Assembly (NCBI GenBank): GCA_017305715.1
Contig: JAFKKG010000030.1
Coordinates: forward strand, 67,728-128,513
Direction of reading: 5' to 3'
Source of the DNA: Hyphomicrobiales bacterium
Lineage (GTDB): Bacteria; Pseudomonadota; Alphaproteobacteria; Rhizobiales; Xanthobacteraceae
DNA: 60,786 nucleotides
Shown here piece by piece: positions 1 to 60,786 of this stretch (positions are counted from its first letter, which is position 1; the number at the start of each line of letters is the position of its first letter). The notes under the pieces were generated by a model, which was given only the letters and a program-made list of their open reading frames with translations, did no database searches and was not told the DNA's origin. The position numbers and the translations under genes are program-made.

Positions 1-711
1 GTCATTGAGGTTGTCCGGCGCGACGGCATAGTCGTGGAGCGCGTCGGTCGACAGGTCCTCGCTCAAAAGCCGCTCGCAGGCCTCATCGCGATAGACGCAT
101 GTCCGCGCGCCATTGATCGCGACACGCACGTGATCGCCGAAATCGGCCACGAAAGCGCCCACCGTGACATAGCCGGATGCGGGATTGGCGACCTTGAAAT
201 AGCCGGCGCGCAGGACCTTGGGAAAGCGAACGGCGACGATGATTTCGTCCGGTTCGAGGGCTGTGCTGAACAGATCCGTGAAGAAACGGTCGGCGGCGAT
301 CGCACGGCGATTGGTGATGACCGTCGCATTCAGGCCGAGCACCGCCGCCGGATAGTCAGCGGCCGGGTCGTTGTTGGCGATCGAGCCGCCGATCGTGCCC
401 AGATTTCGAACCTGCGGATCGGCGATGCCGGCTGCCAGCATGGCAAGGCCGGTGGCGCCGCTGTCCTCGAGCCGGGCCACTTTCGCATGGCGAGCCATGG
501 CGCCGACGGTGATGGTATCGCGTTCGATGGAGAGTTCGGACAGGCCGCCGATGTCCTGCAGATCAATCAGCAGAGACGGCGCGTTGAGTCCATGTTTCCA
601 GGCCGGCAGCAGCGTTTGCCCACCGGCGAGCAGCTTCGCCTCCGGATCGGAGCCGAGGAGGCGCTCCGCCTCTGCCAGGCTCGCCGCGCGGATATAGTCG
701 AAGGCGTGCAA
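1..711 (-). CDS. Molybdenum hydroxylase FAD-binding medium subunit (CoxM family), C-terminus cut by window edge
   Basis: This subunit passes electrons between the Fe-S clusters and an external acceptor in xanthine dehydrogenase/CO dehydrogenase-type hydroxylases. The frame is open from a TTG at 709-711 to the window edge (237 codons of an expected 270-290). The TTG follows a strong GGGAGGAG ribosome site. An AGGQT motif at residues 29-33 and a GTIGGS motif near residue 106 are the two FAD-contacting signatures of the family. It lies 15 bases after the small-subunit stop, last in the order dioxygenase, large subunit, cupin, small subunit, medium subunit. The family is clear; the substrate is not. 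Confidence 0.9.
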   Translation of the reverse strand, partial: MHAFDYIRAASLAEAERLLGSDPEAKLLAGGQTLLPAWKHGLNAPSLLIDLQDIGGLSELSIERDTITVGAMARHAKVARLEDSGATGLAMLAAGIADPQVRNLGTIGGSIANNDPAADYPAAVLGLNATVITNRRAIAADRFFTDLFSTALEPDEIIVAVRFPKVLRAGYFKVANPASGYVTVGAFVADFGDHVRVAINGARTCVYRDEACERLLSEDLSTDALHDYAVAPDNLND

Positions 712-726
712 CCCGGGCTCCTCCCG

Positions 727-1239
727 TCAGCGGGAATGGGCGCCGCCGCGCATGGCGGCCGCACCGGCGACGACGGCGTCGACGATGTTGAGATAGCCCG
801 TGCAGCGGCACAAATTGCCGTGCAGTTGGGCGCGGACCAGTTCGGGTGTCACTTCATCGTTCTCGCGCGCGATTGCGTCGGCCATCATGATCATCCCCGG
901 TGTGCAAAATCCGCATTGCAGCGCATGATGGGCCATGAAGGCCTCCTGCAACGGATGTAATCCATTGCCGCCGGCAAGGCCCTCGATCGTGGTGACGGAC
1001 TTCCCGTGCGCCTGGACGGCCAGCATCGTGCATGATTTCACGGCTGCTCCATCGACATGGACGGTGCAGCATCCACATTGGGACGTGTCGCAACCGACAT
1101 GCGTGCCGGTGAGACCCAGTTGCTCACGGATGAATTCGACCAACAGCAGGCCGGGCTCGATCGCCTGCCGGACAGGGCGACCGTTTACCTCAAGTGCGAG
1201 TTCCAATAGGTGAGTTGCCGATTCCAAGGCAGGCATCAC
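727..1239 (-). CDS. Molybdenum hydroxylase [2Fe-2S] small subunit (CoxS family)
   Basis: This protein of 170 residues carries the two [2Fe-2S] clusters that take electrons from the molybdopterin site. The plant-ferredoxin-type cluster is bound by Cys50, Cys55, Cys58 and Cys70. The second cluster uses Cys109 and Cys112 (in a CGFCTPG motif) with Cys144 and Cys146 (CRCTG). All eight ligands are present and the length is typical, so it should be functional. Its start overlaps the stop of the cupin gene by 4 bases, which implies translational coupling. Confidence 0.95.
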
Positions 1240-1637
1240 TTGGGTTTCGCGAGGAAATCGCCGATGGTCGCATCGGTGTGGAACACGGGCTTCTCGTAGT
1301 AATGCGGGCCGTCGTAAATTTCGATCAGCAGCGATTGCTTGCGCGCGATGGTGGGGCCGTGCGGGCTGTCCTTGGGATTCATGTAGAACGAGCCGGGTCC
1401 GAGCGTCAGGTTGGAGCCGGAATACTCGTACTCACCGGAGATGCAGTACATGAACTGATTGGACGCATGGGAGTGCGCAACCGGTACGCCGCCGCCTTCC
1501 TGGAAGTCCAGCAGGGCGATGCTCGCGCCGCTGGTCGGATGCTTCCAGAGGAAGTACTGCTTGAATCCGTAGTCGGGAAAATCAAGCCATTTGTCCGTGT
1601 CCAGCTTGGCGATGTCGATCAAAACTTCCAGGCTCAT
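1236..1637 (-). CDS. Single-domain cupin, possible 2,4'-dihydroxyacetophenone dioxygenase-like or accessory enzyme
   Basis: This is a single cupin of 133 residues. Metal-binding candidates are His55 and His57 (HSH, motif 1) and His93 in the GPGSF...SPHG stretch (motif 2). I chose the ATG at 1635-1637 because GGAGG lies just upstream and because this gives a 4-base overlap with the large-subunit stop. It sits between the large and small hydroxylase subunits, an odd place for a structural enzyme, so it probably acts on the same intermediates, for example as a small ring-cleaving or C-C cleaving dioxygenase. The reaction cannot be read from the sequence. Confidence 0.85.
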
Positions 1638-3988
1638 GGAGTCCTCCGTCTGTCGCAATTGAGGTGGCGCGCAAGCAGTTCGAACACGGCTTGCGGGGTG
1701 AAGGGCAGGTTGATTGCTGAGTCGATCGGCGAGCCGAGGGCATCGGCAACCGCCTGGGTAATCGCGGGCGGTGCGCCGATCGTTCCAACCTCGGCTCCTC
1801 CCTTGACCCCCAGCGGATTGGTCGATGTCGGCACCGAATGCTCGATCGAGGTGATCGGCGGAATGTGATGGGAGCGCGGCATCGCATAGTCGAGAAAGCT
1901 GGTGGTGAAGAGCTGGCCGCTTCCGTCATAGACGATGCGTTCGCTGATGGCCTGGCCGATACCCTGCGCCGCCGACCCGTGGAGCTGACCCGCGAGCAGC
2001 GTCGAATTGATGACGTTGCCGACGTCGTCGGCTGCCACGTAGCGCACGACGCTGACGGTGCAGAGATCGGGGTCGATCTCGACTTCGACGATATGGCAGC
2101 CGTTCGGATAGTTTTGCGGCGTCGCCGCGAAATAGCCGACGGCCTCGAGGCCAACCCCGAGATGAATTGGAAAGCCGAACGGCGCATAGGACGCCTTGGC
2201 GACATCGCGCAGATGGAGCGCAGCATTACTCGAGCGATGACTGAACATTCCCTCCTGGAAGCTCACCTCGGCCGGATCTACCTTCATCATCCAGGCGGCG
2301 ATATCGCGGGCCTTCGCGACGATGCCGTCCGCCGCCCCCTTCAGCGCTGACCCGCCGACGGTCAGCGAACGCGAGGCATAGGTGCCGCCGCCATGCGAGA
2401 CCTTGTCGGTGTCGCCCTGGACCACCCGGATCGCGTCAGTTGCGATCCCTAGCCACTGAGACAGCAATTGCGGATAGAGCGTTTCATGCCCTTGGCCATG
2501 CGAGAAGGTGCCGGCCAAGATGCTGGCACTTCCGCTGGGATCGAACCTGATCTCCATGCGTTCATTGCTGATGGCGGCCACTTCGACGAAGCAGCAGATG
2601 CCGCGGCCCCGCAACTTGCCGCGCGCCAAGCTTTCGGCCCGGCGTGCGGGGAACCCATCCCAATCGGCGGCGCGCAGCGCCTTGTCCATGACCGCTTCGA
2701 ACTCGCCGCAGTCGAACTTGTCGTTGACGGCGGTCTTGAAAGGCATTGCCGCTGATTTGACGAGGTTGCGACGGCGGATGGTGACCGGGTCGAGGCCGAG
2801 CCGCTGGGCGGCCGCGTCCATGGCGCGCTCGATGAAATAGGTCGCTTCCGGCCGTCCGGCACCGCGATAGGACGTGGTCGTGCGGGTATTGGTGAACACG
2901 CCCTGTAGCCGCACGCGTGCCGCGGGGATGGCGTAGGGGCCGACGATCATGCGCGCGGTCAGGAATGGCGACACGCCGGTGGCTGGTCCGAGGCGGCAGC
3001 CGAGATTGTGCCGCGTCGTTACGTCGATCGCCAGAACATGGCCTTCATCGTCAAGCGCCACACGGCCCTCGGCGGCCTGGTCGCGGCCATGGAAGTCCGC
3101 AAGAAAGCTCTCGCTGCGATCTGCGGTCCATTTCACCGGCCGGCCGAGCCGCCGCGATGCCCAGAGCACAAGCACGTCTTCGGGGTAGAGTCGGCCTTTG
3201 GTTCCAAAGCCGCCGCCGACGTCCTGTGCGACGACGCGGACCGCATTCGCAGGCACCCGCAGCACGTTTTCGGCGAGCAGCCGGCGCACGCTGTGCGGAT
3301 TTTGCGTCGAGGTGGTCAACGTCCAGCGCTCGTCGGACGCATCGTACCAGCCGATCGAGCAGCGTGGCTCCAGGGCCGCTCCGATCACACGCGGTTGTCG
3401 CGTTGCGACGTCAACGACATGGGCGGCTCGGCTGAAGGCTTCCTCGGTTGCCTTGACGTCGCCGAGCGTGAGATCGAAGCACAAATTGCCCGGTGCGTCG
3501 GCGTAGACCTGCGGGGCGTCGTCGGCGAGCGCGTCCTCGATCGAGACCACGGCCGGACGCGCTTCATAGGAAACGGCAACGAGCGCCGCGGCGCGACGGG
3601 CGACGATCCGGCTCTCGGCAACCACGAATGCGACCGCATCACCGACCGCGAGAACGCGCCGCGCGATCAGCGCCTGAAAGGGCGTGCGCTTCCAGTTGTT
3701 TCCCGCGACCGCGGCGGGAATACTTTCGCAGGGAATATCGCCCAGGCGGTCGGCCGCGAAGTCCGCACCGGTCAGAACGGCAATAACGCCGGGCAGGGCG
3801 GCGGCCTCGGCGGTGTCGATCGCGACGATGTCGGCATGCGCTTCGGTCGACCGCACGACCACGGCATGGCACAGCGCGGCTAGCTTCACATCATCGGCAA
3901 AGCGGCCCTGGCCGGTCACAAGGCGCAGGTCCTCCTTGCGCCTGAAGCGGCCGGTCGATCCGGGCTGACTTTGAAGGGACGTGATCAT
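1634..3988 (-). CDS. Molybdenum hydroxylase molybdopterin-binding large subunit (CoxL/XdhB family)
   Basis: This catalytic subunit of 784 residues hydroxylates a carbon with water-derived oxygen at a Mo-cytosine dinucleotide site. The N-terminus has the usual RRKEDLRLVTGQGRF signature. A SYRGAGRPE motif lies near residue 370, and the C-terminal GVKGGAEVGTIGAP motif supplies the catalytic glutamate at about Glu733. The AYRCSFR loop of true CO dehydrogenase is absent, so this is an aldehyde- or heteroaromatic-type hydroxylase. It follows the VOC dioxygenase by 9 bases in the same operon. The combination with a ring-cleavage enzyme suggests an aromatic or N-heteroaromatic substrate, which is an inference. 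Confidence 0.93.
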   Translation of the reverse strand: MITSLQSQPGSTGRFRRKEDLRLVTGQGRFADDVKLAALCHAVVVRSTEAHADIVAIDTAEAAALPGVIAVLTGADFAADRLGDIPCESIPAAVAGNNWKRTPFQALIARRVLAVGDAVAFVVAESRIVARRAAALVAVSYEARPAVVSIEDALADDAPQVYADAPGNLCFDLTLGDVKATEEAFSRAAHVVDVATRQPRVIGAALEPRCSIGWYDASDERWTLTTSTQNPHSVRRLLAENVLRVPANAVRVVAQDVGGGFGTKGRLYPEDVLVLWASRRLGRPVKWTADRSESFLADFHGRDQAAEGRVALDDEGHVLAIDVTTRHNLGCRLGPATGVSPFLTARMIVGPYAIPAARVRLQGVFTNTRTTTSYRGAGRPEATYFIERAMDAAAQRLGLDPVTIRRRNLVKSAAMPFKTAVNDKFDCGEFEAVMDKALRAADWDGFPARRAESLARGKLRGRGICCFVEVAAISNERMEIRFDPSGSASILAGTFSHGQGHETLYPQLLSQWLGIATDAIRVVQGDTDKVSHGGGTYASRSLTVGGSALKGAADGIVAKARDIAAWMMKVDPAEVSFQEGMFSHRSSNAALHLRDVAKASYAPFGFPIHLGVGLEAVGYFAATPQNYPNGCHIVEVEIDPDLCTVSVVRYVAADDVGNVINSTLLAGQLHGSAAQGIGQAISERIVYDGSGQLFTTSFLDYAMPRSHHIPPITSIEHSVPTSTNPLGVKGGAEVGTIGAPPAITQAVADALGSPIDSAINLPFTPQAVFELLARHLNCDRRRTP

Positions 3989-3997
3989 CGCCGCCGG

Positions 3998-4939
3998 TCA
4001 ATCGAAGAAGGAAGGCGGAGGCGCCATGCCCCATTGCGTTGTCTCATGGGCCTGGCCCACGAAGTACACCGGCTCGTACTCGTCGTTGACGAGATCGGTG
4101 TCGGTATAATGTTCGATGCGGTTGCCGAAGGGATCGAGCCAGTAATCGTAGATCAGGCTGCCGAGATAATGCCGGCCGTATCCGGCGTCGAGCTTCCATC
4201 CCTTCGAGGCCAGGTGCTCGTGCCCTGCAATAACGGCGTCGAGGTCGAGCACCTCATACGAACTGTGATGGCAGCCGAAATTCTTCGATTCGTTGACGAG
4301 GATGCAGTGATGCTCGACATATTCCTTGCCCTCGTCGTAGCGAAGGAACGTTCCCTTGATGATGGGGTCCGGGTCTCCCGGTGCGCAGATATAGTCTGAC
4401 GGTACCAGCCGGAAGTATTTGCGGAACCAGTCCACCTCGGCCACCACGTCCTTTACCCAGAGCACGAAATGACCGATCCGAAGCACCGGGGTCGCTTCGG
4501 CGCGCTGGCGAACCGTTCCGTTGAAGCGCAGATGCTCGGAAGCGAAGTTCATCCGGTAGGACCTGCGGATCGGCTGGGCGGCGACTTTTGCGGCGCCATG
4601 CTCGATCCAGATCGAGTGTCCGTTGGGCGTCGTCAGAGTGACTCGAAAGCCGCCACCGGGATCGAGAATCGGCTCGACGGCCGTTGCGCCGGGAATGCGG
4701 GCGGCTTTCTCCAGTTCGTCGCGGCTTTCGACCGTGAACGCGCCACCGAGGAATTTCGGCTCGTCACCGAGCCGCGTCACGTGGATATGATGGGCCTCGC
4801 CGGTGCCGCGCATGAACAGGCCGGTGTCGGTTCGGGCTGAGCGCATCATGCCGAAGTCGACCAGAAATCGTTCCATCACGTCGAGATCCGGGGCCTGATA
4901 CGCCGTATAGGCGACCCACTTCAAACGAACCCGTTCCAC
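3998..4939 (-). CDS. VOC-superfamily type I extradiol dioxygenase
   Basis: This two-domain vicinal oxygen chelate protein of 313 residues should open a dihydroxylated ring next to a hydroxyl using Fe(II). In the C-terminal half, His157 (GHFVLWV), His225 (HSSYEV) and Glu276 (NRIEHYTD) match the two-His-one-Glu iron site. The N-terminal half is the usual degenerate, non-metal copy. It is the first gene of the operon that continues through the molybdenum hydroxylase, so hydroxylation and ring cleavage are probably consecutive steps. Start choice is supported by the Met-Glu-Arg opening next to the promoter gap; the ring substrate is unknown. Confidence 0.88.
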   Translation of the reverse strand: MERVRLKWVAYTAYQAPDLDVMERFLVDFGMMRSARTDTGLFMRGTGEAHHIHVTRLGDEPKFLGGAFTVESRDELEKAARIPGATAVEPILDPGGGFRVTLTTPNGHSIWIEHGAAKVAAQPIRRSYRMNFASEHLRFNGTVRQRAEATPVLRIGHFVLWVKDVVAEVDWFRKYFRLVPSDYICAPGDPDPIIKGTFLRYDEGKEYVEHHCILVNESKNFGCHHSSYEVLDLDAVIAGHEHLASKGWKLDAGYGRHYLGSLIYDYWLDPFGNRIEHYTDTDLVNDEYEPVYFVGQAHETTQWGMAPPPSFFD

Positions 4940-4968
4940 GCCTGACCTCGTGATTTTGTCAACATCAG

Positions 4969-4987
4969 ATACTAGTATGATATATTA
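4969..4987. promoter_or_regulatory. Putative operator with perfect ATACTAGTAT palindrome and ATGATATATTA element
   Basis: ATACTAGTAT (4969-4978) is a perfect palindrome that runs directly into ATGATATATTA (4977-4987). The latter 11-mer recurs exactly at 7119-7129. It lies 30 bases before the start of the dioxygenase-hydroxylase operon in an AT-rich pocket of otherwise GC-rich DNA, which suits a promoter-operator. Confidence 0.5.
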
Positions 4988-5018
4988 CATGCATTGTCCA
5001 GAACGGCGGCCGGTTTTG

Positions 5019-6155
5019 CTAACCGATCGGCGCCGGCAGCCGGTCCGGCGTGAAGGGCGGATCGGGGAGCCGGCCATTTCGGGCCCGCGCGATCGCGCTG
5101 CCGATCGCGCAAACCGTGGCGAGGCAGAGCATCTGACGAAGTTGCGTTGGCTCCGCCTGCCCATCACCGTCGGACGAGGCGGCGAAGCTCACGATGTCGA
5201 ATGAATGCAGCATCGTGGGAAAGTCCTCAGGAAACAGCGGGGCCTTGTCCAGATCGATCCCGTTGCTTCGACGCAAGCTGATGAAGACGGCATCCATCAC
5301 CGCCGCCTCGGCGATGTTGGCGCAACCTGGGGGCAGATGAGGCCCAGAGACGACCGTCACGACCTTGCTCAAATTGACGATCGCCGTCTCGGCATCGAAT
5401 TCCAGGCCGGCAAAGGCGATGGAGGTGATGCCGGATTGCTCGATCGCGGCTACGGCTGCGCCCGGAAGCCGGCGCTGCTGCACGGGTTGACCGGGGAGAT
5501 GTTGCTGCGCTGGCCAATCAAAAGCCGCGGCGGCCCGGTCGAGGGCCGACAATGTCTCGGCGTTCGATAGGCGCGATCGCAATGCAGCCAGCGAATCCGT
5601 GCCTTGCGACGAAGCATCCCGATCCAGCACTTGCTGGTGCGACAGGGCCGCGGCGACGCGAGCACGCGTGGGAAGCGCGTCATGCGGGTAGACCGTTTCA
5701 ACGCACGGCTCGCCGGAGGCAGTGACGGCATCGACGATGCGCGAATAGCCCAGACAGCGGCAGATATGGCCGGCCAGGGCATGGCGGACGTCGTTTGGCG
5801 TCGGACGCGGATTGGCGGCCAGCAGCGAAGCTGCGGAGACCAGAATTCCGGAGGCGCACGCGCCGCAAGGATTGATATCCCGGCGATCAAACAGGCGCCT
5901 GAGAGGATCGAGCCTGGGGTCATTCACGCCGGCGGAGGTAACGACGTGACCACCGCGGCATGTCGCCGCCATCGTCAGGCACGAGAGCGCGGGTGCGCCG
6001 TTGAGCAGTACCGTACAGGCGCCGCAGGTCCCGGAAGTACAGCGCGGTTCATCTCGCGACGGATTTTCACGGGCCTGCAACACCTGTTGGAGCGTTGCGC
6101 ACGGGTCGGCCTCCATGCTCGCCGGAACGCCGTCGATGTCGAACACAAGGTGCAT
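5019..6155 (-). CDS. CoxS-type [2Fe-2S] domain fused to a C-terminal domain resembling the end of a CoxL-type subunit
   Basis: Residues 1-145 are a complete small-subunit domain: Cys39, Cys44, Cys47, Cys59 for the first cluster and Cys97, Cys100, Cys132, Cys134 for the second. The usual QCGFCTPG is changed to PCGACASG. Residues 150-378 are not part of a normal small subunit. They resemble, by eye, the C-terminal part of nicotinate-dehydrogenase-like large subunits (a closing stretch like LPDPPFTPDRLP and an earlier ALDRAAAAFDW segment), but the molybdenum-binding core is absent. At 378 residues it is over twice family length. The FAD subunit lies 3 bases upstream in the operon; no dedicated large subunit follows. 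It may partner the CoxL at 1634-3988. Confidence 0.75.
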   Translation of the reverse strand: MHLVFDIDGVPASMEADPCATLQQVLQARENPSRDEPRCTSGTCGACTVLLNGAPALSCLTMAATCRGGHVVTSAGVNDPRLDPLRRLFDRRDINPCGACASGILVSAASLLAANPRPTPNDVRHALAGHICRCLGYSRIVDAVTASGEPCVETVYPHDALPTRARVAAALSHQQVLDRDASSQGTDSLAALRSRLSNAETLSALDRAAAAFDWPAQQHLPGQPVQQRRLPGAAVAAIEQSGITSIAFAGLEFDAETAIVNLSKVVTVVSGPHLPPGCANIAEAAVMDAVFISLRRSNGIDLDKAPLFPEDFPTMLHSFDIVSFAASSDGDGQAEPTQLRQMLCLATVCAIGSAIARARNGRLPDPPFTPDRLPAPIG

Positions 6156-6158
6156 CGC

Positions 6159-7088
6159 CTACAACATGCTTTGCGCGTCATCAAAGGGGTTATGCTTGGA
6201 GCGGGCCCTGCTCGCCGCTTGCTCGAGCGTGTCGCGGGCCAGAACGGCGGCCAGTCTCACCCACAGTTCGAGATTGGCTAGACGTACGCCCGAGGTTCGT
6301 AAGCCGTCCGCCGCCAGTCGTCCGGCCTGCTCGTAACTTGCTGTCCTTGCCGGCGCACCGCGCAGCGACGATTCCGCGACCGATATGTGCACGGGTGCCG
6401 GCAGGCAACCGCCGAGCACCAGGGTCGCTTGTTCGATCGAACTGGCATCGGCGTTGAGCCCCACATAGGCTGCGGCGCTCAACGGCGTATCCGTCACCAT
6501 GATTTTGCGGAAGGCGCTGCCGGCATCGGGTGAGGGAGGGCGGACGAAAATCTCTCGAACGATCGTTCCGCGCGGGAGCATGAACTTTCCGCTGCCGTCG
6601 TACAGCTCATCCAGATTGCAGCGAATATCGTCCCCGCTCGGCGAAACGGCGCGGGCCGCGGCGCCCAGCGCCATCAATGCGGGCATCAAATCGTAATCGG
6701 GCCGGCCGCAGCAAAGGTTGCCAATGACGGTCGCCGTATGGCGGATTTGCGGAGGCAGCACCTGTTCAACGGCCTCGTGAAGCGCGGCCCATCGCTTGGC
6801 AATCCAGAGGTGATTTGCGATCGCGTCGAGGCGTACAAGAGGGCCGATGGAAAGTCCGGTCTTGGGGTGGGCTACCAGCCGATCAACATCGTCGACGTCA
6901 GACAGCGCGATCAGCCGGGCAAATTTCACTCCCCCGAAGCGCAGGCCGCGCGCAATTTCGCAGCCGCCGGCGACGATAGCAGAGCCCGGCTCACCAGCCA
7001 TGCGTGCGGCTTCGACCAGCGAACCTGGCCTCAGCCAGTCGACCTTGCCGGGACCCGACCCGAAGCCATGGAATTCGGAATCAATCAT
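6159..7088 (-). CDS. Second molybdenum hydroxylase FAD-binding subunit (CoxM family), divergent
   Basis: This protein of 309 residues belongs to the FAD-binding medium subunits. It keeps an AGGCE version of the first flavin motif (residues 40-44) and a TVIGN version of the second (120-124), followed by the usual PxxDLMPALMALGA helix. It is more divergent than the copy at 1-711. It opens a two-gene minus operon with the fused iron-sulfur protein and is divergent from the RraA gene across a short AT-rich gap. Without a large subunit of its own it may be an alternative redox module. Family assignment is firm, function less so. Confidence 0.82.
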   Translation of the reverse strand: MIDSEFHGFGSGPGKVDWLRPGSLVEAARMAGEPGSAIVAGGCEIARGLRFGGVKFARLIALSDVDDVDRLVAHPKTGLSIGPLVRLDAIANHLWIAKRWAALHEAVEQVLPPQIRHTATVIGNLCCGRPDYDLMPALMALGAAARAVSPSGDDIRCNLDELYDGSGKFMLPRGTIVREIFVRPPSPDAGSAFRKIMVTDTPLSAAAYVGLNADASSIEQATLVLGGCLPAPVHISVAESSLRGAPARTASYEQAGRLAADGLRTSGVRLANLELWVRLAAVLARDTLEQAASRARSKHNPFDDAQSML

Positions 7089-7105
7089 TTTGGCGATTCT
7101 TAACT

Positions 7106-7129
7106 ATCGTTTATACGCATGATATATTA
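7106..7129. promoter_or_regulatory. Putative operator in the divergent promoter of the FAD-subunit and RraA genes
   Basis: The stretch contains TATACGC followed by ATGATATATTA (7119-7129), an exact 11-base match to 4977-4987, and resembles the reverse complement of the element at 7940-7957. It lies in the gap between two divergent start codons. Confidence 0.45.
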
Positions 7130-7181
7130 GAAGGTGATAGATGTAACTAGGCTTTTCAGGGCAAATCAAGGAAAACTGGCG

Positions 7182-7904
7182 ATGACTCTTTCGGTTGAGG
7201 CGCGTGAAATGCTTCGCGTCGTTAATGTCGCAACGCTGACCAACTGCCTGCTTTCGCGCGGGCTGCGGAACATCTTCCTCCATGGAATCTCGCCGGTTGC
7301 GCCGACGACGGACAATATGGTCGGCGAGGCTTTCACGATGCGCTTTATTCCCGCGCGTGAGGATATCGACAACATGGCGGCCTATGCCCGGCCCGATCAC
7401 GTCCAGCGGCGCGCGATCGAGGAATGCCCGGCCGGATCGGTGCTGGTCATCGATTCGCGCGGCGATGCCCGCGCAGCGTCTGCCGGAGATCTCCTGATTG
7501 CGCGCCTCAAAGCGCGAGGCGCGGCCGGAATCGTGACCGACGGCGGGTTTCGCGACGTCGCTGGCGTGGCCAATACAGGCTTGCCGTCCTATCAGAAACA
7601 GACCGCCTCTCCGGCAAGTCCGATCATTCATCACGCCGCCGACCTCAATCTGCCGATCGGCTGCGCCGGCGTCGCCGTCTATCCCGGGGACATTGTCGTC
7701 GGCGACCGTGAAGGCGTCGTGATCTTTCCAGCGAAGTTCGCCGAAGAGGTCGCCCGCGAAGCGCACGAAGCGACGCTCTACGAGGAGTTTGCCGACGTCG
7801 AGATTCGTCGTGGTCGCTCCATCTTCGGCCTGTTTCCCGCTACCGAGGAGAGCCGCGCGCAATACCAGGAATGGCGCAAGCTGCAGAACGCGAAGCCCCG
7901 CTAG
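7182..7904 (+). CDS. RraA-family protein, probable class II 4-hydroxy-2-oxo-acid aldolase/decarboxylase
   Basis: RraA-fold proteins include 4-hydroxy-4-methyl-2-oxoglutarate / 4-carboxy-4-hydroxy-2-oxoadipate aldolases, which finish extradiol pathways by releasing pyruvate or oxaloacetate. The aldolase signature is present: a Gly-Asp pair at about residues 102-103 and an Arg-Asp pair at 124-125 (GGFRD), the residues that bind the metal and substrate. The length is 240 residues. I take the ATG at 7182, which follows AAGGA, rather than an in-frame GTG at 7134 that sits in the putative operator. Being catalytically complete and next to ring-hydroxylating enzymes, it is more likely an aldolase than the RNase E regulator for which the family is named. 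Confidence 0.85.
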   Translation: MTLSVEAREMLRVVNVATLTNCLLSRGLRNIFLHGISPVAPTTDNMVGEAFTMRFIPAREDIDNMAAYARPDHVQRRAIEECPAGSVLVIDSRGDARAASAGDLLIARLKARGAAGIVTDGGFRDVAGVANTGLPSYQKQTASPASPIIHHAADLNLPIGCAGVAVYPGDIVVGDREGVVIFPAKFAEEVAREAHEATLYEEFADVEIRRGRSIFGLFPATEESRAQYQEWRKLQNAKPR

Positions 7905-7939
7905 GGGACAACCTCCGCACGCTTGACCATACGCAAGAA

Positions 7940-7957
7940 ATATCATACGTACATCAC
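7940..7957. promoter_or_regulatory. Third copy of the region A operator-like element
   Basis: Read on the minus strand, ATGTACGTATGATATTT matches the TA(C/T)(G/A)(C/T)ATGATAT core seen at 4969-4987 and 7106-7129. It lies 25 bases before the monooxygenase start, in the gap after the RraA gene, so this gene may have its own regulated promoter. Confidence 0.4.
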
Positions 7958-7981
7958 AAGAATATTTCAGGGGCAGGCGCG

Positions 7982-9217
7982 ATGTTGCGGGTTTTGATCT
8001 CGGGAGCGGGGATCGGCGGGCTGACGGCGGCGCTGCATCTGGCGCGCCGCGGCTTCGAGGTCGAGGTTTTCGAGGCGGCGCCTGAAATCCGTGAGCTCGG
8101 GCTCGGCATCAACATTCAGCCGCACGGGGTGCGCGAGCTCGTGGCGATCGGCCTCGAAGATGCGATTGCCCGTGGATCCTGTGCGGTCGCCAAGCTTGCC
8201 TATTTCAACAAGCACGGTCAGGAGATCTGGCACGAGCCGCGCGGTCGCGACGCGGGTTATCGCTATCAGCAGGCGGCCATCAACCGCGGCCGCTTGCAGG
8301 GAATGCTGCTGGAGGCTGCATCGGCGGCGTTGGGGGGCGATCGCATCCATGCCGGACATCGGCTGGAGCGTTTCGAGCAGTCGGACAATCAAGTCATTTT
8401 GCATTTCGCGGCCGGCCCGGATGGCCAGCGGCCTGCACCACGTCGCGGCGACATTCTCGTCGGTGCCGACGGCATCCACTCGGTTGTGCGCAAGAGCTTC
8501 TATCCGAACGAAGGCCTGCCGAAGTTCGGCGGGCAGATCATGTGGCGCGGCATTTCACGGGTTCGTCCCTTCTTCGACGGTCGGACGATGATCATGGCCG
8601 GGCATCGCGACAAGAAAGTCGTGGTCTACCCGGTCGATGCCGGCGTCGGCGATGACGGACTCATCAACGTGAATTGGGTGGCTGAAGACACCATTACCGA
8701 CAGCATGCCGCCGCGCGAGGACTGGAATCGGGAGGCGTCCGTGCCCGGCGTGGCGGCCCGGTTCGTCGACTGGCGCTTTCCCTGGCTGGATGTTCCCGCG
8801 GTGCTCGCGGCCGCGCCCACCTGCTACGAGTTTCCCAAGGTCGATCGCGACCCCGTAGCGCAATGGAGCTTTGGAAGGGTCACCCTTCTGGGTGATGCGG
8901 CCCATCCGATGCATCCGGCAGGCTCCAATGGCGCCACGCAAGCCATTATCGATGCGCCGGCGCTGGCGGACAGCCTGGTTGCAGACAGTGATCCGGTGGC
9001 GGCGCTGCGTACATATCAAGACAAGCGGCTTCCCGTCCTTGCCGAACTGGTGCGCATCAATCGCGAGAAGATGGGGCCGGAGTCGGTCATGATCCTCGCC
9101 GAACAGCGTGCGCCGAATGGTTTCACCAACGTGCTCGATGTGCTGACACAGGAGGAACTGGACAGCGCGTCGAACGCATACAAGACCGCAGTAGGGGCCG
9201 AGCGCGCCAGGGGATAA
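7982..9217 (+). CDS. FAD-dependent aromatic monooxygenase (group A flavoprotein hydroxylase)
   Basis: This protein of 411 residues resembles salicylate hydroxylase/PhzS-like single-component flavin monooxygenases, which use NAD(P)H and oxygen to hydroxylate an activated ring. A Rossmann GAGIGG motif is at residues 8-13, and the second FAD motif GDAAHPMHPAG is near 303-313. An internal VGADGIHSVVR segment is the family's DG motif. The ATG at 7982 was chosen because the Rossmann strand starts directly after it; upstream in-frame sequence is unlike the family. It is flanked by the RraA and RidA-like genes and follows an operator-like element. The substrate is not evident. Confidence 0.9.
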   Translation: MLRVLISGAGIGGLTAALHLARRGFEVEVFEAAPEIRELGLGINIQPHGVRELVAIGLEDAIARGSCAVAKLAYFNKHGQEIWHEPRGRDAGYRYQQAAINRGRLQGMLLEAASAALGGDRIHAGHRLERFEQSDNQVILHFAAGPDGQRPAPRRGDILVGADGIHSVVRKSFYPNEGLPKFGGQIMWRGISRVRPFFDGRTMIMAGHRDKKVVVYPVDAGVGDDGLINVNWVAEDTITDSMPPREDWNREASVPGVAARFVDWRFPWLDVPAVLAAAPTCYEFPKVDRDPVAQWSFGRVTLLGDAAHPMHPAGSNGATQAIIDAPALADSLVADSDPVAALRTYQDKRLPVLAELVRINREKMGPESVMILAEQRAPNGFTNVLDVLTQEELDSASNAYKTAVGAERARG

Positions 9218-9265
9218 AGCGCGTCGACCGGATGGCTATCGTCTTTCAATAAAGGGGGCTCAACG

Positions 9266-9820
9266 ATGCAAGTGAATAAACTGTTCCGGAACGCAATTCT
9301 GGTTTTGGCCGCGCTGGGGTTCAGCCACGGCGCCAGCGCCGGCGAGGCTGAGAATCGCCTCAAGCCCCTGCTCGAGAAGCTGGGCTATGCCGAAGGCAAG
9401 CTGCCGGTCCCGAAGCCGGCGATGGGCAACTACGTCGATGCCATCCCGGTCGGCAAAATCCTGTATCTGTCGAGCGCCGGGCCGCAGACGCCGGCCGGCG
9501 ACTTCGTCAAGGGCCGCGTGCCCGATCAGGTCAACATGGAGGCTGCGGAAACCGCCGTTCAACTCGCTTGCGTACGCCAGCTTGCGCGTATCAAGGTCGC
9601 GGTCGGCGACCTCGATCAAGTCAAGCGCATCGTCTTTCTTCGCGTCAAGGTTCGCACGGTGGAGGGCTTCAACGATCTGACCAAGCTCTCGGACGGCTGT
9701 TCAGCGATGCTGGTGACGGCGTTTGGCGAGGCCGGAAAGCATACGAGAACCGGCGAGGGATATGTCGCGCTGCCCTTTGGTCTCACGTCCGAAATCGAAA
9801 TGACGGTGGAACTGAAGTAA
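9266..9820 (+). CDS. RidA/YjgF-family protein with signal peptide
   Basis: The first 25 residues form an export signal (basic start, hydrophobic LVLAALGF core, ASA-type cleavage site), so the mature RidA-fold domain of about 158 residues should be periplasmic. RidA proteins are normally cytosolic enamine/imine deaminases. At the place of the catalytic arginine (usually RLP) this protein reads ALP, so imine hydrolysis is doubtful. It is followed after 31 bases by the Liv substrate-binding protein gene and may act with uptake or in periplasmic processing. The start is supported by a GGGGG stretch upstream. Confidence 0.85.
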   Translation: MQVNKLFRNAILVLAALGFSHGASAGEAENRLKPLLEKLGYAEGKLPVPKPAMGNYVDAIPVGKILYLSSAGPQTPAGDFVKGRVPDQVNMEAAETAVQLACVRQLARIKVAVGDLDQVKRIVFLRVKVRTVEGFNDLTKLSDGCSAMLVTAFGEAGKHTRTGEGYVALPFGLTSEIEMTVELK

Positions 9821-9851
9821 TCGAAGGTCAAAGGCACTTCTGAGGAGACAG

Positions 9852-11012
9852 ATGATGGTCAGCATCAAGCGCCGGCTTCTATTTATCGCGGCAGCAATCT
9901 TCGCATCTCATGCTCTGCCCGCCGCGGCCCAGGACAAGACGCCGGTCAAGATCGGCTTTCATGCGGGCCTCACCGGGCCCGCCGCCGCCGACGGCCTCTC
10001 GGCGGAGATCGCGGTCAAGCTCGCCGTCGAAGAGGCGAACAAGGCCGGCGGCATCAATGGGCGGCCGATCGAACTTGTCGTCTATGATGACCAAGGCAAG
10101 CCGGACCAGGCGGTTCCCGTCGCAAACAAGCTGATCGGCGACAAGGTTGTCGCCGTCATCTCGGCCGGTTTTTCCGCGCCGACCAAGGCTGCGGCGCCGG
10201 TATTTCAGGAAGCCCACATTCCGTACGTCGTTGCCATCGCGCTGCAGCCGGACATCACGAAGTCCGGCGATTACGTCTTCCGCGTCGGCAGCATGGGTGA
10301 AGTGGAAGGACGTGCCGGTGCCAAGCTGATCGGCGACGTACTGAAGGCGAAGTCCATCGTTCTGCTCACCATCAAAACCGATTTCGGCAAGACGGTTGCT
10401 GCCGGCCTCAAAGGCGCGGCGGACAAGTTCAGTTTCAAGGTCGTCAAGGAGTACGAGTACTCGCCCGGGGACCGTCAGTTCGGCCCGATGATCGCGAGCA
10501 TCAAGGAAGACAAGCCCGATCTGATCTATGCTTCGGGCTTTTATTTCACCGGCGGGCCGTTGCTCAGTCAGATCCGTGCAGCCGGCATCAACGTGCCTTT
10601 CGTCGGTGCGCAGTCTTACAGCTCCAGCAAATTCATCGAAATCGCGGGCGCCGCGTCGGATGGAGCCATCATCACCAACGTGATCGACTGGTCCGGGAAG
10701 ACTCCTCAGGAGAAGGCATTTTTCGAGGCCTTCGAGAAGAAGGCGGGCTTCCGTCCGGAGGCCGCGGGCTCCCAGGCCTATGCGAGTGCCGAGGTGCTGA
10801 TTGCCGGGTTGCGGGCTGCCAAGAGCATCGATTCCGTCGCCATTCGCACGGCGCTGGCGGCGACCAAGATGCACACGGTCGTCGGAGATCTCAGCTTCAA
10901 CAGCCTGCACGAGGTGCAGCGCTCATTCCCGGTGAGCATCGTCAAGGACGGCAAGTGGCAGTCCCATGGCGTGATCGAGGACCCGGTCCTGCTCGCGCCG
11001 CCGACGCAATAG
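9852..11012 (+). CDS. Liv-type ABC transporter substrate-binding protein (Peripla_BP_6)
   Basis: This periplasmic receptor of 386 residues belongs to the branched-chain amino acid/aromatic acid binding-protein group. It has a signal peptide (about residues 1-26, ending PAAAQ) and the family opening KIGFHAGLTGPAAADG, then EEANKAGGINGRPIEL. It directly precedes the two permease and two ATPase genes, so the importer is complete. In this group many receptors bind aromatic or heteroaromatic acids rather than amino acids, and the surrounding hydroxylases suggest that here. GAGGAG lies upstream of the ATG pair at 9852/9855. Confidence 0.93.
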   Translation: MMVSIKRRLLFIAAAIFASHALPAAAQDKTPVKIGFHAGLTGPAAADGLSAEIAVKLAVEEANKAGGINGRPIELVVYDDQGKPDQAVPVANKLIGDKVVAVISAGFSAPTKAAAPVFQEAHIPYVVAIALQPDITKSGDYVFRVGSMGEVEGRAGAKLIGDVLKAKSIVLLTIKTDFGKTVAAGLKGAADKFSFKVVKEYEYSPGDRQFGPMIASIKEDKPDLIYASGFYFTGGPLLSQIRAAGINVPFVGAQSYSSSKFIEIAGAASDGAIITNVIDWSGKTPQEKAFFEAFEKKAGFRPEAAGSQAYASAEVLIAGLRAAKSIDSVAIRTALAATKMHTVVGDLSFNSLHEVQRSFPVSIVKDGKWQSHGVIEDPVLLAPPTQ

Positions 11013-11044
11013 CGATCCCAAGGCGGGGACCTTCGTAGCTCATC

Positions 11045-11911
11045 ATGAAACTGATCTGGGAGTTGGCATTACAGGGCTTGCTGAATGGCTGCATCTACGC
11101 CTTGATCGCGGTAGGCCTTGTGATGGTCTACGGCCTCTTGCGGGTGCTTCACATTGCGCATGCGGGTCTCTTTACGCTCGGTGCCTATGTTTCGCTGGTC
11201 GTCACCAATGCCACCGGCAGCCTTGCACTGGCTCTGGCCTGCTCGGTCATCACCGTCGGACTGAGCGGGATCGCCATCTATCGGTTCTGTTACGAGCCGA
11301 TCCTGAGCCGGCCTCCCTATGTTGTCCTGATCGTCTCGATCGGTCTCTTCATCATGATGGAAGAGATCTTTCGGATCGTGTTCGGCCCCTACGGGCTGTC
11401 CTATCTCAAGCCGCCGTTGCAGGAGCGATTCACTATCCTGGGCACCGGGATAACGGCTGCCGAACTCTCGGTCGTCCTGATCACGATCGTGCTGTTTGCG
11501 ACGCTCGATGCTTTCAACCGGTTCACCCGTATCGGCATAGCCTCCCGAGCCACCGTGTCCGATCCGCAAATGGCCTCTTCCTTCGGGGTCGATATCCGGC
11601 TGATCCGGGACATGACCTTCTTCATCGGTTCGGCCTTCGCGGCGGTGGCCGGAACGATGGTCGGCGTGCTGAATAATTTGGTGGAACCAACGATGGGGAG
11701 CGTGCCGAGCTACAAGGCGCTGGCCATCATCGTCCTGGGTGGCATGGGCAGTATCAGGGGCGCGTTGGCAAGCGCGCTGTTCCTTGGCCTGATCGAGGCG
11801 TTTGGCACGACATATCTTGGAACGCTGCTCGATCGCGACGCCATTGCGTTTACCGTGCTGCTTGTGGTGCTGATGTTGCGGCCCGCCGGCCTGACCGGGA
11901 AGAAAACATGA
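11045..11911 (+). CDS. livH: Liv-type ABC transporter inner-membrane permease (LivH family)
   Basis: This hydrophobic protein of 288 residues has about eight membrane segments. It starts with the family signature LLNGCIYALIAVGLVMVYGLLRVLHIAHAG-like text and contains the conserved ALAIIVLGGMGSIRGA cytoplasmic loop that docks the ATPase. It overlaps the second permease by 4 bases (ATGA). It forms one half of the channel for the substrate bound by the protein at 9852-11012. Confidence 0.93.
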   Translation: MKLIWELALQGLLNGCIYALIAVGLVMVYGLLRVLHIAHAGLFTLGAYVSLVVTNATGSLALALACSVITVGLSGIAIYRFCYEPILSRPPYVVLIVSIGLFIMMEEIFRIVFGPYGLSYLKPPLQERFTILGTGITAAELSVVLITIVLFATLDAFNRFTRIGIASRATVSDPQMASSFGVDIRLIRDMTFFIGSAFAAVAGTMVGVLNNLVEPTMGSVPSYKALAIIVLGGMGSIRGALASALFLGLIEAFGTTYLGTLLDRDAIAFTVLLVVLMLRPAGLTGKKT

Positions 11912-12759
11912 GCGCGTACGTTCTCTCGATCGTGTCGCTGGTTGGGATCAACATCATCCTGGCGCTCGGCCTGCACCTGATCTCCGGCCTTTGCGGCCAG
12001 GTGAGCCTCGGTCATGCGGCGTTTTACGGGGTGGGCGCCTACACCACCGCCTTGCTGGCCAAGGCTGGATACCCGATCGGGCTCACGCTCCCGGCCGCCA
12101 TGGCGGCCGCGGCTGTCGCGGGCTTTGTCGTCGGCCTATGCAGCCTGCGGGTCCGGGAGGATTTCCTCGCGATTGCGACCATGGCCGCGGGTTTCATTTT
12201 CCTCGGCGTCGTCAAGCAGAACGAAGCGCTGGGCGGCGAGATCGGCATTAGCGGGATCGCGATGCCGTCATTCGGACGGGACGGTTTTGTCGCCCTCGAG
12301 CTAGGGGTGACCGTGCTCGTCATTTTGTTCTGCCTGCATGTTCGACGAAGCTGGCTGGGCTTTGGTTTTTCGGCCGTGGCCGACGACGATGTCGCGGCAC
12401 AGATGGTCGGCGTCGACAACCGGGCCTACAAACTGACGGCATTCTGCATCGGGACCGCGCTGGCGGGACTGGCAGGCGGCTTTCTGGCCTATTACCTGCG
12501 CGGCGTCAGCCCTGATGCTTTTGGATTTACGGCCTCGATCTCGGTGTTGTGCATGGTGGTGCTCGGCGGAATGCAATCGATCGCCGGCTGCATTATCGCA
12601 ACAACGATCCTGACGTTAATGCCCGAAGTGCTGCGGTTTGCGGACAATTACAAGCTCCTGATTTTCGGGGCATTGCTGTTCCTCACCATGCGGTTCCTGC
12701 CCGACGGTCTCGGCGGCCTGTTCGCCCTGGCCAGGCGCAAGGAGGCCGGCCCGTCATGA
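11908..12759 (+). CDS. livM: Liv-type ABC transporter inner-membrane permease (LivM family)
   Basis: This second channel subunit has 283 residues and multiple membrane helices. It carries the LivM opening SGLCGQVSLGHAAFYGVGAY near residue 28 and the ATPase-docking loop VVLGGMQSIAGCI near residue 210. Start and stop overlap both neighbours by 4 bases, so it is translationally coupled to livH and livG. Confidence 0.93.
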   Translation: MSAYVLSIVSLVGINIILALGLHLISGLCGQVSLGHAAFYGVGAYTTALLAKAGYPIGLTLPAAMAAAAVAGFVVGLCSLRVREDFLAIATMAAGFIFLGVVKQNEALGGEIGISGIAMPSFGRDGFVALELGVTVLVILFCLHVRRSWLGFGFSAVADDDVAAQMVGVDNRAYKLTAFCIGTALAGLAGGFLAYYLRGVSPDAFGFTASISVLCMVVLGGMQSIAGCIIATTILTLMPEVLRFADNYKLLIFGALLFLTMRFLPDGLGGLFALARRKEAGPS

Positions 12760-13538
12760 TGGACCCCAAACAACCGCGTCCCGCGCTCGAGGTCAGGGAT
12801 ATCGCCGTGCAGTTCGGCGGCATTCGGGCGATCGATCATGTGTCTTTCGCCGTCGGCAAGGGAGACCTCGTCGGATTGATTGGGCCCAACGGGGCGGGCA
12901 AGACTACCATGCTGCGTGTCGTCTCCGGGCAGGTTCGGCCGCAAGTCGGGCAGGTTCTTCTCGACGGCCGCGACATGCGCGGCTTCCGGGTGGCGCAGCG
13001 GGCGCGGACGGGCCTTGGCATGTCCAATCAGATCGTTCGTCCATTTCGCCATCTCACGCTGCTCGACAATGTAGCGCTTGCCGCCGGGCACGATCGCACG
13101 TCGTCGCCATGGGTTGCGATCGGGAGCGTCAGTCGCAAGCGGCAGCGCGCTGCCGCGATGGAACTGCTTGCGCTTGTCGGGATTGCTTCGGTGGCGCATG
13201 CCGACCCGCGCTCGCAGCCACTCGGCGTCCTCAAGCGCCTTGAAGTGGCACGCGCGCTTGCGATGAAGCCGGTCGTATTGCTGCTCGATGAGCCGTTGGC
13301 CGGCCTCAACCAGGCGGAGGCCGGAAAGCTCGCCGACACGATCCTCGAGCTGAATGCAAGCGGCGTCACGATCGTGCTGATCGAGCACAATCTTGCGGAA
13401 GCCCAGCGAATCTGCCGGCGATTTCTGGTTCTCGACAACGGACGGAAGATCGCAGACGGTCCGGTCGCCGCCGTCATGGCCGACGATGCGGTGATTACGG
13501 CCTATCTGGGTGAGGGGTGGCGAAATGCTACACGTTGA
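12756..13538 (+). CDS. livG: Liv-type ABC transporter ATPase (LivG family)
   Basis: This ATPase of 260 residues has a Walker A GPNGAGKT at about residues 45-52 and a Walker B VLLLDEPLAGL near 173. The signature region reads PLGVLKRLEVARAL instead of the usual YGxQRRLEIARAL, an atypical C-loop that may still work with its LivF partner. The ATG pair at 12756/12759 overlaps the livM stop by 4 bases. Upstream in-frame sequence belongs to livM read in another frame, so the short start is preferred. Confidence 0.92.
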   Translation: MMDPKQPRPALEVRDIAVQFGGIRAIDHVSFAVGKGDLVGLIGPNGAGKTTMLRVVSGQVRPQVGQVLLDGRDMRGFRVAQRARTGLGMSNQIVRPFRHLTLLDNVALAAGHDRTSSPWVAIGSVSRKRQRAAAMELLALVGIASVAHADPRSQPLGVLKRLEVARALAMKPVVLLLDEPLAGLNQAEAGKLADTILELNASGVTIVLIEHNLAEAQRICRRFLVLDNGRKIADGPVAAVMADDAVITAYLGEGWRNATR

Positions 13539-14235
13539 AAACCTCGTCTGTCGCTACGGCAAGATCGAGGCCGTGAGTGGAATCAGCCTCGATGTGGGCG
13601 AGGGTCAGATCGTTGCGCTCGTCGGCGCCAACGGCGCGGGGAAATCCTCCACGATTCAAAGCATCGCCGGTCATGTGCTGGGGGCGGAAGGCCGCATTAC
13701 CCTGGCGGGCGAGGACATCACCGCGTTGCCGCCGCGCGAGCGCGTCCGCAAGGGCGTTGCGATTGCACCCGAAGGCCGACGGCTGTTTCGCGACCTGACG
13801 GTGCATGAGAACCTGTCGATGGGCGGCTTCTGTCGTCCCCGTGAGCGGGAGGCGGCGAACTTGAAGCGGGTGCTCGACCTGTTTCCGCGATTGGCCGAGC
13901 GCATTCATTCCCGCGCCGAGAACCTCTCCGGGGGAGAGCAGCAGATGGTCACGATCGGGCGGGCGATGATGTCGGAGCCACGGCTTCTCCTGATCGATGA
14001 ACTATCGCTGGGCTTGATGCCAAAAAACGTCGACCTTTGTTACGAAGCGATCTTGCGCCTCAAACGAGAGGGCCTTTCGATTCTGGTGGTCGAACAGAAT
14101 ACGACCAAGGCGCTTCAGGTTGCCGACCACGCCTATGTTCTCAGTTCAGGGCGCCTTATCTGGAAGGGCACTGCAGCCGAAGCCCGCGACGATCCTTCGG
14201 TCATCCAGGCGTATATTGGTTCGAGCGCCCATTGA
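13525..14235 (+). CDS. livF: Liv-type ABC transporter ATPase (LivF family)
   Basis: This ATPase of 236 residues has Walker A GANGAGKS near residue 34, a full LSGGEQQM signature near 133 and a Walker B LLLIDELSLGL just after. The ATG at 13525 follows GAGGGGTGG and overlaps livG by 14 bases. It ends the importer operon and converges with the small minus-strand gene at 14307-14537. Confidence 0.93.
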   Translation: MLHVENLVCRYGKIEAVSGISLDVGEGQIVALVGANGAGKSSTIQSIAGHVLGAEGRITLAGEDITALPPRERVRKGVAIAPEGRRLFRDLTVHENLSMGGFCRPREREAANLKRVLDLFPRLAERIHSRAENLSGGEQQMVTIGRAMMSEPRLLLIDELSLGLMPKNVDLCYEAILRLKREGLSILVVEQNTTKALQVADHAYVLSSGRLIWKGTAAEARDDPSVIQAYIGSSAH

Positions 14236-14306
14236 TCGCTGCCTGGACTGGAACCCGCCCTTTCCGCAAAGCCGTCGGGAAGATCAGCCGGCCGGCGATA
14301 TGGGCC

Positions 14307-14537
14307 TCAAAGCTGGCCGCTGCGATTGGATACCAGTCGGATATGCGTCACGTGATCGGATGCAGAAAGCGCCGCCTGCGCCGCCTGGATCAGCTTTTGC
14401 ACGCTTGCGGCAACATAGTCGGGATGGCGAGGGTTGAGGTGCAGGTCCGTCTCGATGATTGCGACCTCGGTTGTCCCTTCGGGGCCAACCTCGACCGAGA
14501 ACGAAGTCAAAGAGACATGCGGATGTTTGAACGGCAA
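14307..14537 (-). CDS. Small conserved-looking hypothetical protein
   Basis: This frame of 76 residues starts at a TTG (14535-14537) preceded by AGGGAGAG. Its composition is natural, with a predicted short beta stretch (TSFSVEVG, TEVAIIETDL) and an amphipathic helix (VQKLIQAAQAAL). It does not match a family I recognise. It follows the small membrane protein gene by 11 bases on the same strand. The alternative reading, a frame starting further upstream, overlaps the membrane protein and is less likely. Confidence 0.5.
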   Translation of the reverse strand: MPFKHPHVSLTSFSVEVGPEGTTEVAIIETDLHLNPRHPDYVAASVQKLIQAAQAALSASDHVTHIRLVSNRSGQL

Positions 14538-14548
14538 TTGCTCTCTCC

Positions 14549-14809
14549 CTATGAAGTTCCACTCGGGCCCGCTATCCCGTCGTTGCACTGATTCAACGCC
14601 GACCGGTCCAGCGCTTCGGCCGCAAATCCTGCGACGTAGATCAATGCAAGGATCGTTGCGGAAATGGCGATGGTATCGGCATGCGAAGCGAAGAACCCGG
14701 CCCATCGCCGGAGCAGGGAGGGGCGCGGATATCGATACACCCGGCCCGCCGGCGTAATCACTTCAAACGCCTGAACCGCTCGCGGCCTTTCTGAGATCGG
14801 CAACATCAT
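14549..14809 (-). CDS. Small single-pass membrane protein
   Basis: This protein of 86 residues has one strong transmembrane segment (about residues 47-67, IAISATILALIYVAGFA) after a basic region with RYPRPSLLRRW. A near-perfect GGAGGAG ribosome site lies 3-5 bases before the ATG, which is the main support for the start even though the gene then overlaps the 3' end of the antiporter by 47 bases. It may be an accessory subunit of the antiporter. No family was recognised. Confidence 0.6.
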   Translation of the reverse strand: MMLPISERPRAVQAFEVITPAGRVYRYPRPSLLRRWAGFFASHADTIAISATILALIYVAGFAAEALDRSALNQCNDGIAGPSGTS

Positions 14810-16499
14810 GGCTCCTCCTGTCCAACTCTTCGATCATTGCATGCGCAATTTCCCGCTCGCCCATGATGACGATATCGGCGCCCAACGCCTTCAAATGATC
14901 GACTTCGGCGTCCGAATGCGCCCGTGCAATGATCCTGATGTCGGAATTTGCCGCGCGAGCCTGCTGGACGATCTGTCCCGCCTCGAATGCCTCGGGAATG
15001 GCAATGACCAGATTTCGGGCACCGACCGGGTTTGTGGCGTTGAGAACATCCGGCCGTGCGGCGTTCCCCACGATGACCTGCATGCCGCTCTGCTTGATCT
15101 CCTCCGGCATTGTGTCCGCAGCTTCCACTGTGAGGAACGGCAGGTTCCTCTGCTTCAGGGAGGCGCCGACGAGACTGCCGACGCGGCCATATCCCACGAG
15201 GATCGTATGATCGGTCAGCTTTGTGACCGGAATGGGAATTTGGACGGCTGTTGATGCGGCGAGCGAAGAAGATGTCCGCCGGATCTGGAGACGGTCCGTC
15301 AACCGGTCGACCATCCAGAAGATCAGCGGATTGAGCATGATGGAAAGGATCGCGCCCGCGAGAATCAGGTCTCGCCCGGCCTTGGGCAGGAGATTATGCG
15401 CGACGCCCAGTTCGGCGAGGATGAACGAGAACTCGCCGATCTGGGCAAGGCTCGCCGAGATCGTCAGCGCGGTGGAGATCGGGTGCCGGAACGCCAGCAC
15501 GATAACGAAAGCCGCCAGCGACTTGCCAACGATGATGACAAAGAGCGTCCCGATCAGCGGCAAGGGATCCCTGATCAGGCTGGCGGGATCGAACAGCATT
15601 CCGACGGAAACGAAGAACAGGACCGCAAAGGCGTCCCGCAGCGGCAGCGACTCTTCCGCCGCGCGCTGGCTGAGCGGCGATTCCCGGAGCATCATCCCCG
15701 CGAAGAAGGCGCCGAGCGCCAGCGAAACATCGAATAGTTTCGTCGACCCGAATGCGACGCCCAGCGCGATGGCGAGCACCGCGAGCCGAAACAACTCCCG
15801 CGAGCCCGTATGTGCGATGTAGTGCAGGATCCATGGGATCAGCCGGCGGCCCACGAGCAACATGAGCGCAACGAACAGGGCGATCTTGACCACCGTCACG
15901 AGCAGCACGCCGGCGATCCCGAGGCCAAGATCTGACGCAAACAGGCCGTGAGCCGGTGCCGGGGTCGAGCCCCCCTGGAGGCTCGCCAACGCGGGAACCA
16001 GGACGAGAGCCAGCACCATCGCCAGGTCTTCCACGATCAACCAGCCGACGGCGATTCGGCCGCGCTCCGTTTCCATCAAGCGGCGCTCTTGCATCGCGCG
16101 TAGCAGGACGACGGTGCTCGCAACCGACAGCGCCAGGCCAAACACGAGACCAGCGCCGATCGTCCAGCCCATGGCCACGGCCAGGCCGAGTCCCAGAAGG
16201 GTTGCAACCGCGATCTGGACGACGGCGCCAGGCACGGCAATCGCCTTCACCGAAAGCAAATCCTTGAGAGAAAAATGCAGGCCGACGCCGAACATCAGAA
16301 GAATGATGCCGAGTTCCGCCAATTCGTTTGCAAGGGGCTGGTCGGCGACGAAGCCGGGCGTGAAGGGGCCTGCGGCGACACCGGCGAGGAGATATCCAAC
16401 CAGCGGCTGAACGCCAAACCGCTGGGCGATCGTGCCAAAGATGAAGGCAAGACCAAGGCCAACGGCGATGGTCGCAATGAGAGGTGTTTCATGCAGCAT
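14763..16499 (-). CDS. CPA2-family K+/H+ antiporter with TrkA-N domain (YbaL/KefB-like)
   Basis: This is a monovalent cation:proton antiporter with about 12 membrane helices in residues 1-385, followed by a Rossmann TrkA-N domain that begins with HTILVGYGRVGS (about residue 435) and binds a nucleotide for gating. The whole protein is 578 residues from the ATG at 16499, where the text MLHETPLIATI matches the usual YbaL opening. Two earlier in-frame ATGs (16514, 16562) are possible. It is not related to the catabolic genes around it and likely has a housekeeping role in pH or potassium balance. Confidence 0.9.
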   Translation of the reverse strand: MLHETPLIATIAVGLGLAFIFGTIAQRFGVQPLVGYLLAGVAAGPFTPGFVADQPLANELAELGIILLMFGVGLHFSLKDLLSVKAIAVPGAVVQIAVATLLGLGLAVAMGWTIGAGLVFGLALSVASTVVLLRAMQERRLMETERGRIAVGWLIVEDLAMVLALVLVPALASLQGGSTPAPAHGLFASDLGLGIAGVLLVTVVKIALFVALMLLVGRRLIPWILHYIAHTGSRELFRLAVLAIALGVAFGSTKLFDVSLALGAFFAGMMLRESPLSQRAAEESLPLRDAFAVLFFVSVGMLFDPASLIRDPLPLIGTLFVIIVGKSLAAFVIVLAFRHPISTALTISASLAQIGEFSFILAELGVAHNLLPKAGRDLILAGAILSIMLNPLIFWMVDRLTDRLQIRRTSSSLAASTAVQIPIPVTKLTDHTILVGYGRVGSLVGASLKQRNLPFLTVEAADTMPEEIKQSGMQVIVGNAARPDVLNATNPVGARNLVIAIPEAFEAGQIVQQARAANSDIRIIARAHSDAEVDHLKALGADIVIMGEREIAHAMIEELDRRSHDVADLRKAASGSGV

Positions 16500-16770
16500 C
16501 AGGCTTCTTTGCATGCCCTCGCCGCTGATGCACCGCGACGAATTGAGGCGGCTATTCAGCAAGATTTGATGAGAAGCTCCGAGTCCGAGGGGGCGCGATT
16601 TGCGCCGGCGCCATGTTCGCGATTCTGACCAAACCCGGAGTTGGATAATTCAGACGATTCAAATACAGGCTGCTGGATTCGGGATCAATGCGTGCACCGG
16701 GAGCATCGGTTCGCCGAGGATGCGAAACCACAGAACAAATCAGGAATATTTCGTCGGGCTGTGCGTACCG

Positions 16771-17979
16771 TCAAGAGTCCGCCAGCCGTTGCGCCAGCGT
16801 GCGACCCGAGACCAGCGAAGGCGTCTCGAGCGCTGCCGGAGCGGACAGGAATTTTCGCATCGCGTCAGGGTCGGCTTTGCGCCCCCGGAGCAGCGCCAAA
16901 TCTTTCTCGAGCCGATCCTCGTCGCCGGAATTGAATACCAGTCGCAGGCTTTCGCTGGAGATCGGTGAGATGACCTCGTGATAGGTTTTTCTTCGTAGCT
17001 CGGAATAGCGGTCGAGGATCTCGTCGCGGGCTTTTCCGTGAACGACGGCTGCAAGCGCCTCGCTCAGCGCAAACGCATCGTACAAGCCTCCCATCAGGCC
17101 GAAACCGCTCGTCGGATTGGTGAGGTGCGCGGCGTCGCCGGCGAGAACGACGCGCCCGACGCGGTAGGTGGCTGCAGTCCTTTGATGCATGTTATAAGCG
17201 GTGTGGAGGGCGAGTTCGTACTTCTGATCGCCGGGCAGAACGCTCCGGATGAATTGCAGAATCCGGTCCATGACCGTTTCCAGCGGCTCAGTAGCCTGCT
17301 CGGCGAACGTGAACCGCCACAGGCCTTCGAGATTGATCTTGTAAACGACGGCGCCATAGACCGGATCGACCAGATAGCCTGAACCCCAGCCGTATTTTTC
17401 GAAGTCGTAGTAGATGTTCGTCACCACGAAGCGTTGCGGCCAGGTGAATCCGTCCATCGTCAATCCCACGGCCTTGCGCACCGCGCTTCGGCCGCCGTCT
17501 GCCGCAACGACCCAGTTCGCTGCAAACTCGACCGCCGCGCCGGCCTTTTCCGCGAAAACGACGACCTTGCCCGGCGTCTGCGCCAGGCCGGTGAATTTCG
17601 TGCCCCAGTGAATATTCACGTTCGGATATCGCATCAGATGCCGCAGCACGACGCCTGCGAGCAGGTCCTGACCGAGGGTCAGACTGTAGGGGCGGTCCGT
17701 GATGTCGCGAACCGCGTCATGATTGTAGACGATGGTCTCGCCGGTCCTGAAAATGCGCCAGCAGCGGTCATCGACGATGTGACCGGCGGCGATCATGTCG
17801 TCGAGTACGCCGAACAGCTGGAGCGCGGGCAGTATCGACCAGGCGTAGGAGATGGCTCGCGGCGAGTAGACGATATCGTCCTCCGCCTCGAGCAAGGTCA
17901 CCGACACGCCTTCCCGCGCCAGTCCCAGCGCCGTCATCAATCCCACCGGGCCGGCGCCCACGATCAGGACCTCTGTCAT
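16771..17979 (-). CDS. FAD-dependent aromatic monooxygenase (MhpA/PcpB-like)
   Basis: This group A flavoprotein hydroxylase of 402 residues has GAGPVGL at residues 8-14, a central VVAADGGRSAVRKAVG segment (the DG motif) and GDAAHLTNPTSGFGLMGG near residue 281. It is somewhat short because it lacks the C-terminal thioredoxin-like domain of phenol hydroxylase types. It lies 60 bases after the SDR gene, last in the long Rieske dioxygenase operon. It probably hydroxylates a phenolic intermediate of that pathway. GGATGAGG precedes the ATG. Confidence 0.88.
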   Translation of the reverse strand: MTEVLIVGAGPVGLMTALGLAREGVSVTLLEAEDDIVYSPRAISYAWSILPALQLFGVLDDMIAAGHIVDDRCWRIFRTGETIVYNHDAVRDITDRPYSLTLGQDLLAGVVLRHLMRYPNVNIHWGTKFTGLAQTPGKVVVFAEKAGAAVEFAANWVVAADGGRSAVRKAVGLTMDGFTWPQRFVVTNIYYDFEKYGWGSGYLVDPVYGAVVYKINLEGLWRFTFAEQATEPLETVMDRILQFIRSVLPGDQKYELALHTAYNMHQRTAATYRVGRVVLAGDAAHLTNPTSGFGLMGGLYDAFALSEALAAVVHGKARDEILDRYSELRRKTYHEVISPISSESLRLVFNSGDEDRLEKDLALLRGRKADPDAMRKFLSAPAALETPSLVSGRTLAQRLADS

Positions 17980-18039
17980 GCCTCATCCTATGTGTTGTGT
18001 CTTGATCGGCGGCTTGCGCCGGGCCGGTCGCCAAAATGT

Positions 18040-18819
18040 TCAGAACGTGCCGGGATAGGCCCCGCCATCGATCAGAATATTCTGTCCGGTGATGTAGCCC
18101 GCCTGTGCGGAACACAGGAAAGCGCAGGTCGCGCCGAACTCGTCGGGATGCCCGAATCGCTTGGTGGGATTGGCGGTCCTGATCTCTTCGGTCACCTCGC
18201 CGACGTCGCGGGCGGAATTCTTGGCCAGCGCCGCCAGGTTCGATTTCAAGCGGTCGGTATCGAAGGTGCCAGGCAGCAAATTGTTGATGGTCACATTGTG
18301 CTCGGCGGTGGACCGCGCGAGACCTGCGACAAAGCCGGTCAGGCCGGTCCGCGCCCCGTTGGATAGCGCCAGCATCGCGACCGGAGCTTTCACCGCATGC
18401 GACGTGACATTGACGATGCGGCCGAACCTGCGCGCGATCATGCCGTCCAGCGTCGCCTTGATCAGCGCGATGGGCGCCAGCATGTTGCCGTCAAGCGCCT
18501 TGATCCAGTCGTCGCGCTCGAACTTGCGGAAATCGCCCGGTGGCGGTCCGCCGGCATTGTTGACGAGAATATCGGGGGCCGGGCAGGCCTCGAGAAGCGC
18601 GTCGCGGCCTTCCTTCGTCGTCACGTCGGCGACGACCGTTTTGGGGCGGTTGCCGGTGGCGGACGCGATCTCGTCCGCCGCGATTTCCAGTACCTCGCGG
18701 CGTCGGGCGGCGATGACGAGGTGAACCCCCTCGCGTGCGAGCGCCATGGCACTGGCCTTGCCGAGCCCCTGGCTTGCCGCGCATACGATCGCCGTGCGCC
18801 CCTTCAATCCCAGATCCAT
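18040..18819 (-). CDS. Atypical SDR-fold protein lacking the Tyr-x3-Lys active site
   Basis: This Rossmann protein of 259 residues has the SDR layout: a modified nucleotide motif CAASQGLG at 13-20, NNAGG at 87-91 and a serine at 140. The catalytic Tyr and Lys positions read Asn154 and Thr158 (LSNGARTG). Such FabG-like members that miss both the normal cofactor motif and the tetrad are known as a subgroup, and their activity is unclear. A close paralogue lies at 53656-54435. Here it sits between the VOC pair and the monooxygenase in the dioxygenase operon. Confidence 0.85.
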   Translation of the reverse strand: MDLGLKGRTAIVCAASQGLGKASAMALAREGVHLVIAARRREVLEIAADEIASATGNRPKTVVADVTTKEGRDALLEACPAPDILVNNAGGPPPGDFRKFERDDWIKALDGNMLAPIALIKATLDGMIARRFGRIVNVTSHAVKAPVAMLALSNGARTGLTGFVAGLARSTAEHNVTINNLLPGTFDTDRLKSNLAALAKNSARDVGEVTEEIRTANPTKRFGHPDEFGATCAFLCSAQAGYITGQNILIDGGAYPGTF

Positions 18820-18831
18820 GCTTGTTCGCTT

Positions 18832-19692
18832 TCAGTTGTTCGGCAAGGCCATGCCGGCGGGCTTTGCGCCCCACATGCAGAAACTGGTCGGCTCGAAGCC
18901 GAATTGCCGCGGCCGGTGCGTGGCCTCGTCCTCGACCTCGTCGACGCCGACGGAATATTCGAAGATCATGCCGTCCGGCCCCTTGAAATAGAGGAAGCGC
19001 GCGCCGGAGGTCGGATGCCGGCCGGGCCCGAACACGATCGGCACGCGGCGCTCGTTGAGGAAATAATAGGAGCGCAGCACGTCGTCGCTGGTCTCGACCT
19101 GATGGTTGATGTGCTGGATGCCGGCTTTCGGCGCGCGTACCAGCGCAATGGTGTGGTGGATCGCATTGACGCGCATCAGCGGGATGTCGCCGATGCGGTC
19201 GCTGACGCGGGCATTGCAGACCTGGGTCCAGAACCGCTCGTCGCGGGCGGGATCGGTCGAGTTGAGGCCGATATGGCTGAATCCGGTGATGCCGGCATCG
19301 CGGCTGGCAAAATAGCGCCGGCCGCTGCGCTCCGGCCGCACCACCAGTTCGATATGATTGCCGGTCGGGTCGCGAAAGCCGATGAACGCCTTGACCTTGC
19401 GTTGCTCGGCTTCCTGCGCGGTGCCCGCGTGAACGGCGTGTCCGAGCCGTTCCAGCGTCGCGGCCGCCTCCTGCAGGCTGGCCGCGTCCTCGACCTCGAA
19501 CCCGACTGTTTGGTCATTCGGATCGCCTTCCGAATAGCACAGCGTGTGGGCGCGCTCGTCGGAGCGAAGATAAAGGTCCTTCTTGCCACGCTCGGCAATC
19601 TGGAGGCCGAGACAGGCGGTCGCGAAATTCTCCGCCGATTCGAGATCGGGCGAGCCGAGGCGGACGTAGCTGACATCCTTTAGCTGGATCAT
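18832..19692 (-). CDS. VOC-superfamily extradiol dioxygenase with complete metal site
   Basis: This two-domain extradiol-type protein of 286 residues has the iron ligands His140 (FSHIGL), His194 (QHINHQV) and Glu245 (IFEYSVG). It should open the catechol-like product made by the Rieske dioxygenase and dihydrodiol dehydrogenase of the same operon. The ATG at 19692 follows GGGAG and overlaps the stop of the preceding VOC gene by 4 bases. The neighbouring paralogue lacks all three ligands, so this is the active member of the pair. Confidence 0.9.
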   Translation of the reverse strand: MIQLKDVSYVRLGSPDLESAENFATACLGLQIAERGKKDLYLRSDERAHTLCYSEGDPNDQTVGFEVEDAASLQEAAATLERLGHAVHAGTAQEAEQRKVKAFIGFRDPTGNHIELVVRPERSGRRYFASRDAGITGFSHIGLNSTDPARDERFWTQVCNARVSDRIGDIPLMRVNAIHHTIALVRAPKAGIQHINHQVETSDDVLRSYYFLNERRVPIVFGPGRHPTSGARFLYFKGPDGMIFEYSVGVDEVEDEATHRPRQFGFEPTSFCMWGAKPAGMALPNN

Positions 19693-20582
19693 ATTGTTCT
19701 CCCGTTCATCGGCGCGCGCAGTTCCGGTACGTCCTTGCTTTCGCTGCCCCAGTCGCACAGCGAGTTGGCGGTAAGCGGGAATTGCCGCGCCGGCCGCTTC
19801 TTGCCGTCGATTTCAGCCATGCCGTTCACATAGGAGAAGATCGTGCCGTCCGGGCCCTCGACGTGGAGGAACATTTGCCGCGAAGCAGGCTCGCGGCCCG
19901 GGCCTTGCACGATCCTGATCTGGCTCTCCTGCATGAAATAGCTGTTCTGCATGATCTGATCGAGCGCCTCGACTTCGAACGCGGCATACAGCAGCCCATT
20001 GCGCTGCGACGGATATAGCGCAATGCGGTGGTGCAATCCGTCGATCCGCAAATAGGCGATATCGCCGACCCAATCGCTGACCTCGGCGCCGAGCGCGCGC
20101 CAGAACGCGAGGTCGCGGGCATGGTTGGTGGTACGAAGGCCGACGCCGTGAAATCCGACGATGCCGGCGTCGCGCGGTGGAAAGTAGCGGCGGCCGCTCC
20201 TGGTCGGACGGACCACGAGATCGATCCGGTTGCCGGATGCATCTTCCGTCAGCAACGCCGACTGCACGTAGCGGCGCTGGCAGTCGCTCGCCGACGCCTC
20301 TTGCACCGGGAAGCCATTTTCGTGCAAGTGCCGGCCAATCTCCTCCAGCGCCGTATCATTCCAGACCTCGATCCCGACGCTGGCGCCATCGGCGGAATTC
20401 CCGCCGACACTCACGGTGCGAAACCGGTCGTCGGAACGAAAGGCGATCTCGCCATCCTGATCGGCGACGCGTTGCAGGCCGAAAATATCGGACATGAAGC
20501 GCGCGCTCGCGCCCGGCTCGCTGACGGCGAGGCGCACGTAGCAGACCGAAGTGATCAGGGGAATGGCGCGGCCGTTGTTCAT
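19689..20582 (-). CDS. VOC-superfamily paralogue without metal ligands, probable non-catalytic partner
   Basis: This protein of 297 residues aligns along its length with the next gene (shared RSGRRYF, RDAGI and GPDG blocks). At the three metal positions it has Gly146, Tyr199 and Ser250 in place of His, His and Glu, so iron binding is not expected. Both ends overlap neighbours by 4 bases, with tetR upstream and the active VOC gene downstream, which argues for co-translation and perhaps a heteromeric complex. The start at 20582 removes a 33-residue extension that lies inside tetR. Confidence 0.87.
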   Translation of the reverse strand: MNNGRAIPLITSVCYVRLAVSEPGASARFMSDIFGLQRVADQDGEIAFRSDDRFRTVSVGGNSADGASVGIEVWNDTALEEIGRHLHENGFPVQEASASDCQRRYVQSALLTEDASGNRIDLVVRPTRSGRRYFPPRDAGIVGFHGVGLRTTNHARDLAFWRALGAEVSDWVGDIAYLRIDGLHHRIALYPSQRNGLLYAAFEVEALDQIMQNSYFMQESQIRIVQGPGREPASRQMFLHVEGPDGTIFSYVNGMAEIDGKKRPARQFPLTANSLCDWGSESKDVPELRAPMNGRTI

Positions 20583-21262
20583 CGCGCCCGCGCCTTCGGA
20601 TGCTGCGTTTCCAGAAAGATCTTGATCATCCGCCGCCAGACCGCAAACAGCTCGTCGAACCATTTCGGATCGTTGTCCCACAGCGTGCGCAGCGCCATGC
20701 CGCGGACGAGACTTAACGTCAAGGCCACGATGTCGGCCGACAGGGAAGGCGGCACGCCGCTCGCCGCCAGCGCTTCGGTCCAGGCCGTCTCGACCGGGCG
20801 GCGGGCTTTGCGGGAAATATCCAGGATTTGCTTGCGGACGGCCTGATCGGTTGAAGTCGACAGCACGATATCGATCGCCACCATGAAATGTTCGCTGAAG
20901 AAGAACTCGCGCGCGTCCTCGATCACGGCCTCGATCAGGTCGCGCGGCCGGTTCACCGCCGCGGCGCGGCGGCGGCTCAGCACCTGGGCCTGTTCGAACA
21001 CATATTCCAGGGTCGCGACGACGAGCGAATCCTTGGTCGGGAAATGATGCAACTGCGCCCCACGGGAAAGTCCCGCTTCGGCGGCAACATCGGCGGTTCG
21101 GAACCGGGCGTAGCCGCGCCGGCGAATGAGTTCGGAAGCGGCCTTGAGGATGCGCGTGCGCGTTTCCTCGGTGCGCTCCGCCTGGGTTCGCCGCCGCGCG
21201 GTACCGAGCGGTCGGCGTGCGGATTTCTGCGGGGCAGGGATACGGTCAGGACGGTTCGCCAT
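20579..21262 (-). CDS. TetR/AcrR-family transcriptional regulator of the Rieske operon
   Basis: This protein of 227 residues has an N-terminal helix-turn-helix (about 38-86, with the signature DVAAEAGLSRGAQLHHFPTKDSL) and a C-terminal ligand domain of low conservation. It is unusual in lying inside the operon it probably controls, between the ferredoxin gene (2-base gap) and the VOC genes (4-base overlap). GAGGT lies upstream of the ATG. Its effector is likely the pathway substrate or a CoA-free aromatic intermediate, which is an inference. Confidence 0.9.
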   Translation of the reverse strand: MANRPDRIPAPQKSARRPLGTARRRTQAERTEETRTRILKAASELIRRRGYARFRTADVAAEAGLSRGAQLHHFPTKDSLVVATLEYVFEQAQVLSRRRAAAVNRPRDLIEAVIEDAREFFFSEHFMVAIDIVLSTSTDQAVRKQILDISRKARRPVETAWTEALAASGVPPSLSADIVALTLSLVRGMALRTLWDNDPKWFDELFAVWRRMIKIFLETQHPKARAR

Positions 21263-21264
21263 TT

Positions 21265-21579
21265 CTAGACCTCGATCTGGACCTTTCCGTCAACGATCGT
21301 GACGGGATATGTCTTCAATGCAATCTCGCAGGGCATGCCGGTCGGCTCGCCGGTGGTCACGTCGAACGTGCCGAAATGAAACGTGCACTCCACGATCTTG
21401 CCGGTGATGATACCTTCTTCCGCAAGCGATGCTTCGCCGTGCGTGCACATGTCGGCGGTCGCGTAGATCGCGCCATCGATCCGGTAAAGCGCCACGTTGG
21501 AGCCATCGGGCAGCGGGGCCTGCTTGATTTCGCCTTCGACCACTTCATCGGCCGCGCAGAGCACGAGTGTTTCACCCAT
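21265..21579 (-). CDS. Rieske [2Fe-2S] ferredoxin component of the ring-hydroxylating dioxygenase
   Basis: This protein of 104 residues has the Rieske ligands Cys45 and His47 (CTHG) and Cys65 and His68 (CTFHFG). It shuttles electrons from the reductase at 24171-25484 to the oxygenase at 22868-24139. Size and motif spacing are those of bacterial dioxygenase ferredoxins such as BphF or NdoA types. It lies between the dihydrodiol dehydrogenase and the regulator. Confidence 0.93.
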   Translation of the reverse strand: MGETLVLCAADEVVEGEIKQAPLPDGSNVALYRIDGAIYATADMCTHGEASLAEEGIITGKIVECTFHFGTFDVTTGEPTGMPCEIALKTYPVTIVDGKVQIEV

Positions 21580-21588
21580 TGGACAAAC

Positions 21589-22350
21589 CTAGAGCATGGT
21601 GCTGCCGCCGTTGACGCTGATGACCTGACCGGTCACGAACGATGCTTCGGCGGAAGCGAGATAGGAAACCATCGAGGCGACTTCCTCCATTTCGGCCGGA
21701 CGGCCCATGGGGATGACGCTGACGAATTTGGCGGCAAGCGCGGGGTTGCTCTTGGTGATCGCCACCATCTGCGGCGTATTCACCGCGCAGGGCGCGACCG
21801 TGTTGACCGTGATGCCGTCTTTGGCGAACTCCCGCGCCATGCCGGTGGTGAGGCCATGAACGCCACCCTTGGCGGCGTTATAAGCGGCATGGTCCCACAG
21901 GCCGTTGCGGACGGAATCGGCGCCAAGGTTGATAATGCGGCCATAAGCTTGCGCGCGCATCCTGGGAACCGCGTACCAGGAACACCACAGCACGGTCCAG
22001 AGATTGCGGTCGATGGTGGTCTTCAGCGTTTCGGGCGTCTGCTCCGCGAAGGCCTTGATGATGCCGCCGCCGGCATTGTTGACCAGGATGTCGAGACGGC
22101 CGAAGCTTTCGCTTGCCAGATTGACGGTCTTTTCCGCGGTGCCCTGATCGGCGAGATCGCCGGCATGCATCGCGACTTCAGCGCCGAATTCCTTGCCGAG
22201 ATGGGTGGCGGCTTGTTTCAACCCGGCTTCGTCGAGATCGGCAAGCACGAGCCTGGCGCCGTCTCTCGCCAGCCGCTCCGCGATCGCAAGGCCGATGCCC
22301 TTGGCCGCGCCCGTGACGATGGCAACATTATCCCTGAGTTTCTTGTCCAT
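21589..22350 (-). CDS. Classical SDR, probable cis-dihydrodiol dehydrogenase
   Basis: This short-chain dehydrogenase has the TGAAKGIG cofactor motif near residue 13, NNAGGG near 91 and an intact Tyr157-x3-Lys161 pair (YNAAKGG). In this operon it should re-aromatise the cis-dihydrodiol made by the Rieske dioxygenase to a catechol. I use the ATG at 22350. An in-frame GTG at 22368 would overlap the beta-subunit stop by 4 bases and is an equally reasonable start (259 residues). Confidence 0.88.
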   Translation of the reverse strand: MDKKLRDNVAIVTGAAKGIGLAIAERLARDGARLVLADLDEAGLKQAATHLGKEFGAEVAMHAGDLADQGTAEKTVNLASESFGRLDILVNNAGGGIIKAFAEQTPETLKTTIDRNLWTVLWCSWYAVPRMRAQAYGRIINLGADSVRNGLWDHAAYNAAKGGVHGLTTGMAREFAKDGITVNTVAPCAVNTPQMVAITKSNPALAAKFVSVIPMGRPAEMEEVASMVSYLASAEASFVTGQVISVNGGSTML

Positions 22351-22364
22351 TATCCGGCTTGCTT

Positions 22365-22871
22365 TCACAGAATGATGCTGACGCGCCCTTGGGCGCGAAG
22401 ACCTTCGCTGTCCAGAAGGCAGCGCTTCTCCTTGATCCGGAACGTGCCGTTGCCGGGTACGAGACGATATCGGTTGCTGCCGAAATAGGTATCGGTGACA
22501 CCGTCCTTGGTGCGATAGGTGATAAAGGCCGAACTCACCTCGATTTCATCGCCAACATGCTTCCTGATCCGCACGTTGCTCACGAGATGCCGGGTCCTCG
22601 AATGCGGGAATTCGGCGTGCGCGGTTCGTTTCATCAAGCGCTTGACCCGCTCGCTGAGCCGGAATCGGTCATCGGCAACATAGAACAAATTGTTGTCGGG
22701 CGAGGCGTCGACGGCCAGGTCCGTCGCCGGGACATAGTAGATGGCGTCGTCGGTGAACAGTTCCAGCCATTCCGGCAGCCGCCATTCATCCAGCAATTCG
22801 GCTTCGGCAAACAGGAAATCCTCGACGTCGGTACGGGCTATGGCTTCCATCGCGGTCACTCCGTCGCTCAT
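22365..22871 (-). CDS. Ring-hydroxylating dioxygenase beta (small) subunit
   Basis: This protein of 168 residues belongs to the NTF2-fold beta subunits that build the alpha3beta3 core of Rieske dioxygenases. It has the family features EAELLDEWRLPEWLELFTDD near the start and HLVSNVRI in the middle. The ATG at 22871 overlaps the alpha-subunit stop by 4 bases, which fixes the start. No active-site residues are expected. Confidence 0.92.
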   Translation of the reverse strand: MSDGVTAMEAIARTDVEDFLFAEAELLDEWRLPEWLELFTDDAIYYVPATDLAVDASPDNNLFYVADDRFRLSERVKRLMKRTAHAEFPHSRTRHLVSNVRIRKHVGDEIEVSSAFITYRTKDGVTDTYFGSNRYRLVPGNGTFRIKEKRCLLDSEGLRAQGRVSIIL

Positions 22872-24139
22872 GCGGGCACCTTGAAGACATGATCGTTCCA
22901 GTTCGACCAGAACGCGCGCATCTGCAACTCGTCGTCGTAGGACGGATTTTCCTTGCCCATGCCCTTCGAAATGTCGTTCCACTGGGCTTCGGCGGAGTTG
23001 CGGAAGCCGCGCTGGCACTGCTCGAGCGCTTCGACGTCGTCAGGCGTTGCAAATCCGCCGGGTCCCAGGAACTCGAGGAAGTTGAACAGCCGGTACTTGC
23101 GCGCCCATTCGGTCTCCTCCCTGGGAGCGAGCGCCCAGGCGCTGATATTCATGAAGTCGGGTGCTGCGGGATAATAGGTTCGTACCGTCACCGCCATGAT
23201 GTCGTTGATCACGAGATTCGGGAAGATGAACAAATTTCGGTTGAAGGTCGCGATACGATCGGCGCGCTCCTTGCCGAAGCGATTGACCAGGCCTTCATAA
23301 AGGCGGGCAAGCTCGCGCTTTCCTTCCTCACCCCATGAAGGGATCCATTGTGCGACGGGGCGGCCCCATGGTGCCTTGTATTCGAGAACGGCATGCCCCT
23401 TGCCGAGATCGCGCGCCGAACCCTCGAAGGGGACCTGGGCCAGGGCACCGGACGCCGCCTTCAGATAATCCAGATAGGTCGCATGCGTCGTCAGCGCGTG
23501 GTAACCGTCGATCGAGTTTTCGGTCAGCAGTTTCCAATTCGCCCGCATCGAATATTCCTGCGTGCCGCCGACAATCGTCATGCCGGTTTCGGCCTGGTCG
23601 CAGATCACATCGAGATATTCCTTCACCGGACCGAGATAGTCCGAGAGGCTTTCGACGTTCTTGTCGAAGCAGATGAAATTGAGGTCGCGGTAACTCTCGA
23701 ACCGCGGAACCTGCTGCATGCTGGAAGTCGAGCGTTCCTTGAAATCCTCGGCGTAGGAGGTGTCGCCGGGCTGGCTGCGCAGCGTTCCATCGAGGCCGAA
23801 TACCCAGCCGTGATAGAAGCATTGGAAGGATTTGGCGCTGCCGTGTTTTTCCCGGCAGACTTGTGCGCCGCGATGCGGACAGGTGTTGAGCATAGCCTTC
23901 AGATGACCCTTGCCGTCGCGCGCGAACAGGATGTTCCGGCCACCGACCGAGCGGGTGACGAAATCCCCCGGCTTGGCGAGTTCGGAACTGTGGCCGAGAT
24001 AGAGCCAGCATTTGTCGAATATTTGCGCGCGCTCGGCCTCCAGAATATCGGGATCGACAAAGGCGCGGCGCGATACCTTGAAGATCTTCTTGGATTCGTC
24101 GACCATGAGCGCGGTGTTCATCCGCTGGAACGCGTTCAT
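22868..24139 (-). CDS. Ring-hydroxylating Rieske dioxygenase alpha (large) subunit
   Basis: This catalytic subunit of 423 residues has a Rieske domain with Cys87, His89 (CPHRG), Cys107 and His110 (CFYHGW). The mononuclear iron site follows: bridging Asp211 and ligands His214 and His219 (DGYHALTTH). It is a benzoate/biphenyl-type dioxygenase by layout, adding both atoms of O2 to a ring. A GGGAGAG site precedes the ATG. With beta subunit, ferredoxin and reductase in the same operon, the enzyme is complete; the ring substrate is not evident from sequence. Confidence 0.95.
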   Translation of the reverse strand: MNAFQRMNTALMVDESKKIFKVSRRAFVDPDILEAERAQIFDKCWLYLGHSSELAKPGDFVTRSVGGRNILFARDGKGHLKAMLNTCPHRGAQVCREKHGSAKSFQCFYHGWVFGLDGTLRSQPGDTSYAEDFKERSTSSMQQVPRFESYRDLNFICFDKNVESLSDYLGPVKEYLDVICDQAETGMTIVGGTQEYSMRANWKLLTENSIDGYHALTTHATYLDYLKAASGALAQVPFEGSARDLGKGHAVLEYKAPWGRPVAQWIPSWGEEGKRELARLYEGLVNRFGKERADRIATFNRNLFIFPNLVINDIMAVTVRTYYPAAPDFMNISAWALAPREETEWARKYRLFNFLEFLGPGGFATPDDVEALEQCQRGFRNSAEAQWNDISKGMGKENPSYDDELQMRAFWSNWNDHVFKVPA

Positions 24140-24170
24140 TGCTGTCTCTCCCTGGAAAGTTCTTGGCTTG

Positions 24171-25484
24171 TCATTTCAAGGCGGTCCGCAGATCGTAGGC
24201 TGGCGATTCGAGGTCGGCGCGTGAGGGCCGGGCATTTGCCGCGATCACGCGCTTAAGCAAGGCCATCTCCTTGGCCGCATTGACCGACAACGCGCCGACC
24301 ACCTCCGAGCCGCGCATCGCCACAACCGAGAATTTTCCCGAACGCTCGTCGCCGCGGACGACATGTTCGGCATCGAGCATGTCGCCGGCCACCTGGATGT
24401 TGAGGTCATATTGGTCGGTCCAGAACCAGGGCGGGTCGTTGTATTCCCTGGCCTCGCCGATCATGTTGGCGGCGACCGAAATCGACTGATTCTGTGCATT
24501 TGCCCAGGTCTCGACCCGGATCGCGCGGCCGTGGCAGCGGCTCCATTGCAGGGCGGCGTCGCCGGCGCAGAATATCTCCGGCGCGGCAGTGCGGCCGCAG
24601 GCATCGACGGCGATACCACCCATCGAAGGCAGGCCGAGCCGTTCCGCGACCGTGGGGACCGGTTCGACCCCGATGCCAACCAGTACCAGGTCGGCTTCGA
24701 TTTCCAGGTCATTGCTGAGCCGGACACCATTGGGTGCTGTACCGGTCACGGTGGCGCCAAAAACGAAAGTGACACCATGGCTGCGATGCCTGGCGGCTAC
24801 GATGTCGCTGACGATGGCCGGGAAGGCCCGCGCAAGCAGTCGCGCTTCGCTTTCGATCACCGTCACCGTGCATCCGTTCTTGGCGGCCGCGCATGCCGCC
24901 TCCAGTCCGATCACGCCACCACCGACGATGACGATGCGGGACTGGCGCTGAACGGATTGGCGAAAACGCAACGCGTCCTCGACGTTGCGCAGGTACTGGA
25001 TTTCAATTCCGGAGTTCTCCAGCGCAGCGAGCCGGCGCGGTCGCGTGCCGGTCGCAATCAACAGGCGGTCGAAAGCGAACGTGCGGCCATCCGCCGTCGA
25101 CACCGTGCGCCGGCCGGCATCGCAATCGGTTACTTCGGCGCCGGTTTCCAGCCGAACGTTCAGAACGTCGCTCCAATCCCGGGCCTGCTTGATATAGGCC
25201 ACCGGCGCGTCGGCGCTGTGCAGCAGCGCCTTGGACAATTGCGGCCGCTCATAGGGCGGGTGGGACTCCTCGCCGAGAATGGTGATGGCGCCCTGAAAGC
25301 CGCGGGCGCGCAACGCTTCCGCCGCGCGGCCGCCAGCCTGGCCCGCACCTGCGATCACGATGTTGTCGATTGGCGCCGTCAATTTCCGCTTTCGCTCCCT
25401 GACGCGATGTTGATCGCCGCGTCGTTCCTGCCAGCCGGTTGAGCCAAGTCGCTTGAGCAAGACCCGCAAAACCGTGCCATTCAT
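24171..25484 (-). CDS. FAD-dependent ferredoxin reductase of the dioxygenase system
   Basis: This pyridine-nucleotide disulphide oxidoreductase-fold protein resembles BphA4/ThcD-type ferredoxin reductases. It has an FAD motif GAGQAGG, an NAD motif GGGVIGLEAA and a second FAD motif IFCAGDAA, then the C-terminal reductase domain. The family sequence begins around residue 37 of the frame from ATG 25484. A TTG at 25382 preceded by a purine-rich stretch is a possible true start, so the N-terminal end is uncertain. It heads the operon of the Rieske dioxygenase, divergent from the amidohydrolase. Confidence 0.9.
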   Translation of the reverse strand: MNGTVLRVLLKRLGSTGWQERRGDQHRVRERKRKLTAPIDNIVIAGAGQAGGRAAEALRARGFQGAITILGEESHPPYERPQLSKALLHSADAPVAYIKQARDWSDVLNVRLETGAEVTDCDAGRRTVSTADGRTFAFDRLLIATGTRPRRLAALENSGIEIQYLRNVEDALRFRQSVQRQSRIVIVGGGVIGLEAACAAAKNGCTVTVIESEARLLARAFPAIVSDIVAARHRSHGVTFVFGATVTGTAPNGVRLSNDLEIEADLVLVGIGVEPVPTVAERLGLPSMGGIAVDACGRTAAPEIFCAGDAALQWSRCHGRAIRVETWANAQNQSISVAANMIGEAREYNDPPWFWTDQYDLNIQVAGDMLDAEHVVRGDERSGKFSVVAMRGSEVVGALSVNAAKEMALLKRVIAANARPSRADLESPAYDLRTALK

Positions 25485-25519
25485 TCTTCGATTGCATCCA
25501 TATTAAAAACAGTCCAACC

Positions 25520-25534
25520 TGCTTGTAAAGTAAC
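25520..25534. promoter_or_regulatory. Shared TGCTTGTAAA element in the divergent promoter of the Rieske operon
   Basis: TGCTTGTAAAGTAAC lies between the divergent reductase and amidohydrolase genes. The 10-base core TGCTTGTAAA recurs at 27181-27190 before the next gene block, where it extends to the palindrome TTGTAAATACAA. It could be the operator of the operon's TetR protein. Confidence 0.35.
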
Positions 25535-25580
25535 ATCGCAGGTTCTGCCCGAGAATGTGGCCGGGGAATTGGTGCGGTGC

Positions 25581-26600
25581 ATGACAAACCCGGGGAAGCG
25601 CGTTGTGGCCGAGGCCATCGATATCCATACCCATTTCGTTCCCGGCAGCATTCCGCAAGCGGCGGGGCGAAATCCGCTCTGGCCTTCGATCGAGCGCAAA
25701 GGTGCCGATGGGGCTGCGGTCATGGTCGGCGGCAAGGTGTTCCGCGTCATCGATTCCCGCAGCTGGGATGCTCAGCGCCGCATCGATGACATGTCGGCTG
25801 ACGATGTCGACATTCAGGTGATATCGCCGATGCCGGAGCTGTTGTCGCACTGGTTTCCGGCGGCGGACGCCGACGCGCTGTGCCGGCATGTCAATCAAGG
25901 GATTGCCCAACTCTGTCGTGCCAATCCCCGGAAATTCATCGGCGTCGGGATGGCGCCGATGCAGGATGCGAGCCTCGCCATCGAGCGGCTGGACGAAATC
26001 AAGTCGCTCGGCCTGCGCGGCATCGAAATTGGCAGCCACATCAACGGAATTGCGCTCGGCGATGTCAGGCTGCACGACATCTATGCCGCCGCTGAACAGG
26101 CCGGACTGATGGTGATGGTCCATCCGCTGCATCCGCTCGGTCTCGACCGGATGGGTGGCCGGCCTGAACTGGCGGCGGTTGCGGCATTTCCGCTCGAAAC
26201 CGCCTATGCCGCGGTATCGCTGATGACCAACGGCGTAACCGAGCGTTTTCCGAAACTGCGGTTTCTGCTGAGCCATGGTGGTGGCGCGTTGCCCTGGATC
26301 CTGCCGCGGCTGCGGCATGCCCGGACGGTCGGACCGCCTTTGGATAGCCTGTTTCCGCGCGATCCCGGCGAGATGGCGAAGTCGTTCTATTACGACACCA
26401 TCCTCTATGACGATGTCGCGCTGGACTATCTGGTGACCAAGGTCGGCGCGGACCGCGTCGTGGCGGGATCGGATTACCCGTTCACGATCAAGCAGGATCG
26501 GCCTGCGGCGTTTGCCGAGCAGGCGCTGAATCTTACGCGCGAGGCGTTTACGAGCAATGCGATGGGATTATTGGGTCTCAACGCCGGGGCGCCGGCCTGA
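25581..26600 (+). CDS. Amidohydrolase-2 family hydrolase/decarboxylase (ACMSD-like)
   Basis: This TIM-barrel metalloenzyme of 339 residues has the HxH pair His15 and His17 (DIHTHF), MVHPLHP near residue 178, LSHGGG near 230 and GSDYPF near 297, the usual metal and acid-base positions of the ACMSD group. Such enzymes decarboxylate or hydrolyse ring-cleavage products, so a role just after the extradiol step of the adjacent operon is plausible. An upstream in-frame GTG at 25557 is an alternative start. Confidence 0.88.
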   Translation: MTNPGKRVVAEAIDIHTHFVPGSIPQAAGRNPLWPSIERKGADGAAVMVGGKVFRVIDSRSWDAQRRIDDMSADDVDIQVISPMPELLSHWFPAADADALCRHVNQGIAQLCRANPRKFIGVGMAPMQDASLAIERLDEIKSLGLRGIEIGSHINGIALGDVRLHDIYAAAEQAGLMVMVHPLHPLGLDRMGGRPELAAVAAFPLETAYAAVSLMTNGVTERFPKLRFLLSHGGGALPWILPRLRHARTVGPPLDSLFPRDPGEMAKSFYYDTILYDDVALDYLVTKVGADRVVAGSDYPFTIKQDRPAAFAEQALNLTREAFTSNAMGLLGLNAGAPA

Positions 26601-26707
26601 AGTGGCGCTGAAACAAGGAGGTTGCCCTGGGTATCTGCTATTCCTACCGTCAGTTCTGTTCGCTCGGGCTTCTTCCGCCGCGAACGCCGGCAAGGCCGGA
26701 CCCGCAG

Positions 26708-27106
26708 GTGCCGCGCGACCGCGCGTTGGGGCCCAGCATGCACGGCACCATCGGTGCATTCTATTTCTATGCGGAAGGCTCGCGCGACGATCCCGCGTTC
26801 GGCTTTTGCAACATCGAGGTTTCGGTCCAGGCGACAGCTGCCGGCAAGGTGCGGCTCGAGCTTTATTGCATCGCGGACGGCTACCAGAGCGCGCGCGGTG
26901 TCGGCGCCAGGCATCCGCTCAAGATCGCGGTGGTGGCCGGGGATCAGGCGCTCGCCGTGGCCTCCTGGCATTTCGCCGACGTGATCTGCGGCCATGCCGA
27001 TCCCATGAGCTTCGCAACCGATCTTGATATTGCGGCTGCCTTGTTCGCGCAGATCGACCGGATCGAATTGCAGGCAACCGAAGGCGAGTCCAGGCCGTGC
27101 CATTAG
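26708..27106 (+). CDS. Hypothetical protein, start uncertain
   Basis: This open frame (132 residues from the GTG at 26708) has natural composition, with predicted beta-rich text such as GTIGAFYFYAEG and KVRLELYCIADGY. No family is recognised. The reading frame stays open back to 26612, and a strong GGAGG site lies just before an in-frame CTG at 26627, which would give 159 residues. It follows the amidohydrolase and probably belongs to the same transcript. Confidence 0.55.
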   Translation: MPRDRALGPSMHGTIGAFYFYAEGSRDDPAFGFCNIEVSVQATAAGKVRLELYCIADGYQSARGVGARHPLKIAVVAGDQALAVASWHFADVICGHADPMSFATDLDIAAALFAQIDRIELQATEGESRPCH

Positions 27107-27180
27107 AAGGGTAGGCGGCAGAAGGGCAAGCGTGCCCGGGCGCGCCGGGCCCGCCCTGCGACAAAAGAAACAGGCTGGCT

Positions 27181-27216
27181 TGCTTGTAAATACAAAAATG
27201 GTTTGCTAGTGTACCA
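27181..27216. promoter_or_regulatory. Composite promoter region: TTGTAAATACAA palindrome and MarR-type half-site
   Basis: TTGTA-AA-TACAA (27184-27195) is a perfect dyad sharing TGCTTGTAAA with 25520-25529. Directly beyond it TGGTTT-GCTAGT-GTACCA (27199-27216) has the conserved right half of the region C dyad. This gap of 154 bases precedes the binding-protein gene at 27261 and could receive both regulators. Confidence 0.45.
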
Positions 27217-27260
27217 TTTGAATTGAGATCCGCCAAGCGGGCAGAAACGGGGAGGGAAGC

Positions 27261-28478
27261 ATGATCCGGAAGTTTGGGTTGGCGATTGCGGTTGCCGTGA
27301 TGGCCGTTGCAACGGCCGGCGATCTATCGGCCGCCGAGAAAAAATACGGACCGGGGGTCACCGACACCGAGATCAAGCTCGGCCAGACGGTCCCCTATAG
27401 CGGGCCGGCATCGGCGTTTTCGAGCTACGGCCGCGTGATGACTGGCTACTTCAAGATGATCAACGAAGCCGGCGGGATCAACGGCCGCAAGGTCAATTTG
27501 ATCTCGCTCGACAATGCCTTCAGTCCACCGAAGGCGATCGAGCAGACCCGGAAACTGGTCGAGGATGACGGCGTGCTGGCCGATGTCGGTACCGTCGGCA
27601 CCACGCCCAATGTCGCGATCCAGAAATATCTGAACGGCGCGAAGGTGCCGCACGTCTTCGTCTCTGCCGGGGGCCGGCGTTTCGCCGACCCGCAGAACTT
27701 CCCCTGGACCGTGCCGATGTATCCGGGCTTCGAAATGGAAGGGAAAACCTTCGGGCAGTACATCCTGAAGCACAAGCCGGCCGCCAAGGTCGGCGTGCTC
27801 TATCAGAACGACGACTATGGCAAGGACTTCCTGACCGGGCTGAAGGCCGCACTCGGGGACAAGGCGAAAATCGTGGCCGAAGTCGCCTATGAAATCACCG
27901 AGCCGACCATCGACTCGCAGATCGTCCGGCTGAAGGATTCCGGTGCTGACACGCTACTGTATTTCTCGACGCCGAAATTCACCGCGCAAGGGCTGCGCAA
28001 GGTGAAGGAGACGGGCTGGACGCCGCTGCAATTCCTCGCCAGCCCGACCAATTCGGTCAAGACGGTGCTGGAGCCGGCCGGTTTCGATAACGCACAGGGC
28101 ATCATCACCACGCAATTCACCAAGCAGGCCGGCGACCCGGCCTGGGCCAGCGACCCCGAAGTGACGGAATATGTGGAATTCATGAAGAAGTGGGTGCCGA
28201 ACGACAACCCCGGCGATTTCGTCGCCCTCTCGGGCTACATCAACGTTCAGGCCATTGCCCAGGCGCTCGCAAAGTGCGGCGACGACCTGACGCGGGAAAG
28301 TCTCCTCAAGCAGGCCACCAGCATGAAGGGCGCGCGCTTCAAGATGATGCTGCCGGGCGTTCAGCTCAACACCACGCCGCAGGACTATACGCCCTATCAG
28401 TCGTTGCGCATGGCGAAGTTCGAGGGGGCGTCGTGGAAGCTGATCGACGAAGCCGCAACGTCAGCATCGGCAAAGTAG
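27261..28478 (+). CDS. Orphan Liv-type substrate-binding protein (Peripla_BP_6)
   Basis: This periplasmic receptor of 405 residues has a signal peptide of about 24 residues (ending LSAAEKK) and family text TEIKLGQTVPYSGPASAF and INEAGGINGRKV. No Liv permease or ATPase genes lie next to it, so it must use transport machinery encoded elsewhere, possibly the importer at 9852-14235. It is closely related to the receptor at 31737-32954. A GGGGAGGG site precedes the ATG. Confidence 0.92.
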   Translation: MIRKFGLAIAVAVMAVATAGDLSAAEKKYGPGVTDTEIKLGQTVPYSGPASAFSSYGRVMTGYFKMINEAGGINGRKVNLISLDNAFSPPKAIEQTRKLVEDDGVLADVGTVGTTPNVAIQKYLNGAKVPHVFVSAGGRRFADPQNFPWTVPMYPGFEMEGKTFGQYILKHKPAAKVGVLYQNDDYGKDFLTGLKAALGDKAKIVAEVAYEITEPTIDSQIVRLKDSGADTLLYFSTPKFTAQGLRKVKETGWTPLQFLASPTNSVKTVLEPAGFDNAQGIITTQFTKQAGDPAWASDPEVTEYVEFMKKWVPNDNPGDFVALSGYINVQAIAQALAKCGDDLTRESLLKQATSMKGARFKMMLPGVQLNTTPQDYTPYQSLRMAKFEGASWKLIDEAATSASAK

Positions 28479-28518
28479 CGGCAATTCACTTGGGATGGCG
28501 GTCGGCAGGTCCCGGCCG

Positions 28519-29529
28519 TCACCCGATGCGGATCAGTCGCTTGCCGGTATTCTCGCCACGATAGAGCGTGGCGATTGCGCCCGGTGCATGCTCGATACCT
28601 TCGAGAATGTCTTCGGAATAGCATAGCCGTCCCTCGCGCAGCCACTGGGCCAGTCGCGCGATGGCCTCCTCGAACCGGGGCGCGTAGTCGAAGATGACGA
28701 AGCCCTGCATACGGGCGCGCTTGACCAGCAAATGACGCTCGGCGCGGGGGCCGCTCGGCCAGGGATTCCAGCTCGAGACCGAAGCGGTTCCACAGATCAC
28801 CACGCGCGCGCCGACGGCGAGATGGCGAAGGACCACGTCGCTGATGGCGCCGCCGGTGTTGTCGAAATAGAGGTCGATGCCTTTGGGGCAGGCCGCCACA
28901 AGGGCCGCCTCGATATCCCCGCTCTTGTAGTCGATCGCCGCGTCATAGCCGAACTGCTCGCGGCATTGCGCGACCTTTGCTGGTCCGCCGGCAATGCCGA
29001 CCGTCCGGCACCCGGCGATCTTGGCGATCTGCCCAACGGCGGAGCCCACCGCGCCAGCCGCGGTCGAGACGACGACCGTATCGCCGGGGCGCGGCTGGCC
29101 GACGTCCAGTAGGCCGAAATAGGCCGTCACGCCGTTGATGCCGGTCACGCCGAGCGACAGCGAAAGGGGCAGGTCGTCTTCGCGGACCTTTCTCGTGACC
29201 GCACCGGGGCCAACGACGGCGAATTCCTGCCACCCGAACATGCCCATCACCCTGTCGCCCGGTTTGAAGTCCGGATGCGTCGACTGCAGCACCTCGCCGG
29301 CGGCGAACGAGCGCATTACGTCGCCGATACGCACCGGCTCCGAATAATTGGCGACACTGCTCACCCAGCCACGCATCGCAGGCTCGACCGAGAGATAGAT
29401 ATTTTGCACCAGGATCTGCCCGTCCCGCAGATCGGGAACGTCCGATACGATGATCTCGAAATTGTCGGCCTGAGGAATATCGGCGGGGCGGGATTTCAGG
29501 ATGACCTGACGGTTGCGGTTGTTCTTCAT
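28519..29529 (-). CDS. NADP-dependent medium-chain reductase (PTGR/CurA-like MDR family)
   Basis: This zinc-free MDR protein of 336 residues reduces activated C=C bonds such as those of enones or enoyl-CoA-like compounds. Evidence is the opening QVILKSRPADIPQ-type text, the internal GVTGINGVTAYFGLL and VVVSTAAGAVGSAVGQIAK segment (cofactor loop AAGAVG), and the absence of zinc-binding cysteines. The ATG at 29529 follows AGGAG. It is divergent from the Bug-type binding protein across a regulon dyad. Confidence 0.9.
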   Translation of the reverse strand: MKNNRNRQVILKSRPADIPQADNFEIIVSDVPDLRDGQILVQNIYLSVEPAMRGWVSSVANYSEPVRIGDVMRSFAAGEVLQSTHPDFKPGDRVMGMFGWQEFAVVGPGAVTRKVREDDLPLSLSLGVTGINGVTAYFGLLDVGQPRPGDTVVVSTAAGAVGSAVGQIAKIAGCRTVGIAGGPAKVAQCREQFGYDAAIDYKSGDIEAALVAACPKGIDLYFDNTGGAISDVVLRHLAVGARVVICGTASVSSWNPWPSGPRAERHLLVKRARMQGFVIFDYAPRFEEAIARLAQWLREGRLCYSEDILEGIEHAPGAIATLYRGENTGKRLIRIG

Positions 29530-29625
29530 GGCCAACGGCTCCTGTTGGGCGGGTACGCGGTGCGCGCGAAGCGATGGACGGACCGGGACCGGATCCACCG
29601 ATCCACTTGCATTGGTCACCAAAGA

Positions 29626-29643
29626 TAGTACGTATGTGTACGA
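29626..29643. promoter_or_regulatory. Region C regulon dyad (TAGTAC-N6-GTACGA)
   Basis: TAGTAC (29626-29631), six bases, GTACGA (29638-29643): 11 of 12 arm positions fit the consensus TAGTAC-N6-GTACTA. It lies between the divergent reductase (29529) and Bug receptor (29732) genes. Confidence 0.65.
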
Positions 29644-29731
29644 TATCGGGCAAGGCCATTATCGGGACCATGACGCCTGAGGCCGATCCGGGAAGGTGAG
29701 GCCGCCCGATAGCCAAGGAGGGGAGACCGGA

Positions 29732-30703
29732 GTGAGGACCAATTTTGCGAGGGAGGTCGCCGCCGTCCTGTTTCTCCTGGCGGCTTGCTGTCCGGCGGGG
29801 TCTGCGGAACCTTATCCTTCGCAGCGCATCACCCTGATCGTGCCATTTCCGCCCGGCAGCGCTACCGACGGCGTGACGCGGCATCTGGCCGAAAGCATTC
29901 GTGCCGCGATCAACGCCACCATCGTGGTCGAGAACAAGCCGGGCGCGGACGGCAATCTTGCCGCACTCGCAGTGCTGAAAGCGGAGCCCGACGGTTACAC
30001 CGCCTTTGTGACCACGAATTCGACGCAAGCCGCGAACATCAGCCTGTTCAATTCGCTGCCCTACGATCCCAAGGCGGATTTCGCGCCGGTCGCAGGAATC
30101 ATGACGATACCGATGATGCTGACGGTGAGGTCGGACTTTCCGGCCAGGACCGTTGCGGAATTCGTCGCGCTGGCAAAGCAGCGCGAAAAAGCCCTGTCAT
30201 TCGGCAGCGGCAACACATCGAGCAGGGGCGCGGCCGAACTGTTCAGATATCGCCAGGCAATCGAGATGCAGCACGTGCCCTATCGCGGCATGCCGCAGGC
30301 TTTGACGGACGTATTGGCCGGGCAGATCGATTGCGTCTTCGCGGATACTTCGAGCGCCCAGGGGCTGCTTCAGGACGGCAAGCTGCGGGCGCTGGCGGTA
30401 ACGAGTGCGAAGAGAGTCGAGACGATGCCGGATGTTCCGACCATCGCGGAAAGCGGATTGCCCGGTTATGAATTGAGCGCCTGGGTCGGGGTCTACGTGC
30501 GCGCAAAAACCCCACCCGAAATTATCGCGAGACTCAACGCTCTGATCACCAGCTTCGTCAACAATGCCGAAACGAAGAAATATCTGGCGACGATCGGTGC
30601 TGCACCGTTCCCCTCGACGCCGCAGGAACTTGCAGCGTTCCAGGACGCCGACAGCAGGCGCTGGGCCGAGATCGTCGCAACCGCCAAGATCGAAAAGAAG
30701 TGA
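29732..30703 (+). CDS. Orphan Bug-family periplasmic receptor (tripartite tricarboxylate transporter type)
   Basis: This secreted solute-binding protein of 323 residues has a signal peptide (LFLLAACCPAGSA) and the Bug signatures ITLIVPFPPGSATDG, VVENKPGADGN and PVAGIMTIPMMLTV. Such receptors bind carboxylates for TctAB-type carriers, but no TctA/TctB genes are near. The GTG at 29732 is preceded by AAGGAGG. The context suggests that it captures a substrate acid or product acid of the surrounding CoA pathway. Confidence 0.9.
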   Translation: MRTNFAREVAAVLFLLAACCPAGSAEPYPSQRITLIVPFPPGSATDGVTRHLAESIRAAINATIVVENKPGADGNLAALAVLKAEPDGYTAFVTTNSTQAANISLFNSLPYDPKADFAPVAGIMTIPMMLTVRSDFPARTVAEFVALAKQREKALSFGSGNTSSRGAAELFRYRQAIEMQHVPYRGMPQALTDVLAGQIDCVFADTSSAQGLLQDGKLRALAVTSAKRVETMPDVPTIAESGLPGYELSAWVGVYVRAKTPPEIIARLNALITSFVNNAETKKYLATIGAAPFPSTPQELAAFQDADSRRWAEIVATAKIEKK

Positions 30704-30710
30704 GCGGCGG

Positions 30711-31565
30711 TTAGCTTGCGAAGACCGCGCTGCCGCGGTCGAGGACGACGAGATCGCGCTCAACGACGCGCGAACGGAAGCGAATTTCGCTGCCCGCGCC
30801 GAAAAATTCTGTCTTGATCGTTTCACCGGGGTAGACTGGGCGGCTGAAGCGGACGGACAAGGATTTAAGCCGCTCGGGCGCCCCTTTGGCGAATGTGGTC
30901 AATAGCGCCCGCGTGGCGACGCCGAAGGTGCACAGGCCGTGGAGGATCGGTGCTTCAAAGCCGGCCTTGGCGGCCGCTTTGGGATCGGCATGAATCGGAT
31001 TGTAATCGCCGCTGAGCCGGTAGATCAGCGCGCTTTGCGCCAGCGTCGCGATCTCACAGGTCGAGGAGGGCGCTTGCTCGGGGACCGGTTGGGGAGCTTC
31101 GGGAACCTCGCCGAAACTGCCGCAGCCGCCATCGCCGCGCATGAACAGCACGCTGCGGACGGTCGCGAGCAACTGGCCCGACGATGTGTCACGCAACTTC
31201 TTGACTTGATGCAGGATGGCGCCTTTTCCCGCGCCCTTGTCTTCGACCGCGACGATTTCATAGCTACCGACGACGGTACCCTCCGGCGGCAGCGGGTTGT
31301 GTATTTCAAAACTCTGTTCGCCATGCAGCATCTTCAACCAGTCGATACCGAAATCCGGGTTCCTCACCCACATGCCGGGGTGGGCGAGAACGCAGCACAT
31401 CGACGGCACCGCGCGAAGGTCATCTTCGTAGACGAAGGCCAACTGGGTGGGATCGGTCGGTTCCGAGCCGTAGCCCAACCCCAGCGCGTAAAGCATCGAG
31501 TCCTTTCGGGAATAGGTGTGGGTGACGGCTTCGAAACGAAAATTGCTGATAGCGTCGAGATTCAA
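30711..31565 (-). CDS. MaoC-type 2-enoyl-CoA hydratase, double hot-dog
   Basis: This protein of 284 residues has an N-terminal degenerate hot-dog half and a C-terminal half with the hydratase-2 motif: Asp187 and His192 in YRLSGDYNPIHADP, followed by ILHGLCTFG. It should hydrate an enoyl-CoA to the 3R-hydroxyacyl-CoA, as in the peroxisomal multifunctional enzyme 2. The start is a TTG at 31565 after GAGAGGGG. It is divergent from the receptor gene at 31737, with a well-conserved regulon dyad between them, and converges on the Bug gene. Confidence 0.9.
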   Translation of the reverse strand: MNLDAISNFRFEAVTHTYSRKDSMLYALGLGYGSEPTDPTQLAFVYEDDLRAVPSMCCVLAHPGMWVRNPDFGIDWLKMLHGEQSFEIHNPLPPEGTVVGSYEIVAVEDKGAGKGAILHQVKKLRDTSSGQLLATVRSVLFMRGDGGCGSFGEVPEAPQPVPEQAPSSTCEIATLAQSALIYRLSGDYNPIHADPKAAAKAGFEAPILHGLCTFGVATRALLTTFAKGAPERLKSLSVRFSRPVYPGETIKTEFFGAGSEIRFRSRVVERDLVVLDRGSAVFAS

Positions 31566-31634
31566 GGGCGACCCCTCTCATTTTTTCTGCACGGCTTTTC
31601 CGCAAGGCTTCCCGGCAATTTGACATGTCGCATA

Positions 31635-31652
31635 TAGTGCGCTTGTGTACTA
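31635..31652. promoter_or_regulatory. Region C regulon dyad (TAGTGC-N6-GTACTA)
   Basis: TAGTGC-GCTTGT-GTACTA, 11 of 12 arm positions match the consensus. It is located between the divergent MaoC and receptor genes. The spacer GCTTGT is identical to that of the site before marR (34512-34529). Confidence 0.7.
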
Positions 31653-31736
31653 TCTAAATGCAAGGGCCGGCAAACGAGGCGGCCCGCGGATACAGACGGC
31701 AAACCGACCGCGACATTGTAATGACGGGAGGAGATC

Positions 31737-32954
31737 ATGATCCTTGCGAGAGGCTTCGCCATCGCGGCAACGTTCCTTGCTCTCGCCGGTCAGGCGCCCG
31801 CCGGCGAAAAAAAATATGGCCCTGGCGTCACCGACAGCGAAATCAAGATCGGCAACACCTCTCCCTATAGCGGTCCGGCATCGGCTTTCAGCATGGTGGC
31901 GAAGGCGAGCGAAGCCTATGTGCGAAAGATCAACGCCGAGGGCGGCATCAATGGCCGCAAGATCAAATTTATTTCCTACGACGACGCCTACTCGCCGCCG
32001 AAGACCGTCGAACAGACGCGCAAGCTGGTTGAAAGCGATGAAGTCCTTTTCGTCTTCAACGCGCTGGGGACGGCGACGAATTCCGCGGTCCAGAAATATC
32101 TGAACGCCAAGAAGGTGCCGCAGCTGTTCGTCTCGAGCGGGGCGGCGAAGTGGAACGATCCGGTGAATTTTCCATGGACCATGGGATTCACCCCGAGTTA
32201 CCAGAACGAAGGCCGCACCTATGCAAAATTTCTTCTGAAGGAGAAGCCGGGAGCGAAGATAGCCATCTTGTTCCAGAACGACGATTTCGGAAAGGATTAC
32301 CTCAAGGGCATGAAGGAAGGCCTGGGTGACAAGGCCGCATCGATGATTGTCGCCGAGGAAGCCTTCGACGTTCTGGAGCCGAGTATCGATTCCCACATCG
32401 TTAAGCTGAAGGCGACCGGCGCCGACGTGCTGTTCGATGTGGCGACACCCAAATTTGCCGCACAGGCGATCAAGAAAGTAGCCGAACTCGGCTGGAAGCC
32501 GCTCCATCTGTTGAGCTACGTCTCGGCCTCGATCGGCAGCGTGATCAAGCCGGCCGGGTTCGAGAACGCGCAAGGCATCATCTCGGCGGCCTATTTCAAG
32601 GATCCCAACGATCCCAAATGGAAGGATGATCGCGGCCTCAAGGAGCTCAATGCCTTCCTCGACAAGTATTATCCCGAGGCCAATCGCAGCGATACCCTGA
32701 TCGTCAACGGATACAATACGGCCGAGTTGCTGGTCCACCTCCTCAAGCAATGCGGCGACGATCTCACGCGCGAGAATGTCATGAAACAGGCGGCCAGCCT
32801 GAGCAATGTCGAGCTCGGCATGTTGTTGCCCGGGATCAGGGCAAGTACCTCGCCAACTGATTTCGCGCCGGTCAAACAATGGCAGTTGATGCGCTTCGAG
32901 GGCGCCAACTGGCAATTGTTTGGCGACGTCATCAATGGGGAAACAAAGGACTAG
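31737..32954 (+). CDS. Second orphan Liv-type substrate-binding protein
   Basis: This receptor of 405 residues is the same length as the one at 27261-28478 and similar throughout (KKYGPGVTDSEIKIG, PYSGPASAFS, GGINGRK). The signal peptide ends near residue 22 (APAGEKK). It has no cognate permease nearby. Having two related but not identical receptors in one regulon suggests two related substrates, for example ring acids differing in one substituent. GGGAGGAG precedes the ATG, and the SDR gene follows 8 bases downstream. Confidence 0.92.
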   Translation: MILARGFAIAATFLALAGQAPAGEKKYGPGVTDSEIKIGNTSPYSGPASAFSMVAKASEAYVRKINAEGGINGRKIKFISYDDAYSPPKTVEQTRKLVESDEVLFVFNALGTATNSAVQKYLNAKKVPQLFVSSGAAKWNDPVNFPWTMGFTPSYQNEGRTYAKFLLKEKPGAKIAILFQNDDFGKDYLKGMKEGLGDKAASMIVAEEAFDVLEPSIDSHIVKLKATGADVLFDVATPKFAAQAIKKVAELGWKPLHLLSYVSASIGSVIKPAGFENAQGIISAAYFKDPNDPKWKDDRGLKELNAFLDKYYPEANRSDTLIVNGYNTAELLVHLLKQCGDDLTRENVMKQAASLSNVELGMLLPGIRASTSPTDFAPVKQWQLMRFEGANWQLFGDVINGETKD

Positions 32955-32962
32955 GAGTGCAA

Positions 32963-33865
32963 ATGGGACACCTGTGTGCCGGACGAGTGGCCATTGTGAC
33001 CGGGGCGGGCCGCGGCCTCGGCCGCGAATACGCGCTGATGCTGGCCGAGCAGGGGGCGAAGGTCGTCGTCAACGACCTCGGTGCTAGCGCGGCCGGCGAA
33101 GGCGCCGATCTGACGCCGGCCCAGTCCGTGGTCGAAGCGATCAAGAGCGCCGGTGGCGAAGCCATCGTGAACGGCAACGATGTCAGTGAGTGGGCCGGTG
33201 CGAAGGCGCTGGTCGACGAAGCTGTCGCGACATTCGGGCGCCTCGACGTGCTGATCAACAATGCCGGCATCCTGCGCGACCGCATGATGGTCAATATGAC
33301 CGAGCAGGAATGGGACAGTGTCATCAAGGTGCATCTGAAGGGAACGTTCGCGCCGTCGCATCATGCGGCACAATATTGGCGCCAGGAGGCCAAGCGGCGC
33401 GGCGCGCCGGTGAGCGCGCGGCTGATCAATACGTCTTCCGCCTCCGGCCTGTTCGGCAATGTCGGCCAGACCAATTACGGGGCAGCAAAGGCCGGCATTG
33501 CCGCCTTCACCATCATCAGCGCCACCGAGCTCAGGCAGTATGGAATAACCGTCAATGCCATTGCGCCGCGCGCGCAGACCCGGATGACGGAAGGATTGCG
33601 GGAGCGCACCGAGGAAGAGATCAAGCGGCGCAATCCGCGCTGGGTCGCGCCGATCGTCGTCTGGCTGGCCAGCGAGGAATCCCGCGACGTCACCGGCCGC
33701 GTGTTCGAAGCCGGCGATGGCATTCTCAAAGTGGCCGAAGGCTGGCATGCCGGGCCGGGGATCGAGCCGGTCGAGGATCCCAGCGAGTTGGGTCCAAAAA
33801 TTGCCGAGCTGATGAAGCAGGCCCGCCCCAATGCCGATATCTGGGGACGGGACATCGTGTCATAG
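32963..33865 (+). CDS. SDR, 3-hydroxyacyl-CoA dehydrogenase of HSD17B4 type
   Basis: This protein of 300 residues has TGAGRGLG near residues 13-20, NNAG at 99-102 and an intact Tyr172-x3-Lys176 (YGAAKAG). The opening and the VVNDLG segment are those of the dehydrogenase unit of peroxisomal multifunctional enzyme 2, which acts on 3R-hydroxyacyl-CoA. That stereochemistry fits the MaoC hydratase encoded divergently nearby, so the two may give consecutive steps. The ATG at 32963 follows AGGAG. Confidence 0.9.
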   Translation: MGHLCAGRVAIVTGAGRGLGREYALMLAEQGAKVVVNDLGASAAGEGADLTPAQSVVEAIKSAGGEAIVNGNDVSEWAGAKALVDEAVATFGRLDVLINNAGILRDRMMVNMTEQEWDSVIKVHLKGTFAPSHHAAQYWRQEAKRRGAPVSARLINTSSASGLFGNVGQTNYGAAKAGIAAFTIISATELRQYGITVNAIAPRAQTRMTEGLRERTEEEIKRRNPRWVAPIVVWLASEESRDVTGRVFEAGDGILKVAEGWHAGPGIEPVEDPSELGPKIAELMKQARPNADIWGRDIVS

Positions 33866-33928
33866 AGCGCCCCGGGCGGCATCGCCGGCGATCGAAGCGG
33901 TCCGCTCAGCAAGTAAAGAGGAGCGCGG

Positions 33929-34447
33929 CTACGCCGCCTTCCTGCTCTTGCGCGGTTTCGTCTTCTTGCTGACCTCTTCTTCGCTCTCGCTCGGCAGGGC
34001 GTTTCCGTCGGACATCGCCAGCAGATTGTGCTTCATCGCCAGCAATGCGTCCGACGCCGCCTCCAATGCCTCCCGGTCAATGCCGTGAGTCAACTGGGCA
34101 TTGAACTTGTCGGTTTCCTTGCGGAGTTTCTCCAGAAATCCGCGCGCCTGCTTGGTGACAAAGACGCGCTTGACGCGGCGGTCGACCGGGTCTGCCTGCC
34201 GAAGCACGAAGCCGGAAGACTCCAGACGGTCGATCAGCGCGCCGACGCCAACCTTGCCGACATCGAGTTCATTGGCGAGCTGGGTTTGCGGCAGTCCGTC
34301 TTTCCGCGAAATGAACGCCAGCACCCACCATTGCGACCGCGTGATGCCGAGCGGGGCGAGAGCGCGGTCGAACATCATCCGGCGTAGCCGGGAAACGTCG
34401 TGGATGAGATAGCCTAGTCGGAGATCCCAATCGGGCCGGTCGACCAT
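33929..34447 (-). CDS. MarR-family regulator, probable BadR-like regulator of region C
   Basis: This protein of 172 residues has a MarR winged helix (recognition text GLPQTQLANELDVGKVGVGALIDRL and the wing DPVDRRVKRVFVTKQ) and a basic, lysine-rich tail (KKTKPRKSRKAA). It is the only regulator gene inside the 27-52 kb catabolic block, and a copy of the block's dyad lies 65 bases before its start. In Rhodopseudomonas palustris a MarR protein, BadR, controls badH and badI, whose homologues are in this block, so an equivalent role is inferred. GAGGAC precedes the ATG. Confidence 0.9.
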   Translation of the reverse strand: MVDRPDWDLRLGYLIHDVSRLRRMMFDRALAPLGITRSQWWVLAFISRKDGLPQTQLANELDVGKVGVGALIDRLESSGFVLRQADPVDRRVKRVFVTKQARGFLEKLRKETDKFNAQLTHGIDREALEAASDALLAMKHNLLAMSDGNALPSESEEEVSKKTKPRKSRKAA

Positions 34448-34511
34448 GTCGTTTGTCCTCGTCAGAAGCGTGAAGCCGATTGCGTGTCCATCCCCGGCGA
34501 TTCAACTGATA

Positions 34512-34529
34512 TCATACACAAGCGTATTT
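34512..34529. promoter_or_regulatory. Region C dyad upstream of marR (autoregulatory site)
   Basis: On the minus strand it reads AAATAC-GCTTGT-GTATGA, sharing the core CGCTTGTGTA with 31635-31652. ATACACAAGCGTAT (34514-34527) is itself a near-perfect palindrome. It lies between marR and the divergent SDR gene, as expected for a MarR autoregulator. Confidence 0.6.
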
Positions 34530-34672
34530 TAAAAGGAACGGGCCGGTGACGAGCCCGGACGCGGCATCCTCGCGGGCGTGCATCCCCAGGAACTGGCTTT
34601 ATTTGCTTGGAATTGAGCCGGATCGCTCCCCCGGACATCGCCTCAGTGCCGCAGCGGTGCGATTTACAGATG

Positions 34673-34690
34673 AAGTACAGTAGTGTATCA
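34673..34690. promoter_or_regulatory. Region C dyad before the SDR-crotonase operon
   Basis: AAGTAC-AGTAGT-GTATCA fits the arms at 9 of 12 positions. It lies 31 bases upstream of the ATG at 34722 in the 274-base divergent gap. Apart from this site and the one before marR, nothing else is seen in the gap. Confidence 0.55.
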
Positions 34691-34721
34691 ATTTGACTTC
34701 GGCGGCCAGGATCAGGCCGTG

Positions 34722-35636
34722 ATGCAACGTTTCGCACAGCGGGATTTGCCCTTCATGTTCAACCGCGACCTGCTCAAGGGAAAGCGTATCCTCGTGACCG
34801 GCGGCGGCACAGGGCTCGGCAAGGAGATTGCGCTTGGGTTTGCCGCCCACGGCGCGCATGTCTTTATTTGTGGCCGCCGGCCGGAAATTCTCGAGCAGGC
34901 AGCCGGCGAAATTCGCAGCCGATCGGGCGGGCAGGCCGATGCGCTGGTCGCCAACGTTCGCGATCCCGACAGCATCGACAAGATGATGACGGATATCTGG
35001 GCCAGCGGACCGCTCACCGGCCTCGTGAACAACGCCGGCGCCAATTTTCTGGCTCCGACCGAGACGTTGTCGCCGCGCGGCTACGAGGCGATTCGCTCGA
35101 CCGTCATGGACGGCTCTTTCTACGCGGCGCAGGGCTGCGGGAAGCGCTGGATCGCCGGAGGGATTCCCGGCGTGATCATCAGCAATCTCGTCACCTGGGT
35201 CTGGACCGGGTCGGCCTATGTGGTACCGGCCGCGATGGCCAAGGCCGCGGTCCATGCGATGACGATGTCGCTCGCGGTCGAATGGGGACCGAAGGGCATT
35301 CGCGTCAATGCGGTGGCGCCCGGTCCGTTTCCGACCGAGAATGCGTGGGACAAGCTCAATCCGCTGGCGGAGACCGGCGTCGGTGCGACCCAGGCGGAAG
35401 AGGTCCCGCTGCGCCGGTTCGGAAAGATGGATGAGCTGCGCAATCTGATGATTTTTCTGATGTCCGATGGATGCAGTTACATTACCGGCGACACCATCAG
35501 CATTGATGGGGGGCACCATCTGGCGGCGCCGAGCACGTTTGCTGGGCTTTCAAAACTTTCGCCGCAAGACTGGCAACGGGCGCGGGAAGCCATTCAGGCT
35601 TCCACGCGCAAGGAAAAAGAGGGCCGATCGGCCTGA
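34722..35636 (+). CDS. SDR of the 2,4-dienoyl-CoA reductase type
   Basis: This protein of 304 residues resembles DECR-like reductases: MFNRDLLKGKRILVTGGGTGLGKE-type opening, NNAGANFLAPTE, and the loop VAPGPFPTENAWDKL that is characteristic of the group. The usual Tyr is absent (Ala170 four residues before Lys174), as in dienoyl-CoA reductases where the tyrosine comes from elsewhere. It would reduce a dienoyl-CoA, removing a double bond that blocks beta-oxidation. Starts at 34683 (GTG, inside the operator) and 34755 are alternatives. Confidence 0.87.
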   Translation: MQRFAQRDLPFMFNRDLLKGKRILVTGGGTGLGKEIALGFAAHGAHVFICGRRPEILEQAAGEIRSRSGGQADALVANVRDPDSIDKMMTDIWASGPLTGLVNNAGANFLAPTETLSPRGYEAIRSTVMDGSFYAAQGCGKRWIAGGIPGVIISNLVTWVWTGSAYVVPAAMAKAAVHAMTMSLAVEWGPKGIRVNAVAPGPFPTENAWDKLNPLAETGVGATQAEEVPLRRFGKMDELRNLMIFLMSDGCSYITGDTISIDGGHHLAAPSTFAGLSKLSPQDWQRAREAIQASTRKEKEGRSA

Positions 35637-35651
35637 ACTAGGAGAAGCGCA

Positions 35652-36452
35652 ATGGGTCTGGCAATCGCAACAACGACCTTCGAATGCACGATCGAAGGTG
35701 GATTGGCCCACATCGTTCTCAATCAGCCCGACCGCGGTAACCCGATCGACGGGGACTTCTGCCGCGAATTCAACCTCTGCATGGCGGAACTGAGCGAACG
35801 CGACGATGTACGTTCGGTGCTGATTTCCGCGCGCGGAAGATTGTTCAGCGTCGGCGGCGATCTCGCCGCGCTCGGATCCCAGGGCGCCGCGTTGCCCGTG
35901 ACCATCAAATCCTGGACGGCGGACCTGCATGCGGCCATCGTGCGGATGGTCCGCATGCGGGCGCCGGTCGTCATTGCCGTGCAGGGCAACGTCGCGGGCG
36001 GCAGCGTCTCGCTGATGGCCGCGGGCGATTTGGTGGTGATCGGCAAATCGGCGCGCATTTCCTCGGCCTTCGCCAGGATCGGTTTCACACCGGACAGCGG
36101 ATCGACGACGACGGTGACAAGGCGCATCGGGGTCGCCCGCGCCCGGCGTTTTTTTCTGCTGGCGGAAACCATGGACGCCGACGCCGCGCTGGCGGCGGGG
36201 CTGGTCGACTATGCCGTGAACGACGACGCGGTTGTTGCCGAGGCCGAGAAGATCGCGCGCGAACTGGCTTGCGGTCCCACCGAAGCCTATGGCGGGATCA
36301 AGCGCCTGTTCCTGCAGACGTCCAACCGCCCGATCGAAAGTCAGCTGGAAGACGAGGCGCAAACGCTTGCGGCGATCTCGCGAACGGCGGATGCCCAGGA
36401 GGGCGTAAAAGCCTTCCGGGAGAAGCGCAAACCGAAATTTTCAGGCAGATAG
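35652..36452 (+). CDS. Enoyl-CoA hydratase/isomerase (crotonase family)
   Basis: This protein of 266 residues has the crotonase oxyanion-hole segments (SVGGDLAAL and AGGSVSLMAAGD). At the second acid position it has Asp instead of Glu (FTPDSGS), like isomerase-type members such as PaaG, so double-bond isomerisation is as likely as hydration. It lies 15 bases after the dienoyl-CoA reductase-like gene with AGGAG before its ATG, so the two probably act together. It converges on the next crotonase with a 2-base gap. Confidence 0.88.
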   Translation: MGLAIATTTFECTIEGGLAHIVLNQPDRGNPIDGDFCREFNLCMAELSERDDVRSVLISARGRLFSVGGDLAALGSQGAALPVTIKSWTADLHAAIVRMVRMRAPVVIAVQGNVAGGSVSLMAAGDLVVIGKSARISSAFARIGFTPDSGSTTTVTRRIGVARARRFFLLAETMDADAALAAGLVDYAVNDDAVVAEAEKIARELACGPTEAYGGIKRLFLQTSNRPIESQLEDEAQTLAAISRTADAQEGVKAFREKRKPKFSGR

Positions 36453-36454
36453 CC

Positions 36455-37258
36455 CTATTGATCCCTGTAGATCGGGTCCCGCTTCTCTCGAAATGCCGCG
36501 ACTGCTTCCTGATGGTCGCTGGTTTCGAGCAGCATCACTTGCTGACGGTCCTCGATCATCAGCGCGGCATCGATGCCGGGAGCGTCGATCAGCGCGTTCA
36601 GCGTCTGCTTGGTCATGCGCAACCCCATCGGCGAGGCGCGGGCCATCTCGGCAGCGAAGGCAAGACCGGTCTCCAGCAGCTTATCGTCGGCGACGACGTC
36701 GCTGACCAGTCCCACCGCCTTGGCCCGGTCTGCGCCAAGAAACCGCCCCGTCAAAAGCAGTTCCGATGCCACGGAAAGGCCGATCAGCCGGGGCAACAGA
36801 TAGCCGGATCCCATGTCGCAGCCGCCGACGCCGACGCGTATGTAGGCGGCGTTCATCCGCGCGGCCGGCGTGGCAAAGCGCACATCGGAGGCAAGCAAAA
36901 GCGAAAACCCCGCGCCGCACGCCGCGCCTTGAACCAGTGCCACGATCGGCTGCGGGCAACTTCGCATCAGCCGGATGATCCGCGAGTAGCGCTGCTGCAT
37001 GTCGAGCTGCCGCTGCGGACGCCCTGCACCGGGCGCAGCGAAGGCCTCCGAACCGAGCTCGGCCCCCGCGCAAAACGCCCGCCCATTGCCCCTGAAGATG
37101 ACGACGCGCGTGGTCAGGCGGTCGTGGAGCCCCGAAAAATAGGCGATCAGCTCATCGGCCATCGCTGGGGTCACCGCATTGAGGGCACCCGGCCGATTGA
37201 GCGTGAGGATTTCGACGGTGTCGCGCGCTTCGACGGTGATGGTCGTGAATTTGTCCAT
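36455..37258 (-). CDS. Enoyl-CoA hydratase/isomerase (crotonase family)
   Basis: This protein of 267 residues has a CAGAELGSEAF loop and an ACGAGFSLLLASD oxyanion segment. The acid region reads RVGVGGCDMGSGYLLPR, with Asp at the second position. The overall size is typical. It is transcribed alone, divergently from the SDR-MaoC-lyase-dehydrogenase operon, with a regulon dyad in the shared gap. It could be the counterpart of BadK, which hydrates cyclohexene carboxyl-CoA, but this cannot be decided from sequence. Confidence 0.87.
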   Translation of the reverse strand: MDKFTTITVEARDTVEILTLNRPGALNAVTPAMADELIAYFSGLHDRLTTRVVIFRGNGRAFCAGAELGSEAFAAPGAGRPQRQLDMQQRYSRIIRLMRSCPQPIVALVQGAACGAGFSLLLASDVRFATPAARMNAAYIRVGVGGCDMGSGYLLPRLIGLSVASELLLTGRFLGADRAKAVGLVSDVVADDKLLETGLAFAAEMARASPMGLRMTKQTLNALIDAPGIDAALMIEDRQQVMLLETSDHQEAVAAFREKRDPIYRDQ

Positions 37259-37413
37259 GACGGTGCGTTCCCAAAGGCATCATTCGTCGCCGTGATAACA
37301 GGATGTCACGGGGCGGTGTGGATGGCCATAACGGGCCGGTTGTTTCAATCCTACGGCCTCCGGCCTTTGTGTCCGGCGCGCCGCAAGGCGCTTGCGAAAC
37401 AGAATACACCATA

Positions 37414-37431
37414 TCATAATATAGTGTACTA
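37414..37431. promoter_or_regulatory. Region C dyad, right half strong (TCATAA-N6-GTACTA)
   Basis: The right arm GTACTA is perfect and preceded by TATAGT; the left arm is degenerate. It lies 52 bases before the ATG at 37484 in the 225-base divergent gap with the crotonase gene. The flanking ATACACC (37404-37410) may supply another half-site. Confidence 0.5.
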
Positions 37432-37483
37432 ATTTTGGGTGGCGCGGCGGCGGGTCGCCGGTCCTTCACTCCCGGAGAGCACG

Positions 37484-38353
37484 ATGCCGTATCAATCGGT
37501 CTTCAGGCCGGATCTGTTCAAGGACAAGACGGTCATCATCACCGGCGGCGGCAGCGGGATCGGCCGTTGCACCGCACATGAACTGGTGGCGCTCGGCGCC
37601 AATGTGGCCATCCTCGGCCGGACCGCCGAAAAGCTGGCCGAAGTGAAGGCGGAGATCGAGGAGGACGGTGGGCGGGTGCTCACCCACATCTGCGATATCC
37701 GCGACGAAGCCATGGTGATCGCGGCGATCGATGCGGTGCTTGGCGCCTATGGTCGCATCGACGGACTCGTGAACAATGCCGGCGGTCAATATCGCGCGCC
37801 GATGAAAACCATTTCGACCAAGGGTTTTGAGGCCGTGGTCCGCAGCAATCTGACCGGCGGGTTCATCTTCATGCGCGAGGTCTATAATCGCTGGATGGAG
37901 GCCAATGGCGGCGCCATCGTCAATATCATCGCTGACATCTGGCATGGCTGGCCCGAATTCGCCCATTCCGGTGCGGCGCGCGGCGGCATGCTGACGCTGA
38001 CCGAAACCGCGGCGTGCGAATGGTCCTCCTCGGGCGTGCGCGTCAACGCGGTTGCGCCCGGCGGGATCGTATCCAGCGGGTTCGATACCTACACGCCCGA
38101 AATGCAGAAGAAGCTGCATGATTTCACCGCCGGCGTGCCGCTGCAGCGGTTCGGCACCGAGGCCGAAATCTCGGCGGCGATCACGTATCTGCTGTCGCCG
38201 GCCGCCGCCTACGTCACTGGTTCATGTATCCGGGTCGATGGCGGCACGCCGAATGCGCGCACCACCTGGAAGCTCGAGCCGCATAATCGCAGCGCGCCCT
38301 TTGAAGGGTTTCATCGCTCGAGGCTTCCGGAAGCATTGAAGAAAGCGCCGTGA
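37484..38353 (+). CDS. SDR of the trans-2-enoyl-CoA reductase (PECR)-like type, atypical active site
   Basis: This protein of 289 residues has TGGGSGIG at 20-27 and NNAGG at 97-101. The active-site positions read Ser162 and Arg166 (HSGAARGG) where classical SDRs have Tyr and Lys; peroxisomal enoyl-CoA reductase relatives show the same kind of change. It would reduce an enoyl-CoA or act on a CoA intermediate. GGAGAG precedes the ATG. It heads a four-gene operon with MaoC, CitE-like lyase and acyl-CoA dehydrogenase. Confidence 0.87.
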   Translation: MPYQSVFRPDLFKDKTVIITGGGSGIGRCTAHELVALGANVAILGRTAEKLAEVKAEIEEDGGRVLTHICDIRDEAMVIAAIDAVLGAYGRIDGLVNNAGGQYRAPMKTISTKGFEAVVRSNLTGGFIFMREVYNRWMEANGGAIVNIIADIWHGWPEFAHSGAARGGMLTLTETAACEWSSSGVRVNAVAPGGIVSSGFDTYTPEMQKKLHDFTAGVPLQRFGTEAEISAAITYLLSPAAAYVTGSCIRVDGGTPNARTTWKLEPHNRSAPFEGFHRSRLPEALKKAP

Positions 38354-38420
38354 CGCCGATCGGACGGGATCCAAGACAAAATCGTACCGTTGTAAGGATA
38401 TGGAGGGGTAAGGAAACGAG

Positions 38421-38873
38421 ATGGCCGGACTTTATTTCGAGCAATTTTCCGTCGGGCAAACCTTCGTCCACGAGATCAGGCGAACCGTCACCGACATGGA
38501 CAACATCCTGTTCTCGTCGCTGACCTACAATCCGGCGGCCGTGCATATCGATCACGAATACGCCAAATCGACCGAGTTCGGCAAACCGCTGATGAATTCG
38601 ATCTTCACCCTTGGCCTGGTCATTGGGCTGTCGGTGCAGGATACCACGCTCGGCACGACGGTCGGAAATCTCGGGATGGAAGACACGAAATTTCCGCGAC
38701 CGGTCTTTGCCGGTGATACGATCAGGGCGGAAACGAAGATTTTGGCGCTGCGCGAGAGCAGGTCGCGCCCGACCCAGGGTATCGTGACCTTCGAGCATCG
38801 CGGTTTCAATCAGCATAATGAAGAAATCGCCTATTGCCGCCGTATCGGCCTGATGATGAGGCGTCCCGCATGA
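38421..38873 (+). CDS. MaoC-family hot-dog hydratase (mesaconyl-CoA hydratase-like)
   Basis: This single hot-dog protein of 150 residues has the dehydratase signature SSLTYNPAAVHIDHEYA, with His candidates at the position used by hydratase 2, and a FPRPVFAGDTI segment typical of the mesaconyl-CoA/(R)-specific hydratase group. It overlaps the lyase gene by 4 bases. A hydratase followed by a CitE-like lyase is the arrangement seen for beta-methylmalyl-CoA-type or citramalyl-CoA-type chemistry, so the pair likely hydrates and then cleaves a branched dicarboxyl-CoA. Confidence 0.87.
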   Translation: MAGLYFEQFSVGQTFVHEIRRTVTDMDNILFSSLTYNPAAVHIDHEYAKSTEFGKPLMNSIFTLGLVIGLSVQDTTLGTTVGNLGMEDTKFPRPVFAGDTIRAETKILALRESRSRPTQGIVTFEHRGFNQHNEEIAYCRRIGLMMRRPA

Positions 38874-39745
38874 GATTGCGCTCCCTTCTGTTTGTGCCCG
38901 GCGACAGCGAGCACAAATTCGCAAAGGCGTCCGGCATCGGCGCCGATGCGTTGATCCTCGATCTCGAGGATTCCGTGGCGCCGCCGCGCAAGGCGCTGGC
39001 GCGCGAGATGGTGAAGAACCTGCTCGGCGGCCCGCCGCGCAAATGGGCCTTCCTGGTGCGCATCAATCCGCTCGGCAGCGGCCTGACGCTCGAAGACCTC
39101 GCGGCGGTTGTCCGTCCCGGCCTCGATGGCATCCTGATCCCGAAGGTCAACGGCATCCAGGATGTCGAACTGATTTCGAACTATGTCGACGTGCTGGAGG
39201 TCGCGACCGGGGTCACGCCGGGCCATGTGAAACTGCTGGTGGTCGCCACGGAAACGCCGGCCGCCATGATCGGATTTGCGAGCTATGCCACCCCAAACCG
39301 GCGCCTGGTTGCCGCGACGTGGGGAGCGGAGGATCTGGGCGCCGCGCTTGGCGCGCTCTCCAACAAGGAAGCCGACGGCAGTTGGACGTTCCCCTATCAG
39401 GTGGCGCGGGCGCAATGCCTGTTTGCCGCGGGTGCGGCGGGTATCGCGGCGCTCGATACCCTGTATGGGGATTTCAAGGATGAAAAGGGGTTGGCGGAAA
39501 GCTGCCGGATCGCGCGCCGCGACGGTTTTGTCGGGCGGATCGCCATTCACCCCGCGCAGGTCGCGATCATCAACGCGTGCTTCACGCCGTCGGAAGCCGA
39601 TCTGGCGCATGCGCGCCGCGTGGTGGCGGCGTTCGCGGCCCAGCCCGATGCCGGGACGCTCGGCATCGACGGCAAGATGTATGACATGCCGCATCTGATC
39701 GCCGCAAAGCGCGCGCTTGCCTCGGCCGGGGAGGACGTCACATGA
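38870..39745 (+). CDS. CitE-like CoA-ester lyase (HpcH/HpaI aldolase superfamily)
   Basis: This protein of 291 residues has the family text LRSLLFVPGDSEHKF, a DLEDSV metal/active segment near residue 30, RINPLGS near 60 and ATETPAAM near 120 with a glutamate ligand. It should cleave a malyl- or citramalyl-type CoA ester into a keto acid and acyl-CoA. The ATG at 38870 overlaps the MaoC stop by 4 bases, and its own stop overlaps the next start by 4, so the three genes are coupled. Confidence 0.9.
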   Translation: MRLRSLLFVPGDSEHKFAKASGIGADALILDLEDSVAPPRKALAREMVKNLLGGPPRKWAFLVRINPLGSGLTLEDLAAVVRPGLDGILIPKVNGIQDVELISNYVDVLEVATGVTPGHVKLLVVATETPAAMIGFASYATPNRRLVAATWGAEDLGAALGALSNKEADGSWTFPYQVARAQCLFAAGAAGIAALDTLYGDFKDEKGLAESCRIARRDGFVGRIAIHPAQVAIINACFTPSEADLAHARRVVAAFAAQPDAGTLGIDGKMYDMPHLIAAKRALASAGEDVT

Positions 39746-40923
39746 GTGCTATGGCCAACGAGTTCGAGCCGGGAGACGATCAGGCGGCGATTCGCGAAGG
39801 CGTGCGCGGGGTCGTCACCCGGTTCGACGACGATTACTGGCTGGCGCGCGACGACGATGGAAAATTTCCGTCCGAATTTCACCGCGCGATGGCCGAGGCC
39901 GGCTGGCTCGGCATCACCATGCCGGAGGAGTATGGCGGATCCGGCCTCGGGGTGACCGAGGCCGCGATCATGATGCATGAAGTCGCCAGCCATGGCGGCG
40001 GCATGTCCGCAACCTCGGCGGTGCATATCAATCTGTTCGGGCCGCATCCGATCGTCGTCAAGGGCACGCCGGAGCAGAAGGCGCGCTGGGTGCCGCGGCT
40101 GGTCGCCGGCGAGGATCAGTGCTGCTTCGGTTTCACCGAGCCGGATGCCGGGCTCAACACAACCCGCATCAAGACGTTCGCGCAGAAGGTCCCCGGCGGC
40201 TATCTCGTCCACGGCCAGAAGGTCTGGACCTCGACCGCGCAGGTCGCCAACAAGATCATGCTGCTGACCCGGACCACCAAATACGAGGATTGCAAGCGTC
40301 CGACCGACGGCATCACGATCTTCTACACCGATCTCGACCGCTCCAAGATCGACGTCCACCGCATTCCCAAGATGGGCCGCAAGTCGGTCGATTCCAATGC
40401 CATCTTCATCGACGGCCTGTTCATTCCGGAAGCCGATCGGATCGGCGAGGAAGGCAAGGGCTTCTCCTATATCCTGCACAGCCTGAACCCCGAGCGCATC
40501 CTGATTGCGGTCGAGGCGATCGGCATCGGCCAGGACGCGCTGCGCCGGGCGGCCAAATATGCCAGGGAGCGTGTGGTGTTCGACCGGCCGATCGGCCAGA
40601 ACCAGGGCATCCAGCATCCGCTCGCGGAGAACTGGATGTATCTGGAGTCAGCCTGGCAGATGGCGATGCGCGCCGCCTTTCTCTACGATCGCGACAGGCC
40701 CTGCGGCGCCGAGGCCAATGCCGCGAAGTTCCTCGGCGCCCGCGCCGGTCACGACGCTGCCTGGCAGGCGATCATGACCCATGGCGGCTTCGGATACGCC
40801 AAGGAATATCACGTCGAGCGGCTGTTCCGCGAAGTCTCGATCACGCGGCTGGCGCCGATCACCGAACAGCTGATCCTCAGTTTTATTGCCGAGAAGGTAC
40901 TGGAGTTGCCGAAGAGCTATTGA
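39742..40923 (+). CDS. Acyl-CoA dehydrogenase
   Basis: This FAD protein of 393 residues is of usual length, with the motif CCFGFTEPDAGLNTTRIKT (substrate/flavin) and HGQKVWTSTAQVANK. The C-terminal site where many family members have the catalytic Glu reads ITRLAPITEQL, so the base may lie elsewhere. It is the last gene of the operon that starts at 37484. The ATG overlaps the lyase stop by 4 bases. Confidence 0.9.
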   Translation: MSAMANEFEPGDDQAAIREGVRGVVTRFDDDYWLARDDDGKFPSEFHRAMAEAGWLGITMPEEYGGSGLGVTEAAIMMHEVASHGGGMSATSAVHINLFGPHPIVVKGTPEQKARWVPRLVAGEDQCCFGFTEPDAGLNTTRIKTFAQKVPGGYLVHGQKVWTSTAQVANKIMLLTRTTKYEDCKRPTDGITIFYTDLDRSKIDVHRIPKMGRKSVDSNAIFIDGLFIPEADRIGEEGKGFSYILHSLNPERILIAVEAIGIGQDALRRAAKYARERVVFDRPIGQNQGIQHPLAENWMYLESAWQMAMRAAFLYDRDRPCGAEANAAKFLGARAGHDAAWQAIMTHGGFGYAKEYHVERLFREVSITRLAPITEQLILSFIAEKVLELPKSY

Positions 40924-40938
40924 GCGTCCAGCATTTCC

Positions 40939-41026
40939 GTCATGGCCGAGCTTGACCCGGCCATCCATGTCTTTCTTGCTGTCAGATTGCAAAGACGTGG
41001 ATGCCCGGCACAAGGCCGGGCATGAC
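40939..41026. repeat. Palindromic intergenic repeat element
   Basis: The ends form an imperfect inverted repeat: the first 37 bases begin GTCATGGCCGAGCTTGACCC and the reverse complement of the last 38 begins GTCATGCCCGGCCTTGTGCC, both continuing into CATCCA(T/C)GTCTTT. It sits between two convergent acyl-CoA dehydrogenase genes. Such elements recur widely in Bradyrhizobium/Rhodopseudomonas intergenic DNA (established knowledge) and may act as a hairpin terminator here. Confidence 0.75.
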
Positions 41027-41051
41027 AGCGTTCTCCCAATAAAGCTGCAGC

Positions 41052-42197
41052 CTACAGATTCCGCGAAATCAGCTCGCGCATGATTTCCGAGGTGCCGCCA
41101 TAGATCCGCAGTACGCGCGCATCGGCATAGAGGCGACAGATCTCGTATTCGCGCATAAAACCGTAGCCGCCGAAGAATTGCAGGCATTGATCGACCAGCC
41201 GGCCATGCATTTCGGTGATCCAGAGCTTTGCCGTGGAAGCCGCGTAAGTCGTCAGTTCGTGGTTGATGTGGTCGTGCAGGCACTGGTCGGCATAGGCCCA
41301 GCCTACCGCGAGATCGGATTTCAGGTCAGCCAGCTTGAACCTGGTGTTCTGGAAGTTGCCGATCGGCGAGCCAAAGGCGTTGCGCTGCTGGACATAGTCC
41401 TTGGCGAGATCGAAGGCCTTCTGCGCGGCTGCGATCGAATGCAATGCGATGGTCAGGCGCTCCTGCGGCAGTTCGCTCATCAGTGCGCCCATCGCGCCGC
41501 CTTCCGCTCCCAATAGATTGCTTACCGGAACGCGCACGCCGTCGAAGAACAGTTCGGACGTATCCGAGGAGAGATGCCCGAGCTTTTCCAGGTTGCGGCC
41601 GTGACGGAATCCGGGCCGGTCGGTCTCGACCAGGATGAGGCTCATTCCCCGCGAGCCGCCGTCCGGTGACGTCCGCACCACGACGATCACGAGGTCGCAC
41701 ATCTGCCCGTTGGAAATAAAGGTCTTCTGGCCCGATATCACATATTCGTCGCCCTCACGCACGGCGCGGGTACGAATGCCCTGCAGGTCGCTGCCGGTGC
41801 CGGGTTCGGTCATCGCGATGGCGCAGACGGTTTCGCCCGTCACCATGCGCGGCAGCCATTTCTTCTTTTGCTCTGCCGTGCCGTAGCTGAGCAAATAGCC
41901 GCAACAGACGTCGCTGTGCACGGAGAAGTCGGTGGCGGGACCGGCGAAGCCGGAATAGCTGAGTTCCTCGATCACGACCGCATTGTGCCGGAAGTCACCG
42001 CCGGCGCCGCCGAATTCTTCTGGAACCTGCGGGCAGAGCAGGCCGGCCGTGCCGCCGGCGCCCCACAGCGACCTGTCGATGATTCCGGCCTCTTCCCAGC
42101 GTGCGAAATCGGGCGCGATCTTCGATGCCGCGAAACGCCGCACGGTTTCCCGGAACTGGTTGTGCTCGTCGTCGTAAACCCTGCGATGGGGTAGCAT
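41052..42197 (-). CDS. Acyl-CoA dehydrogenase (candidate cyclohexanecarboxyl-CoA or related dehydrogenase)
   Basis: This protein of 381 residues has the flavin/substrate motif CAIAMTEPGTGSDLQGIRT and GQKTFISNGQMCD, and an RNAFGSPIGNFQNTRF segment. The two usual catalytic Glu sites read Gly (YGGTSEIM) and Gln (AAAQKAF), so the base is not obvious; some alicyclic acyl-CoA dehydrogenases use an aspartate. It is last in the operon with badH/badI-like genes and has a paralogue at its front end (44797-45975). GGGAGG precedes the ATG. Confidence 0.9.
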   Translation of the reverse strand: MLPHRRVYDDEHNQFRETVRRFAASKIAPDFARWEEAGIIDRSLWGAGGTAGLLCPQVPEEFGGAGGDFRHNAVVIEELSYSGFAGPATDFSVHSDVCCGYLLSYGTAEQKKKWLPRMVTGETVCAIAMTEPGTGSDLQGIRTRAVREGDEYVISGQKTFISNGQMCDLVIVVVRTSPDGGSRGMSLILVETDRPGFRHGRNLEKLGHLSSDTSELFFDGVRVPVSNLLGAEGGAMGALMSELPQERLTIALHSIAAAQKAFDLAKDYVQQRNAFGSPIGNFQNTRFKLADLKSDLAVGWAYADQCLHDHINHELTTYAASTAKLWITEMHGRLVDQCLQFFGGYGFMREYEICRLYADARVLRIYGGTSEIMRELISRNL

Positions 42198-42209
42198 CGA
42201 GGCCTCCCG

Positions 42210-43139
42210 TCAGAACGCGACCTTGTCGCCGCCCTTGAGCTGCAAAATCTCGCGCGCCTCGTCGGCGGTTGCGACGTCGAGTCCGAGGCCCTCGATGATC
42301 TTGCGAACCTGCGTCACCTGGTCGGCATTGGATGCCGCCAACTGACCGGCGCCGATCCAGAGGCTGTCTTCCAGGCCCACGCGCACGTTGCCGCCGATGG
42401 CGGCCGCGATCGCCGCGACCGGCATCTGCGCGCGGCCGGCGCCTAGCACCGACCATCGATAATTGTCGCCGAACAGGCGATCGGCGGTGCGCTTCATGTG
42501 CATGACGTCTTCCTGATGCGCGCCGATGCCGCCGAGCAGGCCAAACACCGTTTGGATGAACAACGGGGCCTTCACCAGACCCTCGGTCCAGAAATAGTGC
42601 AGATTATAGAGATGACTGGTGTCGTAGCACTCGAACTCATAACGCGCGCCAGTTGAGTTGAGCGTTTCCAGCGCGTAGCGGATATCCTTGAAGGAGTTGC
42701 GGAACACGAGATCGTGGGAGCCTTCCAGCATCGCCGGCTCCCAATCATGTTTGAACTGCTTGTACCGCTTGAGCATCGGAAACAGCCCAAAGTTCATCGA
42801 GCCCATGTTGAGGCTCGCAACCTCCGGCTTCCAGACCGCCGCGGGCTTGATCCGCTCCTCAACCGTCATATAGGGCGAACCGCCGGTCGTGAGATTCACC
42901 ACCACATCGGATCGCTGCTTGATGACCCGCAGAAACGGCTCGAACGCTTCCGGCGACTGGTCGGGGCGGCCATCGATCGGATTGCGGGCGTGAAGATGCA
43001 CGATGGCAGCGCCGGCCTCGGCTGCACCGAGCGCGGATTCCGCGATCTCGGCGGCCGTCACCGGGAGGTGAGGCGACATCGAGGGCGTGTGGATCGAGCC
43101 TGTGATGGCGCAGGAAATAATGACCTTACGTACCGGCAC
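42210..43139 (-). CDS. Beta-keto acid cleavage enzyme (BKACE, DUF849 family)
   Basis: This Zn-dependent TIM-barrel protein of 309 residues condenses a beta-keto acid with acetyl-CoA and splits it to acetoacetate plus an acyl-CoA. The opening ISCAITGS, the HLHAR pair (metal His residues near 49-51) and the LEDSLW segment near 255 are diagnostic. Its place between a BadI-like hydrolase and an acyl-CoA dehydrogenase is not known from classical bad clusters. The GTG start at 43139 follows GAGGAAA. The substrate acid is unknown. Confidence 0.92.
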   Translation of the reverse strand: MPVRKVIISCAITGSIHTPSMSPHLPVTAAEIAESALGAAEAGAAIVHLHARNPIDGRPDQSPEAFEPFLRVIKQRSDVVVNLTTGGSPYMTVEERIKPAAVWKPEVASLNMGSMNFGLFPMLKRYKQFKHDWEPAMLEGSHDLVFRNSFKDIRYALETLNSTGARYEFECYDTSHLYNLHYFWTEGLVKAPLFIQTVFGLLGGIGAHQEDVMHMKRTADRLFGDNYRWSVLGAGRAQMPVAAIAAAIGGNVRVGLEDSLWIGAGQLAASNADQVTQVRKIIEGLGLDVATADEAREILQLKGGDKVAF

Positions 43140-43149
43140 GGTGTTTCCT

Positions 43150-43944
43150 CTACGTGAATTTGTGGAAGTCCGGCGTTCGCTTCTCGTTGAAGGCGGCGAC
43201 GCCTTCCTTCGATTCTGCGGTATCGTAGAACAGTTTCACCGCATGCAAAGCGAGGTTGCTGATGCCGCGAATGTTGTCGCTGTCGGCGTTGAAGGAGCGC
43301 TTCGCCAGCGCGATCGCGGTCGGCGAGCGCTGTGCGAGCTTATCGGTCCAGTCCTTGACGGCGGCATCGAGTTCGGCGGCCGGAACGACCTTGTTGACGA
43401 GGCCCATTTCGCGCGCCTGTTCGGCGGTGTAGCGATCGTTGATGAACCAGATCTCGCGCGCCTTCTTGTCGCCGACATGGCGGGCCAGCAAGGCGGTGCC
43501 CCAGCCGGCGTCGACGGAGCCGACTTTGGGCCCGACCTGTCCGAATTGCGCGGTGTCGGCGGCGATCGTCAGGTCGCACAGCGTTGCCAGCACGTTTCCG
43601 CCGCCGATCGCAAAGCCGTTGACGCGGGCGATGACGGGCTTGGGAACATCGCGGATCAGGCCCTGCAATTCGTCGATCGGCAGGCCAACGACGCCGCGGC
43701 CGTCATATTGTCCCTCATGCGCGGACTGGTCGCCGCCGGTGCAGAACGCCTTGTCGCCGGCGCCCGTCAGCACGATGCTCGAGACGTTGCGGTCGTTGGC
43801 GGCAATCTGGAACGCCTGAATCAGTTCTTCAAGCGTCTGGCCGCGGAAGGCATTATAGACCTTGGGGCGGTTGATGATGATCCAGGCGGCACGGTCGCGG
43901 ACTTCGTAGATCACATCGGTGAATTTGCTCGGGTCGAACATCAT
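43150..43944 (-). CDS. badI: BadI-like 2-ketocyclohexanecarboxyl-CoA hydrolase (ring-cleaving crotonase)
   Basis: This protein of 264 residues belongs to the MenB/BadI branch. As far as I recall the Rhodopseudomonas sequence, it matches closely in AWIIINRP, CTGGDQSxHxGxYDGRG, VGLPxxEL, RDVPKPVIARV, GYAIGGGNVLAT and FGQVGPKxGSVD. BadI opens a beta-keto alicyclic ring CoA ester hydrolytically to pimelyl-CoA. The gene lies directly after a BadH-like dehydrogenase, the same order as in R. palustris, which supports the call. GAGGATG lies before ATG 43944 (second ATG at 43941). Confidence 0.82.
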   Translation of the reverse strand: MMFDPSKFTDVIYEVRDRAAWIIINRPKVYNAFRGQTLEELIQAFQIAANDRNVSSIVLTGAGDKAFCTGGDQSAHEGQYDGRGVVGLPIDELQGLIRDVPKPVIARVNGFAIGGGNVLATLCDLTIAADTAQFGQVGPKVGSVDAGWGTALLARHVGDKKAREIWFINDRYTAEQAREMGLVNKVVPAAELDAAVKDWTDKLAQRSPTAIALAKRSFNADSDNIRGISNLALHAVKLFYDTAESKEGVAAFNEKRTPDFHKFT

Positions 43945-43960
43945 ATCATCCTCACATCTG

Positions 43961-44719
43961 CTAGATCATGTTCATGCCGCCGGAGACCGAGATGGCCTGT
44001 CCGGTGATGAATTTTCCATCGTCTGACGCCAGCATGGCGACGATCCCGGCGTAGTCGTCGGGCTCGCCCATGCGCTTCAAGGGAATGCCGCGAACCATCG
44101 CGTCCTTCCATTTCACGGCCTGTTCGCCTTCACCCAGCACCGCCGCCATCATCGGCGTGTTGGTAGGGCCCGGACAGACCGCATTCAGCAGCACGTTCTT
44201 GCGCGCCAGTTCACGGGCGATCGATTTGGTGAAGGAGATCAAGCCGCCCTTGCAGGCCGAGTAGACCGCCTCGTCGCTGGTACCGACGCGGGCGGCGTCG
44301 GAGGCGATATTGATGATGCGGCCGCCGCCGTGCTCGACCATCAGCGGCGCGATGGCGTGGTGGGTGTTGAGCGGACCATAGAGATTGATGCGGATGATCT
44401 TGTCCCAGAGTTCCTTGTCGGTCTTCAGGAACGGCATCGGCTTGTCCCAGCCGGCGTTATTGACCAGTGCCCAGATCGGGCCGAGGTCGGCCTCGACCTG
44501 TGCGACCGCGCGATCGACCGAGGTGCGGTCGCCGACATCGACGGTGTAGGTGGTGATCGCCGATTTCGGCGCCAGTTTCGCCGTCTCATGTCCGGCGTCG
44601 GGATTGATGTCGAAAATCGCGACCTTGCAGCCTTCTTCGGCGAGCCGAAGGGTGATGGCGCGCCCGATGCCCTGGCCGCCGCCGGTAACGATCGCGACCT
44701 TGCCTGATAAGCCTTTCAA
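43961..44719 (-). CDS. badH: BadH-like 2-hydroxycyclohexanecarboxyl-CoA dehydrogenase (SDR)
   Basis: This classical SDR of 252 residues has TGGGQGIG at 12-19, NNAGWD at 87-92 and the triad Ser140, Tyr153, Lys157 (YSACKGG). The NNAGWD, IASDAARVG and FITGQ-SVSGG stretches match BadH as I remember it. It would oxidise the ring hydroxyl to the ketone that BadI cleaves. The start is TTG at 44719 behind GGGGAG. It follows the acyl-CoA dehydrogenase gene by 77 bases and precedes badI by 16. Confidence 0.82.
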   Translation of the reverse strand: MKGLSGKVAIVTGGGQGIGRAITLRLAEEGCKVAIFDINPDAGHETAKLAPKSAITTYTVDVGDRTSVDRAVAQVEADLGPIWALVNNAGWDKPMPFLKTDKELWDKIIRINLYGPLNTHHAIAPLMVEHGGGRIINIASDAARVGTSDEAVYSACKGGLISFTKSIARELARKNVLLNAVCPGPTNTPMMAAVLGEGEQAVKWKDAMVRGIPLKRMGEPDDYAGIVAMLASDDGKFITGQAISVSGGMNMI

Positions 44720-44796
44720 AATTCACTCCCCTGTTTTGCGGCGCATTGGCCGTTGCTGTGTTTGGGCCGCCGGCCCTGGCCGAGCGGCGGGCGGGC

Positions 44797-45975
44797 TCAG
44801 CCGCTCTTGGTGAGCGCAAAACCACATTGCGCGAACATCTGGCGGGCGATGATGGTTTTCATGATCTCGATCGATCCGCCCGCGATCTTGACGATCCTGG
44901 CGTCGATATAGGCGCGCGCGATCGGATACTCCGTCATATAGCCCCAGCCACCGAACAATTGCAGGCATTCGTCGACCGCCTCGCAATGCAGTTCGGAGGT
45001 GAACATCTTGGCCATCGCGGCGTCCACCGGATCGAGCTTGCCTTCCATGAACAGCGAGATGCATCGGTCGGTAAAGACGCGGGCGACCGTGGCCTTGGTC
45101 TTGAGATCGGCGAGCTTGAACTGGGTGTTCTGGAAGTTGGCGAGCTTTTGGCCGAACACGCTGCGGTCCGACGTATATTCGACGGTCCAGTCCAGCACGG
45201 TTTCGGTGACGGTGGCGGAGCGGATCGCCTGGGCGAGCCGTTCCTGCGACAGCTTCGTCATCATCAGCGCAAAACCCTTGCCTTCCTGCCCCAGCATATT
45301 GGTGGCGGGAACGCGGATATTCTCGAAGAACAGTTCGGACGTATCCTGCGCCTTCATGCCGATTTTTTCGAGGTTTCGTCCGCGCTGGAAGCCGGGCCGG
45401 TTGCTCTCGACGATAAACAGCGTCACGCCCTTGGCGCCGGCGCTGCCGTCGGTCTTGGTCGCCAGCACGACGAAATCGCAAAGCTGGCCATTCGAGATGA
45501 AAACTTTCTGGCCGTTGATGACGAAATCATCGCCATCGCGCACCGCGCGGGTCCTGATCGCCTTGAGGTCGCTGCCGGCATGCGGCTCGGTCATGCCGAG
45601 CGAGCCGATCGCTTCACCCGACACCATCTTCGGCAGCCACTGCCGCTTCTGTGCTTCGGTTCCAAACGAAAGCAGATAGGTCGCGACCAGATCGGTGTGA
45701 ATCAGAAAGCCCGGGCCGCTGGCGCCGGAGCGCCATAATTCCTCGAACACGACGACGTCGAACAGATAGTCGAGGCCCATGCCGCCATACTCTTCGGGCA
45801 CGGTACAGCAGAGCAGCCCTTCGGCGCCGGCCTTGAGCCACAGGTCCCGCGGCACGATGCCGTCTTTTTCCCACTGTGCGTGAAACGGCACGATCTCGCG
45901 ATCGACGAAGCGCCGGACCGATTCCCGGAAAATATGATGTTCCTCGCGGAAAATGGTGCGCTCGATCATCGACAT
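44797..45975 (-). CDS. Acyl-CoA dehydrogenase, first gene of the badHI-like operon
   Basis: This protein of 392 residues has SLGMTEPHAGSDLKAIRT and GQKVFISNGQLCD motifs. A glutamate (TVTETVLDW) occupies the position used by long-chain type dehydrogenases, counted back from the RSVFGQ motif, so it looks catalytically complete, unlike its paralogue at 41052. It likely makes the cyclohexene-type CoA ester. The ATG at 45975 was chosen (GTG 45981 and ATG 45969 are alternatives); a regulon dyad begins only 14 bases upstream. Confidence 0.9.
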   Translation of the reverse strand: MSMIERTIFREEHHIFRESVRRFVDREIVPFHAQWEKDGIVPRDLWLKAGAEGLLCCTVPEEYGGMGLDYLFDVVVFEELWRSGASGPGFLIHTDLVATYLLSFGTEAQKRQWLPKMVSGEAIGSLGMTEPHAGSDLKAIRTRAVRDGDDFVINGQKVFISNGQLCDFVVLATKTDGSAGAKGVTLFIVESNRPGFQRGRNLEKIGMKAQDTSELFFENIRVPATNMLGQEGKGFALMMTKLSQERLAQAIRSATVTETVLDWTVEYTSDRSVFGQKLANFQNTQFKLADLKTKATVARVFTDRCISLFMEGKLDPVDAAMAKMFTSELHCEAVDECLQLFGGWGYMTEYPIARAYIDARIVKIAGGSIEIMKTIIARQMFAQCGFALTKSG

Positions 45976-45988
45976 GTCCACATCAATT

Positions 45989-46006
45989 TAGTTAGGTAGT
46001 GTACTA
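45989..46006. promoter_or_regulatory. Region C dyad in front of the badHI-like operon (TAGTTA-N6-GTACTA)
   Basis: TAGTTA-GGTAGT-GTACTA: 10 of 12 arm bases match. It lies only 14 bases from the dehydrogenase start codon, so a bound regulator would cover the transcript start or the ribosome site. The opposite gene has its own copy at 46150. Confidence 0.65.
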
Positions 46007-46149
46007 TATGACCCGAGATGGTGAAAGGCAAGCTGGCGGTGCGGGGTTTTTGCGCCACCCGTCGATGACACCGGCGCCAGAACTTTCGTACGTGGCCCGC
46101 AACTGTTTCATTGAGCGCTTTTCACAGCGGAAAAACCGTTCATTTAAAC

Positions 46150-46167
46150 TAGTACACATCTATACGA
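46150..46167. promoter_or_regulatory. Region C dyad in front of the crotonase-like operon (TAGTAC-N6-ATACGA)
   Basis: TAGTAC-ACATCT-ATACGA: perfect left arm and four of six right-arm bases. It lies 40 bases upstream of the ATG at 46207. The remaining 225-base divergent gap shows no gene. Confidence 0.6.
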
Positions 46168-46206
46168 TATGCTATAGCGCGAAAAATGCCGGTGGAGAGG
46201 GAGCCC

Positions 46207-47505
46207 ATGAACGCGTTGGGAGAGTTGCAGCAATTCCGGGCCGAACGCAGCCAAAACAATGTCCTGCATCTTGTTTTCGACATGCCCGGCCGCCCGATGA
46301 ACGTGTTCTCGAACGCCGCGATTGCCGAACTCGCGATCTTCAGCCGCTGGCTCCGCGACAGCGATGTAAAGGGCGTGGTCATCCGTTCGGGAAAGCCGTC
46401 GGCCTTCTGTGCCGGGGCCGATCTCGCCGAACTCGGAGCGGCCTATGACATGATCATGGCGGCACCCGCCGGGACGCGCGACCGTGTGGCATTCGATCAC
46501 TTCTTTCCTCTCAGTCAGGCGTTGCGTGGAATCGAAACCGCGGGCAAGCCGGTTGCGGCCGCGATCGCCGGCCTGGCGCTGGGCGGCGGCGGCGAACTGG
46601 CGCTGGCGACCCATTATCGGGTCATGGTCGATGATCCCAAGGTTGCATTTGGCCTGCCGGAGTCGCTGGTCGGGCTGTTACCGGGAGGCGGGGGAACCCA
46701 GCGGCTGCCGCGCCTGACCGGAATCAAAAAAGCATTTCCGATCCTGCTGGAAGGCGCGCGTCTGTCCGGGCAGGCCGCTGTTGACGCCGGCGTGATCAAT
46801 CAACTGGTGCCGGCCGGCGAAGAGGTGGCGGTGGCGGAACGATGGGTGCTGTCGCATCCCTCAGTGTCTCAGCCCTGGGATCGCGCTGGATGGCGGCCGG
46901 CTGATGTCGATGATGCTGCGTCAATCGTCGCGCGGAAGCGCGAAAGCGTGCTGGCCGAAACCCTCGGTCACTATCCGGCGCCGCTTGCCATTCTCGACTG
47001 CGTCGGCACAGGACTGCCGCAACCGTTTGATGACGCGATCCGCAGCGAGATGCAGATATTTTCAAAACTGATCCAGCGGCGCGAGCCGCGCAACATGATC
47101 AGGACGCTGTTTCTCGGCCGGCTCGATCATGATCGGCTGCGCAAGGCGGGAGGCGTTCCGGCGCCCGTCGAACAGGCGGTGGCGGCGGTATCCGAGGCGC
47201 TACAGGCCGGGGCTGATGCAACGCTCGTGAATGCGCTCGCGCGCGCCGGCTTTCAGGGGCCGGGCAAGGTGCCGGCTTTCGATGGCTTTGTTGCGCAGTC
47301 CGCGTTCTGGCTGGAGGCAGAACCCGTCACCGACGGCAAACATGCGTTGCGCGAGCGACTGGCGCGAGCATACGCCATGGCGGACCAATGGCGGACCGGC
47401 TTTTCCGAGGATCAGCGCCGTGCCGCGGATTATCTACTGGTCACCAAACATGGCTTTCCCGCCTATATGGCAGGGGCCTTCTCTTCCGCCCAGCCGGGCG
47501 CCTGA
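46207..47505 (+). CDS. Crotonase-domain protein with long C-terminal extension, FadB/FadJ-like without dehydrogenase domain
   Basis: Residues 1-180 are an enoyl-CoA hydratase domain with GLALGGGGELALATHYRV (oxyanion hole) and FGLPESLVGLLPGGGGTQRLPRLTG (catalytic Glu region). Residues 180-432 resemble the linker and C-terminal helical parts of the fatty-acid oxidation complex, ending in a HGFPAYMAGAF stretch like the VEGYGFPAY end of FadB. No Rossmann GxGxxG is present, so the NAD-binding dehydrogenase part is missing. At 432 residues it lies between hydratase and full FadB lengths. The ATG at 46207 follows GAGAGGGAG. Confidence 0.82.
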   Translation: MNALGELQQFRAERSQNNVLHLVFDMPGRPMNVFSNAAIAELAIFSRWLRDSDVKGVVIRSGKPSAFCAGADLAELGAAYDMIMAAPAGTRDRVAFDHFFPLSQALRGIETAGKPVAAAIAGLALGGGGELALATHYRVMVDDPKVAFGLPESLVGLLPGGGGTQRLPRLTGIKKAFPILLEGARLSGQAAVDAGVINQLVPAGEEVAVAERWVLSHPSVSQPWDRAGWRPADVDDAASIVARKRESVLAETLGHYPAPLAILDCVGTGLPQPFDDAIRSEMQIFSKLIQRREPRNMIRTLFLGRLDHDRLRKAGGVPAPVEQAVAAVSEALQAGADATLVNALARAGFQGPGKVPAFDGFVAQSAFWLEAEPVTDGKHALRERLARAYAMADQWRTGFSEDQRRAADYLLVTKHGFPAYMAGAFSSAQPGA

Positions 47506-47564
47506 ATGCCGGCTTCGAAACGCCCGCCATTGTGGTGCGCGCAACTCCAATCGAGAGAACAGCA

Positions 47565-48755
47565 GTGTCAAAACCCCTGACCGGCATCCGCGTCCTCGAC
47601 CTGTCGAAAGTTCTGGCGGGTCCGCTGTGCGCCCAATATCTCGGCGATCTCGGCGCCGACATCATCAAGGTGGAGGCCGTCGGCCAGGGCGACGAAACGC
47701 GCGGCTGGCCGCCATTTCCGGCGCCGGGCATGGGAACCGTCTTTCTCAGTGCCAACCGGAACAAGCGCAGCATCGCCGTCGACATGAAGTCGGAAAAGGG
47801 GCGCGAGATCGTTCATGCGCTGGCAAAATCGGCCGATGTCGCCATTGAAAGTTTCGGAACCGGCGTGGCCGAGCGCCTCGGCATCGATGCGCCGACGCTG
47901 CGCGCCCTGAACGACCGCCTGATCCATTGCAGCATCTCGGGCTTCGGCCGCTCGGGGCCGCTGAAAAACTCGCCGGGTTATGACGTCATCCTGCAGGCGT
48001 TTTGCGGCGTCATGTCGATGACCGGCGACGAGGATGGCGGCTATATCCGCAGCCCGATCTCGCCGATCGACCAGATGACAGGCGTGCATGCCTTCAGCGG
48101 CATTCTGGCGCTGCTGTATGAGCGGGAAAAGACCGGCAAGGGCGGCGAGATCCAGGTTTCGCTGTTCGAAACCGCGGTCGGCCTGCTGGGTTACAATTTG
48201 CAGACTTTCTGGGAACGCGGCGTGCAGCCGCCGAAATGCGGCTCCAGCCATGAATCGCTCTGTCCCTATCAGGCTTTCGAGGCGGCGGATGGCCCGATCA
48301 TGATCGGGGTCGCCAACGACAATCTCTGGCGCAAATTCTGCGCGGTCACCGGCCTGGACGCGATCGTCGATGATGTCAGGTTCAGGACCAATGCGGACCG
48401 CGTCGCGCACCGCAAGGAAACCCTCGGTCATGTCCAGGCCGCGCTGGCGCAAAATTCCGTCGCGCACTGGAATGAGTTGCTGACCGGCGTCGGCGTGCCC
48501 TGCGCGCCGATCAATTCGATCGCGCAATTGCTCGATCACCCGCACACCGCGGCCAGCGGCATCATCGTCGACTACGAACATCGGACGGCGGGCAAGCTGA
48601 AGGGCGTCGGTCACCCCGTTCGGATCAACGGGGCGGAACGACGCGCGGGCAGGCCGCCGCCGGTGCTGGGACAGCACACCGACGACGTGCTCGGTGAAAT
48701 CGGTCTTTCGCGCGAGACGATCGGTGAACTACGGCAAGCCCGGATCATCGGGTGA
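47565..48755 (+). CDS. CaiB/BaiF-family CoA transferase (family III)
   Basis: This protein of 396 residues transfers CoA between acids through an aspartyl anhydride. It begins with the signature LTGIRVLDLSKVLAGPLCAQYLGDLGADIIKVE, and the PGYDVILQAF motif near residue 137 holds the catalytic Asp. The GTG at 47565 starts the conserved sequence. Upstream in-frame residues overlap the preceding gene and look artificial. In this operon it may activate the substrate or recycle CoA from a product without ATP. Confidence 0.92.
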   Translation: MSKPLTGIRVLDLSKVLAGPLCAQYLGDLGADIIKVEAVGQGDETRGWPPFPAPGMGTVFLSANRNKRSIAVDMKSEKGREIVHALAKSADVAIESFGTGVAERLGIDAPTLRALNDRLIHCSISGFGRSGPLKNSPGYDVILQAFCGVMSMTGDEDGGYIRSPISPIDQMTGVHAFSGILALLYEREKTGKGGEIQVSLFETAVGLLGYNLQTFWERGVQPPKCGSSHESLCPYQAFEAADGPIMIGVANDNLWRKFCAVTGLDAIVDDVRFRTNADRVAHRKETLGHVQAALAQNSVAHWNELLTGVGVPCAPINSIAQLLDHPHTAASGIIVDYEHRTAGKLKGVGHPVRINGAERRAGRPPPVLGQHTDDVLGEIGLSRETIGELRQARIIG

Positions 48756-48786
48756 GATTTTGCATCGCTTAACGGGAGTTGGATAG

Positions 48787-49968
48787 ATGGGGCAATCGAC
48801 GGACACGGCGCTGGCCGCGCTGAAAATCGGCAGCCGCGTCGCTTACGAGCGTCTGGCGCGGCCAAAGGCGCGCCGGTTCGATGACGTCCCCTGTACGCCT
48901 TACGCCGTCACGGCGGAATGGCTGACGGCGGTCCTCTGCGGCAAGGTTCCGGGAGCGGTCGTTACGCAGGTCGAGGTCAAGGCCGCGAGCGCGGGTACGC
49001 ACGAGCGCCATCAGCTGAAAGTCTCTTACAACGAGGAGGGCCGGCGCGCCGGCCTGCCGGTCTCGATCTTCACCAAGTCGCTGCCGAGCATCGTCACCCG
49101 CATGATCGGCGGCTTCAACGGCACGGCGCGCGTGGAGGGCAGCTTCTTTACGCAGATCCGGCCTCAGCTCGAGATCGAGGCGCCGCTGTGCTATCATTCC
49201 GCCTATGATCGGCGGACGTTTGCCGCGATCCATCTGCTGGAAGATCTGGTCGCCACCAAGTCAGCGACGTTCTGCAATCACAAGACCGATGTCACGCGCG
49301 CGATGGCGGACGACATGATCGATCTGTTGGCAGCGTTGCACGGCCGCTTCTACGGCGATCCGACGCTGGCCGAACGCTATCGCTGGCTCGCCAGCTATTC
49401 CCGATGGTTCACCATCGGCGCGGCAAAAATGGGAACGGAGTACTACACAAGGAAAGCGTTTGACGCTGCGGCTCATGTTATTCCCACGGCGGTGCTTGCG
49501 CGCCGCGACGATGTCTGGCCGGTGACGATGCGCGCACTTGCGCTGCATGACAGCGAGCCGCAGGGGCTCATTCATTCCGACGTGCATATCGGCAACTGGT
49601 ACCGCACCGGCGCCGGCCAGATGGGATTGTGCGACTGGCAGTGTCTTTCGCGCGGGCACTGGTCGCGCGATTTCGCCTACGCCGTGACGGCGTCGCTGAC
49701 GCCGGACAATCGCCGGAACTGGGAGCGTGAGCTGTTGGCCCGTTATATCGAACGGTTCGCGGAGAAGACCGGCGTCAAGCCCGATTTCGACCTCAGCTTC
49801 CAGCGCTACCGGCAGCAGATCGTGCATGCGCTGGCGATGTGGACGATCACGCTGTGCCACTCGCCGCTGCTGCCGAACATGCAGCCCGAGGATACGACGT
49901 TGACGATGATCGGGCGGATGACGACGGCGATGGCCGATCTGGATGCGCTCGACAGCTTCCGGGATTGA
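48787..49968 (+). CDS. Aminoglycoside-phosphotransferase-fold kinase in the CoA cluster
   Basis: This protein of 393 residues has the kinase catalytic loop LIHSDVHIGNWY (HxDxxxxN, near residue 260) and the Mg-binding LCDWQ a dozen residues later, as in APH and ecdysteroid-kinase-like families. Such kinases are known in hydroxyacyl-CoA metabolism (LvaA for 4-hydroxyvaleryl-CoA; the kinase domain of ACAD10/11). With acyl-CoA dehydrogenases and CoA ligase around it, phosphorylation of a hydroxyacyl-CoA is a better guess than antibiotic resistance. GGGAG precedes the ATG. Confidence 0.85.
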   Translation: MGQSTDTALAALKIGSRVAYERLARPKARRFDDVPCTPYAVTAEWLTAVLCGKVPGAVVTQVEVKAASAGTHERHQLKVSYNEEGRRAGLPVSIFTKSLPSIVTRMIGGFNGTARVEGSFFTQIRPQLEIEAPLCYHSAYDRRTFAAIHLLEDLVATKSATFCNHKTDVTRAMADDMIDLLAALHGRFYGDPTLAERYRWLASYSRWFTIGAAKMGTEYYTRKAFDAAAHVIPTAVLARRDDVWPVTMRALALHDSEPQGLIHSDVHIGNWYRTGAGQMGLCDWQCLSRGHWSRDFAYAVTASLTPDNRRNWERELLARYIERFAEKTGVKPDFDLSFQRYRQQIVHALAMWTITLCHSPLLPNMQPEDTTLTMIGRMTTAMADLDALDSFRD

Positions 49969-50163
49969 CCGACCGGTTCGGGGGCTGCGGCAGGATGTAG
50001 CAACTTTCGCGCGGGTCCGGACGGTAGCCCCCGGGTTTGAACACCAGTGTATTATATTCATTCACTTTTCTGCTTTGGACTCCGCGGGCCACTCTGACCG
50101 ACAGTGAACTGCTTAGGGCAAGGATATGGCGCCGAACTTTGCGGTTGCGATTTACGGCAAAAT

Positions 50164-50181
50164 TAGTACACTAGCGAACAA
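50164..50181. promoter_or_regulatory. Region C dyad before the CoA ligase gene (TAGTAC-N6-GAACAA)
   Basis: The left arm TAGTAC is perfect; the right arm keeps three bases. It lies 42 bases before ATG 50224. A weaker ACACCAGTGTATTA palindrome is at 50041-50054 in the same 255-base gap, which holds no gene. Confidence 0.55.
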
Positions 50182-50223
50182 ATAGGCCGCCAAGAGCCGC
50201 ATACCACGTTATGGAGGTAACGC

Positions 50224-51882
50224 ATGAGCGAGCATCAATTCGACCCCGTCGCCCACGCGCGATCAATGCGCGGCAGTGGATTCTGGATCGACAAAAGCTT
50301 CGATGAATTTCTTCAGCAAACGATCGCCGCGACGCCGGGCAAACTTGCGCTGCTGGCCGACCGCGCGGATCGAGCCGATCCGAAGCGCCTGACCTATGCC
50401 GAGTTAGGCGATCTGGTTTCGCGCGCGGCTGCTGCATTGAAGCAGCGCGGTATCGGTCCTCGCGACGTCATTTCGGTACAGCTTCCCAATTGGTGGGAAT
50501 TCGCGGTGATCGCGTTGGCGGCATTCCGGGTCGGCGCCGTCGTCAATCCCCTGATGCCGATCTTCCGCGAGCATGAACTGAGCTACATGCTCGACTTCGC
50601 CGAAACCAAGCTTTTGATCGTCCCCAAGGTGTTCCGCGGCTTCGACCATGAGGCGATGGCGCACGCGCTGCAGCCCAAGCTGCCAAAACTTCAGCACATC
50701 ATCGCTGTCGACGGCGAGGGAGCCAACAGCTTCGATCAGGCGCTGCTCTCCGGCAGCGAACGTCTGGGGCCGCCGCCGGTCGGCGAGATCGGCGCGCTTC
50801 CCGCCGATCAGATGGCGGTGCTGATGTTTACGTCAGGCACCACGGGTTCGCCGAAGGGCGTCATGCATTGTCTCAATTCGCTGATGGCTTGCAGTGTCGC
50901 CCTTGGCGGGCGGTTTCACCTTGCCGCGAACGATACGATGCTGGTCTGCTCGCCGCTGGGGCATATGACCGGTTTCGCGGCAGGTATGCTCCTCGGTCTG
51001 AAGATCGGGGCCACCGTCGTCTTTCAGGATGTGTGGGAACCAAAACGCGGCGTCGCCATCATGGCCAACGAAGGCGTGACGTATTCGGCGGGCGCGGCAA
51101 CGTTCCTCGCCGATATGTGCGAAGCGGTCGCGAGCGGCTCGCCGAAGCCGGCTCAGCTACGCAATTTCCTGTGTGCGGGTGCGCCGATTCCACCCGCGCT
51201 GATTGATCGGGTCTATCGCGAGCTCGATCTGAAGGTCTGCTCGTTGTGGGGCATGACCGAATGCCTGTCGGGAACCTTGACCGAACCCGAGCGGGCGCTG
51301 GAAAAATCCTCGAAGACCGATGGCCGCCCGCTCGAAGGCGTCGGCGTCAAGGTTGTCCGGACAGACGGCTCTCCCGCGGCGGTTGGGGAAAGGGGTTTGC
51401 TCAAGGTGCGTGGCGCACAGATGTGCCTCGGCTACTACAAGCGCGAGGACATCGAGCCGTTCGATGCCGAGGGCTGGTTCGACACCGGCGACATCGCCTT
51501 CATGGACGACGAGGGCTACATCCGCATCGACGGGCGCATCAAGGACATCATCATCCGGGGCGGCGAGAACGTACCGGTTTTCGATATCGAAAACCTGATG
51601 TTCAAGCATCCTGCCGTGCTTTCGACGGCCATCGTGGGCTATCCGGATCCGCGCCTGGGCGAACGTGCCTGCGCCTTCGTGGTACTGCGTCCCGGTCAGA
51701 CGCTCGATCTGTCCGACGTGCAGGCGCTGATGGCGGAGCACAAGGTCGCAAAGCAATATTGGCCGGAACGCATCGAGATCGTCGCCGATTTGCCGAAGAC
51801 CCCGGCGGGCAAGGTACAGAAGTATCAGCTCCGCGAGATCGCCAAAGCGTTTGCGGAGCCGCCGCGGGCCGCCAACGCATGA
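50224..51882 (+). CDS. AMP-forming acyl-CoA ligase, AliA-like (candidate cyclohexanecarboxylate-CoA ligase)
   Basis: This ANL-superfamily protein of 552 residues has the P-loop TSGTTGSPKG near residue 203, the adenylate motif LWGMTECLSG near 341, GWFDTGDIAFMDDEGYI near 417 and the C-terminal lysine motif PKTPAGKVQK near 524. It makes the acyl-CoA thioester that the rest of region C degrades. Size and position beside badH/badI-like genes resemble AliA of Rhodopseudomonas, but the substrate is an inference. GGAGG precedes the ATG, and a weak CTGGCGCC hairpin follows the stop. Confidence 0.9.
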   Translation: MSEHQFDPVAHARSMRGSGFWIDKSFDEFLQQTIAATPGKLALLADRADRADPKRLTYAELGDLVSRAAAALKQRGIGPRDVISVQLPNWWEFAVIALAAFRVGAVVNPLMPIFREHELSYMLDFAETKLLIVPKVFRGFDHEAMAHALQPKLPKLQHIIAVDGEGANSFDQALLSGSERLGPPPVGEIGALPADQMAVLMFTSGTTGSPKGVMHCLNSLMACSVALGGRFHLAANDTMLVCSPLGHMTGFAAGMLLGLKIGATVVFQDVWEPKRGVAIMANEGVTYSAGAATFLADMCEAVASGSPKPAQLRNFLCAGAPIPPALIDRVYRELDLKVCSLWGMTECLSGTLTEPERALEKSSKTDGRPLEGVGVKVVRTDGSPAAVGERGLLKVRGAQMCLGYYKREDIEPFDAEGWFDTGDIAFMDDEGYIRIDGRIKDIIIRGGENVPVFDIENLMFKHPAVLSTAIVGYPDPRLGERACAFVVLRPGQTLDLSDVQALMAEHKVAKQYWPERIEIVADLPKTPAGKVQKYQLREIAKAFAEPPRAANA

Positions 51883-51885
51883 ACC

Positions 51886-51908
51886 CTGGCGCCAAAGGTC
51901 GGCGCCAG
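51886..51908 (+). terminator. Hairpin after the CoA ligase gene
   Basis: CTGGCGCC, a 7-base loop and GGCGCCAG form an 8-bp perfect stem starting 4 bases after the stop codon. No U-tract follows, so it may act as a weak or Rho-assisted terminator. Confidence 0.45.
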
Positions 51909-52280
51909 CGTTGTCATCGGCAGGGCGCGAAATATTGGCTTTCCTCTCGGGCAATGCCGTGGTCTCGCCCGGCACGCATGAGGGCTGCGGTCCCGGAGGT
52001 TGCCGGCCGTCCGTGAACGGGCATGCGCCGCGGGCGCAGTGCGTCAAAGGATGCCCCGGCGCAGATGTTGCCCGTCGGAAGCCACGGACAGACCAGGCCT
52101 ACGGCAGCACCAGCCGTCAGGGCATTTAGAGTATCGCCATCGTTCGTCACGTAGCGAAGGCCGTCGTCGCTCTCCGAACCGGGAGCCGTGGATGCTCGCC
52201 CGCGCCCGGAACATTTCCCAAAGATCGACAAAGCGCTCATCCAAAAAATTTGCTGCAACGTTCGGTGATGCTTCTTGTAA
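51909..52280. other. Gene-poor gap, no confident coding sequence
   Basis: The gap from 51883 to the RidA-like start (52355) is 472 bases. I see no convincing gene. A minus-strand open stretch here encodes text such as TLNALTAGAAVGLVCPWLP, which looks protein-like but has no clear start, ribosome site or family, and could be the remnant of a decayed gene. Confidence 0.4.
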
Positions 52281-52301
52281 TTGATCGAACGATCGATATA
52301 G
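52281..52301. promoter_or_regulatory. TetR-type operator (TTGATCG-N6-CGATATA)
   Basis: TTGATCG-AACGAT-CGATATA G fits the dyad TTATATCG-N6-CGATATAA. It lies 54 bases before the RidA-like start 52355. It shares TCGAACGAT with sites at 55355 and (reverse) 55461. Confidence 0.6.
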
Positions 52302-52354
52302 TAATGCGGCGGGCGACAAGAGTCAAAAAGGTTGCGCGCCCGCGGGGAGAGCCC

Positions 52355-52738
52355 ATGAGCGAACGAAAAAGCATCGACATTCCCGGATTCAAGCACGTCA
52401 ATCCGATCCCGAACGCCAGCATGATCGGCAATCTCTTGATGTCGGGCCTCGTGGTTGGCGTCGATAGTGAAACGCACAAGCTGCCGCCCGATCTCGATCA
52501 GCAGTGCCGGAACATGTTCGGCCACGTCCGCAGCATCGTCGAGGCGGGCGGTTGTACGATGGACGACATCATCAAGATCACGGTCTGGCTGAAGGATCCC
52601 GCCGACCGCACCGCGCTGAACGAGCAGTGGCTGAAGCTGTTTCCGGATCCGCAAACGCGTCCGGCACGCCAGGCGCTACCTCACCTCGGAGGCGGCGATG
52701 CGCTGATCCTCTGTGACATCGTCGCCGTCCGTGGCTGA
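52355..52738 (+). CDS. RidA/YjgF-family protein
   Basis: This cytosolic RidA-fold protein of 127 residues has the family middle segment QCRNMFGHVRSIVEAGGCTMDDIIKITVWLKD. The expected catalytic arginine region reads ALPHLGGGDALI, without an obvious Arg-Leu-Pro, so it may belong to a Rid subfamily without deaminase activity. GGGGAGAG precedes the ATG at 52355. It is the first gene of the RidA-amidohydrolase-SDR operon under the TetR-type operator. Another RidA-like gene occurs in region A. Confidence 0.87.
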   Translation: MSERKSIDIPGFKHVNPIPNASMIGNLLMSGLVVGVDSETHKLPPDLDQQCRNMFGHVRSIVEAGGCTMDDIIKITVWLKDPADRTALNEQWLKLFPDPQTRPARQALPHLGGGDALILCDIVAVRG

Positions 52739-52767
52739 CCCGGCTGCTTCACGTATCGGAATCCGAG

Positions 52768-53643
52768 ATGCAAAAATATCAGACCTTCCATCGCCATCCG
52801 AAATCGCCGCAACCGCCGGCGCCGGCCGGGACTTGCGACAGCCAGTTCCACGTCTTCGGACCCGCCGACAAATATCCGATCCGCCCCGGCGCGGTCTATT
52901 GCACACCGGAAGCCACCATCGAGGCTGCGCTGAACCTGCATCGAACGCTCGGAATCAAGCGCGGCGTCATCGTGCAGTCCTCGGCCTATGGCATGGACTT
53001 CCGGATTCTTTACGACGCTCTCGCAATTGCCGGGCCAAACTATCAGGCCTGCGTGGTCATCGACGACAGCGTCAGCGACAAGGAGCTGCAGAAGCTGCAC
53101 GATGCCGGCGTTCGGGGCGCGCGCTTCAATTTCTGGAAAGTATTGAACCTGGTGCCGACGCCCGAGCAGTTCAAGCGTTCGATCGCGCGCATCGAGGAGC
53201 TCGGTTGGTACGCGAAGCTGCATATGCCGGTCGATGAGATGATCGAGATGCAGGAGCTGTTCCATCCGCTGAAGCTCAACGTGGTGATGGATCACTTCGG
53301 TCGTCCCGAATTCGATCGTGGTGTCGGACATCCTTCCATCAGGTTCATCACCGACCTGCTGAAAAAGGGCAATTGGTGGATGATGCTGTCCAACGGCGAT
53401 CGCTGGTCGGTGAAGGGAAAGCCGTGGGATGACGCCGTCGAATTCGCAAAGACGTACATCGACGCGGCGCCGGATCGGATGATCTGGGGTTCCGACTGGC
53501 CGCATCCGCTGGTTCCGGTCGAAGAGCCTGCCAAGGATGACGGCGAGTTGATGGAGCTGGTCTATCGCTACGCCGACAATGAGGCGATCCGCCAGAAAAT
53601 TCTGGTGAGCAATCCGGCCAAACTGTTCGGCTACAAGGACTAG
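52768..53643 (+). CDS. LigI-like amidohydrolase (2-pyrone-4,6-dicarboxylate lactonase family)
   Basis: This TIM-barrel protein of 291 residues resembles the COG3618 lactonase/amidohydrolase group: CDSQFHVFG near residue 23 (modified HxH), MDHFGRP near 172 and GSDWPHP near 244 with the catalytic Asp. Such enzymes open lactone rings of pyrones, muconolactones or related ring-cleavage products. It lies 29 bases after the RidA-like gene and 12 before the SDR gene. The first metal position, QFH in place of HxH, is typical of metal-free LigI. Confidence 0.88.
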   Translation: MQKYQTFHRHPKSPQPPAPAGTCDSQFHVFGPADKYPIRPGAVYCTPEATIEAALNLHRTLGIKRGVIVQSSAYGMDFRILYDALAIAGPNYQACVVIDDSVSDKELQKLHDAGVRGARFNFWKVLNLVPTPEQFKRSIARIEELGWYAKLHMPVDEMIEMQELFHPLKLNVVMDHFGRPEFDRGVGHPSIRFITDLLKKGNWWMMLSNGDRWSVKGKPWDDAVEFAKTYIDAAPDRMIWGSDWPHPLVPVEEPAKDDGELMELVYRYADNEAIRQKILVSNPAKLFGYKD

Positions 53644-53655
53644 GGAAACGCACCT

Positions 53656-54435
53656 ATGGATCTCGGTATCAAGGGCCGCAAGGCCATCGTTTGCGCGTCG
53701 TCGCAGGGGCTCGGGAAGGCGTGCGCGACCTCGCTTGCCGGTGAGGGGTGCGACGTCGTCATCAACGGCCGCACGGAAGCAAAACTCCTGGCCACGGCGA
53801 AAGAAATCGAGGCGCTTACCGGCGCAAAGGTGACGCCTGTGGTTGCCGACATCAACACGGAGGAGGGGCGGGCCAGGTTGCTCGCCGCCAGTCCCGAGGC
53901 TGACATTCTGGTCAACAACAACGCCGGTCCGCCGCCCGGCAAACTCGAAGATTGGGATCACGCCGCATGGATGCCGGCGCTCGAATCCAACCTGCTTGCC
54001 GCGGCGCTCCTGATGCGCGGGGTCATGCCCGGAATGCGGGAGCGGAAGTTCGGACGGATCGTCAACATCACCTCGGCGATGGTCAAGTCGCCTTATCCCG
54101 AGATGGGCCTGTCGACCGCGGCCCGCGCCGGCCTCAGCGCCCTCAGCAAGTCGATGGCGCGGCTGGTGGCGCCCGACAATGTCACGGTGAACAACATCCT
54201 GCCGTTCCGCATCGACACCGACCGGCAGAAGTTCTTCACGCAGCGGCTGGCTGATCAGGAAGGCATTCCATTCGCGGAAGCGCGCCGGAAGATCGAGCAA
54301 ACCGTGGCGGCGCAGCGCATGGGGACACCCAAGGAGTTCGGCGACGCCTGCGCTTTTCTGTGCAGTGTGCAGGCCAGCTTCATCTCGGGCCAGAACCTGC
54401 AGCTGGACGGCGCTTCATATTCCGGGTTGATCTGA
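53656..54435 (+). CDS. Atypical SDR-fold protein lacking Tyr-x3-Lys, paralogue of 18040-18819
   Basis: This protein of 259 residues, the same length as its paralogue, shares with it MDLGIKGRKAIVCASSQGLGKA-type opening and GRIVNITSAMVK. The active-site positions read Thr154 and Ala158 (LSTAARAG), so neither carries the standard catalytic pair. NNNAG replaces NNAGG. AGGGA precedes the ATG. It completes the three-gene operon, which is convergent with tetR. Confidence 0.87.
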   Translation: MDLGIKGRKAIVCASSQGLGKACATSLAGEGCDVVINGRTEAKLLATAKEIEALTGAKVTPVVADINTEEGRARLLAASPEADILVNNNAGPPPGKLEDWDHAAWMPALESNLLAAALLMRGVMPGMRERKFGRIVNITSAMVKSPYPEMGLSTAARAGLSALSKSMARLVAPDNVTVNNILPFRIDTDRQKFFTQRLADQEGIPFAEARRKIEQTVAAQRMGTPKEFGDACAFLCSVQASFISGQNLQLDGASYSGLI

Positions 54436-54505
54436 TTGCCGCTGCCCGGTCGATCCTGACGAAAGCGACGAGGCGGCGCGCAAAACGCCGCTCCGCGGTT
54501 TCACC

Positions 54506-55315
54506 TCAGCTGCGCAAGCGCGACGAGAACTGCGGGTCGTCATACGCGACGCGGCGCGACGCAGACTTGGGCGCCGCACGCCGCGGCTTGTCGCTGCGGG
54601 CAATCCCTTTCGGCACCGGTGCCTGCAGCCCCGCCCGCAGGAACGGCAGGACGTGCTCGAAGGCATAGTCCACGTCGTGAAAATCGCATTGTCCGCCCGA
54701 CAGATCGTAGATCCGGTCCGGGTTGTTCAGCGTGTGGGTGATGATGCAAAGCAGGCAATGCAGCCGCCAGAAGATATTCTCGAGGTCGAGTTCCGGTAAG
54801 GCTAGTTGCAAGGCGGTGATGAAGTGCCGTTGAAACTCGTCGAAGAATTCGCGCATCATCTCGCGGGCGATCTCGCTGTTGTCGCTGCCGATCCGCGATA
54901 CCAGCCGCATGAAATGGTCGGGCCGCGGCTTGCGCCGCATGCTGTCGCGGAATGACGGCAGGAAGTAGCCGCGCAAGAGATCATCGAGATTCGGTACCGG
55001 ATTGGCATCCATCGCGGCCTGGATCAGGTCGTATCTCTGCTTGTTTAGCGGCGCCGCCTTGTGCTCGAAGATGGCGCGCAACAGCCCTTCCTTGTTGCCG
55101 AAATGGTAGTTGATCAGCGAGATGCTGACATTGGCATTGGCCATGATTTTGCGCAGCGATGCGCCTTCGTAGCCGGCATCCGCGAACAGCTCCTCCGCAG
55201 CGTCAATGATGAGGACGCGCGTCTTGTCGCCGGATTGATTGCGGCCGTCTTCCTTTTTGGCCCGCGATTTGGCGGCCGCCGGCTTTGCTGCGCCCAGTTT
55301 TCCTCGAACGGCCAT
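54506..55315 (-). CDS. TetR/AcrR-family regulator of region D
   Basis: This protein of 269 residues has a basic N-terminus (AKSRAKKEDGR) and an HTH at about 33-79 (LIIDAAEELFADAGYEGASLRKIM, NYHFGNKEGLL). The C-terminal tail is also basic (KPRRAAPKSASRR). It is divergent from the ABC importer operon, and a dyad of the region D type lies 40-60 bases upstream of its own start, pointing to autoregulation. The inducer is likely an aromatic or lactone intermediate, which is a guess. Confidence 0.9.
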   Translation of the reverse strand: MAVRGKLGAAKPAAAKSRAKKEDGRNQSGDKTRVLIIDAAEELFADAGYEGASLRKIMANANVSISLINYHFGNKEGLLRAIFEHKAAPLNKQRYDLIQAAMDANPVPNLDDLLRGYFLPSFRDSMRRKPRPDHFMRLVSRIGSDNSEIAREMMREFFDEFQRHFITALQLALPELDLENIFWRLHCLLCIITHTLNNPDRIYDLSGGQCDFHDVDYAFEHVLPFLRAGLQAPVPKGIARSDKPRRAAPKSASRRVAYDDPQFSSRLRS

Positions 55316-55354
55316 GCGGCGGTACCTTTTGCAAAATTGCCTTGCGAAGCGACG

Positions 55355-55375
55355 AATATCGAACGATCGATTGAT
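55355..55375. promoter_or_regulatory. TetR-type operator in front of tetR (AATATCG-N6-CGATTGAT)
   Basis: AATATCG-AACGAT-CGATTGAT lies 40 bases before the tetR start and shares CGAACGATCGAT with 52281-52301. Its position fits autoregulation. Confidence 0.6.
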
Positions 55376-55460
55376 ATAGCATTCGCCATGGCGGTGCTAC
55401 ATCATGCCGCCTGTCCGCGTCGTCGGGAAGGTCCGAGCGTCAAACTAATCGCGCTTGCAA

Positions 55461-55482
55461 TTATATCGTTCGATCGATATAA
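55461..55482. promoter_or_regulatory. Perfect TetR-type dyad (TTATATCG-N6-CGATATAA)
   Basis: Two perfect 8-base arms around TTCGAT form a 22-bp dyad about 118 bases before the ABC ATPase start. It is the best of three related sites and the likely high-affinity operator for the ABC promoter. Confidence 0.7.
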
Positions 55483-55600
55483 AAACAAGTCGCCGGTTGC
55501 TGCCGGAGACTGGGAAATAGGCCGGCACGGGTGAAAATACGCCTGGCGGGAACTGCCCTCTGCCTTCCGCAGGCGGGCAATAATGGCGAGGGAGACGTCG

Positions 55601-56419
55601 ATGGGCCAAGCCATTAGTAAGGCGCCGGCTGGCGAGATACCGGCAGAGCGGCGGCCATTCATCCGGCTCGCCGGCGTCGCCAAAACATACCCCTCGCGCG
55701 GCGGACCGGTCGTCGATGCCGTCGAGGAAGTGACGGTTGATATCGCGCGCAGCGAATTCACGTCGATCGTTGGCCCTTCCGGCTGCGGAAAGACGACGTT
55801 GCTCAACATGATCGGGGGACTGCTGCCGGCCAGCCGCGGCCGGATCGTGTATGAGGGCCTCGAGTCCGGCCGCAAGCGGCCGGCGCTCGGCATGGTTTTC
55901 CAGGACGCCGTGCTGCTGCCGTGGCGAACCGTGCTCGAAAATGTCTGCCTTCCGATCGAGGTGCTGTCGCTCGATGGCGCGCAGGGCGAGGCGAGGGCGC
56001 GCGAACTCATAGAACTGGTTGGCCTCAAGGGTTTCGAGGGCCGCTATCCGAACGAACTGTCGGGTGGCATGCAACAGCGCGCCTCGATCGCTCGCGCGCT
56101 GGTCAATGACCCGAAATTGCTGTTGATGGACGAACCGTTCGGGGCGCTCGATGCGCTGACGCGCGAAAACATGTCGCTGGAATTGCAGCGCATCTGGTCG
56201 AGCAGCCGGAAGACCGTTCTGTTCATCACGCATTCGATCGCCGAATCCGTGTTCCTGTCGGATCGGGTGCTGGTGATGACCGCGCGTCCCTCGCGCGTAC
56301 GTGAAATCATCGACATCGACCTGCCGCGGCCGCGTACCCTCGAAATGACGACGTCGGACGCCTTTACGAAGTATGTCGCCCATATTCGCGGCTTGCTGTC
56401 GGCGACGGCGGCACTGTGA
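55601..56419 (+). CDS. NitT/TauT-type ABC transporter ATPase
   Basis: This ATPase of 272 residues belongs to the SsuB/TauB group that imports sulfonates, nitrate or aromatic acids. Walker A GPSGCGKTT is near 58-66, the signature LSGGMQQR near 152 and Walker B LLLMDEPFGALD near 170. The ATG at 55601 follows GAGGGAG; an in-frame ATG at 55583 is possible. It is part of the ATPase-permease-receptor operon, with the permease start overlapping its stop. Confidence 0.92.
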   Translation: MGQAISKAPAGEIPAERRPFIRLAGVAKTYPSRGGPVVDAVEEVTVDIARSEFTSIVGPSGCGKTTLLNMIGGLLPASRGRIVYEGLESGRKRPALGMVFQDAVLLPWRTVLENVCLPIEVLSLDGAQGEARARELIELVGLKGFEGRYPNELSGGMQQRASIARALVNDPKLLLMDEPFGALDALTRENMSLELQRIWSSSRKTVLFITHSIAESVFLSDRVLVMTARPSRVREIIDIDLPRPRTLEMTTSDAFTKYVAHIRGLLSATAAL

Positions 56420-57279
56420 TGAGCATGCAGATGTCCCAGCCCGACCTGTCGACGCCCCGGTCCGTGCCGATCGCTTCCAGGCCCAATCTGCTACGTCACC
56501 TCGCCCGCTGGTTCGACCTCGGCGGAATATTGTCGATCGCGCTGTTCGTGGTGTTGATGGGCGGCTGGGAGCTTTCAGTGCGCAACGGCCTGGTGCCGGC
56601 GTTCGTGCTGCCGGCGCCGTCCGATGTCGCCGCGCGCCTGTTCGCCGATGTGTTCGACAAGGCGGTGCTGTTCGATTGCGCCTACACGCTGACTGAAATC
56701 ATCGTCGGCTTTCTGATTGCCGCGGTATTTGGCATCTCGTTCGGTGCGGCGATCGCCCTCGTGCCGTTGGTCGATCGCGTTCTGTCGCCCTATATCGTTG
56801 CGCTGCAAACCATTCCGAAGGTTGCGATTGCGCCGGTCCTGATCATTTGGTTCGGCTTTGGCATCGAATCCAAGATCGTGATCGTGGCCCTGATTGCCCT
56901 GTTCCCGATCCTGGTCAACGTCGTGCTCGGCTTCCGTGGCATCGACCAGCGCCAAATCGTGCTGATGCGGGCGCTCGATGCGTCAGCATGGCAGATTTTC
57001 CGCAAGGTCCGAATCCCCAACGCGCTGCCGTCGATCATGGCCGGAATGTATATCGCGATGATCTTTTCGGTGATCGGCGCGGTGGTCGGCGAATTTTTGG
57101 GTTCCCCGCATGGGCTCGGCGCGCAGATCATGCAGCGGCAAGCGTCGATGGACGTCGTCGGCGTCTATTCCATTCTCGTCATCCTGACGGTGATCGGCGT
57201 CCTGCTGAATTCCGCGGTCAAGGCAGTGTCGCGGCGATTGGTCTTCTGGGGCAATTCCGAAGAGCCGAACGGCCTGTAA
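56419..57279 (+). CDS. NitT/TauT-type ABC transporter permease
   Basis: This inner-membrane permease of 286 residues has about six helices. The EAA loop that docks the ATPase reads LMRALDASAWQIFRKVRIPNALPSIMAGMYIAM. The ATG at 56419 shares a base with the ATPase stop (TGATG); a GTG at 56416 is an alternative. It pairs with the ATPase and receptor of the same operon. Confidence 0.92.
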   Translation: MSMQMSQPDLSTPRSVPIASRPNLLRHLARWFDLGGILSIALFVVLMGGWELSVRNGLVPAFVLPAPSDVAARLFADVFDKAVLFDCAYTLTEIIVGFLIAAVFGISFGAAIALVPLVDRVLSPYIVALQTIPKVAIAPVLIIWFGFGIESKIVIVALIALFPILVNVVLGFRGIDQRQIVLMRALDASAWQIFRKVRIPNALPSIMAGMYIAMIFSVIGAVVGEFLGSPHGLGAQIMQRQASMDVVGVYSILVILTVIGVLLNSAVKAVSRRLVFWGNSEEPNGL

Positions 57280-57332
57280 GGCTCATCCGGAACAAGAACG
57301 ACAGAGAAACAACGATAATGGGGAGGAATCCA

Positions 57333-58412
57333 ATGAGGTTATCGAAGCTCATCACGCACACTGCGACGGCACTGTGTTGTGCCATGGCGCTCGGCGCGTG
57401 GTCGATCAATCCGGCGGCGGCCCAGGAACGGAAGCTCATCGTGCAGGGCGGCGCGCCGGTGCCCTACACCGGGTTCCTCGCGTTGTATGTCGGTCAACAG
57501 GCAGGGTTCTTCAAGGAAGAAGGCCTCGACGTCGAAATGCGCTACGCATCCGGTGCGCCGCAGGGCACGCAGATCGCGGCCGCCAACCAGGCCGATGTCG
57601 CCGTCGTCACCGTCGAGCCCTCGATCAATGGATATGACAAGGGTATCCGCGGCAAGATCTTCAGCCGTATCAATAATGAATTGATCTATTACATTGCCGT
57701 CACCGAGGATTCTCCGATCAAGACGGTCGCAGATCTCAAGGGCAAGAAAATAGGTGTAGCCAGCTTCGGCAGCGCTGCGGTGCCCGTGGTGCGTTCGATC
57801 CTCCGCTCCGGCGGAATCGAGCCGCAGTCCGACACGCTCTTGCCAGTCGGGGTGATGGATCAGGCGATGGCTGCGCTTCGCTCGGGCAATGTGCAGGCGC
57901 TGGGACTCTACGACGGCATCTATTTCGCGCTGGAGCGCGCCGGCGTTAAATTGCGTTACTTCAAGCATCCGGCACTGGCGGACTTCGGCAATACCGGCCT
58001 GTTTGCCTCGGACGAAACGATCAAGAACAAGAAGGATGATTTGTGCAAATTCGGACGGGCTTTTGCCAAGGCGACGCTATTTGCAACGACCAACCCTGAA
58101 GCGGCGGTGCGGCTGTACTGGAAGGCCGTTCCCGCCGCACGCCGTGGTGCCGACGACGCGGAGGCCCTGAAGAACGGCCTCACTGAAGTAGCGCCGATGC
58201 TCCGGGTCTTCGATATCGGCTTTCCACCGTCCACGAAGTACGGATCGGTCGACCATGCTGCTCTTGGGAAGTACATGGAGCTGAACAAGCAGGAGGGCGT
58301 GATCACGGCGACCCCGCCGGTCGATGCCATAGCCACCAACGACTTCATTGGCTGCATCAACAATTTCGACGGCGATACCGTGCGTAAATTGGCCCGCGAG
58401 TGGAAATCCTGA
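57333..58412 (+). CDS. NitT/TauT-type ABC transporter substrate-binding protein
   Basis: This periplasmic receptor of 359 residues of the NMT1/SsuA-like group has a signal peptide of about 30 residues ending PAAAQE. The family text YVGQQAGFFKEEGLDVEMRYASG and NQADVAVVTVEP is present, as are KGKKIGVASFGSAAVPVVRS. It follows the permease by 53 bases with GGGGAGGA before ATG 57333. A strong hairpin follows the stop. Confidence 0.92.
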   Translation: MRLSKLITHTATALCCAMALGAWSINPAAAQERKLIVQGGAPVPYTGFLALYVGQQAGFFKEEGLDVEMRYASGAPQGTQIAAANQADVAVVTVEPSINGYDKGIRGKIFSRINNELIYYIAVTEDSPIKTVADLKGKKIGVASFGSAAVPVVRSILRSGGIEPQSDTLLPVGVMDQAMAALRSGNVQALGLYDGIYFALERAGVKLRYFKHPALADFGNTGLFASDETIKNKKDDLCKFGRAFAKATLFATTNPEAAVRLYWKAVPAARRGADDAEALKNGLTEVAPMLRVFDIGFPPSTKYGSVDHAALGKYMELNKQEGVITATPPVDAIATNDFIGCINNFDGDTVRKLAREWKS

Positions 58413-58426
58413 GCTTGACCGGTCGG

Positions 58427-58452
58427 GCGCCCACGCGGACTTGCGTGGGCGC
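58427..58452 (+). terminator. Probable transcription terminator after the ABC operon
   Basis: GCGCCCACGC, loop GGACTT, GCGTGGGCGC: a 10-bp perfect stem 15 bases after the receptor stop codon. The downstream sequence is not U-rich, so the fold is clear but termination is inferred. Confidence 0.6.
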
Positions 58453-58529
58453 GTTGCGATAGTTCGCGATTGTCGGGGACTGTGTTGAACGGCATACTCG
58501 ATTCCTGCACTCCGGCACGCGGGGATCGA

Positions 58530-59555
58530 ATGACGCTCAACCGACGCAAGATCGGCACGACGAATCTCGAAGTTACCGAACTGGGCCTCGGCGGCGCGCC
58601 GATGGGCGGCTTTCGCGCGAGGATTTCCGACGCTGAGGCGACGGCGCTGATCGATACCGCCTATGAAGGCGGCGTGCGCTACTTTGATACCTCGCCGTTC
58701 TACGGCTATGGCCGTAGCGAACTGCGCATGGGCGCGGCGCTGCGCGAGAAGCCCCGAGAAGAATATGTGCTGTCGACCAAGGTCGGTCGCGTCATGCACG
58801 CCATGGGGCCGGGCGAGAAGCCACCGGCCGATTTTCGCGACCACGGCCTGCCAGGCTTTGCGCCGAAGTTCGACTACACCTATGACGGTGTGATGCGCTC
58901 GCTCGAGCATTCGCACCTGAGGCTCGGCCTGGCACGCATCGACATCGCCCTGATCCACGACGTCGACTTCTGGACCATCAAGGATCGCGCCATCCTCGAC
59001 CAGCGGTTCAAGACCGTGATGGATTCGGGCTTCAGGGCGCTCGATGAGTTGCGCAAGGCCGGAATCGTCGGCGCCATCGGGGTCGGCATCAACGAGGCGG
59101 ACACCAGTCTGCGCTTCATCCAGGCCGGCGATTTCGACTGCATGCTGCTGGCCGGCCGCTATACGCTTCTCGAGCAAGGCGGGCTCGAGGCGTTCCTGCC
59201 GGAATGCGTGAAGCGGAACGTATCCGTGATTCTGGGCGGTCCGTACAATTCCGGCATCCTCACCGGCGGCGTGAAGCCCGGCGCTACGCACGATTATGTT
59301 GCGGCGCCGGCGCACCTCATCGAGAAGGCGCAGAAGATCGAGGCGATATGCCAGCGCCATGGCGTGGAACTGGGTGCGGCCGCCATGCAATTTCCGCTGT
59401 TTCATCCGGCCGTGTGCTCGGTCATCCCGGGAGCGCTCAGCGTCGCCGAGGCGCAGCAGAATGTGGCCCGCCTGTCGGCGAAGATCCCGGTCGAGCTCTG
59501 GAGCGAGCTCAAGCGCGAAGGGCTGCTCGACCCCGGCGCGCCGACGCCCAACTGA
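58530..59555 (+). CDS. Aldo/keto reductase (D-threo-aldose/pyridoxal dehydrogenase-like)
   Basis: This protein of 341 residues has the AKR barrel layout: RKIGTTNLEVTELGLGGAPMGG opening, catalytic Tyr in FDTSPFYGYGRSE near 58, Lys in STKVGR near 86 and a His in LIHDVD near 138. Members oxidise sugars or pyridoxal with NAD(P). The ATG at 58530 follows GGGGAT. It lies after a terminator-like hairpin and may be an independent transcript. A specific substrate is not evident. Confidence 0.88.
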   Translation: MTLNRRKIGTTNLEVTELGLGGAPMGGFRARISDAEATALIDTAYEGGVRYFDTSPFYGYGRSELRMGAALREKPREEYVLSTKVGRVMHAMGPGEKPPADFRDHGLPGFAPKFDYTYDGVMRSLEHSHLRLGLARIDIALIHDVDFWTIKDRAILDQRFKTVMDSGFRALDELRKAGIVGAIGVGINEADTSLRFIQAGDFDCMLLAGRYTLLEQGGLEAFLPECVKRNVSVILGGPYNSGILTGGVKPGATHDYVAAPAHLIEKAQKIEAICQRHGVELGAAAMQFPLFHPAVCSVIPGALSVAEAQQNVARLSAKIPVELWSELKREGLLDPGAPTPN

Positions 59556-59600
59556 CGGGTGAGCGCTCGCCATTCGTGCGGGTCTCGTCATAAAAAGTAA

Positions 59601-59628
59601 CTGGCGGGAGGCTGTTTCCTCCCGCCAG
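59601..59628 (-). terminator. Strong Rho-independent terminator of the minus-strand repeat protein gene
   Basis: CTGGCGGGAGG, loop of 6, CCTCCCGCCAG: an 11-bp perfect stem. On the minus strand it is followed by TTACTTTTTA, giving the U-tract expected for a terminator of the gene at 59668-60786. The same hairpin faces the end of the aldo/keto reductase gene, so it may serve both. Confidence 0.85.
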
Positions 59629-59667
59629 TCATCGATGTCAGTCCGGCGCGTTGACCGGGATGTAAGC

Positions 59668-60786
59668 TTAGACGTGGTGCCAGTCGGTGGAGTGCGATCC
59701 GACGGACAGGTTCTGGCTGATGTGATCGCCGTCCATCTGCCACTGGGCGACCTTGCCACTGGCGTTCTCCCACAGCACGTCGGCCTTGCCGTCGTGGTTG
59801 TAGTCGCCGGTGCCGATCACCGTCCAGCCGGCGGCCGAGCCGACCGAGGTGTTGGAAGCGATGTGGTCACCGTTCATCTGCCACATCGCAACCTGGCCCT
59901 TGTCGTTCTGCCAGAGGATGTCGGCCTTGCCGTCGCCGTTGAAGTCGCCGGTGCCCGCCGCGTGCCAGTTGGCTCCGACCGATCCGACCGAGGTGTTGGA
60001 GGCGATATGGTCGCCGTCCATCTGCCACATCGCAACCTGGCCCTTGCTGTTCTGCCAGAGGATATCGGCCTTGCCGTCACCGTTGAAGTCGTCGGTGCCG
60101 ATCATCTTCCAGTCGCTTCCGACCGATCCGACCGAGGTGTTGGAAGCGACGTGGTCGCCGTCCATCTGCCACATCGCGACCTGGCCCTTGCTGTTCTGCC
60201 AGAGGATGTCGGCCTTGCCGTCGCCGTTGAAGTCGGCGATGTCGGCAACGTGCCAGTCGGATCCGACCGATCCGACCGTGGTGTTGGAGGCAACGTGGTT
60301 GCCGTCCATCTGCCACATTGCCACCTTGCCACTGTCATTGTGCAGCAGAATGTCGGCTTTGCCGTCGCCGCCGAAGTCACCGATCCCATCGATATGCCAG
60401 CCGGCCGGAACCGATCCCACGGTGGCGTTCAGATCGATATGGTTGCCATTGAGCTCCCAGACCGCAACGCCGCCTTTGCTGTTGGCGAACAGGACGTCGC
60501 TGATGCCGTCGCCGTTGAAGTCGTTGGCGACGTGATGGGTGGCGGCAATATCGTCATTCATGATGGTGCCGACGCCCACGGCTTTCGAGATGGTGGCGCC
60601 GTTGGTGGCCGCGGAGAGGTTGACGGAGAAGGTCTCGTTGGCCTCGACCTTGGTGTCGCCGTTGACGACGACCGAGATCGTCTGGGTGTTGACCCCGGCG
60701 TCGAAATGCACCTTGCCGGAATTTCCGACATAATCGCCGTCCGCCGTGGTCGCAGTGCCGTCCTTCGTCGCGAAGTTGACGTCGAA
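59668..60786 (-). CDS. Calx-beta and FG-GAP/VCBS repeat protein, N-terminal part outside the window
   Basis: The open frame enters from the right edge, so only the C-terminal 372 residues are seen. The first part is a Calx-beta domain (VNFATKDGTATTADGDYV; NGDTKVEANETFSVNLS). It is followed by six repeats of about 48 residues, each with a DxNxDGxxD calcium loop (FNGDGKADILWQN) and a MWQMDGDH turn. Such proteins are secreted surface adhesins or type I-exported proteins. No signal or export motif is visible in this fragment. A strong terminator follows 40 bases beyond the stop. Confidence 0.9.
   Translation of the reverse strand, partial: FDVNFATKDGTATTADGDYVGNSGKVHFDAGVNTQTISVVVNGDTKVEANETFSVNLSAATNGATISKAVGVGTIMNDDIAATHHVANDFNGDGISDVLFANSKGGVAVWELNGNHIDLNATVGSVPAGWHIDGIGDFGGDGKADILLHNDSGKVAMWQMDGNHVASNTTVGSVGSDWHVADIADFNGDGKADILWQNSKGQVAMWQMDGDHVASNTSVGSVGSDWKMIGTDDFNGDGKADILWQNSKGQVAMWQMDGDHIASNTSVGSVGANWHAAGTGDFNGDGKADILWQNDKGQVAMWQMNGDHIASNTSVGSAAGWTVIGTGDYNHDGKADVLWENASGKVAQWQMDGDHISQNLSVGSHSTDWHHV
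59671..60522 (-). repeat. Tandem FG-GAP repeats of about 144 bp
   Basis: Six copies of 47-48 codons. The inner ones are nearly identical in protein and DNA, for example WQNSKGQVAMWQMDGDHVAS repeated with one or two changes; the first and last copies diverge. Such repeats invite recombination and copy-number change. Confidence 0.88.

Follow-up and report, generated by a model that had tools for sequence, protein, structure and literature searches.

The locus described here raises the question of what governs an uncharacterized catabolic cluster whose genes surround a single MarR-type gene, and whether a palindrome repeated between its transcription units is the operator of that MarR protein. 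The whole stretch of DNA analyzed (the window) was 60,786 nucleotides in length. On the operon boundaries adopted here, the cluster comprised 23 genes including marR, close to the roughly 20 genes that the original prediction had placed under one MarR/BadR-like regulator. Its genes are as follows.

27261 to 33865: six genes (family search), encoding an ABC binding protein, MDR reductase, TctC binding protein, MaoC hydratase, ABC binding protein and SDR
33929 to 34447, minus strand: MarR-family regulator of 172 aa, proposed repressor (Pfam, AF2 model, Foldseek)
34683 to 40923: seven genes, encoding an SDR, two enoyl-CoA hydratases, an SDR, a RipB-like hydratase, a CitE/RipC-like lyase and an acyl-CoA dehydrogenase
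41052 to 45975, minus strand: operon encoding an acyl-CoA dehydrogenase, badH-like and badI-like products, a beta-keto acid cleavage enzyme and an acyl-CoA dehydrogenase
46207 to 51882, plus strand: enoyl-CoA hydratase, CaiB CoA-transferase, APH-like kinase and AliA-like CoA ligase

The regulator was assigned to the MarR family by its winged helix-turn-helix domain and a fold match to MarR/SlyA. It matched the MarR_2/MarR pair of Pfam models (PF12802, 50.4 bits against a cut-off of 27; PF01047, 45.9 bits against 24.6), and its AF2 model (mean pLDDT 83) contained the helices and wing strands, with a predicted recognition helix at residues 65-77. The best Foldseek match was 3q5f, SlyA with DNA. 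A family search of all 23 cluster genes returned this protein as the only regulator. MarR proteins usually act as dimers and bind a palindrome of approximately 16-20 bp near their own promoter.

Ten 18-bp dyads were located in the window.

Dyad 1, 27199 to 27216, plus strand: upstream of the ABC substrate-binding gene at 27261-28478; the same gene in L016 is also preceded by a dyad
Dyad 2, 29626 to 29643, plus strand: divergent gap 29530-29731, between the reductase and the TctC-type binding protein
Dyad 3, 31635 to 31652, plus strand: divergent gap 31566-31736, between the MaoC hydratase and the ABC binding protein plus SDR
Dyad 4, 34512 to 34529, minus strand: marR-proximal in the marR/SDR divergent gap; relatives keep a dyad in their marR gap
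Dyad 5, 34673 to 34690, plus strand: SDR-proximal in the same gap as dyad 4; conserved in relatives
Dyad 6, 37414 to 37431, plus strand: located in gap 37259-37483; contains a predicted -10 hexamer (37415-37420)
Dyad 7, 45989 to 46006, plus strand: just upstream of the five-gene badH/badI-like operon; overlapped by a predicted minus-strand -10 at 46008-46003
Dyad 8, 46150 to 46167, minus strand: upstream of the enoyl-CoA hydratase/CaiB operon; 46150 is also the end of a predicted -10
Dyad 9, 50037 to 50054, plus strand: found by consensus search and matrix; the weakest
Dyad 10, 50164 to 50181, minus strand: upstream of the AliA-like CoA ligase

A search of the window with TAGTAC-N6-GTACTA, allowing up to three mismatches, returned nine matches where 1.40 were expected, and none of 100 shuffles reached nine. 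Seven of the nine sites originally listed were recovered in this way, and those at 34512 (21.6 bits with the window matrix, 18.2 bits when left out of it) and 27199 (21.5 and 17.8 bits) were missed and needed the matrix. This matrix was built from the ten window sites. The repeated dyad was borne out, and a tenth copy, at 50037, was added. This last was the weakest (20.0 bits, 14.7 when left out), and under a matrix from divergent loci it tied at 14.1 bits with a match inside a gene at 27947, which was weak with the window matrix (11.7 bits). A consensus match at 58685 was rejected as chance; it was not among the window-matrix matches of 7.5 bits or more. The right half-site, GTGTAY-NA, was almost invariant and the left half looser; we read the consensus in relatives, in IUPAC letters, as TMGTACRC-TA-GYGTACKA.

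Chance palindromes, or a resemblance to promoter boxes in AT-rich gaps, might produce such a series, and TACTAT/TATAGT within the dyads does resemble -10 boxes. The shuffles speak against this, as do column-permuted matrices (mean of 0.3 matches and maximum of 3 in 200, versus 10 for the real matrix), a result that is partly circular since the later matrices, like the model R1 used below, include sites from relatives picked with the window matrix. Given also the reversed-pattern genome controls and the conservation of dyad letters in relatives set out below, we regard this explanation as barely credible.

All ten window dyads lay outside gene bodies and no more than 300 bp from a start codon; that at 34673 spans GTG 34683, where the SDR gene could start at the earliest, and is upstream only if translation begins instead at the in-frame ATG at 34722. 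In a survey of gaps of at least 40 bp, partly circular for the same reason, a dyad was present in each of the seven upstream gaps that measure 154 bp or more between 27.1 and 50.2 kb and in none of the four short gaps (59-77 bp) there. None of the 14 non-convergent gaps elsewhere in the window, which varied in length, held a dyad, and no dyad was found in any of the 6 convergent gaps. The dioxygenase-operon gap at 25485-25580 was without a dyad in the window; some relatives do have one. The original prediction had held that nearly every promoter gap from 27.2 to 50.2 kb contains a dyad, that none lies inside the operons inspected and that the lone MarR gene sits in the middle with its own copy; all of this stood, with a single weak genic match (27947) and two copies in the divergent gap of marR. 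Dyads 4 and 5 are 161 bp apart, as are dyads 7 and 8; this was treated as coincidence, as spacings differ in other loci.

The source genome (7.45 Mb) was scanned with a refined pattern that, here as in the family and genus scans, was written after the sites had been seen; it gave 11 matches (eight in the cluster, two inside genes and one before a second catabolic locus) versus three for a reversed-pattern control. The genic pair, on contigs C25 and C41 (L093, L094), was rejected, with matrix scores that were low or below the listing threshold; equally good matches inside genes, which the original prediction had named as evidence against itself, were in this way not encountered among the 11. 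A stricter pattern found three matches, all in the cluster, against two for its control, too few sites for use alone. The original consensus with up to two mismatches was found at 13 places, five of them in the cluster, a count that proves little because its reversed control differs in composition (289 matches per strand). Model R1, searched up to E 10, matched the whole genome only twice, within the cluster and on contig C49; this search was blunt, and patterns with reversed-pattern controls were therefore relied upon. The C49 dyad lies upstream of an SDR gene (E 1e-80) that was present in only two of 80 genus genomes, the source and G191; both carry the MarR, and the dyad occurs in G191 with differing letters. 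From these sequences we propose that the regulon includes one or more operons in trans.

Of 34 named-genome loci with the orthologous MarR gene (L014-L047), from Bradyrhizobium to Rhodobacteraceae, 32 had dyads around it. The window matrix gave 124 matches of at least 15 bits in these 34 loci, with approximately one expected from shuffles; by our gene caller, 118 were upstream of genes, one was intergenic without a near start and five were genic. No match of 15 bits or more was found at L044 and L047, and none of 12 bits or more at L111 and L128. For MarRs of approximately 43-55% identity, intergenic dyads of at least 12 bits were present in five of six stretches. Across 80 genomes of the genus, the refined pattern averaged 8.25 matches (range 3-11) in the 12 with the MarR and 1.63 (0-5) in the 68 without it, versus 4.58 and 3.85, respectively, for the reversed control. 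One of 149 family genomes, G105, had six matches on six contigs without the MarR. The palindromes in the window MarR's own gap were likewise conserved: marR gap dyads were present in 12 of 13 genus loci and most named loci, and in 14 Bradyrhizobium-type loci the dyad columns of this gap were 97% conserved, versus 71% outside.

Palindromes were also searched for without a motif. In 12 divergent loci this recovered TACGC-N2-GCGTA (four copies versus 0.04 expected) and GTAC-N6-GTAC (six versus 0.47), none genic, and in the Bradyrhizobium set GTACAC-N2-GTGTAC (ten copies, one genic). The dyad was not singled out in the window alone, and in the divergent loci CGTA-N3, CGTAC-N1 and CTTGC-N13 palindromes outranked it.

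One site stands before several transcription units, is rare elsewhere and is conserved with the regulator, as a regulon should be. The MarR and the cluster are co-inherited, so co-occurrence alone cannot exclude another co-inherited regulator, for instance a TetR-type protein encoded elsewhere, with the MarR as a bystander; the association of MarR and dyad is one of genome and neighborhood. Against this rival stand the position of the MarR as sole regulator among the 23 genes, the dyads in the marR gap and their persistence down to MarRs of 43-55% identity. Furthermore, three paralogous MarR loci (L049 and L050 of the source genome, and L106) carry, at the start of the MarR gene, a palindrome that is related to the dyad but not the same. 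These paralogs belong to the same family and have a palindrome of the same size, but it is AAGC-TW-GCTT-like and their recognition helix differs from that of the window MarR. We hold a separate regulator to be improbable.

We consider it very probable that the MarR encoded at 33929-34447 has the dyads as its operators; it would block the cluster and be released by a pathway compound. A MarR dimer would sit on each 18-bp palindrome, mostly 20-105 bp or so upstream of the start codon and over the predicted -10 at some promoters, and would block transcription of marR itself and of approximately 22 genes for catabolism and uptake. Release would be by a compound of the pathway, most likely derived from an alicyclic or aromatic substrate as its acyl-CoA or free acid, and the same protein would control at least one trans operon, on contig C49.

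Activation, or activation together with repression, by the dyad-bound MarR is an unlikely but not negligible alternative. The nearest solved relatives are SlyA proteins, and some MarR/SlyA proteins activate. On the other side, three of the promoters have a dyad on or directly beside the predicted -10 box, the usual place of a repressor, although the promoter predictions were near chance (one found versus 2.6 expected; four versus 1.1).

The BadH-, BadI- and AliA-like enzymes, together with a MarR in both systems, might suggest an ordinary bad-ali cyclohexane carboxylate regulon with BadR-ortholog operators. The published BadR operator is CAATacATTG or CAAN4TTG, and BadR of Aromatoleum sp. CIB is a repressor released by cyclohexanecarboxyl-CoA (PMC9795900). 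Five MarRs encoded beside true BadI were 21-25% identical to the window MarR over 132-159 aligned residues, and those of nine such loci in related genomes scored 22-32 bits against it. GKVxxGxL in the recognition helix, retained in most dyad-linked MarRs, differs in BadR. The dyad was found in none of 27 BadI-family, 7 paralogous-MarR and 8 other source-genome loci (approximately 3-4 kb or less each). CAATNNATTG, the published operator, was present at four of six BadI-linked MarR loci examined and absent from the seven window gaps, and CAAN4TTG was in 0 of 7. The badH-like and badI-like genes follow dyad 7 and the AliA-like gene dyad 10, and all three products fell below their family cut-offs (321.9 versus 431.2 bits, 417.6 versus 467.6 and 655.8 versus 792.3, respectively); the beta-keto acid cleavage enzyme exceeded that of the KCE model NF053538 (543.7 versus 430). 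On the 21-25% identity and the absence from seven gaps, BadR orthology with a CAATNNATTG operator was rejected, and this explanation is highly improbable; the BadR-likeness originally suggested was not supported as regards descent.

As far as the available text goes, the BadR regulon of Rhodopseudomonas palustris and Aromatoleum sp. CIB likewise places badH/badI/aliA-type genes under a MarR-family protein, control that is predicted here. The operators differ (CAATNNATTG versus TMGTACRC-TA-GYGTACKA), and BadR is described there as acting at one or two divergent promoters, whereas the window dyads occupy seven gaps plus the trans site. The best reading of these comparisons is that the window MarR would work like BadR, yet belong to a separate lineage with its own operator. 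The SlyA/MarR structures 3q5f and 5h3r, which include solved DNA-bound forms, were its best sequence and fold matches, at approximately 25-26% identity, but their targets differ. CouR (Rhodococcus jostii/R. palustris) has the MarR fold in common with it, but scored only approximately 37 bits and serves a different pathway; CouR is a MarR repressor released by acyl-CoA and is a model for such release (PMC4737184).

Among the literature matches listed there was no account of this cluster's MarR regulator, and the motif letters were without a match. It is more probable than not that these MarRs form a subfamily not described before, which has an operator class of its own and controls a large multi-locus regulon (seven gaps and a trans operon). 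The regulon would serve a ring-opening pathway of the BadHI type, of patchy occurrence in Bradyrhizobium, Mesorhizobium and Rhodobacteraceae, and the subfamily would be a counterpart of BadR without being its ortholog. This would provide an operator, a regulator and a gene list for the cluster. The MarR-dyad pair could be used to find further pathway members in trans, as for contig C49, and may serve as a sensor once the inducer is known. If the proposal is true, co-evolution of protein and operator could be read from the related MarR paralogs, whose palindromes are shifted. The comparison itself suggests control of badHI-type genes by no fewer than two separate MarR lineages whose operators differ.

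Ten 18-bp dyads (palindromes of the TAGTAC-N6-GTACTA type) in the window are real and conserved, and are very probably the operators to which the product of the following MarR gene is predicted to bind.

33929 to 34447, minus strand: gene for a MarR-family regulator
27199, 29626, 31635, 34512, 34673, 37414, 45989, 46150, 50037 and 50164: starts of dyads 1 to 10

The original prediction had placed a repeated dyad at nine of these sites, which both matrix scores and gap placement bear out; 50037 was added as a tenth. Nine matches to the originally proposed consensus (at most 3 mismatches) were found in the 60.8-kb window, versus 1.40 expected. Using a matrix built from the ten aligned copies, the dyads score 20.0-25.5 bits (14.7-23.4 bits when each is left out in turn) and the best non-dyad place in the window scores 11.7 bits. 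The right half-site (GTGTAY-NA) is almost invariant and the left is looser. By gene caller, all ten lie outside gene bodies; the first start codon that an SDR gene could use (GTG 34683) falls within the dyad at 34673, which would lie upstream if the in-frame ATG at 34722 is the start. Gaps of 40 bp or more were surveyed. One or two dyads occur in all seven upstream gaps of at least 154 bp between 27.1 and 50.2 kb, and none in the four short gaps (59-77 bp) of that stretch, in 14 non-convergent gaps elsewhere in the window or in six convergent gaps. A weak dyad-like match at 27947-27964, within the first binding-protein gene, equals site 50037 under a matrix from divergent loci. Both pairs 34512/34673 and 45989/46150 are separated by 161 bp; spacings in relatives differ (e.g., 84 and 91 bp).

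Sites from relatives used for a profile (model R1) and for later matrices were chosen with the window matrix, so recovery of the ten sites by these models is partly circular: R1 matched only the ten window sites up to E 10 (four on both strands), and later matrices placed them at ranks 1 to 10. Less circular tests comprised shuffles, reversed patterns, column permutation, conservation of the marR gap and a motif-free palindrome count. Across 14 loci, dyad columns in the marR gap are 97% conserved versus 71% outside (p 6e-12). Motif-free counting of exact gapped palindromes in 12 more divergent loci (L034-L045) returned TACGC-N2-GCGTA and GTAC-N6-GTAC, each with 0 genic copies; CGTA-N3, CGTAC-N1 and CTTGC-N13 outrank both, and correcting for 91,392 tests would leave GTAC-N6-GTAC marginal. 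In a Bradyrhizobium set that is redundant by descent, GTACAC-N2-GTGTAC ranks second (10 intergenic, 1 genic). Within the window alone, where the copies are imperfect, this count did not single out the dyad.

Scanning named genomes with the MarR protein yielded 34 loci, around which a matrix from window sites only gave 124 matches of at least 15 bits (about 1 expected from shuffles). By gene caller, 118 are upstream of genes, 5 are genic, and 1 is intergenic with no start codon close by. At least one such dyad is present in 32 of the 34 loci, and none at 15 bits in L044 and L047. The latter is from a deltaproteobacterial MAG, where a MarR of 46% identity adjoins weakly BadH-like (34%) and BadI-like (32%) genes. 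MarRs of about 43-55% identity have neighbours of the same gene kinds, and intergenic dyads of at least 12 bits were found in five of six stretches around them (raw counts), with none in L111. Two copies of this MarR type occur in L038, L043, G191, G207, G049 and G113, lying ~7-8 kb apart within the L038 and L043 loci.

In 80 genomes of the genus (MarR presence at E 1e-30), pattern matches, in which perfect palindromes may count on both strands, average 8.25 in the 12 with MarR versus 1.63 in the 68 without (p 2e-8); the reversed pattern gave 4.58 versus 3.85 (p 0.17). Among 149 genomes of the family, the source genome has 11 matches and the next highest, G105, has 6 on six contigs and no MarR match at E 1e-25. 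Among the matches listed, many Bradyrhizobium genomes that lack this MarR contain TTGCACGTTTGTGTACAA (e.g., G024:C1:4523912 and G153:C1:5046132), a distinct conserved element that also fits the loose pattern.

No dyad of at least 15 bits was found in 27 BadI-family loci, seven own-genome loci of paralogous MarRs or eight other own-genome loci. Three of 30 BadI-family loci had been left out (L072 and L073, with an ortholog nearby in the genome, and L076, with a MarR of 45-49% identity). This negative is weak because control loci are ~3-4 kb long and L075, counted among the 27, comes from G113, where two MarRs (54% and 47% identity) lie on the contig that holds it. The control results slightly raise the probability of a reading in which a different, co-inherited regulator binds the dyads and MarR is a bystander, which we consider improbable. 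A lone MarR gene had been predicted for the cluster, and family searches of all 23 cluster genes confirmed MarR as the sole regulator. Binding by MarR is retained as very probable, with confidence slightly lowered because of the control results.

The cluster and an adjacent operon contain the following.

Uptake: two ABC-type and one TctC-type binding proteins
Redox: MDR reductase, three acyl-CoA dehydrogenases, SDRs
Hydratases: three enoyl-CoA hydratases, MaoC hydratase
Other enzymes: RipB/RipC-like, BadH-like, BadI-like, beta-keto acid cleavage enzyme
Remaining: CaiB transferase, APH-like kinase, AliA-like ligase
19689 to 26600: aromatic ring-hydroxylating dioxygenase genes (Rieske alpha and beta, ferredoxin reductase, SDR, glyoxalase/dioxygenase-like) and a divergent amidohydrolase

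The 23 genes including marR, in putative operons, agree with the roughly 20 first proposed to be under one regulator, a number that depends on operon structure read from sequence. BadH, BadI and AliA do not reach the cut-offs of their families, and the beta-keto acid cleavage enzyme exceeds that of NF053538. The cluster would most likely oxidise an alicyclic or aromatic acid, in the form of its CoA ester, and open the ring. No dyad was found in the window in the gap of the dioxygenase operon (25485-25580); in L020, L024, L026 and L033 a dyad does lie between this pair of genes.

The pattern TNGTANNNTWGTGTAYNA, written after sites had been seen, gave 11 matches with one mismatch in the 7.45-Mb source genome (reversed pattern, 3). 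Eight fall on window dyads, two of the ten being missed, and contig C49 holds one exact match. The other two lie within genes, which is not the scatter of equally good genic matches that would have spoken against the prediction. A search with the original consensus (two mismatches) found 13 places, 5 in the cluster, and offers no support because the reversed control gave 289 per strand.

C49:94494-94541 (L095:8495-8542): two dyads with a spacing of 30 bp, upstream of paired genes for an SDR and a substrate-binding protein

The exact C49 site scores 27.9 bits with the relatives' matrix and its weaker partner 16.2 bits. Both sit between a divergent AidB-type acyl-CoA dehydrogenase gene and the SDR gene, which is followed by the substrate-binding protein gene. 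This SDR type is present in two of 80 genus genomes (E 1e-80), both with MarR, and in G191 a differently lettered dyad (25.4 bits) lies upstream of it. Together these are good evidence for a trans member, and the C49 operon likely belongs to the regulon.

The window MarR protein shows a MarR domain clearly in a family search and a winged helix in its structure model; among solved structures, SlyA and MarR come closest. The regulator had been labelled BadR-like, which did not hold. Against this protein, all nine MarRs encoded beside BadI genes that pass the family cut-off reach 22-32 bits, and the five compared are 21-25% identical. The BadR operator is printed as CAATNNATTG (PMC9795900); it was found near MarR in four of six BadI-linked loci examined, and CAAN4TTG in none of the window gaps. 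These results rule out BadR as the identity of the window MarR.

Dyad centres are mostly ~20-105 bp upstream of start codons (gene-call coordinates). The distance is greater for 50037 (~178 bp) and towards the far side of gap 37259-37483 (~164 bp), and 34673 lies right at the earliest SDR start. Dyads 6, 7 and 8 each overlap or adjoin a predicted -10 hexamer, which fits repression by occlusion; the direction of control is only inferred because promoter predictions are close to chance. MarR would occupy dyads at promoters and a pathway metabolite would release it, as is reported for BadR (PMC9795900) and likewise for CouR.

Residues 65-77, the predicted recognition helix, form part of a GKVxxGxL motif that most dyad-linked MarRs share (GKG in L101); the two BadR-type proteins L056 and L057 have SRQNLAGL or SRQNLTGL. 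Three paralogous MarRs (L049, L050, L106) have kindred AAGC-TW-GCTT palindromes at their own starts. This is a lead that the operators may share an ancestor and have shifted in specificity, and that operator and recognition helix may have diverged.
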